DNA of 64,000 nt from Verrucomicrobiota bacterium (GTDB taxonomy: Bacteria; Verrucomicrobiota; Verrucomicrobiia; Palsa-1439): positions 21,712 to 85,711 of the forward strand of contig PLZV01000009.1 of the NCBI GenBank assembly GCA_003152315.1, in the 5' to 3' direction. Under the pieces are notes generated by a model. That model saw nothing but the letters and a program-made list of their open reading frames with translations, did no database searches and had not been told where the DNA came from. Of this stretch, positions 1-64,000 are shown one piece after another. Each line of letters begins with the position of its first letter. Positions within the stretch are counted from its first letter, which is position 1. A program made the position numbers and the translations under genes.

Positions 1-610
1 CATCTTCGCCCAGCTCGACGTTCCAGTAGGCGAGGTCAATGAAGTGTTTCCAACTGTCGTGCTTTTGCAGGCTGAAGCTGATCTGCACGAACGGGCGCCA
101 TTTCGGGCGCTTGGGTTTGCGCACGAGATTCATGCCGGCCTCGTGAGGCGTGCGGTTGGCCTTGCGCGTGTTGCACGGGATGCAGGCGCAGACGATGTTC
201 TCCCACGTGGTCGTGCCGCCGTGATCGCGGGGAACGATGTGGTCGAGGTTCAACTCGCGGCGGTCGAAATGCTTGCCGCAATACTGGCAGGTGTTGTGGT
301 CGCGCTCGAAAATATTGTGCCGCGTGAATTTCACTTCCTTGTGCGGCAGCCGATCAAAAAACAGCAGCAAGATCACACGCGGAATGCGGATCTTGAACGA
401 GACGGTGTGGACCACGTCCTCGCCGTGGTGTCCCTGGCTGAATTCACGCCACTCGTGGAAATCAAAGGTCTGGAAATTCCCGCTGTCCTCCGTCACCACC
501 TCGGCGTGGCCCATGTACAGGAGCATAAACGCGCGCTCGACCGAGCAGACGTTGATCGCCTGCCACAGACGATTGAGCACTAACACGTTTTCGTTTAACA
601 CGTTCCTCAT
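1..610 (-). CDS. HNH endonuclease (C-terminus cut by window edge)
   Basis: An open frame on the minus strand runs from an ATG at 610 off the left edge without a stop. The middle of the protein has a zinc-ribbon HNH nuclease domain: CQYCGKHF, then LDHIVPRDHGG with the catalytic His and Asp region, then CIPCNTRKANRTP. The start MRNVLNENVLVLNRLWQAINV is the usual opening of small bacterial HNH proteins of about 190-200 residues, so little is missing. A GGGAGTC stretch upstream may be the ribosome site. It is divergent from the malate dehydrogenase gene. Function beyond probable DNA cleavage is not known for this family. Confidence 0.85.
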   Translation of the reverse strand, partial: MRNVLNENVLVLNRLWQAINVCSVERAFMLLYMGHAEVVTEDSGNFQTFDFHEWREFSQGHHGEDVVHTVSFKIRIPRVILLLFFDRLPHKEVKFTRHNIFERDHNTCQYCGKHFDRRELNLDHIVPRDHGGTTTWENIVCACIPCNTRKANRTPHEAGMNLVRKPKRPKWRPFVQISFSLQKHDSWKHFIDLAYWNVELGED

Positions 611-740
611 GGCCGACTCCCAAGGGGTCGCATCGCCCCACAGGAATACGTCCTTATAAAGCTACCATCTTGCCGACGGAGCGTCAACGCTACCGTGACC
701 GCCAATTCCGGCTCGACAGTCCGCGCTTTTTCCTTAATAA

Positions 741-1715
<975 letters not shown>

Positions 1716-1756
1716 GCTTGTTCCGCAGCGAGAGTCAAAAATCGCGAGCGAATCAG

Positions 1757-1897
1757 ATGCCGGCGCAAGCGACGTGGGATGATTTGATGCGCGAGATTTA
1801 TGTCCGTCAAGTTGTTGAACAAGGTTTGGCGGATAGCCAGGCGGGGCGTACAAAATCAGTCAACGAAGTCCGGGCGAAGTATGGACTTCCTGAATGA
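1757..1897 (+). CDS. Small antitoxin-like protein
   Basis: A 46-residue protein starting MPAQATWDDLMREIYVRQ and ending VNEVRAKYGLPE. The pattern EIYVRQ-(x3)-GLADSQAGR-(x5)-EVRAKYGL is typical of short antitoxin-like proteins that usually precede a RelE/ParE-type toxin. No toxin gene follows here; the next 250 bases hold only a dispersed repeat. It lies 41 bases after mdh. Function is inferred from the motif only; it may be an orphan antitoxin. Confidence 0.55.
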   Translation: MPAQATWDDLMREIYVRQVVEQGLADSQAGRTKSVNEVRAKYGLPE

Positions 1898-1925
1898 GTG
1901 TTCGCGCGACAAATAGCTCGGGCTT

Positions 1926-2036
1926 GTCATTCTGAGCGAAGCGAAATCGCCGCGAGCCGTCTGTCGTGCGACGGCAAATCTCAGTCGTTTGTAGAGACGG
2001 AACGACAGAGACCCTTCGACAAGCTCAGGGTGACAC
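1926..2036. repeat. Dispersed intergenic repeat sequences
   Basis: Two short sequences characteristic of dispersed palindromic bacterial repeats: CATTCTGAGCGAAGCG (1928-1943) and ACCCTTCGACAAGCTCAGGG (2011-2030). They sit between the antitoxin-like gene and the nucleotidyltransferase pair. No coding frame is supported in 1898-2146. Confidence 0.5.
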
Positions 2037-2146
2037 CTTGAGGGGTTCAAGGCGCGGGGGATTTTTTGTCCCTGAATTCCATTCCTACCGGTCTATTTCT
2101 GTTCAGCCTTTGCCGCCATCCAGACTTGTGTTAACTTGTGGCAGTT

Positions 2147-2332
2147 ATGAAACGCGCTGCCAACCATCGCTCAAATGCAAAACGGCCTTCTGGTGTGGAT
2201 GAAGGCCAGATCATCGAGGCGCTACGCCTGACACCCACGGAGCGCTGGGAAAAGCATCGTGTGTTCGTAGACTTCATTGAGGAGATGGAACGTGCCGCAA
2301 GATTACGCCCGCGTGATCCGCAACCTCGATGA
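2147..2332 (+). CDS. Small partner protein of nucleotidyltransferase
   Basis: A 61-residue basic protein, MKRAANHRSNAKRPS..., with an amphipathic central segment LRLTPTERWEKHRVFVDFIEEM. Small LRLTPxERW-type proteins are often found directly upstream of nucleotidyltransferase-fold genes, and this one overlaps the next gene by 41 bases, which implies translational coupling. The ATG at 2147 was preferred to a GTG at 2138. An antitoxin or partner role is inferred from context only. Confidence 0.5.
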   Translation: MKRAANHRSNAKRPSGVDEGQIIEALRLTPTERWEKHRVFVDFIEEMERAARLRPRDPQPR

Positions 2333-2789
2333 ACATAAGGTTGAGTTCGTCATCATTGGCGCCATGGCAGCGGTAAGCCTCGGCGTGCCCATCATAACCC
2401 GCGATCTCGACATTTGCTACCGCCGCTCCAAACCGAACATGGCGGCCCTTGCGAACGCCCTTGGACCATTGCATCCCAAACTACGCGGCGCGCCATCTGA
2501 TTTGCCGTTCAAATTCGACAGCGCGACTATCGAGCATGGTAGCAATTTCACACTGGTCACTGACGTCGGCGACGTCGATGTTCTTGGATACATCACTGGC
2601 GTGGACGGTTATGATCAGGTCATCAAGACCGCGGAGACTTTGGAGGTTTACGGCGTCCACGTTAAAGTGATGTCATTGGAAACCTTGATCAAGGCAAAAA
2701 AGGCCACAGGCCGCACGAAAGATAAGCTTCAACTTCTGGAACTCGAGGCCGCGTTACGCCTAAAGCGTGAGCAAGCCAAAGATTTGTGA
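2292..2789 (+). CDS. Nucleotidyltransferase-fold protein (AbiEii/MNT-like)
   Basis: About 165 residues. EFVIIGAMAAVSLGVPIITRDLDICYRRS carries the GG/GA...RxTxDLDI-type pattern of the minimal nucleotidyltransferase fold, with two acidic residues for metal binding, followed by a second acidic strand near VGDVDVLGYI. Such proteins act in toxin-antitoxin pairs (AbiEii, MNT) or are uncharacterised. I chose the GTG at 2292 because GGAG lies 7 bases before it; a TTG at 2277 would extend it by 5 residues. It overlaps the small gene upstream. Confidence 0.7.
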   Translation: MPQDYARVIRNLDEHKVEFVIIGAMAAVSLGVPIITRDLDICYRRSKPNMAALANALGPLHPKLRGAPSDLPFKFDSATIEHGSNFTLVTDVGDVDVLGYITGVDGYDQVIKTAETLEVYGVHVKVMSLETLIKAKKATGRTKDKLQLLELEAALRLKREQAKDL

Positions 2790-3478
2790 CCGAAAATCGG
2801 TTGTTCGAGACAGCGCTGGGGTCTCCGTTGATACCCCTCATCAAACTGGGGCAAGAGGTTTTTTAGGCCCTTTCTAAAAAGAGGAGAGTGACCCAGAAGT
2901 TTGAAGGCGGGTTGACAACGTCCAACACTTTCGAGCGGCCATCATCATGGTCCTGGTCAACATCATTCAGGGCCGACGCGCGCTGTAGCCCCGTCGGGCA
3001 ATGGGACTGCGTGAGATTCGAAAAATCGTCCGAAGCGGTTCCGCAGGTAGGACTCGAACCTCCGAATCCTCAATTCTCGGCCATTTTGTACATGGTCCTT
3101 ATTGAGAATCAAGGCTAATCCGCCACTACCGACCATTACTCAGACGTACTCTTTCACTACTTTTCCCTGACGGTTTCCCTGACACCACGACTCTCCCCTT
3201 TGGACACACACGAAACCGGAGTTGAGCAAGCGCAGATGCACAGGCACGCCTGTTGAATCCGCCGTTGCTGGGGCAGTGTGACGCCAGCGGCGCAGGTGAG
3301 TTGGAGATTTGTCCTTTAACGCGCGAAAATTCAAGACAACGTGGTCGATTCTCCTTTAAGTCCTGCTTGACATGCTTGGGACGCGGGACTTAGCTCGGCA
3401 CAAAACAATCCTCGCCATAAAGCCGCAAATGAAGAAGAATTCAGCGAACTTGATCCACCGGAATGGTTGCACACTGCG
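2790..3478. other. Non-coding stretch holding left block boundary
   Basis: No supported gene. A weak hairpin (CCCC...GGGG) with a run of T at about 2840-2867 may terminate the nucleotidyltransferase transcript. The left copy of the 154-bp direct repeat is at 3040-3193. A possible promoter for the GlcNAc kinase is TTGACA (3367-3372), 17 bases, TTAGCT (3390-3395). Confidence 0.6.
3040..3193. repeat. 154-bp direct repeat, left copy (att-like)
   Basis: This stretch recurs in the same orientation at 52049-52202 with two mismatches (near 3172 and 3187). On the minus strand its end reads GGAGG-TTCGAGT-CCTAC followed by CTGCGGA, which looks like a tRNA T-arm and 3' acceptor strand; identity starts exactly at that acceptor end. 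It also contains TTCCCTGAC twice in tandem, like integrase arm sites, and an inverted repeat (CTCAAT...ATTGAG). No complete tRNA can be folded. I read it as the left end of an integrated element. Confidence 0.8.
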
Positions 3479-4471
3479 ATGACAATGCATTTGAAACGGG
3501 CCGTGCTCGCTTTTGACCCTGGAGGTTCGAAGTGCGATGCGGCGGTCGTGTCTGAGGACGGGACAGTGGTTGGCTACGGCCACGTGCAGCGGCCAGGCTT
3601 GAGCGGACGAAGCTTTGAGACCGCCCGTGCCGCATCCGCCCAAGCCATTGGCCGGCATACCTTCGACGAGTTGCATGTGGCCGCCTTCACCGCCACGTTG
3701 CCGGCGGGCCTCATCGATCCTGACCACGCGCAGCGGGTGCGCGTGTGGCCGCTGACGCAAACACAGGGACCGTTGGCCCTCGTGGGCGAGACGAACGGCG
3801 TGGTGGTCGTGGCGGGCACTGGCGCACTCGTGAGTGCGCAGACACGGCAAGGTCGGAAGCTGGCGTTGGATGGACTGGGCCCGATGCTCGGCGACTTCGG
3901 TAGCGGATACTCCATCGGTTTGCAGGCGCTGCGGGCCACGGCGCGAGCGGCGATGCACCCCGGCCACCAGACCAGTCTGAAGGAGAGAGTGTTCACCGCT
4001 TGCGAGCTTCTGGCAGGGCAAGCGCAACCGGTGGCATTGAATGACCGGGATCGTCTCCAACACCTCGTTACGTTCAGCCTTACGCCACAGGATCGCTCTA
4101 CGGTGGCATTCTTGGCAAAGATCGTTAACGAAGAAGCGCGAAAGGGTGACGCTGAGGCCGTCCGCCTTTTGCAGGACGCTGCCGCAGCGATTGGTCAAAC
4201 CGTGTGGGACTTGCTGGATCAGCTCCAGATTGCCGGGGAAGAGTACGTCCTGGTCGGTACCGGCAGTGTCGCGATGAAGTCGGATGTTTTCTGGGACCAC
4301 CTCTGTGGGCTGATCCGGGAAAGAGCGCCGCGTTTAGCCCCGACACGCTGCCCGGCCGCGCCAGTGTTGGGCAACGCGCTCTGTGTCTTGCGCGAATTGT
4401 ATCCCGAAACCGTCGACACGATTCGCCAGACGTTACTCGCCACGGCCACCAAAGGAGACATGGCCCAATGA
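3479..4471 (+). CDS. BadF/BadG-type N-acetylglucosamine kinase
   Basis: About 330 residues of the ASKHA fold, of the BadF/BadG/BcrA type that includes eukaryotic and bacterial GlcNAc kinases; it would make GlcNAc-6-phosphate from imported sugar. The phosphate loops are visible: LAFDPGGSKCDAAVV at the N-terminus, VVVAGTGALV, LGDFGSGYSIG and VLVGTGSVA. The reading frame could begin at TTG 3467; I used ATG 3479 (ATG 3485 is also possible). Its stop overlaps the start of the first SIS gene (ATGA), so the three genes form one operon. Confidence 0.85.
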   Translation: MTMHLKRAVLAFDPGGSKCDAAVVSEDGTVVGYGHVQRPGLSGRSFETARAASAQAIGRHTFDELHVAAFTATLPAGLIDPDHAQRVRVWPLTQTQGPLALVGETNGVVVVAGTGALVSAQTRQGRKLALDGLGPMLGDFGSGYSIGLQALRATARAAMHPGHQTSLKERVFTACELLAGQAQPVALNDRDRLQHLVTFSLTPQDRSTVAFLAKIVNEEARKGDAEAVRLLQDAAAAIGQTVWDLLDQLQIAGEEYVLVGTGSVAMKSDVFWDHLCGLIRERAPRLAPTRCPAAPVLGNALCVLRELYPETVDTIRQTLLATATKGDMAQ

Positions 4472-5217
4472 CGACAACGGCAACCCACCGCTATCTCGAT
4501 GCCGTACGAGGCATCCTGACACACCTCGAGCAGACACAACTGCCGGCCATCGACCAAGCGGCCGACCTGATCGTCCACGCCCTCACCCACCAGCGGTCCG
4601 TATATTGCGCGGAAATCGGCCACGGCATCCACGGCGATTTCATCGGCCGGGCCGGCGGGTTGGCGGCTGTTCAGGCCTTTTCGCACAAGTCTACGATCAA
4701 GGGGGCTGTGGCCCACGCTCCGCAGGACAGTTCCCCTCCGGAATCCGCCCCAAGCGATCTGGAGGGGATCCGACTGGCTGTCGATAGTGGTAACCTGTGC
4801 GCCGGCGATGTGATGTTGATCGGCTCCGTGTCGGGTCGTAACCGCCAACCCGTCGAATTGGCACTGGCGAGCCGTGAGAAAGGCATAAAGACAATCGGCC
4901 TCACCTCACTGGCGTACACTCGACAGATCGCGTCCGCGCATCCATCGGGCCGCAAACTGTGTGACGTGGTGGATGTGGTTGTCGACATCGGTGCCCCGTA
5001 CGGAGACGCCGCAGTCGAGATTCCCGGCTACGAGTTCAAGCTTCTCCCACTCTCGGGCGTGGCCAACGCGGTGGCCGGTCATCTGATTTTCGGAGCGGTC
5101 ATGGAGAAGATGGCCAAACTCGGCCACCCAGCCACGGTATTGATGAGCGTCAATCGCGAAGGCGGCGCGGATTTCTACCAGAAGGCCATCGAACAATATA
5201 AAGCGCAAGGTTACTAA
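4468..5217 (+). CDS. SIS-domain sugar isomerase-like protein 1
   Basis: A 249-residue cytoplasmic protein with a sugar isomerase (SIS) fold of the UPF0309 type. Helix-strand landmarks include EIGHGIHGDFIGRAGG, GSVSGRNRQPVELALASREKGIKTIGLTSL, and AHPSGRKLCDVVDVVVD, which match the phosphosugar-binding Ser/Thr loop of this family. It overlaps the kinase by 4 bases. A partner paralog follows after 1 base. The family binds phosphosugars; its exact reaction is not established. Context suggests handling of GlcNAc-6-P or a related amino-sugar phosphate. Confidence 0.82.
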   Translation: MTTTATHRYLDAVRGILTHLEQTQLPAIDQAADLIVHALTHQRSVYCAEIGHGIHGDFIGRAGGLAAVQAFSHKSTIKGAVAHAPQDSSPPESAPSDLEGIRLAVDSGNLCAGDVMLIGSVSGRNRQPVELALASREKGIKTIGLTSLAYTRQIASAHPSGRKLCDVVDVVVDIGAPYGDAAVEIPGYEFKLLPLSGVANAVAGHLIFGAVMEKMAKLGHPATVLMSVNREGGADFYQKAIEQYKAQGY

Positions 5218-5218
5218 T

Positions 5219-5956
5219 ATGTCGGCACGCCAATATCTCCAAAATGCCTGCGATGCTCTGCAGAAACTCATCGACACCCAATTGCCTCAGATTCAGACCG
5301 CGGCCCACTTGCTCGCGGACACAATCGTCAACGGCGGCAGCATTTTCTCCTTTGGCGCGTCGCACTCGTTCATGATCACCGAGGAAATGGTTTATCGCAC
5401 CGGCGGTCTGATGCTGGTGAATCCGATCTACCCTCATGGCATGAATCTGAGCGTGCGACCGTTGACCCTGACCTCACAACTGGAGCGTGTCGTTGGGTTG
5501 GGACGCGAATTCCTCATGCATTCACCCGCGAAGGCCGGTGATGTCTTGATCCTCACCTCGACGTCCGGCCGCAATGCCGTTGTCATCGACATGGCGCTGC
5601 TCGCGCGCGAGAAAGGCATCAAGTGCATCGCCATCACTTCGCTCGCCTATACTGATCGTGTCGCCAGCCGGCATCCTTCTGGCAAGAAACTCTCCGAGTT
5701 GGCCGACGTTCTCGTCGACAACGCTGTCCCCTATGGCGATGCCGCCGTGGTGGTGCCCGGATTCCAGCAGAAGGTTGGCCCGCTTTCTTCTGTGACTGGC
5801 TGCGCCCTGGCCAACGCCATCGTGGTCGAGACGGTGCAGATACTCGTCCAGCGCGGCGTGACCCCGCCGGTGTTCATGAGTGCCAACCTTGACGGGGGCG
5901 ACGCCTTCAACGCAGAACAACTCCGTATCCACCGGGGACGAATTCACTACCTGTAG
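5219..5956 (+). CDS. SIS-domain sugar isomerase-like protein 2
   Basis: A 245-residue paralog of the preceding gene. The shared core is TSTSGRNAVVIDMALLAREKGIKCIAITSLAYTDRVASRHPSGKKL and DNAVPYGDAAVVVPG. The phosphosugar loop near SFGASHSF is better conserved than in protein 1. It starts one base after the previous stop, so the two probably form a heteromeric enzyme or work on consecutive substrates (inference). No clear terminator lies between its stop and the convergent giant gene at 6011. Confidence 0.83.
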   Translation: MSARQYLQNACDALQKLIDTQLPQIQTAAHLLADTIVNGGSIFSFGASHSFMITEEMVYRTGGLMLVNPIYPHGMNLSVRPLTLTSQLERVVGLGREFLMHSPAKAGDVLILTSTSGRNAVVIDMALLAREKGIKCIAITSLAYTDRVASRHPSGKKLSELADVLVDNAVPYGDAAVVVPGFQQKVGPLSSVTGCALANAIVVETVQILVQRGVTPPVFMSANLDGGDAFNAEQLRIHRGRIHYL

Positions 5957-6010
5957 CCCCGGGTCTAGTCGTCGCGCCAGGGAATCGTTCGTCCACTGAT
6001 TGGATCGCCA

Positions 6011-9000
6011 TTATGGCACCAAGCGCACGCGGTAGTAACGCGTGGGGGCGTTGGTCGCCCCGCCCACGTCGGTGTAGTTGGTCGCGGTGTCCCCACCGCT
6101 GCCCGGCAGGATCGTCAATGAACCCGCGATGTCCGTGAAGTCGTTCGTGCTGTAACTGCCGTCCCCAGCGCCACTGCTCGTCTGCATGATGTTGGTATGC
6201 CCACCGGCCGTCGTCCACGTGACGTAAACGTCCCCGCCGGACTGCACCACCGAGACGACTGCGAGCACCGAGGCGCTGTTGGTTGGATCGGTCCCGGTCA
6301 AGTATTCCGCCAGATTATTCTGACCGTCACCGTCCGGATCGGAGGCGGCATCCGCTTCTGGGCAGTTCGTGCAACCGAAGTACTGCAACTGCCAGCACGC
6401 GAATGGATCGGTCAACGACACGCTTGCGCTGCCACTCATGGTGGACGTACAGCCCGTGCTGGCGTCGGTGGCGACAACCGTGTAACTACCGGCCGTCGTC
6501 TGGTTGACGAAGGTCAATGCCGCACCCGTTCCGGGCACCGGCGAGCCGATCGGGTTACCACCCAACCACAGTTGGTAATTTACACCCGCTTGTGAACCAT
6601 CCAGGCCCACCGCTACGCCGCCGCTACAATACGCGCCGCCGCCGGTCACATTGAAGACCGTGGGCAACGGATTGACAGTAACCGTCAAATTGCCTGCGAG
6701 GCCGACGCACCCATTGCCGTTGGCCGGCGTGATCGTGACGTTACCCGAGACGGCCGACCCGCTGTAATCGACCGCAATCGAGGTCGCGCCTTGGCCGCTG
6801 GTGATCGAGGCGCCCGAGGGCACGGTCCATGTGTAGGTCGTCGCGCCGCTGACGCCGGCAATCGAATACGTCACATTGGTCTGGCCCTGACATACCGTGG
6901 ACAATCCACTGATACCGCCCGCCGCACCCACGCTCGTGACCGTGACCGAGAGACTGCCGGCCCCGCCAGTGCAGGAGTTGGCGTTACTGGGCGTCACTTG
7001 CACGTTCCCACTAACTGCGCCGCATGAATAATCAACCGTAACCGAGGTGGTGCCTTGACCACTGGTAATACTGGCTCCCGACGGGACGGTCCACGTGTAG
7101 GTCGTCGCGCCACTGACGCTGGAGATCGAATAAGTGACACCGCCGTCCCCCGCATTGACCGCGCTGGATCCCGTAATCGAACCTGCCGCGCCCACGTTTG
7201 TGACCGCGACTCCCAGACTGCTGGATGCACCGCTGCCACTGCCGTTGGAAGGAGTTACCGTGATATTGCCGGAAGTAGCGGAGCACCCAAAGTCCACGGT
7301 GATCGAAGTCGTGTCCTGGCCGCTGGTTATCGTCGCGCCCGATGGCACGGACCACGTATAGGTCGTGGCGTTGGAAACACTGGAAATCGCGTAGCTGAAG
7401 CCGCTGTCGCCCGCGGCGACCGAGGAAGAGCCGGTGATTGGCCCAGCGGGAGCGGTGTACAAAACGTCCAACTTCACCTGGCCCACCGTACCGGTATCAA
7501 TGATGTAGTACAGACCCGCGTTAGGCGTTGTGCCGATGGTCACGCCGTTATTTGTCAACACACCGGCGTACGTGAACAAAGTGTAAGTTCCCACTCCAAA
7601 ACCGCCGGCATCGTTGACATTGAGCGTGCCGCCCAGAGTCAGGTTGCCGCCTACAACCGTCAGATCGTTACTCGCTCCTAAATCGTATTGAAGCACCCCA
7701 CCATTGTTCAACACCAGGTTGTTCCCCAGTGTCAGGGTTCCCACTCCGGAGCCGGGCGAGAGCGTGGCCCCGTTGCCGAGAGTCACGTTGCCGACGATAG
7801 TGCCGATACCGGTCAGTGTCGCATTAGATGAAATACTCAATCCACTCGCGTAGGTGTGACTGAAGGCCAGAAGATTCAAGGTCGCGGTGCTGCTGCCGTT
7901 GCCGACGACAAATGCGGAACCATTGGCCACCATGCTGGTCTTCACATTCAGCACGCCGCCATTCAAGTTAAACACGCTGGACGCTCCATTCGTCAGAATC
8001 AATTGGTCGATCGTGATCGTGCCACTGTTCAGCGTGACCGTGCCCAGAAGATTTGCCCCACCCACGCGTAGCACGCCGCCACTTACCGAGTTGGTCGCGA
8101 TTAGCGTACCACCTGCCACTGTAACGACGGATCCCGCCTTGTTCGTGGGCGTCACGTCAATACCGGTAGTTACAAACTGACTGCCGTTAGTCACAACCAC
8201 CTGATTCCCCTGGTCGCCGGCACCGACGGTAAGCAGCCCGCTTGCCGTCCATACCGAACCGGTCCCGGTCACAAGGATGGTATTGTTGGAGCTGGGTGGG
8301 AGCCCACCCACACTCACGCCCAAGCTGAGAATCTGACCCGAGTTCTTGACGGTCACGCTTTGAAGACTGCCCTGGTTGCCCACAGTGAACGTTCCGTTGC
8401 TGGCCACCAACTGGGTGCCCGCCCCGTCCACGATCAGCGAGTTGTTGCCGCTGGTCGCATCGCGTCCCAACCGGCTAAATGTACCGGAATTTACGACGCG
8501 GCCACCGTTGCTAATAATCATCGAGTTGCTACCGGCTGCGTCGCCGACCGATAGAAAATTCGATAGCTTCCATTGCGAACCGCTTCCTGTGACGGTGATC
8601 ACGTTGTTGCTGCTACCGGCGCCTTCGCCCACTCGTCCCGTCGCACTGCTCAACACACCGCCGGCTGAAATCGTCAGGGTGTTGTTCCTGGACGCATTGC
8701 CCATGAAGAATTCATTGCTCACGACCCACTGTGAACCCGCTCCCGTCACGGTGATCGTGTCGTTACTGGTCGAAGCGCCGTTGCGGCTTAGGTACAACGT
8801 GCCACTGTTAACAATCTGGCCGCCATTGCTGACCACTACGTTAGCGAAGCCGTTCCATCCAACGTCGAACTGATTTCCCCCCGCGTTCAACAGTGTGTTG
8901 GATCCGATGACATTGATGTTGACGGTGCCGCCGGCTGTAAACGCCAACTCGTTGGTTCCCACCGTGCCCAAAAAGGTGATGGAGTTTGTGCCGCCCAAAA

Positions 9001-9703
9001 TGTTCCAGGTCGAGATGTCTAAAGCAACGGGGGCAAAGGCCGCCAAATTGGTATTTGTCCCGCAATCGATGGAGCCGCCGAATGTCGTGAGGGTTCCCGC
9101 TGTGAACGTAAACACCGAATTGCTGGTGACCACAAAACTGTTCGCAATGAGTGTCGGACAATTGGTAATCGATGTGTCGCCAGCGGTGTTTTGGTGTTGC
9201 ATTGTCAGCAACCCCTTGCCGCCGGAAGTGTAGCTGCCCACGTTGAACACGGCCGTGCCACTGGAGTTGGTCGCCGCAATGACTCCCGTACGGAGCGTGT
9301 TCACGGCAGTCGCCGCGCCGCTCTGGTCCATGATAAACGCGTTGATGACCGTCAGCGAGTTGGTGCTGTTCTTCCAGAACATCCCTTTGGTCGTGGCGCT
9401 GAACGAAACATTGCCGACCGCTATGTTGGAAATATTCAGGCCAATGGCGTAACCTGCGATAGACGAACTGTCGTTGAAGAGGGCCCGATCCGCAGCCCCC
9501 GGCGGGGTATTGGGACTCCAAAAAATTGCCGTATCCCAACCTCCATTGCCATTGGTCCACGTAATGTCGGTGGCGTGGCTAGTCGCACTTAGCAGCAAGC
9601 TACACAGGACACCCAAAATGCAAATGACGCGGTGGCTTGGGTAGTTCTGGCGTGATTCAGGCATCCGCGCATTTACTGTACGACACTGGAACCAATTGCT
9701 CAT
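6011..9703 (-). CDS. Giant secreted beta-strand-repeat protein with PKD-like repeats
   Basis: About 1,230 residues. ATG 9703 is chosen because AGGGGAG lies 5 bases before it. A hydrophobic signal segment (VICILGVLCSLLLSATSHA) is followed by a long autotransporter-type beta-strand-repeat region (to about residue 745) with recurring VTGTGSxW and VVSNGGxIVNSG motifs. Three near-identical PKD-like domains of about 87 residues follow (roughly 753-1018; TTYTWTVPSGASITSGQ), then an Ig-like domain. The end is a module (from about 1100) with WQLQYFGCTNC, a calcium-loop segment DPDGDGQNNLAEYLTGTDP, and a terminal RYYRVRLVP. There is no outer-membrane barrel or PEP-CTERM. A surface or adhesive role is inferred. 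It is a paralog of the protein at 35032-37764. Confidence 0.85.
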   Translation of the reverse strand: MSNWFQCRTVNARMPESRQNYPSHRVICILGVLCSLLLSATSHATDITWTNGNGGWDTAIFWSPNTPPGAADRALFNDSSSIAGYAIGLNISNIAVGNVSFSATTKGMFWKNSTNSLTVINAFIMDQSGAATAVNTLRTGVIAATNSSGTAVFNVGSYTSGGKGLLTMQHQNTAGDTSITNCPTLIANSFVVTSNSVFTFTAGTLTTFGGSIDCGTNTNLAAFAPVALDISTWNILGGTNSITFLGTVGTNELAFTAGGTVNINVIGSNTLLNAGGNQFDVGWNGFANVVVSNGGQIVNSGTLYLSRNGASTSNDTITVTGAGSQWVVSNEFFMGNASRNNTLTISAGGVLSSATGRVGEGAGSSNNVITVTGSGSQWKLSNFLSVGDAAGSNSMIISNGGRVVNSGTFSRLGRDATSGNNSLIVDGAGTQLVASNGTFTVGNQGSLQSVTVKNSGQILSLGVSVGGLPPSSNNTILVTGTGSVWTASGLLTVGAGDQGNQVVVTNGSQFVTTGIDVTPTNKAGSVVTVAGGTLIATNSVSGGVLRVGGANLLGTVTLNSGTITIDQLILTNGASSVFNLNGGVLNVKTSMVANGSAFVVGNGSSTATLNLLAFSHTYASGLSISSNATLTGIGTIVGNVTLGNGATLSPGSGVGTLTLGNNLVLNNGGVLQYDLGASNDLTVVGGNLTLGGTLNVNDAGGFGVGTYTLFTYAGVLTNNGVTIGTTPNAGLYYIIDTGTVGQVKLDVLYTAPAGPITGSSSVAAGDSGFSYAISSVSNATTYTWSVPSGATITSGQDTTSITVDFGCSATSGNITVTPSNGSGSGASSSLGVAVTNVGAAGSITGSSAVNAGDGGVTYSISSVSGATTYTWTVPSGASITSGQGTTSVTVDYSCGAVSGNVQVTPSNANSCTGGAGSLSVTVTSVGAAGGISGLSTVCQGQTNVTYSIAGVSGATTYTWTVPSGASITSGQGATSIAVDYSGSAVSGNVTITPANGNGCVGLAGNLTVTVNPLPTVFNVTGGGAYCSGGVAVGLDGSQAGVNYQLWLGGNPIGSPVPGTGAALTFVNQTTAGSYTVVATDASTGCTSTMSGSASVSLTDPFACWQLQYFGCTNCPEADAASDPDGDGQNNLAEYLTGTDPTNSASVLAVVSVVQSGGDVYVTWTTAGGHTNIMQTSSGAGDGSYSTNDFTDIAGSLTILPGSGGDTATNYTDVGGATNAPTRYYRVRLVP

Positions 9704-9750
9704 AGTTTCTCCCCTTCGAGTCCGAGACGGCCGTGTTTTCGCCAAGCGCC

Positions 9751-9800
9751 ATCATACACAAACTATAACAGGCGTCAACACTAATATTACATTACATGAA
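9751..9800 (-). promoter_or_regulatory. Promoter with upstream TTCA-N5-TGTA palindrome
   Basis: On the minus strand: TTCATGTAATGTA (9788-9800), 9 bases, TTGACG (-35, 9773-9778), 16 bases, TATGAT (-10, 9751-9756). It drives the giant gene ending at 6011, whose start is 48 bases below the -10. The palindrome centre is 40.5 bases upstream of the -10 centre, exactly as at 17713-17762 and 37811-37860. The rest of 9801-9988 has no gene. Confidence 0.75.
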
Positions 9801-9988
9801 ATATTCTTTCCAACAGCCGATTATCCGAAGGCCGCACGTTATATGCCACGAATTAGGGGATTCTCTGGGCGTGAACCTGTTTTCATTGAAAAACTCGCCT
9901 TATCAGAAGGCGTAAGTGCATCGAGTGAAGTTATGATTCTATAGGGTCTTTGAGCGGATTCCGCAGCCGACACGACTCCATAAGCCGA

Positions 9989-10759
9989 CTAAAGCTTCTG
10001 CCAATCTGGCTTGTTGTCGTAGACCCAGCGGTAGTAATCGGCTTTACGCAGGCGGGAGGCCGCGGGTTCATCGAGGACAATCTTGGCTACCGGGTGCAGT
10101 TGCAGGATCGAAGCAGGATTCATCGAGGTAATTGGGCCTTCTACGGCTTCAGCAAGGGCGCGGGCCTTGTCCGGGCCAAATGCCATCAGCAACACCTGCC
10201 GCGCTTCCATAATCGTGCCGGTACCCATCGTGATGACATGGTGCGGCACCGCGGTCTCACCCCCAAAGAACCGCGCGTTGTGGGCGCGCGTCTGCTGCGT
10301 CAGCGTCTTGATGCGCGTGCGTGAGGCCAATGAAGAAGTCGGCTCGTTGAACCCGATATGCCCGTCGGTACCAATACCCAGTAACTGCAAGTCGATCCCG
10401 CCCGCTGCGAGGATCTGTTGTTCATAGCGCAGACAGAAACCGGGGATATCCTCCGTTAGCCCATCGGGAATGTGGACATTCGACTCGAGGATATTGACCC
10501 GGTTGAACAGGTTTTCCCACATGAATCGGTGATAGCTGGCCGGGTGATCCGGCGCCAGACCGACGTATTCGTCCAGATTGAACGCGGTGACACGGCTCCA
10601 GTCCAGTTTCATCTGTACCAGTTCATGATACAACAACAACGGTGTGCTACCCGTGGCCAGCCCCAGCACCGCGTCGGGCTTCTCGCGCAACAGCCGCGCG
10701 ACCATCTGGGCGGCGATCGTACTGGCCGCTTCTACGGTGGGTTGGATGATGATCTCCAT
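9989..10759 (-). CDS. nagB: Glucosamine-6-phosphate deaminase
   Basis: A 256-residue NagB: converts glucosamine-6-P to fructose-6-P and ammonia, the exit of amino-sugar catabolism into glycolysis. Seen: LGLATGSTP (phosphate loop, 32-40), FNLDEYVGL with catalytic Asp63, and GIGTDGHIGFNEP with Asp132, His134 and Glu139, which line up with Asp72, Asp141, His143 and Glu148 of the E. coli enzyme. It is slightly shorter than E. coli NagB (266). It is last in an operon after the ROK kinase and PIG-L deacetylase, 2 bases after the latter. Confidence 0.95.
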   Translation of the reverse strand: MEIIIQPTVEAASTIAAQMVARLLREKPDAVLGLATGSTPLLLYHELVQMKLDWSRVTAFNLDEYVGLAPDHPASYHRFMWENLFNRVNILESNVHIPDGLTEDIPGFCLRYEQQILAAGGIDLQLLGIGTDGHIGFNEPTSSLASRTRIKTLTQQTRAHNARFFGGETAVPHHVITMGTGTIMEARQVLLMAFGPDKARALAEAVEGPITSMNPASILQLHPVAKIVLDEPAASRLRKADYYRWVYDNKPDWQKL

Positions 10760-10761
10760 CT

Positions 10762-11616
10762 TCAGCGTCCCAGTCGTTTATCCAGCTTCTGTTTCACATC
10801 GGCCCGAAACCGGTCAATGAACCCGCACACATATTCGACAATGTCCCGCGACTCGTCGGCCACCAACGGTGTCAGATCGACGCCGAACGCCAGTTGCGTG
10901 GACCGGTCCGTCGCGTGCGATTCCAGAAACGTCGCGTTGGCGCGGCGGCGGCCTAGCGTGGCCAGATCATAGCGTTTGCCACCGGCGATCTGCGAATCAA
11001 ACACGCCATTCAAGGCCGCCGCCAGATTCTCATGGCCGCTGACATCCATCAACACCTTGTCGTCATCATCCAACCAGTCGAGGTTGCGCCACACCTCGCA
11101 ACCCCAGACTTTTGCGGGACGCTGCTCGCGGGGCAACTCCCGCAGCGCCTGCAACGCACTGATCGCCACGCCAACATGCGTCTCGTGTTTGTCGGCCGGA
11201 TTGTGTGTGTAAACAATCTGCGGTCGCGTCGCCGCGAAAATCTGCCGCAGATCCCCGTGTAACGCGGACTCGGTGGCGCTCTTCACTGCGGTACTGGGGT
11301 AATCGAGTTGGATCATCATGCCGTAACGGCCCACCACTGCCGCCGCGTTCTGCTCGCGCCGTCGGATAGCCATCATCTGCGCGTCGGTGCAGTTCGCATA
11401 CGGGCCGGTGCGGGAGCTTCCGCCGCCGTTGGTGCAGATCACCCCGCCGAACGATTGCGTGTCGCTGTGGTAGCAGGCCAGTACGCCGTGAAACGCCATG
11501 AACTCCAGGTCGTCCTGATGGGCGCCAATGCCAAGATGAGTGATGCGCTTGAGTGCTTCCGTCACCAGCGTGCCGTCCGGAACAAAGACCTCCGCTGTCG
11601 CATTATGCAATTTCAT
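10762..11616 (-). CDS. PIG-L family N-acetyl (GlcNAc) deacetylase
   Basis: A 284-residue PIG-L/LmbE family deacetylase. The zinc motif AHQDDLE is at residues 32-38 and the second zinc site is THNPADKHETHVG. Family members remove acetyl groups from GlcNAc-containing sugars. Its start overlaps the kinase stop by 4 bases and nagB follows directly, so it probably supplies a deacetylated (phospho)sugar to NagB (inference). That would give a second deacetylation route beside NagA at 32088. Confidence 0.9.
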   Translation of the reverse strand: MKLHNATAEVFVPDGTLVTEALKRITHLGIGAHQDDLEFMAFHGVLACYHSDTQSFGGVICTNGGGSSRTGPYANCTDAQMMAIRRREQNAAAVVGRYGMMIQLDYPSTAVKSATESALHGDLRQIFAATRPQIVYTHNPADKHETHVGVAISALQALRELPREQRPAKVWGCEVWRNLDWLDDDDKVLMDVSGHENLAAALNGVFDSQIAGGKRYDLATLGRRRANATFLESHATDRSTQLAFGVDLTPLVADESRDIVEYVCGFIDRFRADVKQKLDKRLGR

Positions 11617-13007
11617 CGTCCTTGCCTCGAAATGGCGGGCAGGCTGGCGGCAGCCACGGCCTGACCAACCCGACGGCTCTTTTCGTCGGGCACGTGCAAT
11701 TGCACCCGTTCGGCCAACCCGGGAAACTCCTGCCGCAGCACCTCCCCTGCTTTCGCCAGCAGTATACTACCACCCTCGCCAGTCATCACGCGACCGAGAA
11801 CCAACAGGTGCTCAAAATCGTAGAACTCGTCGTACTGCGCTATGGCATACCCCAAGTACACCCCCATGGTCTCGTAGATCGCGGCGGACCGCCGGTCCCC
11901 CTTCGTCGCCAGTGTCTGCACTTCCTTCAGCTGCTCCGGCAGTCCCATGTCGTAGGGCAATTCAATCCCGGCTGCCGGCAACAGCTTGTGGACAGCTTGT
12001 TGCGAAAAGTACAACGCGCCGACTCCGCGGTCGCCGGACCATTCGTCGGGAGCCGCTTGAGGATTGTAGTCCACCGGCGCGAAGGCCAGTTCGTTGAGCC
12101 AGCCGGTCATCCGACCCCGCGGGTCGAGATACCCGGCCGCCTGACTTGACCCCATCGCGATGCCGAGAACGCCCTTGACTCCCAGCGACAGGGCGCCGGC
12201 CAGCGCAGTCACATCCCCATCGTTGGCCACCTCCACCGGCACGTCCCACTCCTGCTCCAGACGACGGAAGATATTCTTCGCTTCACCAAAGCGTTCGACA
12301 GGCACCGAACGGAACAGGGATGCCACCCGGATCTGGTTGTCCACGACCACGCCGGCCGTGCTGCCGCCAATCGCGTCGACCTTGGGCAGATAACCGGCGG
12401 CTTTCGCAATCCCCTCATTCAGTTTGGTGAAATGATAGCCAGGATCAGCCTGATCTTTCGGGTTCCACGCAAACTCGGCGCTGAACACCGGCGTGCCGTC
12501 CTTCACCGCGGCAACTTTGTAGTCACTAGCCCCCAGATCGAACCCAATGCGGCAGCCATCCAGATGACCGCCCTTGGCGGAAGTCGCTTCACGCTCGGCG
12601 GGGACATCGTCGGCCTCCACCATCGCCACCTCAACCGCTCGCTCGTACACCCGGCTCATCAATTCCACGTCAAACGCGCGTGCGCCGCCCGGAGCATAGC
12701 AGCCGCGGATGTGCTCGCCAATGGTTCGCGGCCCCCCAATGTGAATCTTCCACCCGCCCCACGCCCACAAGAGAAACTTCACCAGTCGTTCCGCGTAGTA
12801 AAGCGTTCGGTCGTCCGGTTCATCGAGCACCGGCGTCTCGTACCGGGAGAGATGACCGTCTTCACGTTCCATTCCGATCGCTAGGCGGACCGTCTTCCCA
12901 GAGCGTTTTGCGGCTTCGAGATAATCACGATTCGTCAGTGCCACAGGCCGGAAAAACTGGTCCAAAGGTGGGCGGATGGACTGGGCTCGAGATTCTTCTG
13001 ATTTCAT
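11613..13007 (-). CDS. ROK-family sugar kinase with N-terminal extension
   Basis: 464 residues, longer than typical ROK glucokinases (about 300). An N-terminal region of about 150 residues (TLYYAERLVKFLLWAWGGWKI) precedes the ROK core: GFDLGASDYKVAAV (phosphate 1), GGSTAGVVVDNQ, VEVANDGDVTALAGALSLG and a glycine-rich GIAMGSSQAAGYLDPRG loop. No HTH is seen, so it is a kinase rather than a regulator. It heads the ROK kinase/deacetylase/nagB operon with 4-base overlaps, which points to an amino-sugar substrate. The exact sugar is not determinable. Confidence 0.8.
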   Translation of the reverse strand: MKSEESRAQSIRPPLDQFFRPVALTNRDYLEAAKRSGKTVRLAIGMEREDGHLSRYETPVLDEPDDRTLYYAERLVKFLLWAWGGWKIHIGGPRTIGEHIRGCYAPGGARAFDVELMSRVYERAVEVAMVEADDVPAEREATSAKGGHLDGCRIGFDLGASDYKVAAVKDGTPVFSAEFAWNPKDQADPGYHFTKLNEGIAKAAGYLPKVDAIGGSTAGVVVDNQIRVASLFRSVPVERFGEAKNIFRRLEQEWDVPVEVANDGDVTALAGALSLGVKGVLGIAMGSSQAAGYLDPRGRMTGWLNELAFAPVDYNPQAAPDEWSGDRGVGALYFSQQAVHKLLPAAGIELPYDMGLPEQLKEVQTLATKGDRRSAAIYETMGVYLGYAIAQYDEFYDFEHLLVLGRVMTGEGGSILLAKAGEVLRQEFPGLAERVQLHVPDEKSRRVGQAVAAASLPAISRQGR

Positions 13008-13097
13008 AAACTGTCATGAGACGCCGTGACTGGAGCGGCGTTCTCTCGTCATATCGCCAGTTGCGAAAGACAAATGTCCCTGCCCACAAACACTCCG

Positions 13098-16000
13098 TTA
13101 CTGTTGCAAACGTATCCGGTAGTAGAGGGTGGAAAAATTCGTTACCGCGCCCGTGTTCAGGTAATTCGTCGTGGTATCGCCGCTGCCCTGAATGATGATC
13201 GACGGGCTGACGTCAACGAAGTTGGTCGAGTACGAACCGTCAGCCGATCCAGTGCTGGCTTGCACGACATTCGTTATGCCGCCGGCAGTCGCCCACGTGA
13301 TCTGCAAGTCGCTGCCATGCGGCGCCACGCCAAGGATCTGGAACACAGATGCCGGATTCGTCGGGTTCAGCCCGAGCAGGAACTGATTGGTGTTGCTGAG
13401 GCCCTTGCCGTATGGGTCCGCGCCCGCTTGCGCCTGCAGGCAGTTGGTGCAGTTGAAATACTGCAATTGCCAGGCTTGGAACGCCGAAAGTACGGTGATC
13501 AGATTATTCGACACAATCGTACTGGCGCCGACAGTGTTACTGGCGGTCAGCGTGACGGTGTAGGTGCCGGCGGCATAACTGTGCGCAAAGACCGCGCCAC
13601 CGGTGGTGTTGGTGGCCGTGTTGTCGCCCAGATTCCATGACAGATTCAGTGGCGCGGTGCCGGTCGATGTGTCGGTGAACGTAACGGTCAACGGCTCAAC
13701 ACCGCTCCTCGGAATGGCAGTGAAACTGGCCGTCGGAGCGACCGCGCCTGTGCCCGTGACCGTGTTCGTCGAGTTCCCGCCGTTGCTGGTGAAAATCACC
13801 ACATTGGTGAATCCGCCGGTCGACGGCGGCGCGAAACTCACCGTCACCGTCTGAGTCTGACCAACCCCAACGTTGTAGGGAACGCCCGCAGCCAGGAGAA
13901 ACGGACCGGCGACGGTCGCACTCCCCGTCAGAGACTGGAACCCGGAATTGATCACGGAAAATTGTAAATTGTTGGTCCCGCCGACCGGTGCCGATCCAAA
14001 ATTAAGGCTGGCGGGGCTGACGAGGAGATTCGCCGGGGCACCCAGGTCGGCCCAGGTGTTCAGCCAATATTGTCCGAACCACCACCAATCGGTGTCGTAA
14101 CTGGCGAACCCGTCATTGCCGGTGCCGTCATTTTGAAGGTAGACGGTGGCCCCCAGGAAGTAATTCGTCGAGAGATCTCCGCGCGACTGCAAATTGGTGA
14201 GGCCGGCTTGCACTCCGCGCGCGGCAACGGAGATGTTCTCGACCGTATTGGTATGGTTGGAACTATTTGGAAACGCCGGAAAACCGATCATGACTTCCAC
14301 GCCGTTGGTCGGCGCGGGGTGGAGCGAGTCATTGCTCCAATGCCTGCCCGAGACCATCTTGAGGATATTCGTTGTCTGATCCTGGATCCAATTCTGATAT
14401 TGCATGCTACTGGTATAACCGGTGTCGTAGGTCATCGCACAGAGCAAATCGATATTGGTGGCCATGTTGTAGTAGTACATCGGAGGCCAGTCCCAGATGT
14501 TGTTGTTCGTGCTCGATGTCGTGTACGAGGGCGACGTAAACGAGGTCAGTTTATTTCCCACTCCGAGCGACCGGAAGGCGCTCTTGATATTGACGATGAT
14601 CTTCACGATGTTGAAATATTGGGTGTCTGACCCGTTGGGTCCTGCCGGCTCGAGATCCAATTGCACCCCGTCGAACGCCCGTGTCGATTTGGTGATGTAG
14701 CTTCCCGCCACGTTCGTCGAGACGAGCTTCTCGGCCTCCATCACGATGTTGGAAGCGACCGAGGCAATATTTACGTTAACACCAGTGGTCGGGCCGCCGC
14801 TGTAGGGCATATCGCCGTTGACCCAGGCAAACACCTTGAACCGGTAGCCTTGTTGATCCTCCCACATCTTGAGCGTACTCAAGAAATTCGTGACATTGGC
14901 CACGGAGCCCTGAAGCACGCCGTTGGTATCCAGGGAGCCGACATTGATAAACCAATAGGCCACCCGGTAATTTGTCTTCATTTGGAACGCGAGTTCTGGC
15001 GTCTGGGACCAGTAACTTTGCGACCCCAAATAGTTATATCCGAGCCACATGGCGTTGTTCGTGTAGTTGGCCGAGCCGGGAAATGCCGGATGACTTACGT
15101 TCACGTTGTCTACAAACGCCAAACAATTCGTGCTGGTCGAATCCGCCGACCGAAAGAGCACACGGGCCGGTATTGTATTCGTCGAGAACGGCGCGTTGGC
15201 GACGATCTGGTTCGAGCCAAGATGCACACTGAAGGTGTAATTGCTGAACCAATCGACACGGATTGTCTGCCAGGCGTTCGTCGTCCAGGAAACGGCGGTG
15301 GCTGTGAAGGGACCATTGCCTCCAGGCGTGTCGTTGTATGTCATGCTTCCGTTCTCCGCGAGCCGGATGGCAACGAGGAAGTTCCCATTCGTGTCTCGCA
15401 GTTGCATGTCCAACGGCGCCCGGTTTGTGGACGGAATCAAGGCCGAGTAGAATATTCGTCCATCGGCCATCCCGGTAAAATTGGTGTACATCTGCGGGCC
15501 GGACAACCCACCATTGTCGATGAGCTCCACGCAGTTGGGCGAACTCAGCGGGGGCTGCACCGCTGAGTTCACAATCAGATTGCTGGTGCCCGCTGGTGTG
15601 GTCACCACCCATCCGGACGGAACATTGCCCACCGTCTCGTTGCTGTCGAAATTATCGGACAGCAACGTTTGCGCGACCACCACCTGTACGTCATCGGCAA
15701 ACAGTGTCCGTCCCGTTCCGGCATTGGTCCCGGCGAGGAGGCTGATCCTGCTCGGAACTGCGGCCGATGCGAATGAGGCCCGCTGCACGATCTGGGTGCC
15801 GCCGATGTAAGCATTGAAAGTTTCGTCGGCGAACCATTCGATCTGGAGTTTTTGCCACACGCCGGGCGTCCAAGAAATCGTCGTATCCACCGTGCCGCTA
15901 CCGGTGTTGTCGTAGCCAACCAATCCATTGCTATCCAGGATTAGGGCGGCCAGGAAAGTGCCACTCGACGTTTTCAACTCGAAATAGGCGGGGGCAACTC

Positions 16001-16436
16001 CGGTGCTCGTGACCTTATAGGAGGCCATGGCGATTCCGTTCGATTCCGCGCCGAACGTCTGATAAATCTCGGGGCGTGAACTGCCGCTGTTGTCCGTAAG
16101 CTCAACGCAATACGGCGCCGACTCGGGAGTGGTGACGGAACTATTCACGATGCTGGCCTGGGTACTGGCGGGTAAGTTCAGCGTCCAGCCCGCCGGGGCC
16201 GCTCCGTTCGTGTTGCCCACTTCGTCGAAGTTGTCCGACATCAGCAACTGCGCGCTGGCCGAACCGGCGGCGATGCAGAGCGTCAGGGTCGCACAAAGCG
16301 CTCCGCAGATCCCCAAGCGGGACTTGCGAGGCCACCGCGCCCCTAATCGACACTGTTTTCCAAACCAACCGATCCGGTCATGGATGACTTGATCCATAAG
16401 GTTACGTATGCGTGAAGCTACCATCGTTCCGATCAT
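13098..16436 (-). CDS. Large secreted multidomain GH18-like protein
   Basis: 1,112 residues. A signal segment (GALCATLTLCIAAGSASA) is followed by two repeated concanavalin-like domains (each starting LLMSDNFDE or LLSDNFDSN), then a GH18-like barrel with DGVQLDLEP near residue 588, an ASH/choice-of-anchor domain (VSPASLNFGSAPVGG), a PKD domain and the shared C-terminal module (WQLQYFNCTNC, DPYGKGLSNTNQF, terminal LYYRIRLQQ). In GH18 the DGxxxDxE Glu is the acid/base. The barrel is a close relative of those at 16505 and 45300. Start uncertain: ATG 16436, 16424 or 16397. It lies 68 bases after the next GH18 gene and is probably co-transcribed with it. Confidence 0.82.
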   Translation of the reverse strand: MIGTMVASRIRNLMDQVIHDRIGWFGKQCRLGARWPRKSRLGICGALCATLTLCIAAGSASAQLLMSDNFDEVGNTNGAAPAGWTLNLPASTQASIVNSSVTTPESAPYCVELTDNSGSSRPEIYQTFGAESNGIAMASYKVTSTGVAPAYFELKTSSGTFLAALILDSNGLVGYDNTGSGTVDTTISWTPGVWQKLQIEWFADETFNAYIGGTQIVQRASFASAAVPSRISLLAGTNAGTGRTLFADDVQVVVAQTLLSDNFDSNETVGNVPSGWVVTTPAGTSNLIVNSAVQPPLSSPNCVELIDNGGLSGPQMYTNFTGMADGRIFYSALIPSTNRAPLDMQLRDTNGNFLVAIRLAENGSMTYNDTPGGNGPFTATAVSWTTNAWQTIRVDWFSNYTFSVHLGSNQIVANAPFSTNTIPARVLFRSADSTSTNCLAFVDNVNVSHPAFPGSANYTNNAMWLGYNYLGSQSYWSQTPELAFQMKTNYRVAYWFINVGSLDTNGVLQGSVANVTNFLSTLKMWEDQQGYRFKVFAWVNGDMPYSGGPTTGVNVNIASVASNIVMEAEKLVSTNVAGSYITKSTRAFDGVQLDLEPAGPNGSDTQYFNIVKIIVNIKSAFRSLGVGNKLTSFTSPSYTTSSTNNNIWDWPPMYYYNMATNIDLLCAMTYDTGYTSSMQYQNWIQDQTTNILKMVSGRHWSNDSLHPAPTNGVEVMIGFPAFPNSSNHTNTVENISVAARGVQAGLTNLQSRGDLSTNYFLGATVYLQNDGTGNDGFASYDTDWWWFGQYWLNTWADLGAPANLLVSPASLNFGSAPVGGTNNLQFSVINSGFQSLTGSATVAGPFLLAAGVPYNVGVGQTQTVTVSFAPPSTGGFTNVVIFTSNGGNSTNTVTGTGAVAPTASFTAIPRSGVEPLTVTFTDTSTGTAPLNLSWNLGDNTATNTTGGAVFAHSYAAGTYTVTLTASNTVGASTIVSNNLITVLSAFQAWQLQYFNCTNCLQAQAGADPYGKGLSNTNQFLLGLNPTNPASVFQILGVAPHGSDLQITWATAGGITNVVQASTGSADGSYSTNFVDVSPSIIIQGSGDTTTNYLNTGAVTNFSTLYYRIRLQQ

Positions 16437-16504
16437 TATTCCAATGAGCGCTCTTTGGGGCCAGCCACCTTGATATCATCCACGTATCCGATCCGGTTTG
16501 GAAC

Positions 16505-17656
16505 TTATCTTGCGTTGAGCCATCGCTCCTTGAACCAGCGCCAATCGGTGTCGTTGTTCGCGTATCCACCCGTCCCCTTGCCGTCGCTATGCGCGTAAAG
16601 GGCCGCTCCTTCGAAATAGCCGACGGAATCGTCCCCTCGCTTGGACAATTCAGCCAGCCCTGCCTTCACGCCGGAAGATGCAAAGATGACATTCTCGACC
16701 GTATTGGTATGCCACTTACTGTTCGGAAACGCCGGAAAACCAATCATGACTTTCACGTGATTCGTTGGCGGCGGATGTTGCGTGTCGTTGTCCCACCACT
16801 TGCCCGAAACCGCCCGCAGGATATTCGTGGTCTGGTACTCCATCCAGTCGTGATACTCGGAACCAACTTTGATCCCGGTGTCGTAGGTCATGGCGCACAA
16901 TAGATCCAAATGGGGAGCCATGTCGTAGTAAAACTGCGGCCCCCAACACCATTCGCTGCTATTGTTTGTGCCGTATTTCTCTGGTGTGAAACTGGTCAGT
17001 TTGCCTTCCGCGCCGATGGCGGCAAATTTCGTGTGGACCTGATCAAAGAAGTTTACCAGGCTGTCAAACACCTTGTTAGGCTGCCCGCACGGCTCGTAAT
17101 CCAACTGGATACCGTCGAACGCGCGGCTCGCGCCCACGATGTAACTATTCGGCACCTTCGCGGAAACCAATTTCCTGCATTCCTCGACCATGTTCGCGCG
17201 TACGGCTGGATTCGTCACGCTGACTTTGGGCCAGTTGGCATTCAGCCAGGCGAACACTTGAAAATGGTAGTGGTTCTTATCTTCCCAACTCTTCAGCGCG
17301 TTGAGGTAGCTGACGACGTTCGATACTCCTCGGCCTTGCAACTTTCCGTTTTCGTCCAGTGAACCGACATTCAGGAACCAAACAGGCACCCGACAACTCT
17401 CCTTCATCTGCGTGGCTACCTCCGGCAACCGCGCCAGGTATTCGGGTTTGCACAGATACGCGTAATCCATCCACGTCCCGTTATTCAAGTAGGTGCCCGT
17501 CCCGGCGGCAGCCGGCGGTACTTGAGCCGCTGGGTCTCCATCGGCCGCAAGCACGCCCAACGGCCATAAAAGGCACAAGGCAAGAATCAGCAGTGCTGAC
17601 TGCGGCGGATTCCAACGTGTTGAGCGTTCGTATCTTGGCGGTGGAAGATTCAGCAT
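16505..17656 (-). CDS. Secreted GH18-like glycosidase
   Basis: 383 residues: a signal peptide (ALLILALCLLWPLGVLA) and a single barrel. The catalytic motif DGIQLDYE is at residues 181-188 (Glu188), followed by LLCAMTYDTG and VMIGFPAFPNSKWHTNTVEN. It is the single-domain form of the barrel embedded in the 13098 and 45300 proteins. I chose ATG 17656 because GAGGAGAGGGCAG sits just before it; the longer frame would need a TTG. It is expected to cut a GlcNAc-containing polymer; the substrate is unknown. A phased-palindrome promoter lies upstream. Confidence 0.82.
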   Translation of the reverse strand: MLNLPPPRYERSTRWNPPQSALLILALCLLWPLGVLAADGDPAAQVPPAAAGTGTYLNNGTWMDYAYLCKPEYLARLPEVATQMKESCRVPVWFLNVGSLDENGKLQGRGVSNVVSYLNALKSWEDKNHYHFQVFAWLNANWPKVSVTNPAVRANMVEECRKLVSAKVPNSYIVGASRAFDGIQLDYEPCGQPNKVFDSLVNFFDQVHTKFAAIGAEGKLTSFTPEKYGTNNSSEWCWGPQFYYDMAPHLDLLCAMTYDTGIKVGSEYHDWMEYQTTNILRAVSGKWWDNDTQHPPPTNHVKVMIGFPAFPNSKWHTNTVENVIFASSGVKAGLAELSKRGDDSVGYFEGAALYAHSDGKGTGGYANNDTDWRWFKERWLNAR

Positions 17657-17712
17657 CTGCCCTCTCCTCAATGGGTTGAGTTACGCTACGACTTCAACGG
17701 CAACTTTAGAGC

Positions 17713-17762
17713 ACTATATTGACGGCATAGAGGTGTGTCAATATATTAGTACATTTAATGAA
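17713..17762 (-). promoter_or_regulatory. Promoter with upstream TTCA-N5-TGTA palindrome
   Basis: Minus strand: TTCATTAAATGTA (17750-17762), 8 bases, TTGACA (17736-17741), 17 bases, TATAGT (17713-17718). It serves the GH18 gene starting at 17656 and probably the large GH18-like gene after it. The spacing compensates (8+17 against 9+16) so that palindrome to -10 is again 40.5 bases centre to centre. Confidence 0.75.
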
Positions 17763-17859
17763 TGATTTACGATGCACCTCGCGGCGAGACTTCTACATTT
17801 GCACACATAGAAGCCTGCGATACCATTGTTTATGTAAATCAGCATTCAACCATAGTAAT

Positions 17860-19083
17860 TTATGTGAATGAATTTTTATGAAAATAGCCCAGCCTTGTTA
17901 CGTATGTTGAGGGAAGCCACTCGGCGATTTTAATCGACTTGCCCGACCGACTCCAATCGACCTTCATTTCGGAAAACAACTTGCCCTCCTGAACCGTCTG
18001 TTCCACTAATTCCGCGAGGCCAGGCTGGCACGCGTTCTGGCGGCTTTCGCCCCATATCTGGCCAATATCGCGAATGCCTCCCGAACTCGCCAGTGCCGCA
18101 TTTGTTGCCAAGACGTAACCACGAGTGTCGTCCAGCCGTGTGGCCGGGCGGGGTTGCGTACCGAGGGCAAACCGCACAAACTGACGCCACGTCTCAAGAA
18201 AGGGATCGGCACAGGATTGAGCCGATTCCAACAGCCCCAGATCATTCCCCGGAACATTGCCGTTCTCAAAAACCCACGCTCGGCCTTTGGATCCCACGAC
18301 TTCAAGCTTGCAGGGTACCGCCTCCTCGGTTGCATGAGTGACGACGTACTGAAAGCTTGCGCCTGATTCCATGTGTCCCCGCATGCCAATGAGGTCGTAA
18401 CTCTCAATCGGCTTGATCCGATACAATTCCGCCTCGACATCCAGCGGCAAGCCGAATTCGTCCATTTTCCCGCCGGCTAGGTACATTATGTTGTGGAGCC
18501 AATGTGACAGCGCATTCGTGGCCGGGCCATCGAATACCGGTTTGCCGTCGTAAATCATCTTTCCAGCCCACGGAGCCCGCGCGTAATACACTGTGGATCG
18601 TGGAGAACAACCACCGACACGGAAGTTCCGAATCTCTCCCAAAGCGCCCTGCGTAATCCAGAGCTTCAACTGCTGCACGGGCTGGGAATTCACGAGCTGA
18701 AAACCCACGGCCACTTTCTTGTGAAGATCGAGCGCCAGCAGGCCATCGAGTTGCTGGATCAGCGGCACGGGTGGTTTTTCCAGGTACACAAATAGATCGC
18801 GGGCAATCGCCGCGGTGGCAATTTCCATATGGAGATGGATGGGGGCGGCAATCGCCAAGGCGTCGAGATCCAGCTCCTTTTCGAGCAGGCTCTTGTAATC
18901 CGAATACCAGCGAACGCCACGGGATTCCAGCGTTCGTCGCGTGCTGGCCAGGGGTGTGTCCGCGAGGTCTGCCACGCACACGAGGCGCGCAAGGCCTTCC
19001 GTTTCCAGTGGTCCCAATGCCTTAAGATGAGACGCGCCGAACCCGCCGACGCCGATCAATCCCACGGTCAAAGGCGGTTTCAC
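17860..19083 (-). CDS. Gfo/Idh/MocA-family oxidoreductase 1
   Basis: About 407 residues. The NAD(P) Rossmann start TVGLIGVGGFGASHLKAL is followed by LEKPPVPLIQQ, the EKP-type motif of this family. Such enzymes oxidise or epimerise sugars and sugar derivatives. I chose GTG 19083, preceded by AAGGAT; the longer frame from a TTG would overlap the symporter gene. It is the last gene of the long operon starting with the prepilin-like gene at 29428, 13 bases after the symporter. The substrate is presumably an oxidised or amino sugar. Confidence 0.82.
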   Translation of the reverse strand: MKPPLTVGLIGVGGFGASHLKALGPLETEGLARLVCVADLADTPLASTRRTLESRGVRWYSDYKSLLEKELDLDALAIAAPIHLHMEIATAAIARDLFVYLEKPPVPLIQQLDGLLALDLHKKVAVGFQLVNSQPVQQLKLWITQGALGEIRNFRVGGCSPRSTVYYARAPWAGKMIYDGKPVFDGPATNALSHWLHNIMYLAGGKMDEFGLPLDVEAELYRIKPIESYDLIGMRGHMESGASFQYVVTHATEEAVPCKLEVVGSKGRAWVFENGNVPGNDLGLLESAQSCADPFLETWRQFVRFALGTQPRPATRLDDTRGYVLATNAALASSGGIRDIGQIWGESRQNACQPGLAELVEQTVQEGKLFSEMKVDWSRSGKSIKIAEWLPSTYVTRLGYFHKNSFT

Positions 19084-19096
19084 TTGATCCTTCAAA

Positions 19097-21187
19097 TCAA
19101 TCAGCAGACCGCGGAGCAATCACTGCTCGGGAGTCAGTCGGAGCGTGTGTGTTGCGCGTGCTCTTGGCAACTTCGTCCAGGTTGTGGTGGTCAACAACCA
19201 TCCCATCATCCAGGGTGTTGCGCTCGCACGTGCGCAGGTCGCGAAACAAGCGGCGCAGGTCCCGCACACCACCCCAAGTAAGCCAGACGGTGGTAACGAC
19301 GCCAACCACCAGCGGCAAGAAGACTGCCGTGAGGAACCAGTACTGTCCCCAGGATTCCAGTTGCCAGGGACGCCACAAATACCAAACACAGCCAACGGCG
19401 AACACCAGAAACCAGAACATGCTCCAGGCAAACACTCCAATGGAGATCAGTTTGTCACCGGTTGTAAACTCCCCGTCGAACCCGAGGATCGTCCCCCAAT
19501 GAAATCCCTTTTGGGCCGGACTCGAGATAGCCACCGGCTGGGCCTCCACCGCGTAACGCCCACGATGCAGCATGCGGTCCATGTCGAAATCGGCTTTGCG
19601 CGTCACCAGAGAAACCACGATGTACAAGATGATCGCCACGCACGAGGCAAAGAACCCCCAGACCTGACCGTTGATGGGAAATTTCTCCGGGTGCTGCACG
19701 AGATAGTTGTGAGCGGCGCCATTCTGAAAGACATCGACCAGAAGCGGCTGCAATGATTTCCAACATTGCTGGAGCACAATCCCGCTGGTGGCCAGCAAGG
19801 ACCCGGTGATCATGCTGACCCACGCGGCAGCGGTTGTGCCTTTCTTCCAGTACAGTCCTCCCAACACCGCGCACCCGGAACCGCCTAAAAAGATCGCTCC
19901 CGTGATCGCAAAAAACATCAGGATGTATTCGGTCTGATTGAAGAGGAGGCCGAACAGGAAGGCGAACACTCCTACACCGGCGATGGACCATCGCAGCAAA
20001 CGGATATGTTGCTCCGGTGTAAATGGTTTCTTGCGGAACGGCAGGATGATGTCCTGGATGAAAATGCCGCCCCACGAGTGCATGTACGACCCATCACAAG
20101 CAAGCATGGCGAAGAACATGATGCAGGCAAATGACCCTTTGAGGCCAACCGGCAGCATATGCGCCAGCGCCACCGGCACGCGCATTTGATTTTGCATCGA
20201 CACTTCGGGAATGCGTTTGAGGGCATCCGCAACCTGGGCCGCGCCCGCAGCGTACTTGGGATGGTTCAGGTACGTGAATGCGCACACCCCGAGCAACGTC
20301 ATCATCACGGTGCGTGCGTACCCCCGCCACGTGCCCAAGATGCCACCCATCCTTGCTTCGTGGGGACTCGCGGCCGCGGATCGAAATCCGTATCCCCCTT
20401 GCCACGACATGTAGTTGTAGACCAAAATGAAGATGCCAATCAGCACGTACCAGATGTTGAAGTCTCTCGCCTGGCCGGTATCGAACGGGTTCAGCATCGA
20501 CTGCCCTTTTGGTGCGGCAGCCAGCGCGGTGTAGATGTTCGACCACGGAATAATCCAGAGCAAACCGGCGGCCACCAGCACACACAGAACATTCGACAAG
20601 ATCCCTTCCAGGCAGTCGCAGACCATGATCGTCAATTGGCCACCGACCAGCGTGAGGTACAAAGCCACGCTAATGAAGATGGCCATCAGCACAGCGAACG
20701 TGGGGATCGACAGTCCCCCAAAAGCAAGGGACTGCGGCAACCCGCAGTAGTTCACAAAGAACCGGGCGCCTACAGCGGGGAAAATGCCGTAGTTCAGCAC
20801 GCCCGAGACAAACGCCAGGATGCCGGCAAACACCCGAAACCTCTTCGAGTACCGGATCTCAAAGAACTGCGCCATCGTCATGACGCGTGTCTCCCGATAG
20901 CGGTACACGACGAATCCAGTCAGGGTCAGCAATAACCCCGCAGGCACACTCAACTGCTGCCACCAACTGAGGACAAATCCGGTTTTGTAGAGATACTCGA
21001 ACATCGCCACCGCACTGACGGCCCCAAACGCCGCTTCCCCGGCCGCGTTGCACACCAGATACCGCCCGGCGCAGCGGCTGGCCGACATGAAGTCTGCAAC
21101 GCTTTTCATGTACTGGCGGGTGCGCGCCGATACAATCATGACGATCACGAAGGGGACGAGCAGGATGGCGTAGTCGATCCAGTGCAT
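19097..21187 (-). CDS. Sodium:solute symporter (SSS family)
   Basis: 696 residues with many membrane segments, starting MHWIDYAILLVPFVIVMIV. The SSS pattern is visible: ADFMSASRCAGRYLVCNAAGEAAFGAVSAVAMFEYLYKTGF near the N-terminus and later a GGYGFRSAAASPHEARMGG cytoplasmic loop. It imports a sugar, probably the mono- or disaccharide released by the operon's hydrolases, with sodium. It is the only transporter in the block. It lies 15 bases after the CBM9-like lipoprotein gene. Confidence 0.9.
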   Translation of the reverse strand: MHWIDYAILLVPFVIVMIVSARTRQYMKSVADFMSASRCAGRYLVCNAAGEAAFGAVSAVAMFEYLYKTGFVLSWWQQLSVPAGLLLTLTGFVVYRYRETRVMTMAQFFEIRYSKRFRVFAGILAFVSGVLNYGIFPAVGARFFVNYCGLPQSLAFGGLSIPTFAVLMAIFISVALYLTLVGGQLTIMVCDCLEGILSNVLCVLVAAGLLWIIPWSNIYTALAAAPKGQSMLNPFDTGQARDFNIWYVLIGIFILVYNYMSWQGGYGFRSAAASPHEARMGGILGTWRGYARTVMMTLLGVCAFTYLNHPKYAAGAAQVADALKRIPEVSMQNQMRVPVALAHMLPVGLKGSFACIMFFAMLACDGSYMHSWGGIFIQDIILPFRKKPFTPEQHIRLLRWSIAGVGVFAFLFGLLFNQTEYILMFFAITGAIFLGGSGCAVLGGLYWKKGTTAAAWVSMITGSLLATSGIVLQQCWKSLQPLLVDVFQNGAAHNYLVQHPEKFPINGQVWGFFASCVAIILYIVVSLVTRKADFDMDRMLHRGRYAVEAQPVAISSPAQKGFHWGTILGFDGEFTTGDKLISIGVFAWSMFWFLVFAVGCVWYLWRPWQLESWGQYWFLTAVFLPLVVGVVTTVWLTWGGVRDLRRLFRDLRTCERNTLDDGMVVDHHNLDEVAKSTRNTHAPTDSRAVIAPRSAD

Positions 21188-21202
21188 TGATTTATCGTGT
21201 CC

Positions 21203-21967
21203 TCAGGGTACTAGCTTCAGTGGGGCATATTGTTCGACGAGATGATACGCAGCTCGCGACAGGACGGGCCACGAGGACAACTCCGGTCCTGTCGCCTGCG
21301 TGCGATAGCGGGTGTAGTTGTACCGCGCCAGCAGGATCGTCCAATTCGCCTTTACATCTGGTTTCTCGCCGAAGCCATCCAGCTTGCTCCAGGGGATGGC
21401 GACCTCCGCCGTCCACCTCTCGTCGCGATCGCGGTCGTCGTTCAGCGTGCCCCGTACCCGGGCCGCGGCTTCGATGAACCGCGGTTTGACGTGCGAGTTG
21501 ACTCCTTGCAGTCCAAACCGACCCCGTCCGTGATGCAAATACGTGGAGACGTACCCGGCCGGTGTCACGTGAAACTCCCAGTACCACGTCTGGTCGGTTG
21601 GCTTGAGAAAAATCTCCGCGACATCCCCGAGATTATGGTGCTCCTGGTCGTCCTCTGTGCCGTTGGCCACAACGTCTGAATCCGTGAAATCAAAAGCGAC
21701 GTACAGATACTGATCATCCCAAAGAAGCCGCGCCGCACCAGCCTCCTCCAGGCTTTGCCCCTGCTGTTGAAGTTCACGCGGAATGTCAAATCGGATCGGT
21801 TTGACTTGCTGCCAGACGGGTTTATCCACGGATCCGTCCAACTGGATCGGCATGGCCGTCCGATGCACCGCCAACGGCACGGAGCCGGAGAGGGAAGTGC
21901 GTTGGTGCGCACAGGACGCGAGCAGGAAGAGAAGGAGGACTCCATGAACTGATTTCGCAGTATTCAT
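21203..21967 (-). CDS. CBM9-like carbohydrate-binding lipoprotein
   Basis: 254 residues from ATG 21967. The N-terminus MNTAKSVHGVLLLFLLASC has a lipobox (LASC, Cys19). The body resembles family 9 carbohydrate-binding domains: IQLDGSVDKPVWQQVKPI, LLWDDQYLYVAFDFTDSDV, DVAEIFLKPT, WTAEVAIPWSKLDG. The domain binds sugars in xylanases and is common as a lone periplasmic protein in PVC bacteria. It sits between the heparinase-like and symporter genes, so a substrate-presentation role is likely. A longer in-frame start at 22018 would spoil the lipoprotein signal. Confidence 0.8.
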   Translation of the reverse strand: MNTAKSVHGVLLLFLLASCAHQRTSLSGSVPLAVHRTAMPIQLDGSVDKPVWQQVKPIRFDIPRELQQQGQSLEEAGAARLLWDDQYLYVAFDFTDSDVVANGTEDDQEHHNLGDVAEIFLKPTDQTWYWEFHVTPAGYVSTYLHHGRGRFGLQGVNSHVKPRFIEAAARVRGTLNDDRDRDERWTAEVAIPWSKLDGFGEKPDVKANWTILLARYNYTRYRTQATGPELSSWPVLSRAAYHLVEQYAPLKLVP

Positions 21968-22014
21968 TATTTGAGTCGACCCATTCCACCCGTCGGGTGC
22001 TCTGCGTTGTTGTC

Positions 22015-23853
22015 TCATACGCCCAATGCCTCGGACATGACCTCGTTCAGCGTATTGGTTTCGATCCTCACCTCGGAAGCCGAATTTGGAATGATCAACC
22101 TGATAACTTCCCCTCGCAGCCCGATCGTCAAAGACACACCGTCGACCTCGGTGGTTTGCTGCAGCCGCAGTGCGGGGAATTCCCGCCCACTCACGGGCAT
22201 TACCAGAAATGCGGCCTCCAGACGAGCGCCTCGCGCAACAAAGTTGGCAACTGGCGCCGGAAGATTTCGGCTCTGCTGATTCACATGACCCTGCCGAACG
22301 TCCATGCGAGCAAACTTCTCCGCGCAGAAGGGCGCGAGCAGCAAATTGCCATCATCAAATCCGGTGAGCACCTGTTCGGGATTTGCAGAGGTTCTCAATG
22401 TCGTCGGGGCGAAGTGAAACAGCCAGCGGTACTCATGCTCGGTGGCGCCGTCCAACCGGTCCACGACAACGACCATCTGCCGCTTCTTCAAGAACAGGAT
22501 CTGACGAATCCAGGAAACCGGTGCAGGCAATACCCGAAATGCTGCGTTCGACATGGTGGCCAGGTCGTACTCGGGCGTGGACATCCATCCGCAGAGGCAA
22601 CTCCCCACGTCTGTGGGACCTGTCGAGAACCTTTGCGCCGCGTCCGCGTCTCCAAGATCGTCTACGAGAACCGTGTTGTGTGCCTCCGACTTCAGATACC
22701 ACGCGACGCGCAGTGGATCGTCGTAATTGCACACCCCACTGTCCACGAGATACGGCCGCCCATCATGCCAAAAATGAAATCCCAGCTTGCCACCATGCCA
22801 ATGATGCGGCCACGCCGCCCCGGCATCCAGGAATACATAAGTCGAGTGCGCTCCCGCCTTATCGCGCATAACCGCCTGTTGGGAATCGCTAAAACACACG
22901 GATCTGCCTGGTTCACGGTCGGCGGGAATTCCCAACACTTTGGCCAGAATCCGCAGTGATGGACCCGCAGGCGTCTCGCTGGAGTCATTGATCGGCGGCA
23001 TCGTGCCGTCGGGCTGTTGGACCTGGTTCATGAAATGATGGAACTGCGTGAGCCGTTCGCGCCAACGGGGTGAAACCGAAATGTCATTGGCGTCGCACAA
23101 CAAATACGCGTCACGAAAATTGGCCGCAATGAACGGGTAATAGCCCGGGCACAGCTCGACCGAGTTGCCGTCCGCGAAGAACGCCTCTTCGAGGTGGTGA
23201 TCCAGTATCTTCAACGCTTTGTCGCGCCAGATGGAAGCATTGGCCAATTCCGGAAAGAGAACCGTCGCGTGCAGCATCGCCAGCGCGCCGTGCGACTGGT
23301 GATTGCCCGCCGAAAGTGGCTGTTCCCCAAAATAAGCGTTCAACATCCGCATGTGAACTGCGATGGAGTGTAACAACTCCTGTTGCTCGGCGGAGCTGAA
23401 CCCATTGCGTCCCAGAAAATAGCACCAAATCAGGTTCTGCGCGCGCCACGCCACCTGCATGTCCTTCCACGTATACCGCCGACTGCGGAAGTACTCCGAC
23501 AAGTCATGCGGAACGGGATTGCCAGCGCACCATCCCCGGAAGAGTTTCAATAGGTCATCCAGATAGGATCGATCGCCGGTAATCGAGTACAACCGCGCAA
23601 AGCTGGGTAGGCCGTACCAGCGGTTCAGCCAAACGCTCTTCTCAAGCTCCGTGGTTTCCAAGCGGTCATATTGGATTGGATCGCCCCAAGGACTGAAAAA
23701 ATCAGGTCGCCGTAAGACCGCGACCATGTCCATGTCCATTTCCGATCCGATCAGTTGTAATTGTACCAGCCGCCCGCCCTGGTCCATCGGATGGAATACC
23801 CAGACGTCGTACTCCTTCAGGAATTCGTCGAATGGGAAAACGCCGTGTTTCAT
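22015..23853 (-). CDS. Heparinase II/III-family polysaccharide lyase-like protein
   Basis: 612 residues from ATG 23853, 4 bases after the GH20-like stop. The N-terminal part is an (alpha/alpha) toroid (SAGNHQSHGALAMLH, with the Asn-His-x3-His pattern). The C-terminal beta-sandwich shows the family signature GFHFWHDGRPYLVDSGV...SEAHNTVLVDD. Family members cleave uronic-acid-containing glycans (heparin, heparan, alginate). This suggests that the block's substrate contains uronic acid as well as amino sugar. No signal peptide is evident from this start. Confidence 0.82.
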   Translation of the reverse strand: MKHGVFPFDEFLKEYDVWVFHPMDQGGRLVQLQLIGSEMDMDMVAVLRRPDFFSPWGDPIQYDRLETTELEKSVWLNRWYGLPSFARLYSITGDRSYLDDLLKLFRGWCAGNPVPHDLSEYFRSRRYTWKDMQVAWRAQNLIWCYFLGRNGFSSAEQQELLHSIAVHMRMLNAYFGEQPLSAGNHQSHGALAMLHATVLFPELANASIWRDKALKILDHHLEEAFFADGNSVELCPGYYPFIAANFRDAYLLCDANDISVSPRWRERLTQFHHFMNQVQQPDGTMPPINDSSETPAGPSLRILAKVLGIPADREPGRSVCFSDSQQAVMRDKAGAHSTYVFLDAGAAWPHHWHGGKLGFHFWHDGRPYLVDSGVCNYDDPLRVAWYLKSEAHNTVLVDDLGDADAAQRFSTGPTDVGSCLCGWMSTPEYDLATMSNAAFRVLPAPVSWIRQILFLKKRQMVVVVDRLDGATEHEYRWLFHFAPTTLRTSANPEQVLTGFDDGNLLLAPFCAEKFARMDVRQGHVNQQSRNLPAPVANFVARGARLEAAFLVMPVSGREFPALRLQQTTEVDGVSLTIGLRGEVIRLIIPNSASEVRIETNTLNEVMSEALGV

Positions 23854-23857
23854 CGTG

Positions 23858-25777
23858 TTACCATCGTGCCCCACTGGCGGTGGCCACCCGCGAATAGGTC
23901 GCCCGCGGCAGATCGCCTTTCGGAGTGTGGAACACTTTCTCCAGTTTGGCCTCAAACTCTGGAATGGAGCCGACATCACCGTCCAGATAAGCCCGCACTC
24001 GTCCCGCCAGGCCTTCCAGACGCGCGCGTTGCGCACCGTAGCGTTGCTCAATCACTTCCCAACCAAATGGCTTATACAATTCCAGCCACACCTTACGGTG
24101 GCATTCCCACAGTTCATCGAGCGCCGATCGCAAGCGTTTCAAATCGCCCCCGATTAGCACCCGTAAACGCTTCCGATTGCCTGTCTTGTACGCAGCGACC
24201 AGGTCACGGCGCAATTCAGACTTCAGCGCCAGGACCTTTGACAACTGCGCTGGAAACAGCAGCCGCTGGTTGGCGGGGAGTTTTCGGGCCGCAACCCGCA
24301 ACGTATCGTGCAGCTTCTGGTAATGTTGGCGTAACGACAGGTGGGCGAGCTGTGGTTCCATCAAACCGAGCAGAGGATCCTGCCACAGCAGCCATTTCCC
24401 GACATTGGTGTAGCTCTTCTCGGGCGTTGCGACGCCGGGCACGGAATCGATCTCGCTGGCCTTGACCCAGTCATCAAAATCGGCATCGCACGACCCGCGG
24501 AAATTGGCTCGCAATTGTTGCTCATCCACAGAATCCGCATACCCATGCTCCGCGAAGAATTGGATACCTGGCAACGCCGAAAAGACATCGCATTCCATTC
24601 CGTCATCGCCCCAGAGCGTGACGAAGGCTTCGCGGACCTCCTGCGCCTTGCAGGCGCGCATGCAGGCGTCTGTCGCAGTAAACGAAAACGGCAAGGCCGC
24701 CCAAAAATGACTCCATGTCCAGACCCCACCGGCCACCATCGGCTCAAAGCCCAGGGCGCGATGGCGCTTGATCCATTCCACGTAAAAGCCAGGCTCCGTG
24801 TGATAGTAGTCCCAATACGCCAATTGCACGTCCTTGGGAATGCTCGCCGCGACGTCTGCGGGAATCTGGCTATTCCTGTCGTAGTACTGATTCGTTTTGG
24901 AGCCAAGGCGGAAATACATGTCGCTCCAGATGATGGGGCGAACGCCATGCTTGTGACAAATTCCCCGTACGCGATCCAAATGACTGTTGAAGATGTCGAA
25001 AGCCCGTTTGTAGCCATGCTTCTTCAGGTACCGCCCGGTTCCCAGCCCGTGCGCTTCATCCATCCCCACGATCAACCGCGATGACCGAAACGGAGCAGCC
25101 GCGGCACGGATCATCTTGTCGATCAGTTCGTACGTCGGCTTCTCTCCGGCGATCAACACCTCGTCCACATCGCGGTACTCGGCGTATGCCGGCCATTGCA
25201 ATATCTGTCCCAAATGTCCCAACGTCTGAATGGCCATGAACATCTCCATGCCCAACGCGTCGGCATACGCATCCAAATCGCGGAGTTCACGCTGGGTGTA
25301 TCGACCGCGCAGATAGCCGAAAAATGGTTCACCGGGCACCTCATACGTATCTTCCGCGTACAGAATGAATGTATTGATGCCCATCAGAGCGCACCGACGG
25401 ATCAACGCTTTCACCGTCTCGGGTCTCAACACCCCGTTGCGAGATACGTCAACCATGACTCCAAGAAGGTCGAACCGGGCCTTCTCCGAAAAGTCACGTT
25501 CCACGGCCCGAGCGTCGCTCTCGCCCAGCAAACGACCCAGCGCGCGAAACGCACCCGTCTTGTTTGCGTACCGGATCATGACTTCTGCACCATTCTTGGT
25601 TACAGACAAACTGCCCGACGGTCCTCGGCGGTTGCCAACAAACCGTAAGCGACGCGCGCCGCTGGTCCTGGTGAATCGCTGCGGGTATTCCGCCTGGATC
25701 TCCTTAAGCCCCGCCCACAGCTCGGTCGGGCAGGCACGTCCATCGATCGAAAAGGACTGGATGTTTCTGTTTTTCAT
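23858..25777 (-). CDS. GH20-like beta-N-acetylhexosaminidase
   Basis: 639 residues from ATG 25777. An N-terminal GH20b-like alpha/beta domain (to about residue 95) precedes a GH20 barrel. The catalytic Asp-Glu pair is Asp240-Glu241 in LIVGMDEAHG; barrel strands such as LGVMVDVSRNG and YAEDTYEVPG support it. In GH20 the Glu protonates the bond while the Asp positions the substrate's acetamido group. A coiled C-terminal region of about 150 residues follows. Its start overlaps the GNAT stop (ATGA). No signal peptide is seen, so it may act on imported oligosaccharides. Confidence 0.8.
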   Translation of the reverse strand: MKNRNIQSFSIDGRACPTELWAGLKEIQAEYPQRFTRTSGARRLRFVGNRRGPSGSLSVTKNGAEVMIRYANKTGAFRALGRLLGESDARAVERDFSEKARFDLLGVMVDVSRNGVLRPETVKALIRRCALMGINTFILYAEDTYEVPGEPFFGYLRGRYTQRELRDLDAYADALGMEMFMAIQTLGHLGQILQWPAYAEYRDVDEVLIAGEKPTYELIDKMIRAAAAPFRSSRLIVGMDEAHGLGTGRYLKKHGYKRAFDIFNSHLDRVRGICHKHGVRPIIWSDMYFRLGSKTNQYYDRNSQIPADVAASIPKDVQLAYWDYYHTEPGFYVEWIKRHRALGFEPMVAGGVWTWSHFWAALPFSFTATDACMRACKAQEVREAFVTLWGDDGMECDVFSALPGIQFFAEHGYADSVDEQQLRANFRGSCDADFDDWVKASEIDSVPGVATPEKSYTNVGKWLLWQDPLLGLMEPQLAHLSLRQHYQKLHDTLRVAARKLPANQRLLFPAQLSKVLALKSELRRDLVAAYKTGNRKRLRVLIGGDLKRLRSALDELWECHRKVWLELYKPFGWEVIEQRYGAQRARLEGLAGRVRAYLDGDVGSIPEFEAKLEKVFHTPKGDLPRATYSRVATASGARW

Positions 25778-26991
25778 ATGTATTCCGAAGCGAGGTAACT
25801 CCACGGCACACGCGGTAGTGCGGCATCGAAGGCCTCGAGAGTCGCCCGCGCCTTTGCCATCGGTCGGATTGTCAGCATTCCGAGTTGGTGCTCCTGGCTG
25901 GCAGAGGATCGCGCAAAAACCATGCGCGTCGCCGCGTCGCGTTCGATCTCCACGAGGCAATCGCCCACACGAATCTCAACCCGCCCCCCCGCCCCATTCA
26001 GGCAGTCGGCCGGGAAACCTCGCACTTCCAATTGTTCTGCCAAATTCCTCGCCGGATCAAACACTTTTCCAAGCACACACAAACTGCGAGGGAGTTCTGT
26101 GAAATCCAGTTCCAGCATCCGCTCAGTGAGTCGCCCCGGCACCGCCCACCAGTCAACGTATCCGCTGCCCTTGCGCGCCGCCTGGCGGGCCGGTCTCAAA
26201 AGTTGATCAAGAGACTTCGTACTGCAATTGTCGTGGCACGCCAATTCCCAGATTTCGACGGCGCCTCGCTTCCAATCGATCTTTTCGATCGGGCCGGCCC
26301 AGATTGCGTATGCGATCCAGGACCCGCTCGACTCATCTTGCAGCCAGGAGACCTGGGGTATGCAGCCAACCGCATTCGCGTGGTAGAAGAAGGATGCTTT
26401 CGTCCAACGTTTCAGGGAACCCGGTCGATCCGCCAGGAATCCACCGCTCCCACGGTAGCACTCCGTGAAGACAGGAGGACTGGAACGCCAGAAATCGTCA
26501 AATCCAGCGAGCGGCCTGGTCATTGCCACGTCCTGTTCAACGCCTGATTCACGAGAAACCTTCTGTCGAACGCATGGCGGATAAAGGAGCGGTAAATAGC
26601 CCATCGCTCGATAAAAGGAGTATCCCGGTCCACTTTCACCTGTGTAGACCAGGACGCCATCGACTTCCTGGGCCAGTGCCATTTCCGCAGCGCGCCACAC
26701 CTTCGCCCCGAGGCCTTGCCGCTGTTGGTCTGGAAGGGTGCCAATCGCGCAGGCCATCGCAACCCTCAAGTCAGGCGCGTGTTCCCTCTCCGTGTGAAGT
26801 CCTCGCAGGTAAAAGCTACCCCAAGAGAGGACCTTCGATTGATCCCGCCCAATGAACGTCCGCACCGGAACCGAAGAGTCCGGGTTCTCAACCTGTTCCA
26901 AATACGGAGACTCGATAGGCGTAAACAACGAGTTGCGGCTGACCAAGAACGCCTCCCGCCACGCGGGTGTCAGCTTTTCGACCGTAACCAT
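25774..26991 (-). CDS. GNAT-family N-acetyltransferase (Eis-like size)
   Basis: 405 residues. The N-terminal half is a GNAT domain with the acetyl-CoA loop in GTLPDQQRQGLGAKVW (Q/R-x-x-G-x-G/A) and GYSFYRAMGYLPL. The C-terminal half is longer than a single GNAT; the size and layout recall Eis-like two-GNAT proteins. It sits between two GH20 genes and overlaps the second by 4 bases, so it probably acetylates an amino sugar, for example re-acetylating glucosamine (inference). Confidence 0.72.
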   Translation of the reverse strand: MVTVEKLTPAWREAFLVSRNSLFTPIESPYLEQVENPDSSVPVRTFIGRDQSKVLSWGSFYLRGLHTEREHAPDLRVAMACAIGTLPDQQRQGLGAKVWRAAEMALAQEVDGVLVYTGESGPGYSFYRAMGYLPLLYPPCVRQKVSRESGVEQDVAMTRPLAGFDDFWRSSPPVFTECYRGSGGFLADRPGSLKRWTKASFFYHANAVGCIPQVSWLQDESSGSWIAYAIWAGPIEKIDWKRGAVEIWELACHDNCSTKSLDQLLRPARQAARKGSGYVDWWAVPGRLTERMLELDFTELPRSLCVLGKVFDPARNLAEQLEVRGFPADCLNGAGGRVEIRVGDCLVEIERDAATRMVFARSSASQEHQLGMLTIRPMAKARATLEAFDAALPRVPWSYLASEYI

Positions 26992-26997
26992 CCCAGC

Positions 26998-28575
26998 TCA
27001 CTCGGCCGCCACAGCCGGAGATGGCTCCAGGAGTGATTTTCCCAGCGCATCTTTGGTTGTCCCGGGCCAACGCAATTTCCGCTTGTGATGGACCCGTGTT
27101 TTCACGGTGTCGCGGGGCCTTCGACCGGCCCGTGACAGGCGATCGTAGAGTTTGCGCAGCTTCTTGGTGTGCGCCTCGGCTTCCTCCGCAATCCCCTTGT
27201 CGTAGAGAAAGCCTGCGTTAAGCTCCAGGAACCGCTGATCGAGCGTTCTCGATTCATCAAGAAGTTTTTCCAACGCGCGCATCTTTTGTGGAATTTGCTC
27301 GGAAGAGAACCGCGGCGACTGGATCTCACTCTCCAGCTTCTTGAAACGCATGTGGTACTCACGCAAATCGGCCATCAGTCTCAGGTGCTCAAATTCGTTT
27401 TCGTGTCGGTTTGGATGAAGAGCTCCCAGTAGTCGTTTAGACTTCTGCGCCTTGTTGTGAACCGCCCCGACGTCCATGCCCGGCCGAATCAGCGTGGCAT
27501 CAAGCGTCAGCGCCTGCCAAAGCCTGTCCCCGTCTTGTGGCGACAGGCCAAACCGTTCTGCCCCGTACTGCTTGACAAACTCTTGCGATTCGATGGGTTT
27601 GGTTTGTTTCAACGCCTGAGCATATGCCGCCAAGAGAATTCGGAAACCCGATAGTGGATAGACTCTCCGCATCGGATGCAATTCGACAACCTCTCCGCTC
27701 TGGTCCCATTCATAACCGTAAACCCCGGAGGTTGACCATGAGGTCAGCAGCATGCCCGTGTAGCCCTGATCCCGCGCCTGGGGGATAAAGTCCTGAATAT
27801 TATGAAATCGCTTCTGCCAAGACGTGAGCGAGTGGTTGTCGGGATGGGCGCGTAGCGACGCCGCACCCCAGATTTCAAATCCGTTGCCTTCGATCTGTGA
27901 GACATCGCCGAAATGATCGGCCTCCCACCCATAATTCCAATCGACAAATACACAGTCCTTCGGCATCTCCTCCACCGCTTCAGGGTGCTTGAGTAGCATG
28001 TCGGCCCAGAGCACGGGACGGCGTCCGAGGTCGACCACGTAGCGGGCAATCTCCTTGAAGTAATCAACATACAACCTCGATTTGCCCTCGCGTTGTGCCT
28101 TGGCGCGGCACTGCGGGCAGTGCCCCAGCAGATAGGTTTCATCACCCCCAATGTGGAGGTATTTTGACGGATGCGTGGAGGCTATATCGGCCAGTAATTC
28201 GCGAAAGACGCCAAACGCCTCAGCTGCCTTGAGGGGACAGACCTGGCAAATGTCGGTCTTGCTTTCCCGCAGGTTCGCATACCGCTCATGCCGGAGGATG
28301 TACTCGATGTGGCCAAAACACTGTTGCAACGGGATCACGTCAATACCCAACCGGCCACAGTACGCAACGAAGGATTCCACCTCTTCCCGCGTGTAGGCGT
28401 ACTCGCTGGCGATGATGGCGTGCTTGTCGTACGGATAGGCGGCCTCCCACTCAATGAGGAGCGTGTTCAACCCAAACTCGGCCAATTCCGCCACGTATTT
28501 CCGCAATGCTGGCATCGGCATCACCTGGATCCTCAGGTCGATGTGAAATCCCTTGATGGCAAACTCAGTCTTCAT
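26998..28575 (-). CDS. GH20-family beta-N-acetylhexosaminidase
   Basis: 525 residues from ATG 28575; the frame upstream uses only a TTG. A GH20 barrel with the catalytic pair in LHIGGDETYLL (Asp145-Glu146) and WADMLLKHPEA. There is no N-terminal GH20b domain. A long charged helical C-terminus ends in a basic tail (KTRVHHKRKLRWPG). No signal peptide is visible, so a cytoplasmic or non-classical location is likely. It is second in the long operon, 70 bases after the prepilin-like gene. Confidence 0.83.
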   Translation of the reverse strand: MKTEFAIKGFHIDLRIQVMPMPALRKYVAELAEFGLNTLLIEWEAAYPYDKHAIIASEYAYTREEVESFVAYCGRLGIDVIPLQQCFGHIEYILRHERYANLRESKTDICQVCPLKAAEAFGVFRELLADIASTHPSKYLHIGGDETYLLGHCPQCRAKAQREGKSRLYVDYFKEIARYVVDLGRRPVLWADMLLKHPEAVEEMPKDCVFVDWNYGWEADHFGDVSQIEGNGFEIWGAASLRAHPDNHSLTSWQKRFHNIQDFIPQARDQGYTGMLLTSWSTSGVYGYEWDQSGEVVELHPMRRVYPLSGFRILLAAYAQALKQTKPIESQEFVKQYGAERFGLSPQDGDRLWQALTLDATLIRPGMDVGAVHNKAQKSKRLLGALHPNRHENEFEHLRLMADLREYHMRFKKLESEIQSPRFSSEQIPQKMRALEKLLDESRTLDQRFLELNAGFLYDKGIAEEAEAHTKKLRKLYDRLSRAGRRPRDTVKTRVHHKRKLRWPGTTKDALGKSLLEPSPAVAAE

Positions 28576-28645
28576 TTCGATTCCGTTTCGCAAGCCGTAT
28601 CACGTTCAATTGTCATTCCAGTCCGCTGGTCGAAGAAGTCGATTA

Positions 28646-29428
28646 TCACTTTACCGTGCTGACGATGAAACGTTGGTCCGTTGGCAAACTTGAACTGGTG
28701 AGTTGCAATGGCGTGCAACTCCTTACGCTTCCGTCCGCGTAGCCGATGTTGATAGTACCCAGATGGCAAGCATGCAGTGTTAGCGTTCCCTCATTGAACA
28801 CATCCACGGACCCAAACGCATACCATTGCGAGGGGTTCGGCGGCGTGGGGAGTGTTTTGATGATGGTATCGCCGACCAAAGGAAACTCCGTGGCATTTTG
28901 CAACTTGTCCAGGTTCAACAAATTCTGCGCTGTTTGCGTGTCCCACGACGGCTTGGCCGTAGTCCCGTAGTAGGCGGGGAGAGTGGGACTCGGGTTTGGC
29001 ACCGCCCGCAATCCGTACGTGCGACTCCAAGCATCGCCCATGTTCACATCAAACATCTTTGGCGCGTAACTGGGGCACACAAACACGTTGTAGCCGGTGA
29101 CGTGCGCATAGCCGTTATTAACCAGGAACGCGCCCCAAGTATTGGTCGTGGATGTTCCCTCTTCCAACGGCCCACAGATCCACCCATCGTAGTCAGACGA
29201 GTACTCCAAAAGCATCAACATCACCTGGTGGATGTTGCTAACGCAAACCGCCGTCCGGCCTCGCTCGCGGGCCGTGTTCAGGGCGGGCAGAAGCAATGCC
29301 GCAAGAATGCCGATAATGGAAATCACCACCAGCAACTCAATTAACGTAAATGCTTCCCACGCATTGCTAGATCGTGTCTCTCGGTTCCGGCCGCCGTTCC
29401 TATGGATTTGAATCCGATTCACTACCAT
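28646..29428 (-). CDS. Prepilin-like protein with H-X9-DG tail
   Basis: 260 residues. The type IV prepilin cleavage and methylation motif [20 protein letters not shown] is followed by the usual PVC-group globular domain and the C-terminal H-x9-DG signature ([12 protein letters not shown]). Proteins of this group are pseudopilins, very numerous in Lentisphaerota and Verrucomicrobiota, and often sit beside glycoside hydrolases. Here it heads an eight-gene hydrolase/transport operon that reads down to 17860. It has a promoter with the palindrome motif. Start GTG at V3 is equally possible. Confidence 0.85.
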
Positions 29429-29452
29429 CCCTTAATTTATTGTCTGGATACC

Positions 29453-29503
29453 ACATTACCGTCGGACTGCCCTTGCTGTCAAACAATAAGTTCTCTCAAT
29501 GAA
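29453..29503 (-). promoter_or_regulatory. Promoter of the long hydrolase operon
   Basis: Minus strand: TTCATTGAGAGAA (29491-29503, one mismatch to the palindrome), 8 bases, TTGACA (29477-29482), 18 bases, TAATGT (29453-29458). The palindrome centre is 41.5 bases above the -10 centre, one base from the other three members of this class. It would drive the operon from the prepilin-like gene to the Gfo/Idh gene. Confidence 0.6.
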
Positions 29504-29570
29504 TTTTTATTTTTCTCGCCTCGATAGCCGCGGCGTTTATTCAGTGGTATGTGCTTATTGTAAACGGTAT

Positions 29571-29586
29571 TACGCAAATGTAATGG
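29571..29586. promoter_or_regulatory. Palindrome ATTAC-N6-GTAAT upstream of ROK gene
   Basis: A perfect inverted repeat, ATTAC (29571-29575), GCAAAT, GTAAT (29582-29586), lies between the divergent prepilin operon and the ROK regulator. It differs from the TTCA palindrome and could be an operator for the adjacent ROK protein. This is inference from position. Confidence 0.4.
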
Positions 29587-29701
29587 TTGACACAATATCA
29601 TTCCAAATGTAAACTAACAGCAAATGGGAGGATTGGTTCTTCCCGTGAATGTGCATTTGATTCGGTTTCCGAATCAAAGCCATCGATCTTGCGAGATTGC
29701 C

Positions 29702-30880
29702 ATGATTAGATTGCGTCCAACTTCCTCGCTGCTTGGTGGAGGAAAGCCAAATTCCTCTGCCCGACCCAATAATGTGATCAAAATGAACCGCGTAATTGCG
29801 GCGTTTCATAATCGCGAGACCGTTCTTTATCTGATTAGCACCATGGGTGCACTCTCGCAATTACAGATTGCGCGGCTCACCCAACTCCAACCGTCGACGG
29901 TTTCTTACATCATCCGGGAATTGAAAGCGCAGGGCCTTGTTCGCGAGGGCCGAGCCCTGCCATCGCATCGCGTCGGGCCTAAAGAAACATTGATTGAAAT
30001 GAACCCCACGGTGGCTTGGTCTGTGGGATTGACGCTTGATGCCCTGGGCAACAAGCTGTGTCTTATGAACGCAGCCGGGCATATCATTTGCCAACGGACC
30101 TTTTCGCCCGAGTCAAACACCCTGGCATTCCTCGAATCCGTGCCTTCGCAGCTTGCCGAATTGGTGTCCCAATATCATCTCCAGATGGACGAGACGACTT
30201 ACACCGTGGTGAGTGTCCCCGGGGTGGTCAATACCGTCACAGGCTGTGTGCTGAATTCCATGTCGTTGCATCTGGAGAACTACGCATTGGCCGAGCAGTT
30301 GTCTGCGGGACTGGGACATCCCGTCGTCGTGGAGCGCAATACGGTTTGCGGCGCATATGCGGAACGTTACCTTGGTTGCGCGCGCGGATCGGAGCATTTT
30401 TTGTATTTCCTGGCCCGTCCCCTAACGATTCTCGAGACCGGTGCGCGGCAGTACTCGTTCGGACTGACCATGGTCATGAATGGCGAAGTCTATCACGGGT
30501 TCAATTCAGCGGCGGGAGAGTTGCATGGCGAGTTGTCCATGTCAACCAAGAGGGCACAGGCATTGTTCCCGATGGGACCCTTCGGCGCGCAGAAGGATAT
30601 CGCCGCCGCCCTGCCCCATTGGGGAGTGGGGCTGGCCAATGTCGTGGATCTGCTCGACCCGGAGATACTGGTTCTGTGCTCTGATGAGCAGCTCTTGACG
30701 AACGAAAACGTTCAGATCCTCCGCCAAACGATTATGGACACCCTCATATCCGTACCTGGCAGGAAGCTCGAAATTTTGCGGTCACCGCTGGGAATCGACG
30801 GGACGCTTTATGGCGCATCGCTCATGGGCCTTCATCATGGCTTGAGGCGACGCTTGGAACTTTCGGTGGCCGAGGGATGA
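29702..30880 (+). CDS. ROK-family transcriptional regulator 1
   Basis: About 392 residues from ATG 29702. An N-terminal winged helix (LSQLQIARLTQLQPSTVSYIIRELKAQGLVREG) joins a ROK sugar-binding domain (VNTVTGCVLNSMSLHLENY, FNSAAGELHGELSM). The NagC/Mlc group has this layout and responds to amino sugars or glucose. It is divergent from the long operon and upstream of a GH18 gene and nagA. It is a good candidate sensor for GlcNAc-type inducers. ATG 29624 would add 26 residues and ATG 29783 remove 27. Confidence 0.82.
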   Translation: MIRLRPTSSLLGGGKPNSSARPNNVIKMNRVIAAFHNRETVLYLISTMGALSQLQIARLTQLQPSTVSYIIRELKAQGLVREGRALPSHRVGPKETLIEMNPTVAWSVGLTLDALGNKLCLMNAAGHIICQRTFSPESNTLAFLESVPSQLAELVSQYHLQMDETTYTVVSVPGVVNTVTGCVLNSMSLHLENYALAEQLSAGLGHPVVVERNTVCGAYAERYLGCARGSEHFLYFLARPLTILETGARQYSFGLTMVMNGEVYHGFNSAAGELHGELSMSTKRAQALFPMGPFGAQKDIAAALPHWGVGLANVVDLLDPEILVLCSDEQLLTNENVQILRQTIMDTLISVPGRKLEILRSPLGIDGTLYGASLMGLHHGLRRRLELSVAEG

Positions 30881-30972
30881 AATGGACGTGAAGGGCTGAC
30901 TGGCCCGAATGGCGGCGCATTAGTTGGCCGCGTCACAGATCATATACTCCGGCGACACCTCTACTCAGACTC

Positions 30973-32091
30973 ATGAAGACGATGGACACGCCCGCCATAC
31001 GAATCGTGGTAGTCGCGTTTGGGCTGGCTCTTGGATGCACCACTTCCGAACCGCGCGCAGGCGTGTCGCAAGAACAGGAAGCCAAGACCGCGCCGTTCTG
31101 TAATGCCCTCGTCCTCGCCAGCCAACCCCGCTCTGTCGGCACCTTGATCCCGCAGGAATTGAGGGCCAACGCGCACGTGGTCGATATCGTCTCTCCGATG
31201 TGGTTTGACGCGACCGACCAAGGGACGATTACGGCAGCCAAGGGATGCTCCGGACCTTACGCCGATTACCTCAACTTTTGTCACACACATGCGATTCGGC
31301 TCATGCCCATCATCCGCAACTTCTCCCCGCAAACGCTCTTGTCCAACACGGCGGCTGTGAAGACGTGCGCGGCGGAGACTGCGGCGTTGGCCGCGCGGGA
31401 GGGCTTCGATGGAATTGTCATGGACATCGAACAAGTGCGGCCCGAGATGCAACCCGCTCTCATCGATCTCACACGGAAACTCTATCCGCGGTTGCAGGAG
31501 CAGGGCCGGCGGCTCTGCATCGTCGTCAGTGCCCGCGCTTGGGGGAAATGGGACTATCGAAATCTCGCTCTCCACTCCGACTGGCTGTACGTCATGTTCT
31601 ATGACTACACGGGGCCGTGGAACAAAACACTCGTTGGACCGACGTCTCCCATTCAATGGGCCGGGCACACAACTGACATCCGCCGCGACCTCCAACGCAT
31701 CCTGATGACAGGCACACCCCCCGAAAAGCTCCTCTTTGGAGTTCCGTTGTATGGCAACGATTTCGTCCTGAATCCACAAGGCGGCGCGCTATCCATAAAG
31801 ACGCTATACGTGGACGATCTGCTACACATCAAGCAAGCGCAGCAAGCTAACCGCCACTGGGATGACGACAAGAAATGCCCGGTGTTCGAATATCAGGATT
31901 CGCAGCACGCGACGCATCAAGTGTGGTATGAAGATGCCGAGTCGTACTCGAACAAACTGCAGGTTGCGCTCCAGAACCGCCTTGGTGGAATCGCCATCTG
32001 GGCGCTTCGGAATGATGTGTCGAGTGTGAACTCGGATTTCTGGGCAACAGTCCACGAACAAGTCGGTGACAAACCCCATCGCGGGCAATGA
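30973..32091 (+). CDS. GH18-family lipoprotein (spore-cortex-hydrolase-like)
   Basis: 372 residues. The lipoprotein signal MKTMDTPAIRIVVVAFGLAL is followed by a Cys at about 22. The GH18 motif GFDGIVMDIEQV is intact (DGIVMDIE, 146-153), with YVMFYDYTGPWN and GVPLYGNDFVL further on, as in YaaH-like GH18 enzymes that cut GlcNAc chains. It is unlike the FDGxQLDxEP clade of this window. Its stop overlaps the nagA start by 4 bases, so it is transcribed with nagA. Confidence 0.85.
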   Translation: MKTMDTPAIRIVVVAFGLALGCTTSEPRAGVSQEQEAKTAPFCNALVLASQPRSVGTLIPQELRANAHVVDIVSPMWFDATDQGTITAAKGCSGPYADYLNFCHTHAIRLMPIIRNFSPQTLLSNTAAVKTCAAETAALAAREGFDGIVMDIEQVRPEMQPALIDLTRKLYPRLQEQGRRLCIVVSARAWGKWDYRNLALHSDWLYVMFYDYTGPWNKTLVGPTSPIQWAGHTTDIRRDLQRILMTGTPPEKLLFGVPLYGNDFVLNPQGGALSIKTLYVDDLLHIKQAQQANRHWDDDKKCPVFEYQDSQHATHQVWYEDAESYSNKLQVALQNRLGGIAIWALRNDVSSVNSDFWATVHEQVGDKPHRGQ

Positions 32092-33008
32092 CCAGCATGC
32101 TGGATCTACAAGTCAACGGTTTCGGGGGAATTGATTTCAACCAGGATTCTCTGACGGCGGAAGAATTGCATGAAGCGTGCATCCGGCTCGCGTCCCACGG
32201 GGTCGAAGCGATTCTCGCCACCATCATCACCGAAAAGATCGAGGTGATGGCCCGTCGTCTGGCCAATCTTGCCAGACTTCGCCTTCTGGATCCTCTGGCT
32301 CAAAAGCTCATCGTCGGTTTCCACATCGAAGGCCCGTTTCTCAGTGCCGAGCTCGGTTATCACGGCGCCCACCCCGTCGAAATGATTCATCCCGCAAATG
32401 CCGAAGAAATGCCACGCCTCCTGGATGCCGCCCAAGGATTGACCCGGATCGTAACATTGGCTCCCGAAGCCGATCCTGGTTACAAGGTCACGCGAATGTT
32501 GGCCGATCAGGGGATCATGGTTTCTGCCGGCCACTGCAACCCGAGTCTGGACGAGCTTCGCGCCGCCATCGATGCCGGCCTCCGCATGTTCACTCATTTG
32601 GGCAATGGTTGCCCAATGCAACTGCCCCGCCACGATAACATCATTCAACGCGCCCTGAGCCAGGCGGACAAGTTATGGTTATGCTTCATTGCCGATGGCG
32701 TACACGTCCCGTTTACCGCCTTGAAGAATTATCTGAGGTGTGCCGACATCAACCGCTGCATCGTCGTCAGTGACGCCATGGCTGCAGCGGGTCTGGGCCC
32801 GGGCCGCTACAAACTCGGTCGATGGGAAATCACGATTGGACCGGATCTTGCGGCGTGGGCGCCAGATCGCTCTCATCTGGTCGGGTCGGCGATCACCATG
32901 CGCCAAAGTTTCGCGAACCTGGTCCAACACATCGGTCTGACAGAAGCGGATGCCATTCGCCTGACCAGCACCAATCCCAAGCTGGCAATCGGACTCGTCT
33001 CCTCCTAA
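32088..33008 (+). CDS. nagA: N-acetylglucosamine-6-phosphate deacetylase (short form)
   Basis: 306 residues. The NagA barrel motifs are present: LDLQVNGFGGIDF, FHIEGPFL (His79, Glu81), SAGHC (His149), FTHLGNGC (His170) and VVSDAMA with the catalytic Asp229. It removes acetate from GlcNAc-6-P to feed NagB. Usual NagA is about 380 residues; this one begins directly at the barrel and lacks the first roughly 50 residues that form the outer beta-domain. It overlaps the GH18 lipoprotein gene (ATGA). Confidence 0.9.
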   Translation: MTSMLDLQVNGFGGIDFNQDSLTAEELHEACIRLASHGVEAILATIITEKIEVMARRLANLARLRLLDPLAQKLIVGFHIEGPFLSAELGYHGAHPVEMIHPANAEEMPRLLDAAQGLTRIVTLAPEADPGYKVTRMLADQGIMVSAGHCNPSLDELRAAIDAGLRMFTHLGNGCPMQLPRHDNIIQRALSQADKLWLCFIADGVHVPFTALKNYLRCADINRCIVVSDAMAAAGLGPGRYKLGRWEITIGPDLAAWAPDRSHLVGSAITMRQSFANLVQHIGLTEADAIRLTSTNPKLAIGLVSS

Positions 33009-33039
33009 CTTTCGCGCCAATCGAAACGCAGTTGTTTTT

Positions 33040-34869
33040 CTAGTCCTTGCCGGAATCGGGTGTCAATAGGGAGGCCGAGTGTTCCGACGTGGGAAGCCGA
33101 AAGCGCCAAATGGGCTCGTCCACGCCACCACCATACTGGAGCTGTAACTCGCGAATTTGAGCGACCTGGGACGGATCATCCCAAACGCCCATTTTCCAGA
33201 AGCTGTCTTTGAGAAGCAGCACGCGGCCTTCTCCGAGAGACCACTCTTCGAAGTGCCCGTGAACCTTCGGTTTGCCCGAGACGCCAAGTGCCTCCTTCCA
33301 ACTGGTAAACGACGTCCCGTCGATCTGGCGGGTGAATGAGTCCGGCGCAGTCAACACCAACACGCCGCCATTCCTGACCCAACGGCTCAACGGCTCGCGC
33401 ACGCCGCGAGGGACAAACCTCGCGTTGGCGACATAGATGATCTTGAGATCACCAAATTCGGGTGCCCCCTTTCGTTCCACCCCCCAATCGGATATGTAGC
33501 GGAACGGGGCGCCAATGGTCTCCCCGAACAACACGTACGCTACGTATGGATCGGTGTCTTTCACTCGTGGTCCGGTCGTGGCGAGTGTCTCCTGGCTTAC
33601 CCAGATACCGGTCCTAGCGCGGGATGGTTGTTTCAGACGTGGCAACCCGTGCAGTTGGTCGGCAATTTCCATCATCGTCGCCCAACGCACCGGGTCCGTG
33701 TACCGAATGTATTTGTACTTCGGCATATCCACCGCGTAGCACACGATGCCTTGCCCGCCGGCGCGCAGGACCTGGGAAGCATACTCGCGAATGTCCCCGG
33801 GGGTTGGCGTCGCATCGTGATACTCCAAGATTTGAATGTGGTTGTAGACCGGTCGATGAGCAAGGTCGCCGACGATCTTGGTCACAAATCCGGCGTTCCA
33901 ACGGCCCCGCCCGGGCACGTCGATCTCCTGTTGCGTGACATAGGAATCCGCGACGATGGCGTCGAGAAACCCACCCATTTCGCCGTAATCAAACAGCAGG
34001 TCGGCCCATTTGTTGAACCAAAAATTCGCGCTCCAGATCGCCAATTCGGGGTGCCGCGCCCGCAGCGCATCCGCCATCGTCCGTTGGTAATTATTGAACT
34101 CCTTCGACCAAAATCTCTGATAAGCCAAGCGGCTCTCCGGGATGTTGGTGTCCCAGTTCGAAACCGGCAGTCCCCATTTCCCCATGCCAAACGACGCGCG
34201 CACTTCCTTGTCCCATTCTTTCAGGAGCGGCATGCCCGACTGCGCCGAGATGTCGTAGTACGGGATCTCGCCGCCCGGTTCGTCCTGAAAATGCACTGCT
34301 CGTACCCAGTTGAAATTCTCCTTCTTGCCAAACTGCTCATCGATCAACCGTAATGACGCCGCAACGTAGTGGGGATCGATCGGCGCCACTTTGGGCTTCT
34401 TGCCCTGACTGACCTCGGATGGGTTGGACGGAAGGGCCCCGTCCCTCAAGGCCTCTTCGATGATACTCGTTCGCGGGAACCCCAGCCCGACGCGTATGCC
34501 GGTCGCTTCGAACCTCTGCTGCAATTTCTCATACGCGTGGGTGTCCTTGGGAGTCTGCCCGGTGTACCAATCGATGTGGTGCCTGGCGAGTTCACGAACT
34601 TCCTCCTCCACGTCGAATTTTTCCGGCATTGCCCGAGGGGTTTCCGCGTGCCCCCAGATCAGAACCTCGTAGTGTCCCGGCTCCGTTGCGTATAACTCCT
34701 TGCCCAGCCACTTCTTCTCGGGAACGCTCAGTTGAACGTAAGGCTTGGGGGGTTGCGGAGTTTCGTGCTCGTAGGCCGGTTCCGTCGCCCCACGAGTGGC
34801 CGTGCCGCCCCAGAGCCAGAGCGCCAGACAACCTGCGGCCAGTTTCTGAACCAGTCGGATCACCCTCAT
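33040..34869 (-). CDS. Secreted barrel-fold hydrolase-like protein, GH42-type
   Basis: About 609 residues from ATG 34869 (GGAG 10 bases upstream). Signal peptide: VQKLAAGCLALWLWGGTATRGA. The middle looks like a TIM-barrel glycosidase (WVRAVHFQDEPGGEIPYYD, with an Asp-Glu; LFDYGEMGGFLDAIVADSYV), followed by a Rossmann-like domain typical of beta-galactosidase trimerisation domains (LFGETIGAPFRYISDWGVE, VLVLTAPDSFTRQ). I cannot name a family; the layout is closest to GH42 and its relatives. It is convergent with nagA. Confidence 0.65.
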   Translation of the reverse strand: MRVIRLVQKLAAGCLALWLWGGTATRGATEPAYEHETPQPPKPYVQLSVPEKKWLGKELYATEPGHYEVLIWGHAETPRAMPEKFDVEEEVRELARHHIDWYTGQTPKDTHAYEKLQQRFEATGIRVGLGFPRTSIIEEALRDGALPSNPSEVSQGKKPKVAPIDPHYVAASLRLIDEQFGKKENFNWVRAVHFQDEPGGEIPYYDISAQSGMPLLKEWDKEVRASFGMGKWGLPVSNWDTNIPESRLAYQRFWSKEFNNYQRTMADALRARHPELAIWSANFWFNKWADLLFDYGEMGGFLDAIVADSYVTQQEIDVPGRGRWNAGFVTKIVGDLAHRPVYNHIQILEYHDATPTPGDIREYASQVLRAGGQGIVCYAVDMPKYKYIRYTDPVRWATMMEIADQLHGLPRLKQPSRARTGIWVSQETLATTGPRVKDTDPYVAYVLFGETIGAPFRYISDWGVERKGAPEFGDLKIIYVANARFVPRGVREPLSRWVRNGGVLVLTAPDSFTRQIDGTSFTSWKEALGVSGKPKVHGHFEEWSLGEGRVLLLKDSFWKMGVWDDPSQVAQIRELQLQYGGGVDEPIWRFRLPTSEHSASLLTPDSGKD

Positions 34870-34930
34870 AAGAGCGCTCCCGTGCCAGCGTTGCAAACAA
34901 TACATGAGTCTGTCTCCACCGATAAGTGAA

Positions 34931-35009
34931 GCGCAGCCGGTGGCTGTTTCACCGAGTCGTGAACGCAGGCACTTGTTGCTTGTTTGACCTGTTACCGTTC
35001 CGGCTGCGC
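34931..35009 (-). terminator. Structured 3' element downstream of giant gene
   Basis: A 10-bp stem GCGCAGCCGG (34931-34940) pairs with CCGGCTGCGC (35000-35009). The loop carries a nested hairpin TTCAC-N6-GTGAA (34948-34963). The loop sequence around CGTTCACGACTCGGTGAA recurs at 51895-51910, after the paralogous gene ending at 51819. No T-run follows on the minus strand, so termination is not certain. Confidence 0.5.
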
Positions 35010-35031
35010 CCCTGATTCCATGACCAGATCG

Positions 35032-37764
35032 TTACGGCAGCAACACCCGCACCCGATAGAACCGCGACGGTTTGTTGGTCGCCCCGCCGCTGTCCACCAT
35101 GTTAGTCAGCAAGCCCAGGCCCGTGCCGCCACTGAGGATGTTGGTCTGGCCGGTACTCACAAAGTTGTTCGTCGAGTAGCTGCCATTGACCGTGCCGGTC
35201 GTGAACTCCAATACGTTTGTGCGAGACCCGGGTCCCCCGGTGTAAGTGGAGTCGCCGCTGGCACCCAGATACGTCACCCAGATATCTGCATTGGTCTTGG
35301 TGATGCTAATGACATGCAGGTACGCCGCCGTGCTGGTCGGGTTAAAGCCCGCCATGAACTGGTTGGTGTTGCTGATGCCTTTGCCATTCGGATCCGCGCT
35401 GGGTTGCGCCTGCGAGCAAGCCGTGCAACCGAAATAATGATTCTGCCACGTAGTGAACGGATCGGCCGCCGCGCTCGTCACGTTCAGATTTACCAAGCCG
35501 GCCGTGCTGATGTCGATCTTGTACGTAAGGGTCGGATCCGGTGTGGCACCTATCGTGAGAACGCCGGCGGTCCCGTTGGTTGTCAGGGTTCCCGTGTAGG
35601 TAAAGAGTGTATACGTACCCACACCAAATCCTCCAACGTCAGTGATATTCAGCGTGCCACCCAACGTCAGATTGCCGTTGATGTTGACCAGACTCTGCGG
35701 AGCGCCGGGCAAACCCAACCCAAAGTCCTGAGCGGTCGTCGATCCCAACACCATCGCGCCGAAGACAGTCTGGGTGCCAATGCCGGACACTCCTGGCGCC
35801 AGCGCGGCGCCGTTTGCGAGCGTGACATTGCCGAGGATCGCTCCGACCCCGGTAAGCGTTCCATTGGCGGAGATACTCAACCCGTTGCCATAGGTGTGGC
35901 TGTAGGTCGGCAGGAGGTTCAGCGTCGCGGCGCTGGTTCCGTTGCCCACGACGAAAACGGAGCCATTGGCCACCATACTGGTACTCACGTTGAGTACACC
36001 GCCGTTAAAATTAAACACGCTGGCGGCGCCGTTCGTCAGTATTAGTTGATCGACGGTGACCGTGCCGCTGTTGAGCGTAAACATGCCTTGCAGGTTTCCC
36101 CCTCCGACGCGCAACACCGCCCCAACCCCCGCATTCGTCGAGATGAGGGTGCCTCCAGAGACGACCACATTCGCGCCCGCCTTGTTGGTTGGACTCACAT
36201 TCACGCCGTTAAAGCAGAGAACCTTACCGGCGTTGCTCACCGTCAACTGGTTCCCCGCGTCACCAGGTCCCACATTGATCAGCCCGTTCGCAATCCACAT
36301 CGAGTTGGTGTCCGTCACGAGGACAGTGTTATTGGAACTGCCCACGCCGGCTCCAATGTTCACAAACCCGCCGTTAACCAACCCGCCGTTTTTCACAATC
36401 ACTGTGCTGCTAGCGCCACTGTTGCCCACGCTGATGTTGTTGTTGGTGAAAATCAGGGCGGACCCCGGTCCGTCCACGAACACAAAGCTGTTGAAAGTAA
36501 GCGAAGAGTTCCCCAAGCGGGTAAATGTACCCGAGTTGACCATTTGCCCGCCGTTGGTGATGATCAACGTACTGGGTCCGGCATTCGCCGAGGCCCCGAC
36601 CTCCAAAAAGTTAGCCGTCTTCCAAGTCGACCCCGTTCCGGTGATGATGACGGTGTTGTTCGTGTTCCCCGCCCCACCCGCCCCCACCCGCCCCGTGCTG
36701 CTGATGACCGCGCCGCCGGCCGAGATCGTCATCGTGTTGTTCTTCGACGCATTCCCCATGTACAGCTCGCCGGCGACAATCAACTGGGAACCCGCACCCG
36801 TAACAGTAACCGTGTTGTTGCTGGACGACGCCCCGTTGCGGCTGACGTAGAACGTCCCGCTGTTTGAAATCTGGCCCCCGTTACTGACGACCACGTTGGC
36901 GGCCCCGTTCCAGCCAAAAGCGGACGCGGCCCCCCCGAGGCTCAGCACCGTGTTGGGCCCACTCACATTGAAGTTGATTGTGCCACCGGCACTAAACGCG
37001 AACTCGTTGGTCCCTCCCGCACCCAGGTACGTAATGGAGTTCGTTCCCCCCAGAACGTTCCAGGTCGCAATGTCTCCCGCCACAGGCGAAAGCGCGGTCT
37101 GAATCACGTCTGTTCCGTAATCAATCGACCCCCCGTAGGTAGTCAGTGTGCCGGCTGTGAATACAAAGACGGAATTACTGGTCACCAGAAACTTGCTGGC
37201 GATGAGGGTCGGGTAATTCGTGATAGTTGTATCAGCAACGCCGTTGGTGAATTGGTGCTGCATCGTCAGCAGTCCCATGCCGCCATCTCCGTAGTTGCCC
37301 ACTTGAAATACCGCCGTTCCGGCGGAATTCGTTGCCGCCACGATTCCAGTTCGCAATGTATTGACGGCAATCGTTCCGGCTGGTTCATCCAGTACGTAAC
37401 TGTTGAGGACCGTCAGCGTGTTTGTCCCGGCCCTTACGAACATCCCAAAGTCGTCGGCGCTGAACAGAACGTTCCCGACCACCTCGTTTGAGACGCTGAG
37501 ACCGATCGCGTAGCCAGCAGTCTGTGCGCTATCATTGAAAACCGCGCGGTCGCCGGGACCGGGCGCGACACCCGCGTCCCAATTCACGACCGTATCCCAT
37601 GAGCCGTTTCCGCCAATCCACGTGATATCGCTGGCCCTGCTCGTCGCAGTCAGAAACAAGCCAAACACACTCATGAGTGTCAAAATTGTAATTGGACAAG
37701 GAATCATCCCACGCCCTTCGGATGCTGATCCCTTCCCCCTCACAGAATAGATCCTATGCTTCAT
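35032..37764 (-). CDS. Giant secreted beta-strand-repeat protein 2
   Basis: 910 residues. A signal segment (ILTLMSVFGLFLTATSRA) is followed by DITWIGGNGSWDTVVNW and a long beta-strand-repeat passenger that matches the N-terminal 700 residues of the 6011-9703 protein almost region for region (AGYAIGL, NTLRTG, FTAGTLTTYGG). It lacks the PKD-like repeats. The C-terminal module has WQNHYFGCTAC, DPNGKGISNTNQF and a terminal RFYRVRVLLP. No barrel or PEP-CTERM. AAGGG lies 9 bases before the ATG. A surface or extracellular-matrix role is inferred. Confidence 0.85.
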   Translation of the reverse strand: MKHRIYSVRGKGSASEGRGMIPCPITILTLMSVFGLFLTATSRASDITWIGGNGSWDTVVNWDAGVAPGPGDRAVFNDSAQTAGYAIGLSVSNEVVGNVLFSADDFGMFVRAGTNTLTVLNSYVLDEPAGTIAVNTLRTGIVAATNSAGTAVFQVGNYGDGGMGLLTMQHQFTNGVADTTITNYPTLIASKFLVTSNSVFVFTAGTLTTYGGSIDYGTDVIQTALSPVAGDIATWNVLGGTNSITYLGAGGTNEFAFSAGGTINFNVSGPNTVLSLGGAASAFGWNGAANVVVSNGGQISNSGTFYVSRNGASSSNNTVTVTGAGSQLIVAGELYMGNASKNNTMTISAGGAVISSTGRVGAGGAGNTNNTVIITGTGSTWKTANFLEVGASANAGPSTLIITNGGQMVNSGTFTRLGNSSLTFNSFVFVDGPGSALIFTNNNISVGNSGASSTVIVKNGGLVNGGFVNIGAGVGSSNNTVLVTDTNSMWIANGLINVGPGDAGNQLTVSNAGKVLCFNGVNVSPTNKAGANVVVSGGTLISTNAGVGAVLRVGGGNLQGMFTLNSGTVTVDQLILTNGAASVFNFNGGVLNVSTSMVANGSVFVVGNGTSAATLNLLPTYSHTYGNGLSISANGTLTGVGAILGNVTLANGAALAPGVSGIGTQTVFGAMVLGSTTAQDFGLGLPGAPQSLVNINGNLTLGGTLNITDVGGFGVGTYTLFTYTGTLTTNGTAGVLTIGATPDPTLTYKIDISTAGLVNLNVTSAAADPFTTWQNHYFGCTACSQAQPSADPNGKGISNTNQFMAGFNPTSTAAYLHVISITKTNADIWVTYLGASGDSTYTGGPGSRTNVLEFTTGTVNGSYSTNNFVSTGQTNILSGGTGLGLLTNMVDSGGATNKPSRFYRVRVLLP

Positions 37765-38207
37765 TGCTGTGCCCTTTCTTCCTTAGAATTCTACTGCCGC
37801 CCTTTCGCGAATCATACACAGCCCATTTGTGCAGTCAACCTAAAAGTTACATTCTATGAACTATTACGGCCTAATAAACGCCAGGGTCGCCCAGCCGTTG
37901 TCGTATTCAGTAAACGCCCATACGGGCAATAATCACTGCTTCCGATGAAGCAGCGCGTGCGCGTGCCGCAACGAAGATCAAAGTGCGCAATCTACACACC
38001 GTAGATGCATCCAATGAAGTGATGTCACGACACGGCTACCATGCTGGAACCCAGCCGTCGCTCCGTACTCCATTCCGCAAGTTCTTGTTGTGGTTGTCAT
38101 TGGCTTAGAAGCTAGAATCGTGCAACCGACGAACCGAAACCAATACAAGCGCAAATAGCATACTCACACGTATGAGCTTGACATTTTGACGCCCCGCTGG
38201 CATCTCT
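37765..38207. other. Intergenic region between giant gene and LacI gene
   Basis: No gene seen in 443 bases. The left end holds the giant-gene promoter (37811-37860). Near the right end a partial inverted repeat CTCA-CACGTA-TGAG (38163-38176) precedes a TTGACA (38178-38183) and could be the LacI protein's own operator. The middle is AT-mixed and featureless. Confidence 0.6.
37811..37860 (-). promoter_or_regulatory. Promoter with upstream TTCA-N5-TGTA palindrome
   Basis: Minus strand: TTCATAGAATGTA (37848-37860), 9 bases, TTGACT (37833-37838), 16 bases, TATGAT (37811-37816). The arrangement is identical base for base in spacing to 9751-9800, upstream of the paralogous giant gene; even GTGTATGAT at the -10 is shared. 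Confidence 0.78.
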
Positions 38208-39266
38208 ATGCCGGCGACCACGATGACCACGCAAAAGGAAATTGCCAGCCAATTGGGTGTTTCGCCCTCACTGGTCTCACGGGTCTTAACTGGAACAGCC
38301 GACCAGATCGGGGTCAGCGGAGAAACCATCCAACGAATCCGTGAGGTCGCTGCGAAGCTCCATTACCGGCCCAGCGCCGCGGCGTTAACGCTACGTGGAG
38401 CACCGACCATGACGCTGGGAGTCATTGTCCGAAACTTCGAGGACCCGTTCTTTGGCCACATGATAGGCGAATTGCAGGCCCTAGCATGGACGAAAGAGTA
38501 TTCGCTGGTGCTCACAGGCTGCCCTTCGGGGAACGGCCAGGCAATTGACCTGGCCTCCCTGCTGAAATACCGCCTTGACGGTGTGATCATACTGGGCAGC
38601 GATTTTGAACCCGAAGGTCTCGACGCCTTCCCGGAAAAAGGAATCCCGGTTGTCCAAATTGGTGCGGGCCCGCCGCGACCGGGGTTCGTTCGGGTGACGA
38701 TGGACCAGGCGCTCGGCTTGCAACAACTCGTCGCGTATCTCACGAAACTGGGACACCGCGATATCGGCTATATCGGGGACGACACTCCTCCCCATCTTCG
38801 ACGCGAAAAGATTGTGCAGACGATCCTCCGGAGCCATGACCTAGCCACCCGTCCCAAGGCCCTGGTGCGCGTGGTGGCGCACGATGTGGAAACGGGATAC
38901 GAATCGATGCAGCGTCTGCTCCGTCAATGCGGGGAACTGCTGCCAACGGCCATCATCGCCGCGGATGATGTCACGGCCCAAGGTGCATTGCGCGCCTTGT
39001 ACGAGCGACGAATTCATGTGCCAACGGATTTGTCGTTGGCCGGGATTGATGATATTCCGTCCGCGAAGATGACTATCCCGTCGCTCACGACGCTACGCCA
39101 ACCAACCGGGGAATTGGTTCGGCGGGCCTTCCAGCTCTTGACCGGCTCGGCGGCCAAATCCAGGACCCAAGCCGTCAGCGACATCGTCGTCGAGCCAGAA
39201 TTTGTCATTCGCGAGTCCTGCGCCGCTCCACGTGCTCCTCAACCCGGTCGTCAACCCCATGACTAA
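38208..39266 (+). CDS. LacI-family transcriptional regulator
   Basis: About 352 residues. The N-terminal HTH TQKEIASQLGVSPSLVSRVLTG and hinge YRPSAAALTLRG are typical LacI, followed by a periplasmic-binding-like effector domain (LGVIVRNFEDPFFGHMIGEL, DGVIILGSDF, AGIDDIPSAKMTIPSLTTLRQP). ATG 38223 (MTTQKEIA) may be the true start, since TTGACA is only 25 bases above 38208. It overlaps the Gfo/Idh gene by 8 bases and so probably regulates that gene and the aminotransferase. Confidence 0.88.
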   Translation: MPATTMTTQKEIASQLGVSPSLVSRVLTGTADQIGVSGETIQRIREVAAKLHYRPSAAALTLRGAPTMTLGVIVRNFEDPFFGHMIGELQALAWTKEYSLVLTGCPSGNGQAIDLASLLKYRLDGVIILGSDFEPEGLDAFPEKGIPVVQIGAGPPRPGFVRVTMDQALGLQQLVAYLTKLGHRDIGYIGDDTPPHLRREKIVQTILRSHDLATRPKALVRVVAHDVETGYESMQRLLRQCGELLPTAIIAADDVTAQGALRALYERRIHVPTDLSLAGIDDIPSAKMTIPSLTTLRQPTGELVRRAFQLLTGSAAKSRTQAVSDIVVEPEFVIRESCAAPRAPQPGRQPHD

Positions 39267-40527
39267 TACGCTTTCAGGCACCGGGGTAACCATCATCGGC
39301 GGCGGCATGATCACCAACGACCTGATCCTGCCGTCCATCTATCACTTGCAGCGCCTCGGTGTCGTCAGCCAGATTGGCATTTGCTCCCGCACCAATGCGC
39401 CCCTGCGGTCGCTCAGGGACAATCGGGAACTACGCGCTGCGTTTCCCGGGCAGGATTTCACGGCATTCCCGCCCCTTGCGGAAACCACCGACAAACCCCT
39501 GTCCGACCTCTACAAGGGTGTCATTGCCTCGATGCGACCGCGACAAGCGGTTATCGTCGCCGTGCCGGACTCGGTCCATTACCCGATCATCATGGAAGCG
39601 CTGCAACACAACCAGCATGTCCTCAGCGTCAAACCGCTGGTACTCGAATACAAGCAGAGTCTCGACATCGAGAAACTTGCGCGCGAACGCGGGCTGTTCG
39701 TGGGCATCGAGTACCACAAGCGATTCGACCGGCGAGCCTTGCTGGCCAAGCGCGAGTACGCCCAGGGCCACTTCGGCGACTTCGCCATGGGCGAGGCCAA
39801 ACTCATTGAGCCATATTACTATCGCCACTCCAATTTCCAAAACTGGTTCACCTGCGAGGTGACGGATCCGTTCACCTACGTCGGCTGCCACTATGTTGAC
39901 CTGGTGTACTTCATTACCGGGCTGAAGCCCGTCTCTGTTTCCTTGGCCGGCATCAAGCGTAAGTTCCCCAACGGCAACACCGGCTACATGTGGGCCAATG
40001 CTCGCGTGCGCTACGAGAACGACGCGCTGCTCTCCGTGACCGGCGGGTTGGGGTACCCCGATGACGCCGCTGGCAGCAACGATCAGGGCCTGCTCATGTA
40101 CTGCGAAGGGAATGACCGCACCGGCATGATTGAACACATCGACGATGATCGTGGGGCACGCTACTCCTACCTGGAAGGAATCGGCCCCGGCGGTTCGCGC
40201 TACAATTACGTCAGTCCCGATTTCTTTCGACTCGTCCCGTGGGAAGGCCCGGGCTACAAGCCCGTCGGCTATGGCTACGACTCAATTGCCGCCAATCTCC
40301 AGGCCATGCAACGCATCGAGATGGAAGTCGTTGGTTTAAACGAGAAGGCCTCCCTTGCCCGTCGACGCGAGATCATCATGGAAATCGATCGGGCCGGCCT
40401 GATCGCCACGCCCGCCAACAGTTACATCAACGAATTGGTCATCGAAGCCGCCCGATTGTCGATTGCCCACGATGGCGCGCTCGTCAACATCTCGTATCGT
40501 AACAATCCTCACGTAGAAAAAGCGTAG
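39259..40527 (+). CDS. Gfo/Idh/MocA-family oxidoreductase 2
   Basis: 422 residues from ATG 39259. Rossmann start GVTIIGGGMITNDLILPSI; SVKPLVLEYKQS replaces the usual EKP (here VKP); YHKRFDRRALLAKREY gives the family's His/Arg region. It sits between the LacI regulator (8-base overlap) and a class III aminotransferase. The pair could oxidise a sugar to a keto form and transaminate it, or the reverse on an imported amino sugar (inference). Confidence 0.8.
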   Translation: MTNTLSGTGVTIIGGGMITNDLILPSIYHLQRLGVVSQIGICSRTNAPLRSLRDNRELRAAFPGQDFTAFPPLAETTDKPLSDLYKGVIASMRPRQAVIVAVPDSVHYPIIMEALQHNQHVLSVKPLVLEYKQSLDIEKLARERGLFVGIEYHKRFDRRALLAKREYAQGHFGDFAMGEAKLIEPYYYRHSNFQNWFTCEVTDPFTYVGCHYVDLVYFITGLKPVSVSLAGIKRKFPNGNTGYMWANARVRYENDALLSVTGGLGYPDDAAGSNDQGLLMYCEGNDRTGMIEHIDDDRGARYSYLEGIGPGGSRYNYVSPDFFRLVPWEGPGYKPVGYGYDSIAANLQAMQRIEMEVVGLNEKASLARRREIIMEIDRAGLIATPANSYINELVIEAARLSIAHDGALVNISYRNNPHVEKA

Positions 40528-40554
40528 CCCGCGAATCAAGTACCGAGGCAATCC

Positions 40555-41925
40555 ATGGCTGAATACGATTTAACTCCCGTCAATGTCCCCAAGGTCAAAA
40601 CCAGGTTTCGCACGATTCGCACGGCGATTCCCGTGCCCGCATCCCTGCCGATTTTCGAGGAATTGCGCCGCTCCGAGCCGCGCTCGATGGCGGGACAGCC
40701 GCCGATCATCTGGCACAAGGCCGACAACTTCACCGTGCACGACAAATGGGGTAATCGCTGGATCGATTGGTCCTCCGGCGTGCTGATCACCAATGCCGGC
40801 CATGGTCGCAAGGAAATCGCCGCGGCCGTGAAGAAACTGGCTGACCGCCCGTTGCTGGCCACGTATGTATTCGTGCACGAAGACCGCGCGACGCTGGCCC
40901 GGATGTTGCGCGAGATCTCGCCGGACGCGAACAACTATCAGGTGTTCCTACTCAGCACCGGCAGCGAGGCCACGGAAAACTGCATCAAACTCGCCAAGAC
41001 TTACGCGCTTCAACAATACGGCCCGCACAAGAAATACCTCGTCTCATTTCACAATGCATTTCACGGACGCACGATGGGTGCCCAACTGGCCGCCGGCAAT
41101 GAGCGGCCCAAGGCGTGGATGGTCGACCGCGACCGCACGTTCGTCCAGGTCCCCTTCCCCGACGGCTACAAGAACAAGGATACCTCGTTCGAGTTATTCC
41201 TGCACTCGTTGACGGAACAAGGAATCAAGCCGGGGGATATCGCCGGTGTCATGAGCGAGGCATATCAGGGCGTCGGCCCGGATTTCCTGCCCGTCGAATA
41301 CGCGAGGGAACTGGCGACGTTCTGCCGAAAGCACGACATCGTCTTGATCATGGACGAAGTGCAGTCGGGTTTCGGGCGAACGGGCAAAATGTTTTGCTTT
41401 GAACATTACGGCATCCAGCCGGATTTGATCGCCTGTGGCAAAGGTATCACGTCGTCGTTACCGCTGTCGGCGGTCATTGGCCGCAAAGAGATCATGGGCC
41501 TGTACGCGCCCGGCTCCATGACCTCGACCCACTCGGCATCGCCCCTGGCGGTGGCCGCCGCGATCAACAACCTCAAGATTATCAAGGAGGAGAGGCTCGT
41601 CGAGCGCGCCGCCCGGCTCGGCAAGATTTTTTGCCCTGAATTGCAGCGCATCCAGCAAAAACACGCGCTCGCGCTGGGCTGTTTCCAGGGCAAGGGGTTG
41701 GTCGCCGGCATTCAAGTCGTCAAACCGGGCACGCGTGAACCCGACCCGGCCATGGCCCAGAAGATCAACGTGGCCTGTTTCCAAAAGGGCTTGCTGATGT
41801 TTGCGCCTGTCGGCGTCGCGGGTGAATGCCTGAAAGTGTGTCCGCCGCTGACGATCTCGGAACCAGCTCTCCGTGAGTCTCTCGCGGTCTTTGAGGAGGC
41901 AGTCAATGAAGTGCTGGGGTGTTGA
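40555..41925 (+). CDS. Class III PLP-dependent aminotransferase
   Basis: 456 residues of the omega/4-aminobutyrate aminotransferase fold type I. Seen: LSTGSEATENCIKLAKT (phosphate loop), FHNAFHGRTMGAQLAAG, IMDEVQSGFGRTGKMFCFE (PLP Asp) and ACGKGITSSLPLSAVIG with the Schiff-base Lys296. It follows the Gfo/Idh gene by 27 bases in the LacI operon. In this class the substrates are usually omega-amines, but keto sugars are possible; context suggests amino-sugar nitrogen handling. Confidence 0.9.
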   Translation: MAEYDLTPVNVPKVKTRFRTIRTAIPVPASLPIFEELRRSEPRSMAGQPPIIWHKADNFTVHDKWGNRWIDWSSGVLITNAGHGRKEIAAAVKKLADRPLLATYVFVHEDRATLARMLREISPDANNYQVFLLSTGSEATENCIKLAKTYALQQYGPHKKYLVSFHNAFHGRTMGAQLAAGNERPKAWMVDRDRTFVQVPFPDGYKNKDTSFELFLHSLTEQGIKPGDIAGVMSEAYQGVGPDFLPVEYARELATFCRKHDIVLIMDEVQSGFGRTGKMFCFEHYGIQPDLIACGKGITSSLPLSAVIGRKEIMGLYAPGSMTSTHSASPLAVAAAINNLKIIKEERLVERAARLGKIFCPELQRIQQKHALALGCFQGKGLVAGIQVVKPGTREPDPAMAQKINVACFQKGLLMFAPVGVAGECLKVCPPLTISEPALRESLAVFEEAVNEVLGC

Positions 41926-42006
41926 TGCCGGGCACCGGGATTCTGGTTGTGAAGGCCAAGTGACGATCGCTAGTTCACGCTGCTATTTGGCGTGACGCAC
42001 TACTTT

Positions 42007-42052
42007 TTGATTGCATCAGCCGACGCCGGATGATAAATTCATTTTATGAATT
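42007..42052 (+). promoter_or_regulatory. Promoter with palindrome abutting the -10
   Basis: TTGATT (42007-42012) and TGATAA/GATAAA (42031-42037) are followed directly by TTCATTTTATGAA (42038-42050), itself inside the larger perfect palindrome AATTCAT-TTT-ATGAATT (42036-42052). The annotated start codon ATG 42046 lies inside the palindrome, so the transcript may be nearly leaderless. Confidence 0.6.
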
Positions 42053-43071
42053 ATTATCTTTTCGTGGTTAAATGGTGCAGGCTGGCTTTGGTGATCAGCG
42101 CGATGCTTCTGACGTCTGGTCTCCGAGCCGAGGATTCAAACGTTACTCCCAGCGCCACCAACCAAACCACGAATGCAGCCTCAGCCACGATGCTGCATGG
42201 CAAGCGCGGTACCTGGGTTTGGAGGAAGCAATCATGGCTGGCGCAAGCAGACAGAGATGCTCTGTTCAGCTTTCTCAAGAAGCAGGGGATCTCCGTCATT
42301 CTCGTCCAGATTCACACCGACTATTCGGGCGAGAAACCTGTGCTTGAGAACCAAGAGCAGCTTTCGGCGCTGCTCCGGCAGGCCGCCAGCCAACACGTTA
42401 TCGTTCATGCGCTGGATGGAGACCCAAGCCACATCTATCCGCCCTGGCCCGAGAAGCTGTCCGGACAGATCCGGGCAGTCGCTGCGCTAAACGCCTCCCT
42501 GACGGGAAACGCCCGGTTCACAGGAGTCCATTACGACATCGAACCGTACATCCTGCCTGCATTCAAGAAAGAAGAGACCCGGTTGGATGTCTGCAAGGCC
42601 TATCTGATCGCTCTCCAGACTTTGGCGCAGACCGCGCGGGCACAGGGGCTGGAGTTCAGCGTGGACATCCCCATGTTTTTTGCCACTAGCGAAAAGAAGA
42701 AGTACCTCGATACGGACGAAGAACCGGACACCTTGCTGGGTCACGTGGCGCACATCGTGGATTGGTTCGGCCTTATGGCCTATCGAAACAAGGCGTCCGG
42801 GGCGGATGGCATTTTGGTCCATTCCGAGGCCGACATCAGCGTCATGGAGAAACTGGGCAAGAAGGCCTGGATCGGCGTTGAGACCGGACCCAACCGGGGA
42901 GATGATCCTCCCAAAATCACCTTCCGGAATCGGCCCGTCGCGGAGTTTGACGGAGAGATCAAGGAAGTGGAGTCGCAGATGGCGGGTCGGAAGGGCTACG
43001 GTGGATTGTTGATCCACAGTTACGAACTCTACCGGGAGTATTTAGGCCAGGCCTCTGTGACGAAGCCGTAG
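42046..43071 (+). CDS. Secreted GH18-like barrel protein
   Basis: 341 residues. Signal segment: CRLALVISAMLLTSGLRA. A TIM-barrel with ISVILVQIHTDYSGEK early, GVHYDIEPYIL (Asp164, Glu166; the first Asp of the DGxxxDxE motif is Thr159-Gly160 here), VDWFGLMAYRNKASGADG and WIGVETGPN. It resembles GH18-type barrels but the family is uncertain. It stands alone between the aminotransferase and the second prepilin-like gene. Start codon uncertain, as ATG 42046 overlaps the putative operator; GTG at 42064 or 42067 is an alternative. Confidence 0.65.
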   Translation: MNYYLFVVKWCRLALVISAMLLTSGLRAEDSNVTPSATNQTTNAASATMLHGKRGTWVWRKQSWLAQADRDALFSFLKKQGISVILVQIHTDYSGEKPVLENQEQLSALLRQAASQHVIVHALDGDPSHIYPPWPEKLSGQIRAVAALNASLTGNARFTGVHYDIEPYILPAFKKEETRLDVCKAYLIALQTLAQTARAQGLEFSVDIPMFFATSEKKKYLDTDEEPDTLLGHVAHIVDWFGLMAYRNKASGADGILVHSEADISVMEKLGKKAWIGVETGPNRGDDPPKITFRNRPVAEFDGEIKEVESQMAGRKGYGGLLIHSYELYREYLGQASVTKP

Positions 43072-43084
43072 TTGGCGTCTCACT

Positions 43085-43840
43085 TCACGGGAATACGTTC
43101 CCATACGTCAAGTTGCCATGCATGATTATTTCGACGTGTCCGTCAGCCATGAGCGCGGCGGCACCGTTGGTGTGGCGGTAACGTATGCGGCCGGCACCGG
43201 TGCCACCAGGGGGAACGTCAACGTTATCATTGCTTGTTGGATTTGGAACCAGATCCGTGGCCTGCACACCGGATGGCATGGCGGCCTTATTGAAGGGATA
43301 CATCTGCAACCACGCCTCGGAGCTTTCGTTGTCATCGGCGACTTGATTCGAATCCGCCACCAGAATCACGTCGGAAGGATGCGTGATGTCCGTTAATTTG
43401 GTCGGCTTGAGACCAGCCGTGTAACTGCTCACCAACCAGGGGCCTCCGAAAATTACCGGATTGCACGCGACCGTCCGTTCACCGCCGGGGTAAGACGCCA
43501 CCTGCAATCGCATCGGCTGTTCGGGGCAGACGAATATCGTGCTCGATTTTCCCACAATGCGTACGGTGTAAGGGGTGAGGAATGCGCACCACGGGTAACT
43601 ACCGGGTGTCCCGTCCACTACCGTTGGGCCGATCGAAAACGGCGTGTAATCATTGAAATCGGCCGCGTACATGTTAATCGCAATTCCGGTCTGACGGAGA
43701 TTGCTGACGCAAACCGCCTTCCTGCCCTGGGCTCGAGCCTTGTTCAGGGCCGGCAGTAGCATGGCAGCCAGAATGCCGATAATGGCGATGACCACCAATA
43801 GTTCAATCAATGTAAAGCCTCGGCTTCTTCTCATGCGCAC
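43085..43840 (-). CDS. Prepilin-like protein 2 with H-X9-DG tail
   Basis: 251 residues. MRMRRSRG then [20 protein letters not shown], the prepilin peptidase site after Gly, and the C-terminal H-x9-DG ([12 protein letters not shown]). It is a distant paralog of the gene at 28646, with the shared CVSNLRQ segment after the helix. It is a single-gene unit converging on the GH18-like gene. Its promoter carries the palindrome inside the -35/-10 spacer. It is presumably a pseudopilin exported by a type II/IV-like system encoded elsewhere. Confidence 0.86.
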
Positions 43841-43924
43841 CTTCTCTATTCTAACGCATTCCCTCCATCAAACAAGCGCCCCCATTCAGAATTACCATGT
43901 CTAATTGTGTAACATCTCAAGCGG

Positions 43925-43953
43925 TTTATATTTCACTATTTGAAATAAGTCAA
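43925..43953 (-). promoter_or_regulatory. Promoter with palindrome in the spacer
   Basis: Minus strand: TTGACT (43948-43953), a 17-base spacer that contains TTCAAATAGTGAA (43932-43944), then TATAAA (43925-43930). With flanks the palindrome is TTTCA-N5-TGAAA. It drives the prepilin-like gene starting at 43840. A bound protein would block polymerase, so a repressor site is likely. It may also affect the divergent ROK gene. Confidence 0.75.
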
Positions 43954-44125
43954 GCGCCAATTTCAGAAAGTTTGGTTCCGCCTCCAATCCTCCTGCTTCT
44001 GCCTTCCTCCATATCTTGGCGGTGTCCACCGAAGGTCCGGCTCCGGTCGGAATCGCATCATCGCCGCCCGTTCAACGACTCTCTTCCCAACATGCCCTGC
44101 CTGTGACATAGTGCCGACCAACACT

Positions 44126-45256
44126 ATGGCTTCGATACGACGAGTGGAAAGAAACGCCGCAGCGATTCTGCACGCCATGGCGGAAACGGAAGCGGTCAGT
44201 CAGGCGGAATTGATTCCCAAGGTACAGCTCAAGCGGACATCCATTTTCTACGTAATGGAACGGATGAAACGTGGAAAACTCGTCCGTTCGTCCGGAAATG
44301 TGCCGTCGGGAAAAGGTCGCAGCACCATACTCTGGAAGATTTACGAGGGTGCGGGAACGTTTCTGGTGGCCTACTTCGGCCATAAACACAATTACTACCG
44401 GGTATACAGTTTTCAAGGCGGCCTGTTGCAGGCCATCGACCGTCCCTTCAGCCCTACCATCGGCGACGCCATTGCTGAGTTGCAGGAAATCATCCAGGAT
44501 CTCAATGGGACGAACGGAAACAGGCACGCCCCGTTGCGAGGCGTCGCGGTTTCCCTGGCCGGCATTATTGATTCCACAAACGGTGAGGTGATTCTTTCGC
44601 GCTACTGGCGCATGGAGCATTACGCGCTGGCCACTGAACTCAAAAAGCTGTGGGATACATCGCCGCCGTTGATTCTGGTTGAGAACAATGCCCGGTTGTC
44701 AGCCTGGGGGGAGAGGTGCAACGGTTTGGCCCGCGAAAGCCGCGATTTCATCGTCCTTACCATCCACGGCGCAAGCAAGCGCGAATCCACCCGCGCCGAG
44801 ATCGGCTTGGGGAGCGGCATTGTGTTGGACGGCCGACTGTTCGCTGGGAAGAACGGCGGCGCGGGAGAATTGGACCGTTTCTTCACCAAGTGGCTGCTTA
44901 CGCACTACCCGGCCGGAAGCGTTCCGTCATCGCTAACGGAGATGGCCGAGGAGCAACTGCGCGATTTTGCCTCCGACCTTGGCAATAATTTTTCGCATAT
45001 CATCAATTACCTTGCCCCCGAGAAGCTCTTGGTGAACTTCAACGAGGAACCTCCGTCTCCTTTATTCGTCAAGTGGTTGCGCGAAGCGGTACACGCAAAT
45101 CTGGAACCGCCCGGCGGACAGGATTTTCCCGTAGAAATGTCCCCTCGCGGAGTCGAGTCGTTGCTCGACGGCGGTATCCATCGACTGCGGCAGTTGTACT
45201 TTGCGCCGAGCAACCATCTTCTCCAACAGGTCCAACAAACCTTGAAGCGCCGTTAA
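44126..45256 (+). CDS. ROK-family transcriptional regulator 2
   Basis: 376 residues from ATG 44126 (GTG 44111 also in frame). An N-terminal winged helix (AILHAMAETEAVSQAELIPKVQLKRTSIFYVMERMKRGKLV) joins a ROK domain (LILVENNARLSAWGERCNG, GLGSGIVLDGRLFAGKNGGAGELDRF). It is divergent from the prepilin-like gene whose spacer carries the clearest TTCA-N5-TGAA site, 180 bases away, so it is the best local candidate for binding that palindrome (inference). Confidence 0.8.
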   Translation: MASIRRVERNAAAILHAMAETEAVSQAELIPKVQLKRTSIFYVMERMKRGKLVRSSGNVPSGKGRSTILWKIYEGAGTFLVAYFGHKHNYYRVYSFQGGLLQAIDRPFSPTIGDAIAELQEIIQDLNGTNGNRHAPLRGVAVSLAGIIDSTNGEVILSRYWRMEHYALATELKKLWDTSPPLILVENNARLSAWGERCNGLARESRDFIVLTIHGASKRESTRAEIGLGSGIVLDGRLFAGKNGGAGELDRFFTKWLLTHYPAGSVPSSLTEMAEEQLRDFASDLGNNFSHIINYLAPEKLLVNFNEEPPSPLFVKWLREAVHANLEPPGGQDFPVEMSPRGVESLLDGGIHRLRQLYFAPSNHLLQQVQQTLKRR

Positions 45257-45299
45257 GACTCCCGCGCCCCTCCCCGGCCGGAAGAGCCGCAGCGTAAAC

Positions 45300-47282
45300 C
45301 TAATACGATACGCGGACGCGGTAATAGTGGTTGCTGGCGGACGCAGCCGCCCCGACTTCCACATAGTTTGTGGTGACGGTGTTGGAGCCCGGGACAACGA
45401 TTGGCGGGCTGATGTCGGTGAAATTACTGGTGAAATTGCCCGAGGTATCGCCGGTGGTTGACTGCACCACATTGGTCAGGCCGGGCAGCGTCGCCCAACT
45501 GAGGTTGACATCGGCGTTGGTCGCGACGCTGATCGACAGGATTTGCAGAACCGACGAGATGTCCGGAAGAACCGCGGGTATGGGGCTGTTGAGGATCCCC
45601 CAAATCCATTTCTCCTGAAACCGCTGCCAGTCGTTGGTATAACTGGCAGAGCCATCGTTTCCCGTGCCGTCGGTATGCCGGTAAATGACCGCGCCGCCAA
45701 AATAATTCACCGAGGGATCGTGGCGGTTGATCAAATCGGTGATCCCGGCGTCCGCGCCGAAGGCGTCATTGGTAAAGTTTTCGACGGCGCTGTTGTGGTC
45801 CGAGGTGGTGAGGTACGCCGCGAACCCCATAAACATCAGCGGATGATTGGTCGGCGCCGGATGCAATCCGTCATTCCAATACGTGCCCGAAATGGCGTGC
45901 AGAATATTCGTCGTTTGGTCCCGCACGACGCCCTGGAACTGGGACGCGCTGTTGATGGTCGTGTCATAGAGCATCACGCCGAGTGAATCGACCTTTTGCG
46001 CCATCTGATAATACAGGTCGGGTGACCACCGGGCGGTGCTGCTGGTGCCCGTCGCGTATCGCTGGGAGGCAAAACTGATGTGCCCGCCGTTGGTCAATCC
46101 CACGCTGGTCAACCCGGCGCGAGTCTGATCCATTAACGGTAGCAGGCCGTTGGCGAGATTCGTGTCGCCGCCGGACGGCTCGAAATCAAAATGGACTCCG
46201 TCAAATGTCCGGTTGGCCCCGACCACGTGACTGCCGGGCACCGAGGTCGACACGAACCTCTGGCATTCGGTCACGATATTGGCGCGCGTCACCGGATTGG
46301 TGACGCCCGGGCCCACGGCGTTGGTAATGATGGCGTTTAGCCAGGCGACCAGCACGAAGCGTTTCCCGTGTTGGTCTTCCCAACTCTTCACGGTATTCAG
46401 GAAATTGGGAACCTGCCCCAGAGGCGTTCCGCTGACCATGAAGCCGTTCGTCCCGATGGACCCCATGTTCACAAACCAGTACGCCACGTCGGTCTTGGTT
46501 CCCATCTGGAGGGCCAATGCGGGCACCAGGCTTAACGAGCCGGAGTTACTGGCGTAGCCGCCGGTCAACCACAAAGCATTTCGATTGAACATCCCGCGCG
46601 AGGTCAGGAAGACCTGATTGGTTACCAGCACGCTGTTGGTCGAGGTGATGACGTTGGTCCAGGTCACGGCCCCAAAATCGTCGGCGAATACTTTTTGGAT
46701 GCCGCTTCCTCCCGCGTTCTCGAAGCGAAGGCGCAGGTCCTTGATGGCCGTCAAACTGAAAGCGCTGGAGCCGGTGCTACGGGTCATGGCACTCGATATG
46801 AAAGGAAAGAGAAAGTTTACATAATTGGTGTTGGACAACAACTGCCCGGTGGTGCTCTGCCAGATCGTTCCGTCGGGCTCTTCAAACGCGGCTTTGACGG
46901 TCGTGTTCGACAGCACCGCAGTGTCAATGTGGAGGCTAACAGTCAAGCCGGGCGCCGCCGTCAAGTCCAGCGGCGCGTCGAACCAAAACTCCATGTTCCC
47001 GTTGTTGCCGAGGGCCCAGTTCAAGGGATACTGCGCTCCGACGGTTCCCGCCACTCCCTGATTCGTGTAGGCGGTGACTACGTCGATCGTGGCGGCTCCG
47101 AATCGGCCCCAGCGAGACCCGGAAACCGTGTTGCTGGTGGCCGTCGCCAGAACCTGGCCGTTCGTGTAGGACTCGAAATCATCATAGCCAAGAGCTGTGC
47201 CCATAGCGCCGAGCACGAGCATTGCGGTGACGGCAATCGGAAATCGCGACCCACAACTTGTCTTTGGCTTCTTGGCTTTCAC
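45300..47282 (-). CDS. Secreted GH18-like protein with DNFESY module
   Basis: 660 residues. A signal segment (IAVTAMLVLGAMGTALG) is followed by a DDFESYTNGQ module of about 180 residues, then a GH18-like barrel with DGVHFDFE (361-368), LGVMLYDTT and DGTGNDGSASYTNDW. The C-terminus keeps only the last 90 residues of the shared C-terminal module, ending HYYRVRVSY, without the WQ-YF-C-C part. It is a mosaic of pieces found in the neighbours: its barrel matches 13098 and 16505, its N-module matches 47445 and 49051. Confidence 0.83.
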   Translation of the reverse strand: MKAKKPKTSCGSRFPIAVTAMLVLGAMGTALGYDDFESYTNGQVLATATSNTVSGSRWGRFGAATIDVVTAYTNQGVAGTVGAQYPLNWALGNNGNMEFWFDAPLDLTAAPGLTVSLHIDTAVLSNTTVKAAFEEPDGTIWQSTTGQLLSNTNYVNFLFPFISSAMTRSTGSSAFSLTAIKDLRLRFENAGGSGIQKVFADDFGAVTWTNVITSTNSVLVTNQVFLTSRGMFNRNALWLTGGYASNSGSLSLVPALALQMGTKTDVAYWFVNMGSIGTNGFMVSGTPLGQVPNFLNTVKSWEDQHGKRFVLVAWLNAIITNAVGPGVTNPVTRANIVTECQRFVSTSVPGSHVVGANRTFDGVHFDFEPSGGDTNLANGLLPLMDQTRAGLTSVGLTNGGHISFASQRYATGTSSTARWSPDLYYQMAQKVDSLGVMLYDTTINSASQFQGVVRDQTTNILHAISGTYWNDGLHPAPTNHPLMFMGFAAYLTTSDHNSAVENFTNDAFGADAGITDLINRHDPSVNYFGGAVIYRHTDGTGNDGSASYTNDWQRFQEKWIWGILNSPIPAVLPDISSVLQILSISVATNADVNLSWATLPGLTNVVQSTTGDTSGNFTSNFTDISPPIVVPGSNTVTTNYVEVGAAASASNHYYRVRVSY

Positions 47283-47344
47283 CGGTCTCCTTCGGCTTCC
47301 TGGCCGAGTCAGGCCTCAACCATGGGAGAACCGCTCCCACTTAC

Positions 47345-47385
47345 TTCAATAAATGAATTTATAGCAGAAATGCGCAAAATGCAAC
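47345..47385 (-). promoter_or_regulatory. Promoter with palindrome abutting the -10
   Basis: Minus strand: GTTGCA (47380-47385), 16 bases, TATAAA (47358-47363), directly followed by TTCATTTATTGAA (47345-47357). The palindrome would cover the transcription start of the GH18-like gene at 47282. Confidence 0.7.
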
Positions 47386-47444
47386 GTGAATAGCCCTCGC
47401 GGACACAGAACCCCTGTATTCCCGAAAACCGGGGAAACTCGAAC

Positions 47445-48158
47445 TTAGCTCCGACGACGGCGAATCACACCGAGGCCGAGGCAGATGCCAGAGACCATCA
47501 GGGCCAGTGTGGACGGCTCCGGAACCGACACCGCCTGGAAGTTGTCCACGTAGATATGCTGCGATCCACCCGAGGCGACATTCTGGAAGCGAATACGCAA
47601 GTCGATCACCTGCGAGAGGTCGAACGCGCCCGCGGTGCCCTGATTTGCCATCTCGGCAGAGTTAAGATCCAGCGTGAACGTCTGGAAGGTCGTGTTTGTC
47701 AGCACCTGCGCAAGGGTCGTCAAACTCTGATAGATCGGCCCGTTGGCTTGTTCTTCAGCAACCTCCACAATCGTGTTGGAAAGAAGCGCTGTGCTGACCC
47801 TCAGATCGACGCTGAGGGCCGTTACAGAAGTCAAGTTGCTTGTGGCGGGGAAATGGAATTCCAAGCTGGCATTGTTCCCGCCGCTGTAATTTAGCGCATA
47901 GTCCATTCCGACAGAGGCGCCTACGCCGGCATTGGTCAAAGCGATGGGATTGGCTGCGGTGGCCCCGCCAAATCGCCCCCAAGGGGATCCGGTCTGCGTG
48001 GCGGCTGTGGCTGTAGCCAGGAGCTGATTGTTGGTGTACGACTCAAAGTTGTCGTACATTTGAGCGTACGAAGCGACACTGAGACGCAAGAGGACGGCTG
48101 CCACGGCCATCACTCGCATACCAGATTTGATTGAGGTTTCCATGCGCACGATCTTCAC
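47445..48158 (-). CDS. PEP-CTERM sorting-domain protein with DNFESY module
   Basis: 237 residues. Signal segment near MAVAAVLLRLSVASYA, then one DNFESYTNNQ module (SPWGRFGGAT, ALNYSGGNNASLEFHFP, IDLRIRFQNV, IYVDNFQAV). The tail is a PEP-CTERM anchor: VPEPSTLALMVSGICLGLG then RRRR. It would be cut by an exosortase and displayed outside the cell. It is essentially the module alone with an anchor. I used GTG 48158 because AAGGATATAGG precedes it; ATG 48143 is the alternative. Confidence 0.88.
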   Translation of the reverse strand: MKIVRMETSIKSGMRVMAVAAVLLRLSVASYAQMYDNFESYTNNQLLATATAATQTGSPWGRFGGATAANPIALTNAGVGASVGMDYALNYSGGNNASLEFHFPATSNLTSVTALSVDLRVSTALLSNTIVEVAEEQANGPIYQSLTTLAQVLTNTTFQTFTLDLNSAEMANQGTAGAFDLSQVIDLRIRFQNVASGGSQHIYVDNFQAVSVPEPSTLALMVSGICLGLGVIRRRRS

Positions 48159-48354
48159 CCTATATCCTTTCCGATTACTCGACGCTTTTTTGACTGCTCT
48201 TTAGGTGCGCCCAAGCCTTCTCAAAGCTGTCACCCACAGAGGGCAAGTCCAAAGGGTGAGTTTGCAAAACAGTGGCTTCCGCTTTCAGTTCTCCACGCAC
48301 TCGCTCGCCCTACTCGCCTGTGGAAATCAGGTGCTGAATCAGCACGCGATTTCT

Positions 48355-48395
48355 TTCACAAACTGAATTATTATGGAAACGGCACTTGAAGTCAA
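48355..48395 (-). promoter_or_regulatory. Promoter with palindrome abutting the -10
   Basis: Minus strand: TTGACT (48390-48395), 16 bases, TAATAA (48368-48373), directly followed by TTCAGTTTGTGAA (48355-48367). It reads toward the PEP-CTERM gene 197 bases away. Same register as 47345-47385 and 42007-42052. Confidence 0.7.
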
Positions 48396-48782
48396 CAACA
48401 AACTGCAGCGTCTTCGAGCTTGGCCTTTCTTCTGGCGCCAAAGGTCCCTTGTCGAGATCCATCGGCCCGTTGCTCGGCGCAGTCGCCGGCGCTGGCATGT
48501 TGATGGGGCGCAATGAGTTTGGCATGTACTCTGGGTCTCGCTGGCCGAGGAACGAGCCAAGCGCGGCGAGGCCATGGACTGAACAGGGTGAAATAATTCA
48601 TAGTGAAATCTTAGGGCAGACGCGAAGCTTTCACACCTGCAGGTCCGGTGGCGCCACGGGTTATGGCGCAATGGCTACGACGCACAACGACAACGTTATC
48701 CTTATACCTTCGCATTTTCACTGATTCCGTGTTCGGGACTCAGGGACAATCTTCCTCTTTGCGGACGGAGAAAACGCCTGGC

Positions 48783-48869
48783 TTCATTGGATGAACTATG
48801 GCAAACATATTGAATGAACCACGGAACGCGAATTTAGTAATTGACAAATTCAAAAAATGAAATTATAAG
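48783..48869 (+). promoter_or_regulatory. Promoter with two palindromes
   Basis: TTGACA (48841-48846), a 17-base spacer containing TTCAAAAAATGAA (48849-48861), then TATAAG (48864-48869). A second site, TTCATTGGATGAA (48783-48795), lies 66 bases upstream. It reads toward the giant gene at 49051. Two spaced sites could allow looping by a tetrameric regulator (inference). Confidence 0.75.
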
Positions 48870-49050
48870 TTCCCATTGTTGCTGGTCGTGCTGAATCTTG
48901 TCAACGGTTCATTCAACAGTGACTGCGCTCGAAATGAGATTTCGTCCGGGGCTCGCGATTGGGCTCACTAACCATCGAGAAATTCTCCGAGCGGGGGCGG
49001 CAAACCGGCCGTGGTGAGACTTAATTGATAGTTGAATAGGAGTAGCCATC

Positions 49051-51819
49051 ATGAACAACAGGGGTTTGCAATCTTGGGTGAAATGGTTCGGAGGCTTGAC
49101 GGTCGCAGTGGTCGTGGGTGTGCTTTCCAACGCACAGGCCGCCGATACGTCCTGGAAAACCGCCTCCAGTGGCTCGTGGATCACTGCGGGCAACTGGAAC
49201 AGCGGTGTCCCCAACGCCAATGCCGCGTTCCTGACAAATGCTTCGGCCTCCTACTCGGTCACATTCGACGGCGGGGCGGGCAATTCGATTACGAACGTCA
49301 CACTTTCCAACCCGAGTGTCGCCAACACCACGACTCTCAATGTCAATTCCGGAGTGTTGAATATCACCGGCTCGCAGGGCGCCGGCGGCGTCGTGATGCT
49401 ATCCAATTCCGTAATGAACGTGGTAGGAGGATCCGTCGCCAATCCCAGCGTATTCTCAATAACGGGGGGCAGCGTCATTACCATCAGTAATAATACGCAG
49501 ACCGTGCTGACAACATACGATAACTTCGAATCGTACACGAACAATGAGATTCTGGGTACGGCCTTCGCCCCTACAGTCACTGGCTCCCCGTGGGGGCGAT
49601 TCGGGGCTGCGACCTCGGGCAACCCCACCGCCGGTACCGGCGAGGGTGTCGGCGGCTCAATCGGAGCACATTACACGCTGGACTGGTCGCTGGGCAACAA
49701 TGGCAATCTCGTATTCTGGTTTCCGTCTCAAACCAATCTGGTGTCCATGCCGGGGATCAGCATCGCGCTCTTCGTTAGCAATCAGGTCTCGGTCGTCTCC
49801 AACACCACCGTGGCAGTCGGTTTTGAACAAGCCGACGGCACGATCTGGCAGACAAGCGCCAGCCTGACGCCGGTGTTGACAAACACGAGTTACCAGATTT
49901 TCACATTCACGCTCCAGTCGTCCGATATGTTTGTTTCCCAAAGTGGGTCGGGTTCGAATCCGTTTGATCTCACACAGGTGCTCGACTTGCGCATTCGCTT
50001 TGTAAACGCGGGCGGAACTGGCGTGCAACGTGTCGTTCTAGACAATTTTCAGGCCGTCTCCGGCGGCTCGACCTGGAATCAGTCTGCTGGAAACTTCTCA
50101 CTCGGTGAGGTTGGAAGCGCCACGGTCGTCATTGGTTCGGGAGGACTCATGACCGGGCCGTCCCTCGTTCCGGCGATTGGCCGCAATGATACCCTGTTCA
50201 TTCCCGCCACGGCGGCAGCCTCAAATGCCGTGGGTCACCTCTACCTCGAGGGTGGGACTTTCATTTATCCATCGCACATCGGAAACGCCAGCCCCCTGGC
50301 CATTGGCCGCGGGCAAATCGGGATTGTGACCGTCAGCAATGGCTGGTTTGAGATCACCAGTACTCAGGGGACCAACGGGCTGAGAGTCGGTTATACCTCT
50401 TCGACGTCTCCGTCGATGGGGCGCGGCACCGTGGAAATGTTTGGTGGCGTCGTCTCGAATACCGCGGTTCTCCAGGTCGGTGCGGGCCAGGGGAGCGGCA
50501 CGACCTTCGGAATCGGCACGATCACTGTATCCGGTGGGACCTTCTATCAATTGGGAATGGGAGCCACCAACACCACGGCGTTCGTCCGATTGCCAAACTC
50601 CTCCTTCGACAGCGGTTATCTGACTGTCAACGGAACTGGCACATTTATCAGCACGAATGCAGTCTTGGTGGGCGCCGACGCATCAAGCGCCGGCCTGATC
50701 CAGGTTTCCGGGAACGGCCAGTTGATCGTTACCAACATCGCGGCCAACCCCGGCCTGATCAGCTTGGGCATCAGCGGCACGGGTACCCTTAGCCTCTCGG
50801 GCGGGAAAACCGTCGTGGATCGATTGCTTGCCACCAACGGCACGCAGTCGGTCGTCAACTTTGCGAGTGGGGAACTCGATGTCAATGTCCAGACGGTCGT
50901 GAGTAATGGCCTGCTGTTCACCGTCGGAGACGGGACGCACGCTGCGACATTGAATCTGCCCGGCGGCACCCATACCTATAACAATGGGTTGAGCGTCTCC
51001 AGCGGTGCCACCTTGACCGGCGGCGGCACCATCAACGCCGCCGTGACCGTTGCGGCGGGCGGCATCCTCAGTCCCGGCTCGGGAGTAGGCATGTTGCCCA
51101 TCAACGGCAATCTGGTATTGGCCAATACGGCCGCGTTGCAATACGACTTGGGGATCGTCAGTGACTTGGTGCCCATCACCGGCAATCTCACGTTGGGCGG
51201 CACGCTCGACATCGCCGATACCGGCGGGTTCGGCCTGGGCACCTACACGTTGTTCAGCTATAGCGGAACGCTGACGACGAACGGCAGCCCTACGATCCTG
51301 GCGATCAGTACGACACCGAACCCGGCGTTGGTGTACACGATCGACATTAGCATTGCCGGCCTGGTGAATCTGAAAGTAACCACCGCGCCGTCGGATCCGT
51401 TCACCGCCTGGCAGACCCACTATTTCCCCGGTGGTGGTCCGAATGCCGCACCCAATGCTGATCCCGACGGAGACGGTGTGAGCAACACCAATGAGTTCCT
51501 GGCGGGCTTCAATCCGACCAATATCGCGGCCTACCCCCACGTCATTAGTATCGTGAAGCAGGGTGGCAACATAAACGTGACGTATCTGGGGGCGAACGGC
51601 GATAATTCATGGTCGCCCGGCATCGCGTCTCGAACAAATGTCCTGGAATTCACGACCGGCACCGTCAATGGCAGCTATTCGTCGAACAACTTCACGAGCA
51701 CCGGCCAGACTAACATCCTCAGCAGTGGCAGCGGACTCGGGCTGGTGACCAACATGATCGATATCGGTGGCGCGACCGGCGCGACGCGGTACTACCGAGT
51801 CCGAGTCTTGGTGCCGTAG
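49051..51819 (+). CDS. Giant secreted beta-strand-repeat protein 3 (mosaic)
   Basis: 922 residues. Signal segment: WFGGLTVAVVVGVLSNAQAA. A beta-strand-repeat passenger is interrupted at about residue 155-335 by a complete DNFESY module (YDNFESYTNNEILGTA, SPWGRFGAAT, LDLRIRFVNAG, VLDNFQAVSGG), followed by more passenger repeats (AATLNLPGGTHTYNNGLSVSSGATLTGGG) and the C-terminal module (WQTHYF, DPDGDGVSNTNEF, terminal RYYRVRVLVP). The Cys pair of the module is missing here. The last 250 residues match the 35032-37764 protein closely. Confidence 0.85.
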   Translation: MNNRGLQSWVKWFGGLTVAVVVGVLSNAQAADTSWKTASSGSWITAGNWNSGVPNANAAFLTNASASYSVTFDGGAGNSITNVTLSNPSVANTTTLNVNSGVLNITGSQGAGGVVMLSNSVMNVVGGSVANPSVFSITGGSVITISNNTQTVLTTYDNFESYTNNEILGTAFAPTVTGSPWGRFGAATSGNPTAGTGEGVGGSIGAHYTLDWSLGNNGNLVFWFPSQTNLVSMPGISIALFVSNQVSVVSNTTVAVGFEQADGTIWQTSASLTPVLTNTSYQIFTFTLQSSDMFVSQSGSGSNPFDLTQVLDLRIRFVNAGGTGVQRVVLDNFQAVSGGSTWNQSAGNFSLGEVGSATVVIGSGGLMTGPSLVPAIGRNDTLFIPATAAASNAVGHLYLEGGTFIYPSHIGNASPLAIGRGQIGIVTVSNGWFEITSTQGTNGLRVGYTSSTSPSMGRGTVEMFGGVVSNTAVLQVGAGQGSGTTFGIGTITVSGGTFYQLGMGATNTTAFVRLPNSSFDSGYLTVNGTGTFISTNAVLVGADASSAGLIQVSGNGQLIVTNIAANPGLISLGISGTGTLSLSGGKTVVDRLLATNGTQSVVNFASGELDVNVQTVVSNGLLFTVGDGTHAATLNLPGGTHTYNNGLSVSSGATLTGGGTINAAVTVAAGGILSPGSGVGMLPINGNLVLANTAALQYDLGIVSDLVPITGNLTLGGTLDIADTGGFGLGTYTLFSYSGTLTTNGSPTILAISTTPNPALVYTIDISIAGLVNLKVTTAPSDPFTAWQTHYFPGGGPNAAPNADPDGDGVSNTNEFLAGFNPTNIAAYPHVISIVKQGGNINVTYLGANGDNSWSPGIASRTNVLEFTTGTVNGSYSSNNFTSTGQTNILSSGSGLGLVTNMIDIGGATGATRYYRVRVLVP

Positions 51820-51842
51820 GGGTGGACAGCTTGCAGAGCAAC

Positions 51843-51936
51843 GAGCGCAGTCGCGTGTGGTGACAGGCAGAAAACGCAACAACCAGTGCCTTCGTTCACG
51901 ACTCGGTGAACCCCTGCGGCTGCGCTCCTCTTTTTT
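51843..51936 (+). terminator. Terminator with nested hairpin after giant gene 3
   Basis: GAGCGCAG (51843-51850) pairs with CTGCGCTC (51920-51927), followed by CTC and six T (51931-51936). The loop holds CGTTCACGACTCGGTGAA, a hairpin also found in the structured element 3' of giant gene 2 (34931-35009). Confidence 0.65.
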
Positions 51937-52048
51937 GCCGGCTCGAAAACTCGGGGGGCTGGTGCCGGAACGGTTTCCGTGACTGTTGACCTTTTTGACC
52001 GACCCGGGAGGGCAATCCCCGCTGATTCCCAACGCGTTAAAAATTGGC

Positions 52049-52202
52049 TCCGCAGGTAGGACTCGAACCTCCGAATCCTCAATTCTCGGCCATTTTGTAC
52101 ATGGTCCTTATTGAGAATCAAGGCTAATCCGCCACTACCGACCATTACTCAGACGTACTCTTTCACTACTTTTCCCTGACAGTTTCCCTGACACCTCGAC
52201 TC
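52049..52202. repeat. 154-bp direct repeat, right copy (att-like)
   Basis: Same sequence and orientation as 3040-3193 with two mismatches; offset 49,009 bases. On the minus strand this copy continues past the acceptor-like CTGCGGA with GCCA, as in a tRNA with encoded CCA; the left copy reads ACCG instead. The tandem TTCCCTGAC units are conserved (CAG instead of CGG between them). It marks the right end of the amino-sugar block. Confidence 0.8.
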
Positions 52203-52309
52203 CCACTTTTAGCGCGCTCCACAGGCCGGAAATGGCGCCCGCGCAGGTAAGAGCAAGGGGTAATGTCGCAATCTGGCACAACCAGTCAGAAGTGGTCCCC
52301 CAATGGAAA

Positions 52310-52338
52310 TGGTCTGTCTCGCTAGAACTCGAACCTAG
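52310..52338 (-). other. tRNA 3'-end remnant
   Basis: On the minus strand CTAGG-TTCGAGT-TCTAG forms a T-arm of 5 bp with a 7-base loop, followed by CGAGACAG-ACCA like an acceptor strand with CCA. No 5' half is present upstream (only an A-rich run), so this is a fragment, not a functional tRNA. It points to repeated tRNA-targeted insertion here. Confidence 0.5.
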
Positions 52339-52363
52339 ATTTTTTTTAATACCGGCTTGGTCG

Positions 52364-52436
52364 AAATGTGGTCATGTTCACAACTGCGCTCACAAGATTT
52401 GTTCCCAGTTTGTCCCGGATTGTCGCAGGTTGGCAC
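52364..52436. repeat. 73-bp direct repeat, copy 1
   Basis: From AAATGTGGTCATGTTCACAA to GTCGCAGGTTGGCA. It recurs at 53324-53396 with about three mismatches, offset 960 bases. The two copies flank the hemolysin III-family gene. Confidence 0.8.
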
Positions 52437-52563
52437 GGATGGGGGCGAGGGAAATGCCGGCGGGATACAGGGCGGGGTAAGGCCCAACCGAGTGCGCCGC
52501 ATTCATTTTGCAAGTGAGAACCGCGGACGGAGAGGTTGCGGAGGGATAACTGGGCGTGCGAAC

Positions 52564-53226
52564 ATGGGTTCTGAAATGAACCAACCACGGTTCTACCCCA
52601 GCGAGCAATTGGCGAACGCCGTTACCAGCGGTATCGGCCTCGTCTTCGCGGTCGCGGGTGCAGCCGTTCTGGTCACACTGGCCAGCGAACATGGCACCAT
52701 CTGGCACGTCATCAGTTGTAGCGTTTACGCCGCCATGTTGATTTTTCTCTACACGGCGTCGACGCTCTACCACAGCCGTCGCTTTCCGAATGCCAAACCC
52801 GTTTTCCGTATCCTTGATCATGGCGCGATCTTTCTGCTGATTGCGGGCACCTATACGCCGTTCACCTTGGTGAACCTCCGGGGCTCTTGGGGCTGGTCTC
52901 TGTTGGGAGTTATCTGGGGATTGGCGGCGCTCGGGATCGCCTTCCGGGCATGGCTGCGTCAGCAGCCTGTTGCGCGAGTTGGGCTGTACGTCGCGATGGG
53001 CTGGGCGGTGGTGGTGGCAGCTAAACCAATGTTCGCAACCGTCGCGCCCGGCGGATTGATATTACTGCTCGTAGGCGGTCTGGCGTATACCCTCGGGATC
53101 GGGTTCTACGCTTGGCAACGGCTGCCGTATCACCATGCGATCTGGCATGTCTTCGTCTTGGCGGGCAGCGTGGCCCACTTCTTCGCCATCCTCTTCTACG
53201 TCCTACCGCAGTGGGCATTCCATTGA
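52564..53226 (+). CDS. Hemolysin III-family (PAQR) membrane protein
   Basis: 220 residues, seven hydrophobic segments. Hallmarks: [25 protein letters not shown] and [16 protein letters not shown], with the Ser/His/Asp/His set thought to bind a metal in the PAQR superfamily. Bacterial members are integral membrane proteins of unclear role despite the hemolysin name. ATG 52564 or 52576 could be the start. The gene lies between two copies of the 73-bp repeat, outside the 49-kb block. Confidence 0.92.
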
Positions 53227-53323
53227 TTTACCTGACGGGGCTGAGTTCGAACCGGAAGATTGTCGCCGAGTGACGGGGCTCGAAGCCGTCCCCCTTTGCG
53301 ATTTTCCTAAGGAATTTGAATGG

Positions 53324-53396
53324 AAATGTGGTCATGTTCACAACTGGGCTCACAAGTTTTGTTCCCAGATTGTCCCGGATTGTCGCAGGTTGGCAT
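53324..53396. repeat. 73-bp direct repeat, copy 2
   Basis: Second copy of 52364-52436. The stretch 53227-53323 before it has a GAGTTCGAACC that recalls a tRNA T-loop, but no stem can be drawn. No gene is supported in 53227-53465. Confidence 0.8.
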
Positions 53397-53465
53397 GGTA
53401 CGATATCCATTAGCACTTGATGGCTTCAATCCCACAAAAACGTGAGAGTAGCTTCTATAAGCAGG

Positions 53466-53969
53466 CTACCCAACTGTCGCGATTTCTATTTTGCTGACTT
53501 CAATCTCGAAGTCTTCTTCATCGCCCCAAGCGAGCATAATAACGCGGTAGCAAATCTCCGGAGGAACTATGTGGCTGTAACAGAATTCGCCATTCACCCT
53601 TAATTTGACTAAACCGACTTGGTCTATAAAAAGAGCAGCATCACACTTCAAGTTCCCAGAGGAACGAAAGAGCATTCTGTCCGGAGCCTGTCGGATACCG
53701 TTTATGTACGACGTCCGAATGACACTGAGCGAAGGAATACCCGGTTTTTTCCAATAGTTCCTCCCTGTGTGGACGATGAGATTGGTGTCTTGAGATCTGA
53801 TTGCACCGTCACCAAATAGTTTTCCGTTTTCGGTTAGTAGCTTGAATCCAAACCGAAAATAGGGAGACTTGGTGGCCAAAGAGCACTTCAGAGATGCTAA
53901 GCGTTTACCAGCATCGTCGCGACTGACAAGTGGCGGAGAGGTGATTCCGAAATTGCATTGACTCCGTAC
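53466..53969 (-). pseudogene. 5'-truncated gene fragment (C-terminal domain only)
   Basis: An open frame of about 168 codons whose reading extends to a stop just above 53969 with no ATG or GTG; the first possible start is TTG 53879. The upstream part still reads like protein (SPPLVSRDDAGKRLASLKCSL) and runs smoothly into SPYFRFGFKLLTENGKLFGDGAI. This suggests the C-terminal domain of a larger gene whose 5' part was lost. I do not recognise the family. It sits at the right edge of the scar zone. Confidence 0.5.
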
Positions 53970-54032
53970 CTATGTGCCCTACGCTCGCAGGCATTGAGAC
54001 CCAGCCCCATCGTGGGCGGAAGTGACACTGGC

Positions 54033-55051
54033 ATGAAGACAAGACTGGCTTGGCATGCGAGAGTATTCGGGTCGGCCCTGGCTTTGGTGTCGTTAGCGGG
54101 CGCGACCGAAGCTCCCGGCCTTCATCATTTCACCCATGTGCCGCACGAAGTGCTGGCGTTCTACTACCCGTGGTATGGAAGCAACGGGCGGCATTGGGGA
54201 GGGAGCGACCCGGTTCAGCACAAGATCCTCAACGCCACGCATTATCCCGTGGCGGGCGCGTACGATTCCCATGACCGCGGGGTGATTGATTCGCAGATCG
54301 ACATGGCGAAAACCCACGGCCTTACCGGATTTGTAAGCAGTTGGTGGGGGCGCGGGACATTTGAAGACCAGGCTGTGCCTATTCTTCTCGACGCCGCGGA
54401 GAAGAAAGGTTTCCACGTCTCGGTGTACTGGGAAAAGGCCCCCGGGAAAGGCGCTCAACAGATCGGCGAAGCCATCAGCGACTTGGTATACATCCTGAAC
54501 CATTACGGCGCGAGCAAAGCGTTCCTCAAGGTGGACGGGAAGCCGGTCATATTCGTCTATGGGCGAGTGTTGCAACAGGTGCCGCTCGATTCCTGGCCAG
54601 TCATTTTGAGCGGCGCACGCGCAAAGGCAGGCGATTTCATCCTCGTGGCGGACGGTTTTGCGATGAAGAGCACGCTCGCTTTTTCGACGCCGTCCACGTA
54701 TACAACTTTGCCGGTGCGCTGGAACACATGAAGTTGGCTGACCTTCCCGCCTGGGCCAACAAAAATTGCTGTGACGCCGTGAATCTGGCACGGAAACGCC
54801 AATCGATTGCCTGCATCACGGTCATCCCCGGCTATGACGATACGAAGATTCGCCACCCCGGCTTGAAGATGGACCGCCAGAACGGCCAAGTCTATCGTCT
54901 GCTCTGGCAGGCGATGCTGGATTCCAAACCGGATTGGGTACTCATCACCTCTTGGAACGAATGGCATGAAGGCTCCGAAATCGAACCCAGCCTCGAATAT
55001 GGGGATGCCTACCTCCAGTTGACTGGCCAACTTGCATCGCGGCTTCGCTAA
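54033..55051 (+). pseudogene. GH99-like glycosidase gene with frameshift
   Basis: From ATG 54033 the frame gives a signal segment (VFGSALALVSLAGATEA) and a GH99/GH71-like barrel (VLAFYYPWYGSNGRHWGGSD, THGLTGFVSSWWG, YWEKAPGKG, GKPVIFVYGR) and stops at 54731. The rest continues one frame over: FDAVHVYNFAGALEHMKLADLPAW to VLITSWNEWHEGSEIEPSLEYGDAY. The break is at the T5 run at about 54681-54686; one more T restores the full protein of about 340 residues. It may be a true pseudogene or a sequencing error. Confidence 0.78.
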
Positions 55052-55064
55052 AGCAGAGAGAGCC

Positions 55065-56399
55065 ATGAAGATGCACATCCGCACGGACGCAATGGCGCAA
55101 GCACTGGCCGGGAGGGTTGTAATCACAGCGGTGCTGATTGTGCTCACGGTATTCAGTCTCGGGTTATTGATGGGGAGCCTTCGTCTGGACGCAGCCGACA
55201 ACCCCGTCCCGCAGCCGTGGTCTCTCGACAAATCGAAAGTCTCCAGTCAATTGAAAGCCTTCATCGCCGCAAAAGAAGCGCAAGCGAATGCGCTGGCGGC
55301 AGACGAGGGAAAGGAATTGCTACCGGAATTCAAATCTTTGTTCACAGCAGCGGTGCAGGGGGACTTGCGGACAATGAGCAACATTTGGGAAGCGGTGCGG
55401 GACAATTCCACGGCATACGCATACCCCGAAACGATCAATCACACCCGTTCACGTGTAAAGCAATGGCAGCCGGCGTTGGAAACCTACGGCGCACTCGCGG
55501 AGTTTGCCGACGGCCAAGACAAGTACCCGATTGCCTTTGGCCAGGACGTCATCAAGTCGATTCCGCCGGGGAGCATTTACTTTGGCGGCACTAGTCCGGG
55601 TCGCTTTCTGGTCACGGCCTTGTCCAGGTCCCAAATAAATGCCGACCCATTCTTCACCCTCACACAGAATGGGCTGCAAGATGACACGTATCTGGATTAC
55701 CTCCGCTCGATGTATGGAAATCGAATTGTGATCCCCACCACGGGAGAGGTGCAGCGCTGTTTTAAGGAATACGCGGAAGACCTTCAGCGCCGCACAAAAC
55801 ACGTTGAAAACCTCAATACGGACGAAGGTGTGACGATAACAACGAACGGCGACCTTCGCGTGACGGGTGCGGGGGCGGTGTTCAATATCAGGGGGCGGAT
55901 TTCCAGACTGATTTTCGACAAGAACCCGGATCGCGAGTTCTACTTCGAGGAAAGTTTCGTCAACCCCTGGATGTACCCGTACCTCGAGCCGCACAGACTG
56001 ATTATGAAGTTGAACAGAAAGCCATTGGCCCAACTGAATCCGGCGGTCGTCGCGCATGATCGCGAGTTTTGGGATGGGTTGACCAAACAACTCCTTGCCG
56101 ACCCGGGATTCCTCGGTAACAGAGGGGCGCGTATGACGTATTCCAAACACCGGTCAGCCATCGGCGGTATTTATGTTTACCGAAGGTCGACCAACGAGGC
56201 TGAGTACGCATTCCAACAGGCGGTGGCACTGGACCCAATAAATCCAGAAGCCAACTTCCGCCTCATGCAACTATACGTGGAGCAGAACCGCTTCGACGAT
56301 GGGATCACAGTATTAAAGTCCCTGCAACAGCGTGTCCCGTCGGATCAAAAGCTTCAAGCCGCTATCGGCCAGTTGGAAAAACTGAAGCAGTCAGAGTAG
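55065..56399 (+). CDS. Membrane-anchored TPR-containing protein, function unknown
   Basis: About 444 residues from ATG 55065. One N-terminal membrane segment (VVITAVLIVLTVFSLGLLMG), an uncharacterised middle of about 300 residues (PGSIYFGGTSPGRFLVTAL) and a TPR-like C-terminus (AEYAFQQAVALDPINPEANFRLMQLYVEQNRFDDGITVL). The phrase IPPGSIYFGGTxPGRF resembles periplasmic parts of PVC-group glycosyltransferase-like membrane proteins, but I cannot assign a function. It begins 13 bases after the GH99-like gene. Confidence 0.7.
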   Translation: MKMHIRTDAMAQALAGRVVITAVLIVLTVFSLGLLMGSLRLDAADNPVPQPWSLDKSKVSSQLKAFIAAKEAQANALAADEGKELLPEFKSLFTAAVQGDLRTMSNIWEAVRDNSTAYAYPETINHTRSRVKQWQPALETYGALAEFADGQDKYPIAFGQDVIKSIPPGSIYFGGTSPGRFLVTALSRSQINADPFFTLTQNGLQDDTYLDYLRSMYGNRIVIPTTGEVQRCFKEYAEDLQRRTKHVENLNTDEGVTITTNGDLRVTGAGAVFNIRGRISRLIFDKNPDREFYFEESFVNPWMYPYLEPHRLIMKLNRKPLAQLNPAVVAHDREFWDGLTKQLLADPGFLGNRGARMTYSKHRSAIGGIYVYRRSTNEAEYAFQQAVALDPINPEANFRLMQLYVEQNRFDDGITVLKSLQQRVPSDQKLQAAIGQLEKLKQSE

Positions 56400-56402
56400 A
56401 TG

Positions 56403-57353
56403 TCAGTTCGTTGCCCCTTCGATCTCCCTGGCCTCCACCGCGGTAAGCTGCAACTCCGCACCACCGACCACTCCCTCGACCTGTTTCGCATTTCGTGCGC
56501 CAACGATGGCACCTGTGACGGCGGAGTGCCGCAGCGTCCAGGCAATGGCCACTTCGCCGGGACTGCGGCCGTGCCGTTTGCCCACCGCACGCAGTCGGTC
56601 GACGAGGGCCAGATTCTGGGACAGTTTGGGTTCCTTGAACTCCGGGTTGCGGCTCCGCCAATCTTCAGGTGGGAGTGCCCCCGCCCGCTCCCGCGTCATC
56701 GCGCCCGTCAGCAGGCCGGAAGCCATCGGCGAGTACACAATCACACCGATGCCATTCTGCTGACACCAAGGAAGAATCTCCGACTCGATGTCGCGACGAA
56801 TGAGAGAGTACGGCGGTTGCAGGGAGGTGATGGGTGCGATGGCCTGGGCGCTCCTCAATTCCTCCAGGTTGAAATTGCACACCCCGATCCATCGCACCTT
56901 GCCTTCCTTCTGCAGCTTCGCCAATTCCGCCCAACCTTCTTTGGTCTCCGCCAGATCGTCAGCAGACCAATGAATCTGGTAGAGGTCGATGGCGTCCACG
57001 CCCAGGCGACACAGGCTGTTTTCGCACTCCTTGCGGATCGAGGCGGCCTTGAGCGAATAACCGACTTGGCGCTTGTCATCCCAAACCATCCCGCACTTGG
57101 TGAAGATGTAGGGGCGTCGACCACCCCATTGGGTGAGCGCCTTCGCAACGACTTCCTCCGAGTGCCCGAGGCCATAGACAGCCGCCGTGTCGATCCAGTT
57201 GATGCCGAGTTCGAGGGCGCGATGGATGGCGGCAATCGAGTCGGCATCGTCCTGGTGTCCCCAACCAAACTCCCAATCCCCACCGATGGCCCAAGCCCCA
57301 AAGCCGATCAGCGTGATGTTCAGATCCGAATTACCGAGTCTTCGAGTCATCAT
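56403..57353 (-). CDS. Aldo/keto reductase 1
   Basis: 316 residues with the aldo/keto reductase barrel and NADPH use. The catalytic tetrad is visible: Asp55 (NWIDTAAVYG), Tyr60, Lys86 (FTKCG) and His128 (YQIHWS). C-terminal SAVTGAIVGARNAKQVEGV is the cofactor loop. It reduces aldehydes or keto sugars; the substrate is unknown. It converges on the TPR gene with 3 bases between stops. A second aldo/keto reductase follows upstream on the same strand (63 bases). Confidence 0.92.
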   Translation of the reverse strand: MMTRRLGNSDLNITLIGFGAWAIGGDWEFGWGHQDDADSIAAIHRALELGINWIDTAAVYGLGHSEEVVAKALTQWGGRRPYIFTKCGMVWDDKRQVGYSLKAASIRKECENSLCRLGVDAIDLYQIHWSADDLAETKEGWAELAKLQKEGKVRWIGVCNFNLEELRSAQAIAPITSLQPPYSLIRRDIESEILPWCQQNGIGVIVYSPMASGLLTGAMTRERAGALPPEDWRSRNPEFKEPKLSQNLALVDRLRAVGKRHGRSPGEVAIAWTLRHSAVTGAIVGARNAKQVEGVVGGAELQLTAVEAREIEGATN

Positions 57354-57415
57354 CGTCTATCTCCATCTTGGCGCGACGGTGGGGCATTGGTGCCGCCGTC
57401 CTCAGGTTTTTACAT

Positions 57416-58273
57416 TCAAGCCCACAAGGGTTCAGCTGCTTGCGATTGGACCATAGCCTGCATCTGGCCAGAAGTCGGCACGTGATCAAAACAACTGGCA
57501 GCCGCTAACACCTTGGGCAAAACGTGAATATCGCCGGGCGTATTAATAAAGGCGCCCGAACGGCCCAGAGCCCAATGGATCGCCAAATTAATCGAAGCTT
57601 GGTCAGTGAACGGTTCATACCAAGTCGCAGCAAAATGAGATGGACCCCGCCAGGGTCGGCGCTGGGCGGTTTTAATCAACTGCACAGCAACATTCTTAGC
57701 CTGAGCCAAGGTGTACAACGCCTCAAAATCGGCGGCGTAAGCGGGATTCTGCATCAACATGAAATTATAGGGCAGCAGGACCGAATCAAAATCAAACTTC
57801 TCCAGGCTGCGCATGTGAATTATCGGCGCATGCAATGTGTGGCTGGTAATACCGATGAAGCGTACCAGCCCCTGTTGCCTGGCCTCCACAACTGCTGCCA
57901 ACGCACCCCCGGGGCCCAAGGCCACTTCCCATTCATCATCCTCAATCACCGCGTGGAGTTGGATTAGATCCAGATGGTCGGTCTGCAAGCGTTCCAGCGA
58001 GCGGTGAATGGATTCTTTCGCTTCTTGATAGGTACGATCGCCCGTCTTGGAGGCGAGGAAAAAAGCCTTGCGGTGGCGTGCGATCCACGGTCCCAAGCGA
58101 AGCTCAGCATCGCCATAAGACGCTGCTGTATCAATATGATTAACCCCATATTTAAACAACACTTCCATCGTCTGGTCAGCCTCTGCCTGGCTCACCTGCG
58201 AGAAAGCGGCGGCACCAAATAAGGTCCGGGTACTCAAATGCCCCGAGCGACCAAAGGCCAGTTTTGGTATCAT
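57416..58273 (-). CDS. Aldo/keto reductase 2
   Basis: 285 residues. Tetrad: Asp48 (NHIDTAASYG), Tyr53, Lys76 (LASKTGD), His107 (IQLHAV). It is more distant from reductase 1 than a tandem duplication would be, and shorter, with a variant C-terminus (SGAFINTPGDIHVLPKVL) in place of the usual cofactor loop. Probably co-transcribed with reductase 1. Confidence 0.9.
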   Translation of the reverse strand: MIPKLAFGRSGHLSTRTLFGAAAFSQVSQAEADQTMEVLFKYGVNHIDTAASYGDAELRLGPWIARHRKAFFLASKTGDRTYQEAKESIHRSLERLQTDHLDLIQLHAVIEDDEWEVALGPGGALAAVVEARQQGLVRFIGITSHTLHAPIIHMRSLEKFDFDSVLLPYNFMLMQNPAYAADFEALYTLAQAKNVAVQLIKTAQRRPWRGPSHFAATWYEPFTDQASINLAIHWALGRSGAFINTPGDIHVLPKVLAAASCFDHVPTSGQMQAMVQSQAAEPLWA

Positions 58274-58367
58274 ATTTCACTCCTGTTCTTCATTTCGCAA
58301 CCGATCGTTAACGTCCTTCCACGCTCCGCTGGTGTCAGTCACTGTGGCCAGTTGCCAAAGGTTTTCG

Positions 58368-58532
58368 CTAATTACGCCTGCCGAAAATTGCCTGCAACAA
58401 GACCCACGCCATCGCAACGATTGTCCGTGCCAAACCGACCAGGAAACGGATTAGCCCGGCAATCAGAGATATTACCCCTCTTGCCAGAGCAGCTCCGACG
58501 GCCCCAAATCCAATGAAGAATGTCGATGCCAC
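58368..58532 (-). CDS. Possible small membrane protein
   Basis: A 54-residue frame from GTG 58532: MASTFFIGFGAVGAALARGV, ISLIAGLIRFLVGLARTIVA and MAWVLLQAIFGRRN. Two hydrophobic stretches and a basic end are what small membrane peptides look like, and codon use is normal. GGAG lies 12 bases upstream. There is no homology evidence. The rest of 58274-58769 holds no supported gene. Confidence 0.35.
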   Translation of the reverse strand: MASTFFIGFGAVGAALARGVISLIAGLIRFLVGLARTIVAMAWVLLQAIFGRRN

Positions 58533-58769
58533 ACCAAAACATACTCCGTCGGAAGCCTAGCGCAATGGCAGACATGGCGATCAATCCCGCCGCCTTCACC
58601 CGCCGCAGGCAAACACTACGGGTTCTCCTGCCAGAAGCCGTGAAAACCCGTGACTCAATCCGCCGCAGTACCCAAGCCGCCATTTCCCGCCGCCAGAACT
58701 GCCCCAAAATCGGTTGCAATTCCCACACCCAGGCTTATGTTGCAGTGTAGAGAAAGAAGGTGGAGACGT

Positions 58770-59468
58770 ATGAGACGAGCGTATCAAGGCGTGTTGCTCG
58801 CGGTGGTCTTGCCTGCGATCTCGGTGTATGCAGCACAGGGGATGAGAGCAGGCAGCTCGCGGGGCTTTGAAGGAGCTGGTGGGCACAGCGCTTCCGTGTC
58901 CCACGGTTATTCCGGCCACGGGGGAACGGCTTTTCGTCCGGGTTTTGGTGGACGAGGGGGGTTCACGCATGGGGGCGGTTTCCATGGCGTTTATCACGGG
59001 TTTCACGGAAGGGGCTATGGACACGGCTTCTATTCCAGATACGGATACGGCGGCGGGGTGCTCGGGTATGGTTACGGCTTCCCGTATTACTATCCGAATT
59101 GCGCCTCTCCGTATTACTGCGCTCCGGCGTACGGCTATTACACTACTCCGCTGGATGACACATACGCCTCCCAGCCGGATTACTCGTTCGCCGCGCCACC
59201 TGGCTCATCAGTGGACAACAGTTCGCCGACCGACACCTACACGGCACAGGACGCGCAGGGGTACTATCAGGTTGGCGACCAGTGGGGCACCGAATTGAAA
59301 CAATACCAACTGACGATGGATCAACTGGTCACGTACCTGAAATCGTATATTGTCGATGCATCGCCAGCGCAACAAGGCGCATTCCGTAGCGGGTTCATCG
59401 CCAGCGCAATCCCGAATGCAGCCGCGACGTTTGACCAAGCGATGCAACAGGCTGTTCCGCAGAGTTGA
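58770..59468 (+). CDS. Secreted Gly/Tyr/His-rich protein
   Basis: 232 residues from ATG 58770 (GGTGGAG 6 bases upstream). Signal peptide: GVLLAVVLPAISVYA. A low-complexity region rich in Gly, His and Tyr (GGFHGVYHGFHGRGYGHGF, YGYGFPYYYP) is followed by a predicted helical tail (ELKQYQLTMDQLVTYLKSYIV). It was probably exported to the periplasm or surface. No specific function is recognisable. Confidence 0.75.
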   Translation: MRRAYQGVLLAVVLPAISVYAAQGMRAGSSRGFEGAGGHSASVSHGYSGHGGTAFRPGFGGRGGFTHGGGFHGVYHGFHGRGYGHGFYSRYGYGGGVLGYGYGFPYYYPNCASPYYCAPAYGYYTTPLDDTYASQPDYSFAAPPGSSVDNSSPTDTYTAQDAQGYYQVGDQWGTELKQYQLTMDQLVTYLKSYIVDASPAQQGAFRSGFIASAIPNAAATFDQAMQQAVPQS

Positions 59469-59484
59469 TCACCACAGAGACCGG

Positions 59485-59595
59485 TTGCTGTTGCGGAAGC
59501 GCCGCCGTGGAATATCCAAGGTGGGACGGGCCGCCATCGCGGCGGCCCAAAAAGCTCGGTGGAAAAAGATCAAGGCCGCGCAAAAGAAGTCGTAA
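59485..59595 (+). CDS. Possible lysine-rich DNA-binding tail peptide
   Basis: About 36 codons from TTG 59485 or 59491: RKRRRGISKVGRAAIAAAQK then ARWKKIKAAQKKS. It matches the basic C-terminal tail (RRGMS-AGRxxIAAAxKARW) of small histone-like or SWIB-type proteins. The upstream frame is a shadow of the Gly/Tyr-rich gene, so this is either a very small protein or a gene remnant. Confidence 0.35.
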   Translation: MLLRKRRRGISKVGRAAIAAAQKARWKKIKAAQKKS

Positions 59596-59671
59596 GTCCA
59601 GAGTAGCAGAGTGACAAGTGTCGTTGGCGTTGTGCGGGGTTCCGGCGGCTGCGAACGAATTCTTGCGGAGC

Positions 59672-60205
59672 ATGAAACCGGCAGCAGCATTCTCGATCGG
59701 ATTGTTGACGGGGGCGGCGGCCATCGCGGTGGTCGAGTTGTTTTACATGCAAAGCGCCGAGCCGGCCCGCACCGGCGCGTCGTCCGCCGCGGAAACGAAG
59801 CTTGCTGGGGAAACGGAGCCGCTCCGCTTGTTGCAGCAGAAGAATGCCCGGCTCAACGCCGAAGTGCAGCGTTTCCGGGAGACCGCGTCCACCCTGAAGA
59901 GCAACCTCGCGGCACGGACCGCCAATACCGCGAGCTATGGTTCCATGCCGCCGCCGCCTGCAACAGACTACGAAGAGGTTGTTGTCAGTGAACCTCCCCC
60001 GCCGCCGATTGTGGAAGAAGTTTACAACCCCGCGCCCGGCCCAAGCCACGTGTGGATTGGTAGCTCGTGGACGTGGTACGGCGGGCGATGGGTGTGGGTG
60101 CGAGGCCGATGGGCATGGCCACCGCATCGGCGGGCCATTTGGGTCGGTGGGCATTGGAAGCGTCGCGGTGGCAGCGGTGTATGGACCGCCGGCCATTGGC
60201 GATAG
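59672..60205 (+). CDS. YXWGXW-type repeat protein with coiled coil
   Basis: About 177 residues from ATG 59672. One membrane segment (FSIGLLTGAAAIAVVELFYM), a coiled coil (LLQQKNARLNAEVQRFRETASTL), a Pro-rich linker (SEPPPPPIVEEVY) and a Trp-rich end with two W-x-WV-GRWxW/GHW units (WIGSSWTWYGGRWVWV, RAIWVGGHWKRR), like YXWGXW repeats in envelope proteins. GTG 59618 would lengthen it by 18 residues. Function unknown. Confidence 0.7.
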   Translation: MKPAAAFSIGLLTGAAAIAVVELFYMQSAEPARTGASSAAETKLAGETEPLRLLQQKNARLNAEVQRFRETASTLKSNLAARTANTASYGSMPPPPATDYEEVVVSEPPPPPIVEEVYNPAPGPSHVWIGSSWTWYGGRWVWVRGRWAWPPHRRAIWVGGHWKRRGGSGVWTAGHWR

Positions 60206-60217
60206 TTGTGAACACCA

Positions 60218-61373
60218 TCACCGCAACGAACTTCCCCGCTTGATCGCCCCCGGCCCCAACTTGCCCCGTAGGTCGTCCATCACCTTGTTCACCCTTGCCC
60301 GCTTCTCGTCAGTCCGGTTGAACAGATCGCTTTGAATCTCCGGCGGCACCAGGTTCGATCCGCCAACCCCAATCAGCCGAATGCGTTTGCCCTCGATCCC
60401 CTCGACAACCAGCAATTGTCCGGCGACCTCATAGAGCATCATCTCGTCTTGGGTCGGCTGTGGCAGAGTCCGGCGACGGGTTAGGGTCGTGAAATCCGCA
60501 TACCGCAACTTCAGTTGAACTGTGCGAGCCGCGACTTTCTCCCGCCGCAACCGCAATCCGACTTCTTCACATTGCTCCAACAAGCACTTCTTGATTTGGT
60601 CGAGGTCGGCGGTGTCGACATCGAAAGTGTGCTCGCTGCTGATGGATTTGGATTCCCCATCGGCCTCCACCTCCCGGTCATCTTCCCCCAATGCCAAGGC
60701 GTGCAGATGGTCGGCGCTGTAGCCAAAGCGCTGGCGCAGATCGTCCAGGGGCAACCGCTGGAGATCCCTCGATGGTTCGGATGCCCAGGTCATGCAACCG
60801 CTTTTCGGTGACCTTGCCGACCCCCCAGATCTTCGAGACGGGCAATGGAGCCAGCATTTCGACTTTGTTCGCTTCGGTGATGACCGTCAGCCCTTCCGGC
60901 TTGTTCAAATCGGACGCCAGTTTAGCCAAGAACTTGTTGGGGGCGACGCCAACGGAAGCGGTGAGTCCGGTCTGGGCATGGATCTCGGCCTTGATGCTCT
61001 TCGCGATAGTCAGGGCGTCGCCAAACTTCTTGGTCGCGCCGGTCACATCCAGGAACGCCTCATCCACCGAGACCGGTTGCACGAACGGCGTGAACGTCCC
61101 AAGGATGGTCATAATCTGTTTGGAGACTTCCCCGTATTTCTTCATATTGGGACGGACGAAAATGCCTTGGGGACAAAGTTTGTAGGCGGTGCGGGAGGGC
61201 ATCGCCGAATGGACACCAAATTTGCGAGCTTCGTAGGACGCCGCCGCGACGACCCCGCGCTCCCGTGGGCCAGCCCCGACGATGACCGGGTTGCCCCGCA
61301 GGTCAGAATTGTCGCGCTGTTCAACCGACGCGTAAAACGCATCCATGTCGACATGGAGGATGGCGCGGGTCAT
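60218..61373 (-). pseudogene. dinB: DNA polymerase IV, frameshifted
   Basis: From ATG 61373 (MTRAILHVDMDAFYASVEQRD) the Y-family polymerase reads normally through VSVDEAFLDVTGATKKFG and the HhH region to KRLHDLGIRTI, then shifts at about 60765-60772. The other frame resumes with DLQRLPLDDLRQRFG and contains the little-finger domain to 60218. The total length (1,156 bases, 385 codons plus one) implies one extra base at the GAGGGA. Pol IV performs translesion synthesis. Whether the gene is dead or this is a sequencing error cannot be told here. Confidence 0.9.
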
Positions 61374-61463
61374 GGCGCGACTGTAACAATGCATCGGTGG
61401 CGGTGCAATGACGGCATACGCCTGTGCTATAATCGCGGCCAGATCCGCTGGGAGTGAGTCTCT

Positions 61464-62231
61464 ATGCCAGTTTTTGAGCGTTACATCGACATTGATTACT
61501 CGGGGGCAGAAACCCCGATTTCGAGTTTGAAGGGCTTGCGGGTGTATGCCGCCGACTGGGTGCTCCCGCCCAAGGAAATCCCGCCGCCAGCCGGTCCCCG
61601 TAAGTATTGGACCCGTCGTGGCATCGCCGAGTGGTTGCGGGAACAATTGTCCGGCGGTAAGCCCACGCTGGTTGGCATTGACCACGGATTTTCTTTCCCG
61701 CTGGCCTATTTCAAGAAGCACAAACTACCACCTGATTGGCCATCTTTCTTAGATGACTTCCGGCAGCACTGGCCGACGGATGATGAGAACACCTACGTCG
61801 AGTTCTTGCGCGAAGACAACAGGCGCACCGGTGACGCATCATGGTTGCGTCTGACGGAACAATGGACGGCGACCGCGAAGTCAGTGTTCCTGTTCGACGT
61901 GCAGGGGTCAGTTGCCAAGTCCACGCATGCGGGGCTGCCGTGGCTGCGGTATCTGCTACAACACGGTGAACGACGGATTCATTTCTGGCCGTTCGATGGC
62001 TGGGATGTTCCTCAAGGTCGGTCGGTAGTGGCGGAAGTGTATCCATCGCTCTGGACGCGGCGGTTCCCGGCCGAGGACCGGAATGGCGACCAACAGGCAG
62101 CCTATTCTGTCGCGGCTTGGTTGCGCCGTGCCGACACCGACGGGTCTCTGCCGCAATTCTTCAACCCGATGCTTGAACCGGAGGAGCGGAACACCGCGGG
62201 AATTGAAGGCTGGATTCTGGGGGTGGTGTGA
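61464..62231 (+). CDS. DUF429-like predicted RNase H-fold protein
   Basis: 255 residues. IDIDYSGAETP opens the fold with an acidic strand, LVGIDHGFSFPL supplies the second acidic strand and VVAEVYPSLWTRRF the third, as in DUF429 proteins predicted to be RNase H-like nucleases. Divergent from dinB with 90 bases between. No operon partner shows its role. Confidence 0.65.
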   Translation: MPVFERYIDIDYSGAETPISSLKGLRVYAADWVLPPKEIPPPAGPRKYWTRRGIAEWLREQLSGGKPTLVGIDHGFSFPLAYFKKHKLPPDWPSFLDDFRQHWPTDDENTYVEFLREDNRRTGDASWLRLTEQWTATAKSVFLFDVQGSVAKSTHAGLPWLRYLLQHGERRIHFWPFDGWDVPQGRSVVAEVYPSLWTRRFPAEDRNGDQQAAYSVAAWLRRADTDGSLPQFFNPMLEPEERNTAGIEGWILGVV

Positions 62232-62401
62232 CGAGCGCACGCTTTGATGGTGACTGGACAGTAACAACGCGGGCGCTGCGGCGCAATGACAGCAGAAATC
62301 CGGTCGGAGAACCGCCTCCATTCAATGGCAGCGCTGCTTGGTTGCCACATTGACGGCGAAACTTGTTTCCGCCTAAACTGTCGACGCTTCAGAGGCCAAC
62401 T

Positions 62402-62962
62402 GTGAATGTTCAATTGCAAGCAACGCCATTCTACCCCTTCAACCTGGATGGTCCACTCTGCCTGTTGCTGAATGACGTGGAGGTTCTAGCCAGCTTTTAC
62501 GCGGAAGAAAGCCTCCATCACACCATCAAACAGTTCTGCAAACGCACCACTTGGCCCGGCAAGCCAGCCGCTTCCTTTGCGGTGGGTCCCGAGAAGTTGA
62601 AGGAACTGTTGATCAGCCTCTTTAATTCCCCTGTCGCCCGTGCAGCGCTCCGGCTGAAATGTGAAAAAGGACGCTGCGACTATTTAGATAATGCCATCTG
62701 GCAGTGGTTGACCACCGCCAATCCGACGCTGCGGGAGCGCCTTTCGGCTTGCTGTGACGACATCAAGGGCAAGTTATTTCTAAAACACGACGGATGGGTG
62801 GCGTTGCTATCGAAGATCCAAAGTGAGAAACCAAGCGGTGACACCGTGAACCACCTGGCTTATATGGCCCTGGCGTTTGCGATGCTTCAGGCAGATGACC
62901 GGTACACTTTGGGCGAAGCATTTCTGTCGGTTTTTCCTGAGTACGCCGTCAAGATGCTTTGA
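62402..62962 (+). CDS. Hypothetical protein
   Basis: 186 residues from GTG 62402 (an in-frame start 13 codons earlier is possible). Mostly helical, two Cys clusters (LKCEKGRCDYL, LSACCDD), no motif I recognise. Normal codon use and a clean frame support it as real. It lies 35 bases before the epimerase-like gene. Confidence 0.55.
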   Translation: MNVQLQATPFYPFNLDGPLCLLLNDVEVLASFYAEESLHHTIKQFCKRTTWPGKPAASFAVGPEKLKELLISLFNSPVARAALRLKCEKGRCDYLDNAIWQWLTTANPTLRERLSACCDDIKGKLFLKHDGWVALLSKIQSEKPSGDTVNHLAYMALAFAMLQADDRYTLGEAFLSVFPEYAVKML

Positions 62963-62997
62963 CCAAAGGACACCTGCTCGATGATGAATGATGTGCC

Positions 62998-63840
62998 ATG
63001 AACGTGCTACCTACCGGTGCAGCAGGTCATCTCGGATATTATGCGTGCCGGACGCTTACCGAGGCCGGCCACACCGTTCGCGCCACGGACAAGGAGTTCC
63101 GCGCCGATTTGCCCGTGCGCGTCGAAATCGCCGACCTGCTTGACCGTCCGGCCTGCTATCGCTTGATGGAGGGTGTGGAGGCGGTCGTCCACTTAGGCAA
63201 TCACTCCACGTTTCGCGGTCGGGATGCCCAGCGCGTGTTCAATGAGAACATGGCGATGAACATGAATATCTTTCAAGCCGCGGCTGAGGCTGGTGTGAAG
63301 AAAATCATTTTCGCCAGTTCGGTGCAGGTGATCTCCGGCAATCACGAGGAGCACAAGCCCCGTGCGGCCGATGGCCTTCCCTACCTGCCGCTGGATGGCG
63401 ATGTACCACCAGATCCAGGAAATCCTTACGCGCTTAGCAAGCAACTGGGGGAGATAATGCTGGCCTACTTCACGCGCCAAGCGGGCATCGTGTGCGTGGC
63501 GATTCGACTCCCGTGGCTCGTTGATGATGACCATCTGGGGCGGATCAAGTCCAACCCGCGGCGAAACCCTGGTGCTCGCGGGGAGGGGTTCACTTTCCTG
63601 CACTTTCAGGATGCGGCGACACTGGTCGACGCCGTGTTGCGAGCGCCCTTGATCGGATTCCGAATATACTTCCCTGCATCCCGCGATAACCGTCTGTGTC
63701 GATCGCCCGCAGAAGTCATCCGCGAGCACTTTGCCGACACACCATTACGACGACCGCTGGAACAGATCGACAGCCTTGTCGACATTTCTGGTATCGAGCG
63801 CGAGACGGGCTGGTTGCCCAAGTTCAGCACACTGCCGTGA
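62998..63840 (+). CDS. NAD-dependent epimerase/dehydratase-family protein
   Basis: 280 residues of the extended SDR fold. The cofactor loop is TGAAGHLG, with VEIADLLD (Asp after beta-3), the Ser of FASSVQVIS and the YxxxK pair in NPYALSKQLGE. Members act on nucleotide sugars or other NAD-linked substrates; PWLVDDDHLGR and the C-terminus do not fix a substrate. Confidence 0.85.
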   Translation: MNVLPTGAAGHLGYYACRTLTEAGHTVRATDKEFRADLPVRVEIADLLDRPACYRLMEGVEAVVHLGNHSTFRGRDAQRVFNENMAMNMNIFQAAAEAGVKKIIFASSVQVISGNHEEHKPRAADGLPYLPLDGDVPPDPGNPYALSKQLGEIMLAYFTRQAGIVCVAIRLPWLVDDDHLGRIKSNPRRNPGARGEGFTFLHFQDAATLVDAVLRAPLIGFRIYFPASRDNRLCRSPAEVIREHFADTPLRRPLEQIDSLVDISGIERETGWLPKFSTLP

Positions 63841-64000
63841 ACAGGTATCCCAAGTGAATCAGATGAGGCTCTACGGTTGTTGACGGCGTTGCACGCAAGA
63901 TGCGGTTCCGGTCATGGCACAACTTTAGATGCTCTCGCCCATGGAGAACGCCCTGCCGATGAATCGTCCGACTCCGTAATACTCGTGGGTGTCAGGTGTG
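63841..64000. other. Right window edge, no gene seen
   Basis: 160 bases after the epimerase-like gene without a supported coding frame or RNA. Confidence 0.5.

Follow-up and report, generated by a model that had tools for sequence, protein, structure and literature searches.

A local palindrome beside promoters of an aminosugar-glycan locus in Verrucomicrobiota, the predicted operator of a ROK-family regulator

The window, the whole 64,000-nucleotide stretch of Verrucomicrobiota DNA that was analysed, carries genes for GH20, GH20C and GH18 proteins, an SSF transporter, NagB- and NagA-like enzymes, DUF1559 prepilins, and PEP-CTERM and giant surface proteins. A presumed operon on the minus strand (17860..29428) encodes a prepilin, GH20, a GNAT-like protein, GH20C, heparinase-like and CBM9-like proteins, the SSF transporter and a GFO/IDH/MocA oxidoreductase. 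The locus also encodes a ROK-family regulator (29624..30880, plus strand), which we propose as the binding protein from its Pfam match and its motif-bearing homologues, a second ROK regulator (44111..45256, plus strand), which is probably a target and not the binding protein, and a LacI-family regulator (38208..39266, plus strand), which was considered as the binder and held unlikely. A palindrome, TTCA-N5-TGWA, with the 23-bp extended form AWTAnTTCATTnAATGAAnTAWT beside promoters, marks this aminosugar-glycan locus.

The ten sites listed in the original prediction are real: nine are exact matches, site 29491 carries one more mismatch, and all ten are intergenic according to the gene caller. 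The remaining exact matches in the window (5943, 18689 and 43802) all lie inside called genes. Four operators are placed upstream of the -35 box, with a gap of 3-4 bp to TTGAC. Operator 9783..9805 (site 9788) precedes a minus-strand promoter at 9751-9778 (TTGACG, 16 bp, TATGAT) of the giant protein gene 6011-9664; operator 17745..17767 (17750) precedes the promoter 17713-17741 (minus), which serves 16505-17554 and probably also the genes behind it; operator 29486..29508 (29491) precedes the promoter 29453-29482 (minus) of the prepilin/GH20/GH20C/SSF operon, from 28646-29428 downwards, and is also upstream of the ROK gene 29624; and operator 37843..37865 (37848) precedes the promoter 37811-37838 (minus) of the giant protein gene 35032-37674. 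In the spacer lie operator 43927..43949 (43932), within the promoter 43925-43953 (minus; TTGACT, 17 bp, TATAAA) of the prepilin gene 43085-43840, and operator 48844..48866 (48849), within the promoter 48841-48869 (plus; TTGACA, 17 bp, TATAAG) of gene 49051-51819. The ROK gene 44111 is divergent, on the other side of operator 43927..43949. Just after the -10 box lie operator 48350..48372 (48355; promoter 48368-48395, minus; PEP-CTERM protein 47445-48158), operator 47340..47362 (47345; gene 45300-47222, minus) and operator 42033..42055 (42038), which follows a weak -10 box, has the best score (28.6) and includes the first ATG of its gene, 42046-43071 (plus). A weak second operator, 48778..48800 (48783), lies 66 bp upstream of 48849. 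A sigma70-like promoter had been predicted beside each site; TTGAC occurs at the predicted registers for seven of the ten (upstream of the -35 at 9788, 17750, 29491 and 37848, in the spacer at 43932 and 48849, after the -10 at 48355), and the -35 boxes read by eye at 42038 (TTGATT) and 47345 (TTGCAT) are weaker. As to the genes served, the giant proteins, prepilins and PEP-CTERM protein stand, but no site was found at the own promoter of a Pfam GH18 gene: the GH18 gene (30973) follows the ROK gene, and it is the prepilin/GH20/GH20C operon that is read from the 29491 promoter.

The palindrome is a local operator, present far above chance, and not a genome-wide code. In the window, 19 strand-matches (12 places) were found, whereas 100 shuffled sequences gave 2.74 on average and never more than 9, and leave-one-out matrix scores were 16.8-27.0 at nine listed sites and 10.9 at the weak site 48783. 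The genome has 61 copies of the strict form, TTCA-N5-TGAA, compared to 29 of the pattern written backwards, and seven of the 61 (six listed sites and the coding match 18689) fall in the window, where about 0.8 are expected by length. Of 50 strict palindromes considered among the 61, the 42 outside C30 were scored; 28 of them are inside called genes, and their matrix scores do not exceed 15.6. As a fuller test of locality, the 23-bp form was scanned with mismatches over the whole 4.89-Mb genome. Only nine places have three mismatches or fewer, and seven of these are listed window sites, so that a genome-wide regulon is rejected; the listed sites 43932, 48355 and 48783 have more than three mismatches. 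Another palindrome was seen just outside the window, at C30:89207 (L070:3496).

The prediction of a single regulator, with the ROK family as a candidate, held up in other genomes. Seven other Verrucomicrobiota genomes contain the closest homologues of ROK 29624, and each of these homologues has 3-6 motif copies around it, in the company of the same gene families. A matrix derived only from the ten window sites detects 3-6 strong intergenic sites near the ROK gene in each of G168, G212, G440 and G384-G387; six of these seven loci were reached by protein search and G212 by the motif. The site sets of the relatives comprise places above approximately 15 bits, and L216:5037 (13.6), which overlaps 5033, was dropped. 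GH20 and a DUF1559 prepilin are neighbours in all seven relatives, and GH20C, SSF or PEP-CTERM-like genes mostly accompany them, GH20C in six (it is absent from the fetched part of G440) and SSF in three. The ROK contig holds 30 of the 36 places within two mismatches in eight genomes. As a control, the seven ortholog loci have 26 places above 16 bits compared to 10 in 112 control loci, nine of the latter being in loci fetched for a motif match and the tenth being L024 (16.2). A scan with the ROK protein gave 60 loci, in which the strong Verrucomicrobiota matches were G019, G168 and G440; among the other 57, including a weak Akkermansiaceae match, places above 16 bits occur at two, L204 (33% GC, best 17.5) and L206 (16.9).

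In the wider ROK clade, not counting 44111, motif sites are present at 8 of 13 loci; the five loci without sites are G019, the second ROK of G212, two in G412, and G462. In G019 the recognition helix is the same, yet there are zero sites in the whole genome. In a search of 384 genomes by motif only, the pattern was found in 10 and the reversed control in 11, and only the G212 and G168 clusters stand out. No ROK of the 29624 profile was found within the fetched 12-19 kb in G341, G330, G293, G381, G148, G102 and G355, and the matches in these seven genomes were taken as chance or other regulators because the reversed control matched 11 genomes. The giant proteins were also tried as a handle on relatives; their domains occur in 35 of the 384 class genomes and no motif-bearing locus was reached, and a contig scan with a giant protein as query found nothing.

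Based on this co-occurrence, ROK 29624 very probably binds the motif. The protein has a Pfam ROK domain (PF00480, 9.1e-15, 55.4 bits, cut-off 22.9) and an N-terminal winged helix-turn-helix (MarR_2, 8.8e-07, 29.4 bits, cut-off 27) that was aligned with Lmo0178, Mlc and XylR, and its translation start is more likely at 29783, as indicated by the gene caller and the alignment. The zinc motif CxCGxxGC is typical of the ROK family. It is absent from 29624 and seven motif-bearing homologues and present in three other ROK proteins examined; this absence does not exclude ROK membership since several other ROK proteins also lack the motif. Over 37 sites, both strands counted, T has a frequency of 1.00 at position -6 and 0.86 at -5, G or C at +/-11 amounts to 12%, and the center of the palindrome, which is odd, carries 0.00 bits. 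The inverted repeat has a T-rich 5' part and an A-rich 3' part, as described for ROK operators (PMC2580772, PMC4856308). Being odd with an undefined center, the palindrome does not fit the usual form of a LacI-family operator. It is highly improbable that ROK 44111 or the LacI protein 38208 binds instead: both are encoded in the locus and 44111 adjoins site 43932, but 44111 shares only 18-23% identity with the clade proteins compared, from which its recognition helix also differs, and according to the accessible part of PMC4052901, 1251 of 1303 LacI operators have even symmetry, most of them with a central CG.

The operators prefer three positions: over the -10 box or immediately behind it, within the spacer, and ahead of the -35 box by 3-4 bp. 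In the window, TTGAC was found in the fixed registers 7 times compared to 0.29 expected, and none of 2000 shuffles reached 7; in G168, G212 and G440, with the registers fixed beforehand, it was found 6 times compared to 0.20 expected, and none of 2000 shuffles reached 6. When the letters of TTGAC were rearranged (approximately 30 arrangements), TTGAC itself occurred 14 times in the registers and the runner-up 5 times. The preference predicted for positions relative to the promoter is supported in these genomes and is less sharp in the four further ones. In set 3 of the relatives' sites, 3 of 14 are in the fixed registers, and among the final four sites, for which the registers had been specified in advance, TTGAC was on a specified offset in 0 of 4, three adjoining at -29, -29 and -36. 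The class over or just after the -10 was found again in all seven relatives, where its offsets span 8 positions; the range of -36 to -29 for promoter-overlapping sites was set after inspection of the data, and the fixed-register test is separate from it. The upstream-class offsets of TTGAC are tight (15-16, six sites), with two sites only in other genomes, and the spacer class occurs in the window only. In four homologous promoters (L110:9422, L214:8995, L215:10788 and L216:8872), TTGAC is at -29 with GTCGA behind it, and this TTGAC has no normal spacer to an AT-rich -10.

The registers had been attributed to whole helical turns, the protein using a single face of the DNA at every site. By TTGAC, the window registers differ by 30, 19.5 and 49.5 bp, and the seven window offsets fit a 10.0-bp repeat and in part a 10.5-bp repeat (R of 0.95, 0.77 and 0.46 at 10.0, 10.5 and 11.0 bp); the tight upstream-class offsets agree with this reading. 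However, over all genomes (25 offsets) R is 0.33, 0.17 and 0.17 at these repeats, and the 16 offsets of promoter-overlapping sites in other genomes give an R of 0.14-0.25. The test took promoter-related offsets only and left out -37, -49, 52 and 90 in the window, -38 and -18 in set 3 and other far ones. Helical phasing is rejected as a general rule, and phase as the cause of the registers is highly improbable.

It is also barely credible that the repetition and the registers were inherited through duplication of paralogous surface-protein genes together with their promoters. The giants share domains, the promoters of 9788 and 37848 align with a z of 7.0 and those of 47345 and 48355 with a z of 3.0, and these pairs serve paralogues, so that the sites are not all independent; but every other pair has a z below 2, unrelated genes are served as well, and ROK genes in other genomes are likewise surrounded by the motif. 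The relatives largely refute this explanation.

Taken together, these results make it very likely that the palindrome is the operator of the local ROK regulator 29624-30880, within the locus that it controls; binding, inducer and sign of regulation are inferred. In the proposed mechanism, a ROK dimer would bind the 23-bp palindrome, and at sites in the spacer, over the -10 or directly behind it, the bound protein would keep RNA polymerase out until it is released by an aminosugar inducer. Repression at these promoter-overlapping sites is probable, and the blocked targets would be the PEP-CTERM and other surface proteins and a prepilin, with the SSF transporter in relatives. At sites whose end is 3-4 bp short of the -35, the protein may instead activate, as does CysR, which activates from repeats placed 3 bp ahead of the -35 and represses from repeats over the promoter (accessible part of PMC2580772), or it may repress there by occluding the margin of the -35. 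By analogy with CysR, activation from the upstream sites has slightly less than an even chance. That the same ROK protein is a repressor only, with upstream sites hindering polymerase at the -35 edge and no dual mode, is evenly balanced: the four window sites 3-4 bp before TTGAC resemble the activating CysR repeats, but NagR, a ROK protein of Bifidobacterium, represses, with 10 of 11 operators overlapping the -10 or -35 (accessible part of PMC9599254), and an inducer-released repressor suits a catabolic locus better. Upstream activation of a hydrolase operon by an inducer-released ROK makes little physiological sense. A position code read by one ROK protein and kept gene by gene across families, with -10 sites repressing small PEP-CTERM-like proteins and upstream sites activating hydrolase and giant-protein operons, is doubtful; if true, one aminosugar signal would switch surface display and polymer breakdown in opposite directions.

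The locus offers a candidate operator, regulator and regulon for the use of aminosugar polymers in Verrucomicrobiota that are open to test. Shared control would link glycan catabolism with DUF1559 prepilins, PEP-CTERM-like proteins and giant surface proteins, which supports, without proving, that the surface proteins help to handle the polymer. Among the matches listed from the open literature, with most subscription papers outside it, there was neither a ROK regulon in Verrucomicrobiota nor ROK control of PEP-CTERM genes; in one case, PEP-CTERM regulation is RpoN-dependent (accessible part of PMC9850573).

The 29624 system is very probably a further ROK regulator with its operator, of a kind already known. 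As far as the available text of PMC2580772 describes them, the ROK-type CysR and SsuR of Corynebacterium glutamicum share inverted repeats with it, and CysR also the layout, in which some sites lie about 3 bp ahead of the -35 and others over the promoter. The CysR half-site is TGAAtnnAAt compared to TGAAnTAWT here, and the spacing of the half-sites differs even between the paralogues, the 10-bp repeats being 6-8 bp apart in CysR and 3 bp in SsuR, compared to five bases from TTCA to TGAA here; both control sulphur metabolism and not sugars, and activation in the present locus is a prediction. NagC of Escherichia coli (accessible part of PMC2806358) is similar in the 23-bp length of its box, in the T at positions -6 and -5 and in its aminosugar genes, and as one ROK protein it represses nag and activates glmUS; its box has G or C at +/-11 in contrast to A/T here, and the 29624 clade lacks CxCGxxGC. 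NagR (PMC9599254) and ChiR of Thermotoga (PMC3750489) are likewise ROK proteins and regulate GlcNAc or chitobiose loci, and NagR also has a palindrome over the -10/-35; they belong to other phyla, are likened without operator letters, and the available parts of these reports name no prepilin or PEP-CTERM targets. Among solved structures, the Listeria ROK protein Lmo0178 (5f7p, 5f7q, 5f7r), distant in sequence and likened by protein alone, is the best match to a six-protein profile (E 1.2e-38), and the match spans the winged helix and the ROK domain.

The palindrome TTCA-N5-TGWA was found at all ten listed window positions (9788, 17750, 29491 with one more mismatch, 37848, 42038, 43932, 47345, 48355, 48783 and 48849), and the window contains 19 strand-matches, whereas 100 shuffles averaged 2.74 and never exceeded 9; the observation itself is real and useful. 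According to a simple purpose-made gene caller, these ten sites are all intergenic, and three further exact matches lie inside genes. Alignment of the ten sites lengthened the palindrome to 23 bp; positions ±8 to ±11 are mostly A/T. In leave-one-out scoring with the matrix built from these sites, nine scored 16.8-27.0 and site 48783 scored 10.9; the top full-matrix score in retrieved stretches from other contigs (about 215 kb) was 15.6. In the whole genome (4.89 Mb, 62 contigs; the window is C30:21712-85711), there are 61 strict palindromes, 7 of them within the window, and 28 of the 42 retrieved from outside its contig are inside called genes. Allowing up to three mismatches, the 23-mer occurs at nine genomic places, namely seven of the ten window sites, one on C11 (in a gene) and one on C41. 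Since seven of nine are window sites, the regulon is local, and the genome-wide reading of the motif was not borne out.

Pfam searches of the locus identified two GH20 genes (one of them GH20C), GH18, heparinase II/III-like and CBM9-like proteins, PIG-L and NagB-like proteins, a transporter of the SSF family, two DUF1559 prepilins, one PEP-CTERM protein and PKD giants; a NagA-like amidohydrolase scores slightly below the cut-off. The regulators are one LacI protein and two ROK proteins whose N-termini align as winged helices. From this content, we read the locus as serving aminosugar polymers, likely chitin. Domains are common to the giants, the PEP-CTERM protein and the proteins at 13098, 16505 and 45300, and 35032 carries T5SS/PEP-CTERM repeats. 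Promoters 9788 and 37848 are copies of each other (z 7.0), and 47345 and 48355 are perhaps copies too (z 3.0). The secreted giants (6011-9664, 13098-17554, 35032-37674 and 45300-51819) are mosaics of common domains and paralogues. Protein 42046-43071 probably starts later, because its first ATG is inside the operator; it matches a conserved protein in the relatives' loci, and a weak-range relative is a solved 'putative GH97' from Cellulomonas fimi (E 7e-13).

The regulator was sought by two opposite routes, from motif to genomes and from protein to genomes. The matrix used for the relatives' loci was derived from window sites only, and thus sites there are prospective confirmations. Of the 384 class genomes, 10 had the 23-mer with at most one mismatch and 11 had the reversed control, so lone matches carry no meaning. 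The motif search gave clusters in G212 (four sites in 7 kb) and G168 (two in 3 kb). The G212 cluster encloses a ROK gene with GH20, GH20C, SSF and DUF1559 neighbours, and the ROK locus of G168, retrieved via similarity to the window's second ROK protein (44111), has three sites amid GH20, GH20C, prepilin and PEP-CTERM-like genes. Profile searches returned 14 proteins at E <= 1e-30, including 44111; sites are present at 8 of the 13 remaining ROK loci, and none were found at the other five (G019, the second ROK of G212, two in G412, and G462). These searches yielded six sites (15.0-22.5 bits) in the Opitutia bacterium G440 and three or four in each of G384-G387, and four additional sites lay beyond the initially retrieved stretches of relatives. 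In the eight site-bearing genomes, 30 of 36 places with at most two mismatches are on the ROK-bearing contig; nine genomes without a site-bearing ROK locus have 0, 0, 0, 0, 0, 1, 1, 2 and 6 such places, and in the one with six the reversed control also matches three times. The proposed binder, ROK protein 29624 (29624-30880, + strand), shares 30-35% identity with the five clade proteins to which it was compared. Its recognition helix, xxxSTxSxI, also occurs in the motif-bearing homologues and in G019. Protein 44111 has another recognition helix and 18-23% identity to the clade proteins compared. The second clade ROK of G212 follows a NagB-like gene that has a perfect 25-bp palindrome, TTTATTTTTTCATTGAAAAAATAAA (L109:7729-7753), on its upstream side. 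This palindrome has the TTCA/TGAA half-sites of the window motif, with one base between them versus five; operator spacing may be diverging between ROK paralogues.

In the window, TTGAC lies at +15/+16 from the centre of four sites, which leaves 3-4 bp between it and the end of the 23-mer; two sites have it in the spacer, at -14/-15, and one has it at -34 (operator behind the -10). Counted in these preset registers, TTGAC occurs 7 times in the window (0.29 expected) and 6 times at 13 sites in G168, G212 and G440 (0.20 expected), each count being reached by 0 of 2000 shuffles. Of 14 sites in G384-G387, 3 fall in these registers, with near ones at -35 (two), -29 (three) and -38 (one). The last four relatives' sites have no TTGAC on the named offsets; it was found at -29, -29 and -36, and one site has an upstream-type TTGATT. 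TTGAC occurs 14 times in the registers, its best other letter rearrangement 5 times, and no distinct rearrangement clusters as TTGAC does. Across 31 sites in other genomes, TTGAC is at -36 to -29, a range chosen post hoc, in 16, to which each of the seven genomes contributes one or more, and at +15/+16 in two. The operator is thus placed over or against the -10, and not at a single helical phase as had been proposed. In the stretch that separates ROK from the adjacent genes in four genomes, a homologous TTGACA-N3-GTCGA element adjoins the operator, with TTGAC at -29 (L110:9422, L214:8995, L215:10788 and L216:8872), and is possibly a second regulator's site.

The operator also lies over or against the -10 of small PEP-CTERM-like genes in the window (48355) and at one promoter in each of seven genomes (L110:11214, L151:11159, L135:13595, L213:10007, L214:7283, L215:4812 and L232:7133). 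The relatives' genes were assigned via tblastn, and among the proteins scanned only the window protein passed the Pfam PEP-CTERM cut-off. A domain common to 45300, 47445 and 49051 is also found in the relatives' small PEP-CTERM-like proteins.

The ROK protein CysR, with the half-site TGAAtnnAAt, is described as an activator where its inverted repeats end 3 bp before the -35 and as a repressor where they cover the promoter (PMC2580772). NagC, reported as both repressor and activator, has 23-bp boxes with T at -6/-5 (PMC2806358), bifidobacterial NagR is described as repressing from -10/-35 sites (PMC9599254), and Thermotoga ChiR as responding to chitobiose (PMC3750489). The window's operator anatomy fits this kind of regulation. 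The most probable step is repression by ROK at the promoter-overlapping sites; for activation from the upstream ones the odds are even at most. We infer the effector, binding and regulatory sign of the system. The predicted system is a local ROK regulon of a familiar type, with an unusual target set.

Barely beyond the window, an extra palindrome with an adjoining TGTTATA (L070:3496; G000:C30:89207) lies 20 bp away from where a called gene begins, and has a GC-rich core and less than 7 bits on the matrix. Weak look-alike half-motifs (GCATCnAnTGAAGT) are present at 9917 and 38006, upstream of the paralogous promoters 9788 and 37848. Between the promoter and the ROK gene's likely start at 29783, a near-perfect inverted repeat, ATTTGATTCGGTTTCCGAATCAAAG (29655-29679), may be a leader hairpin or another operator.
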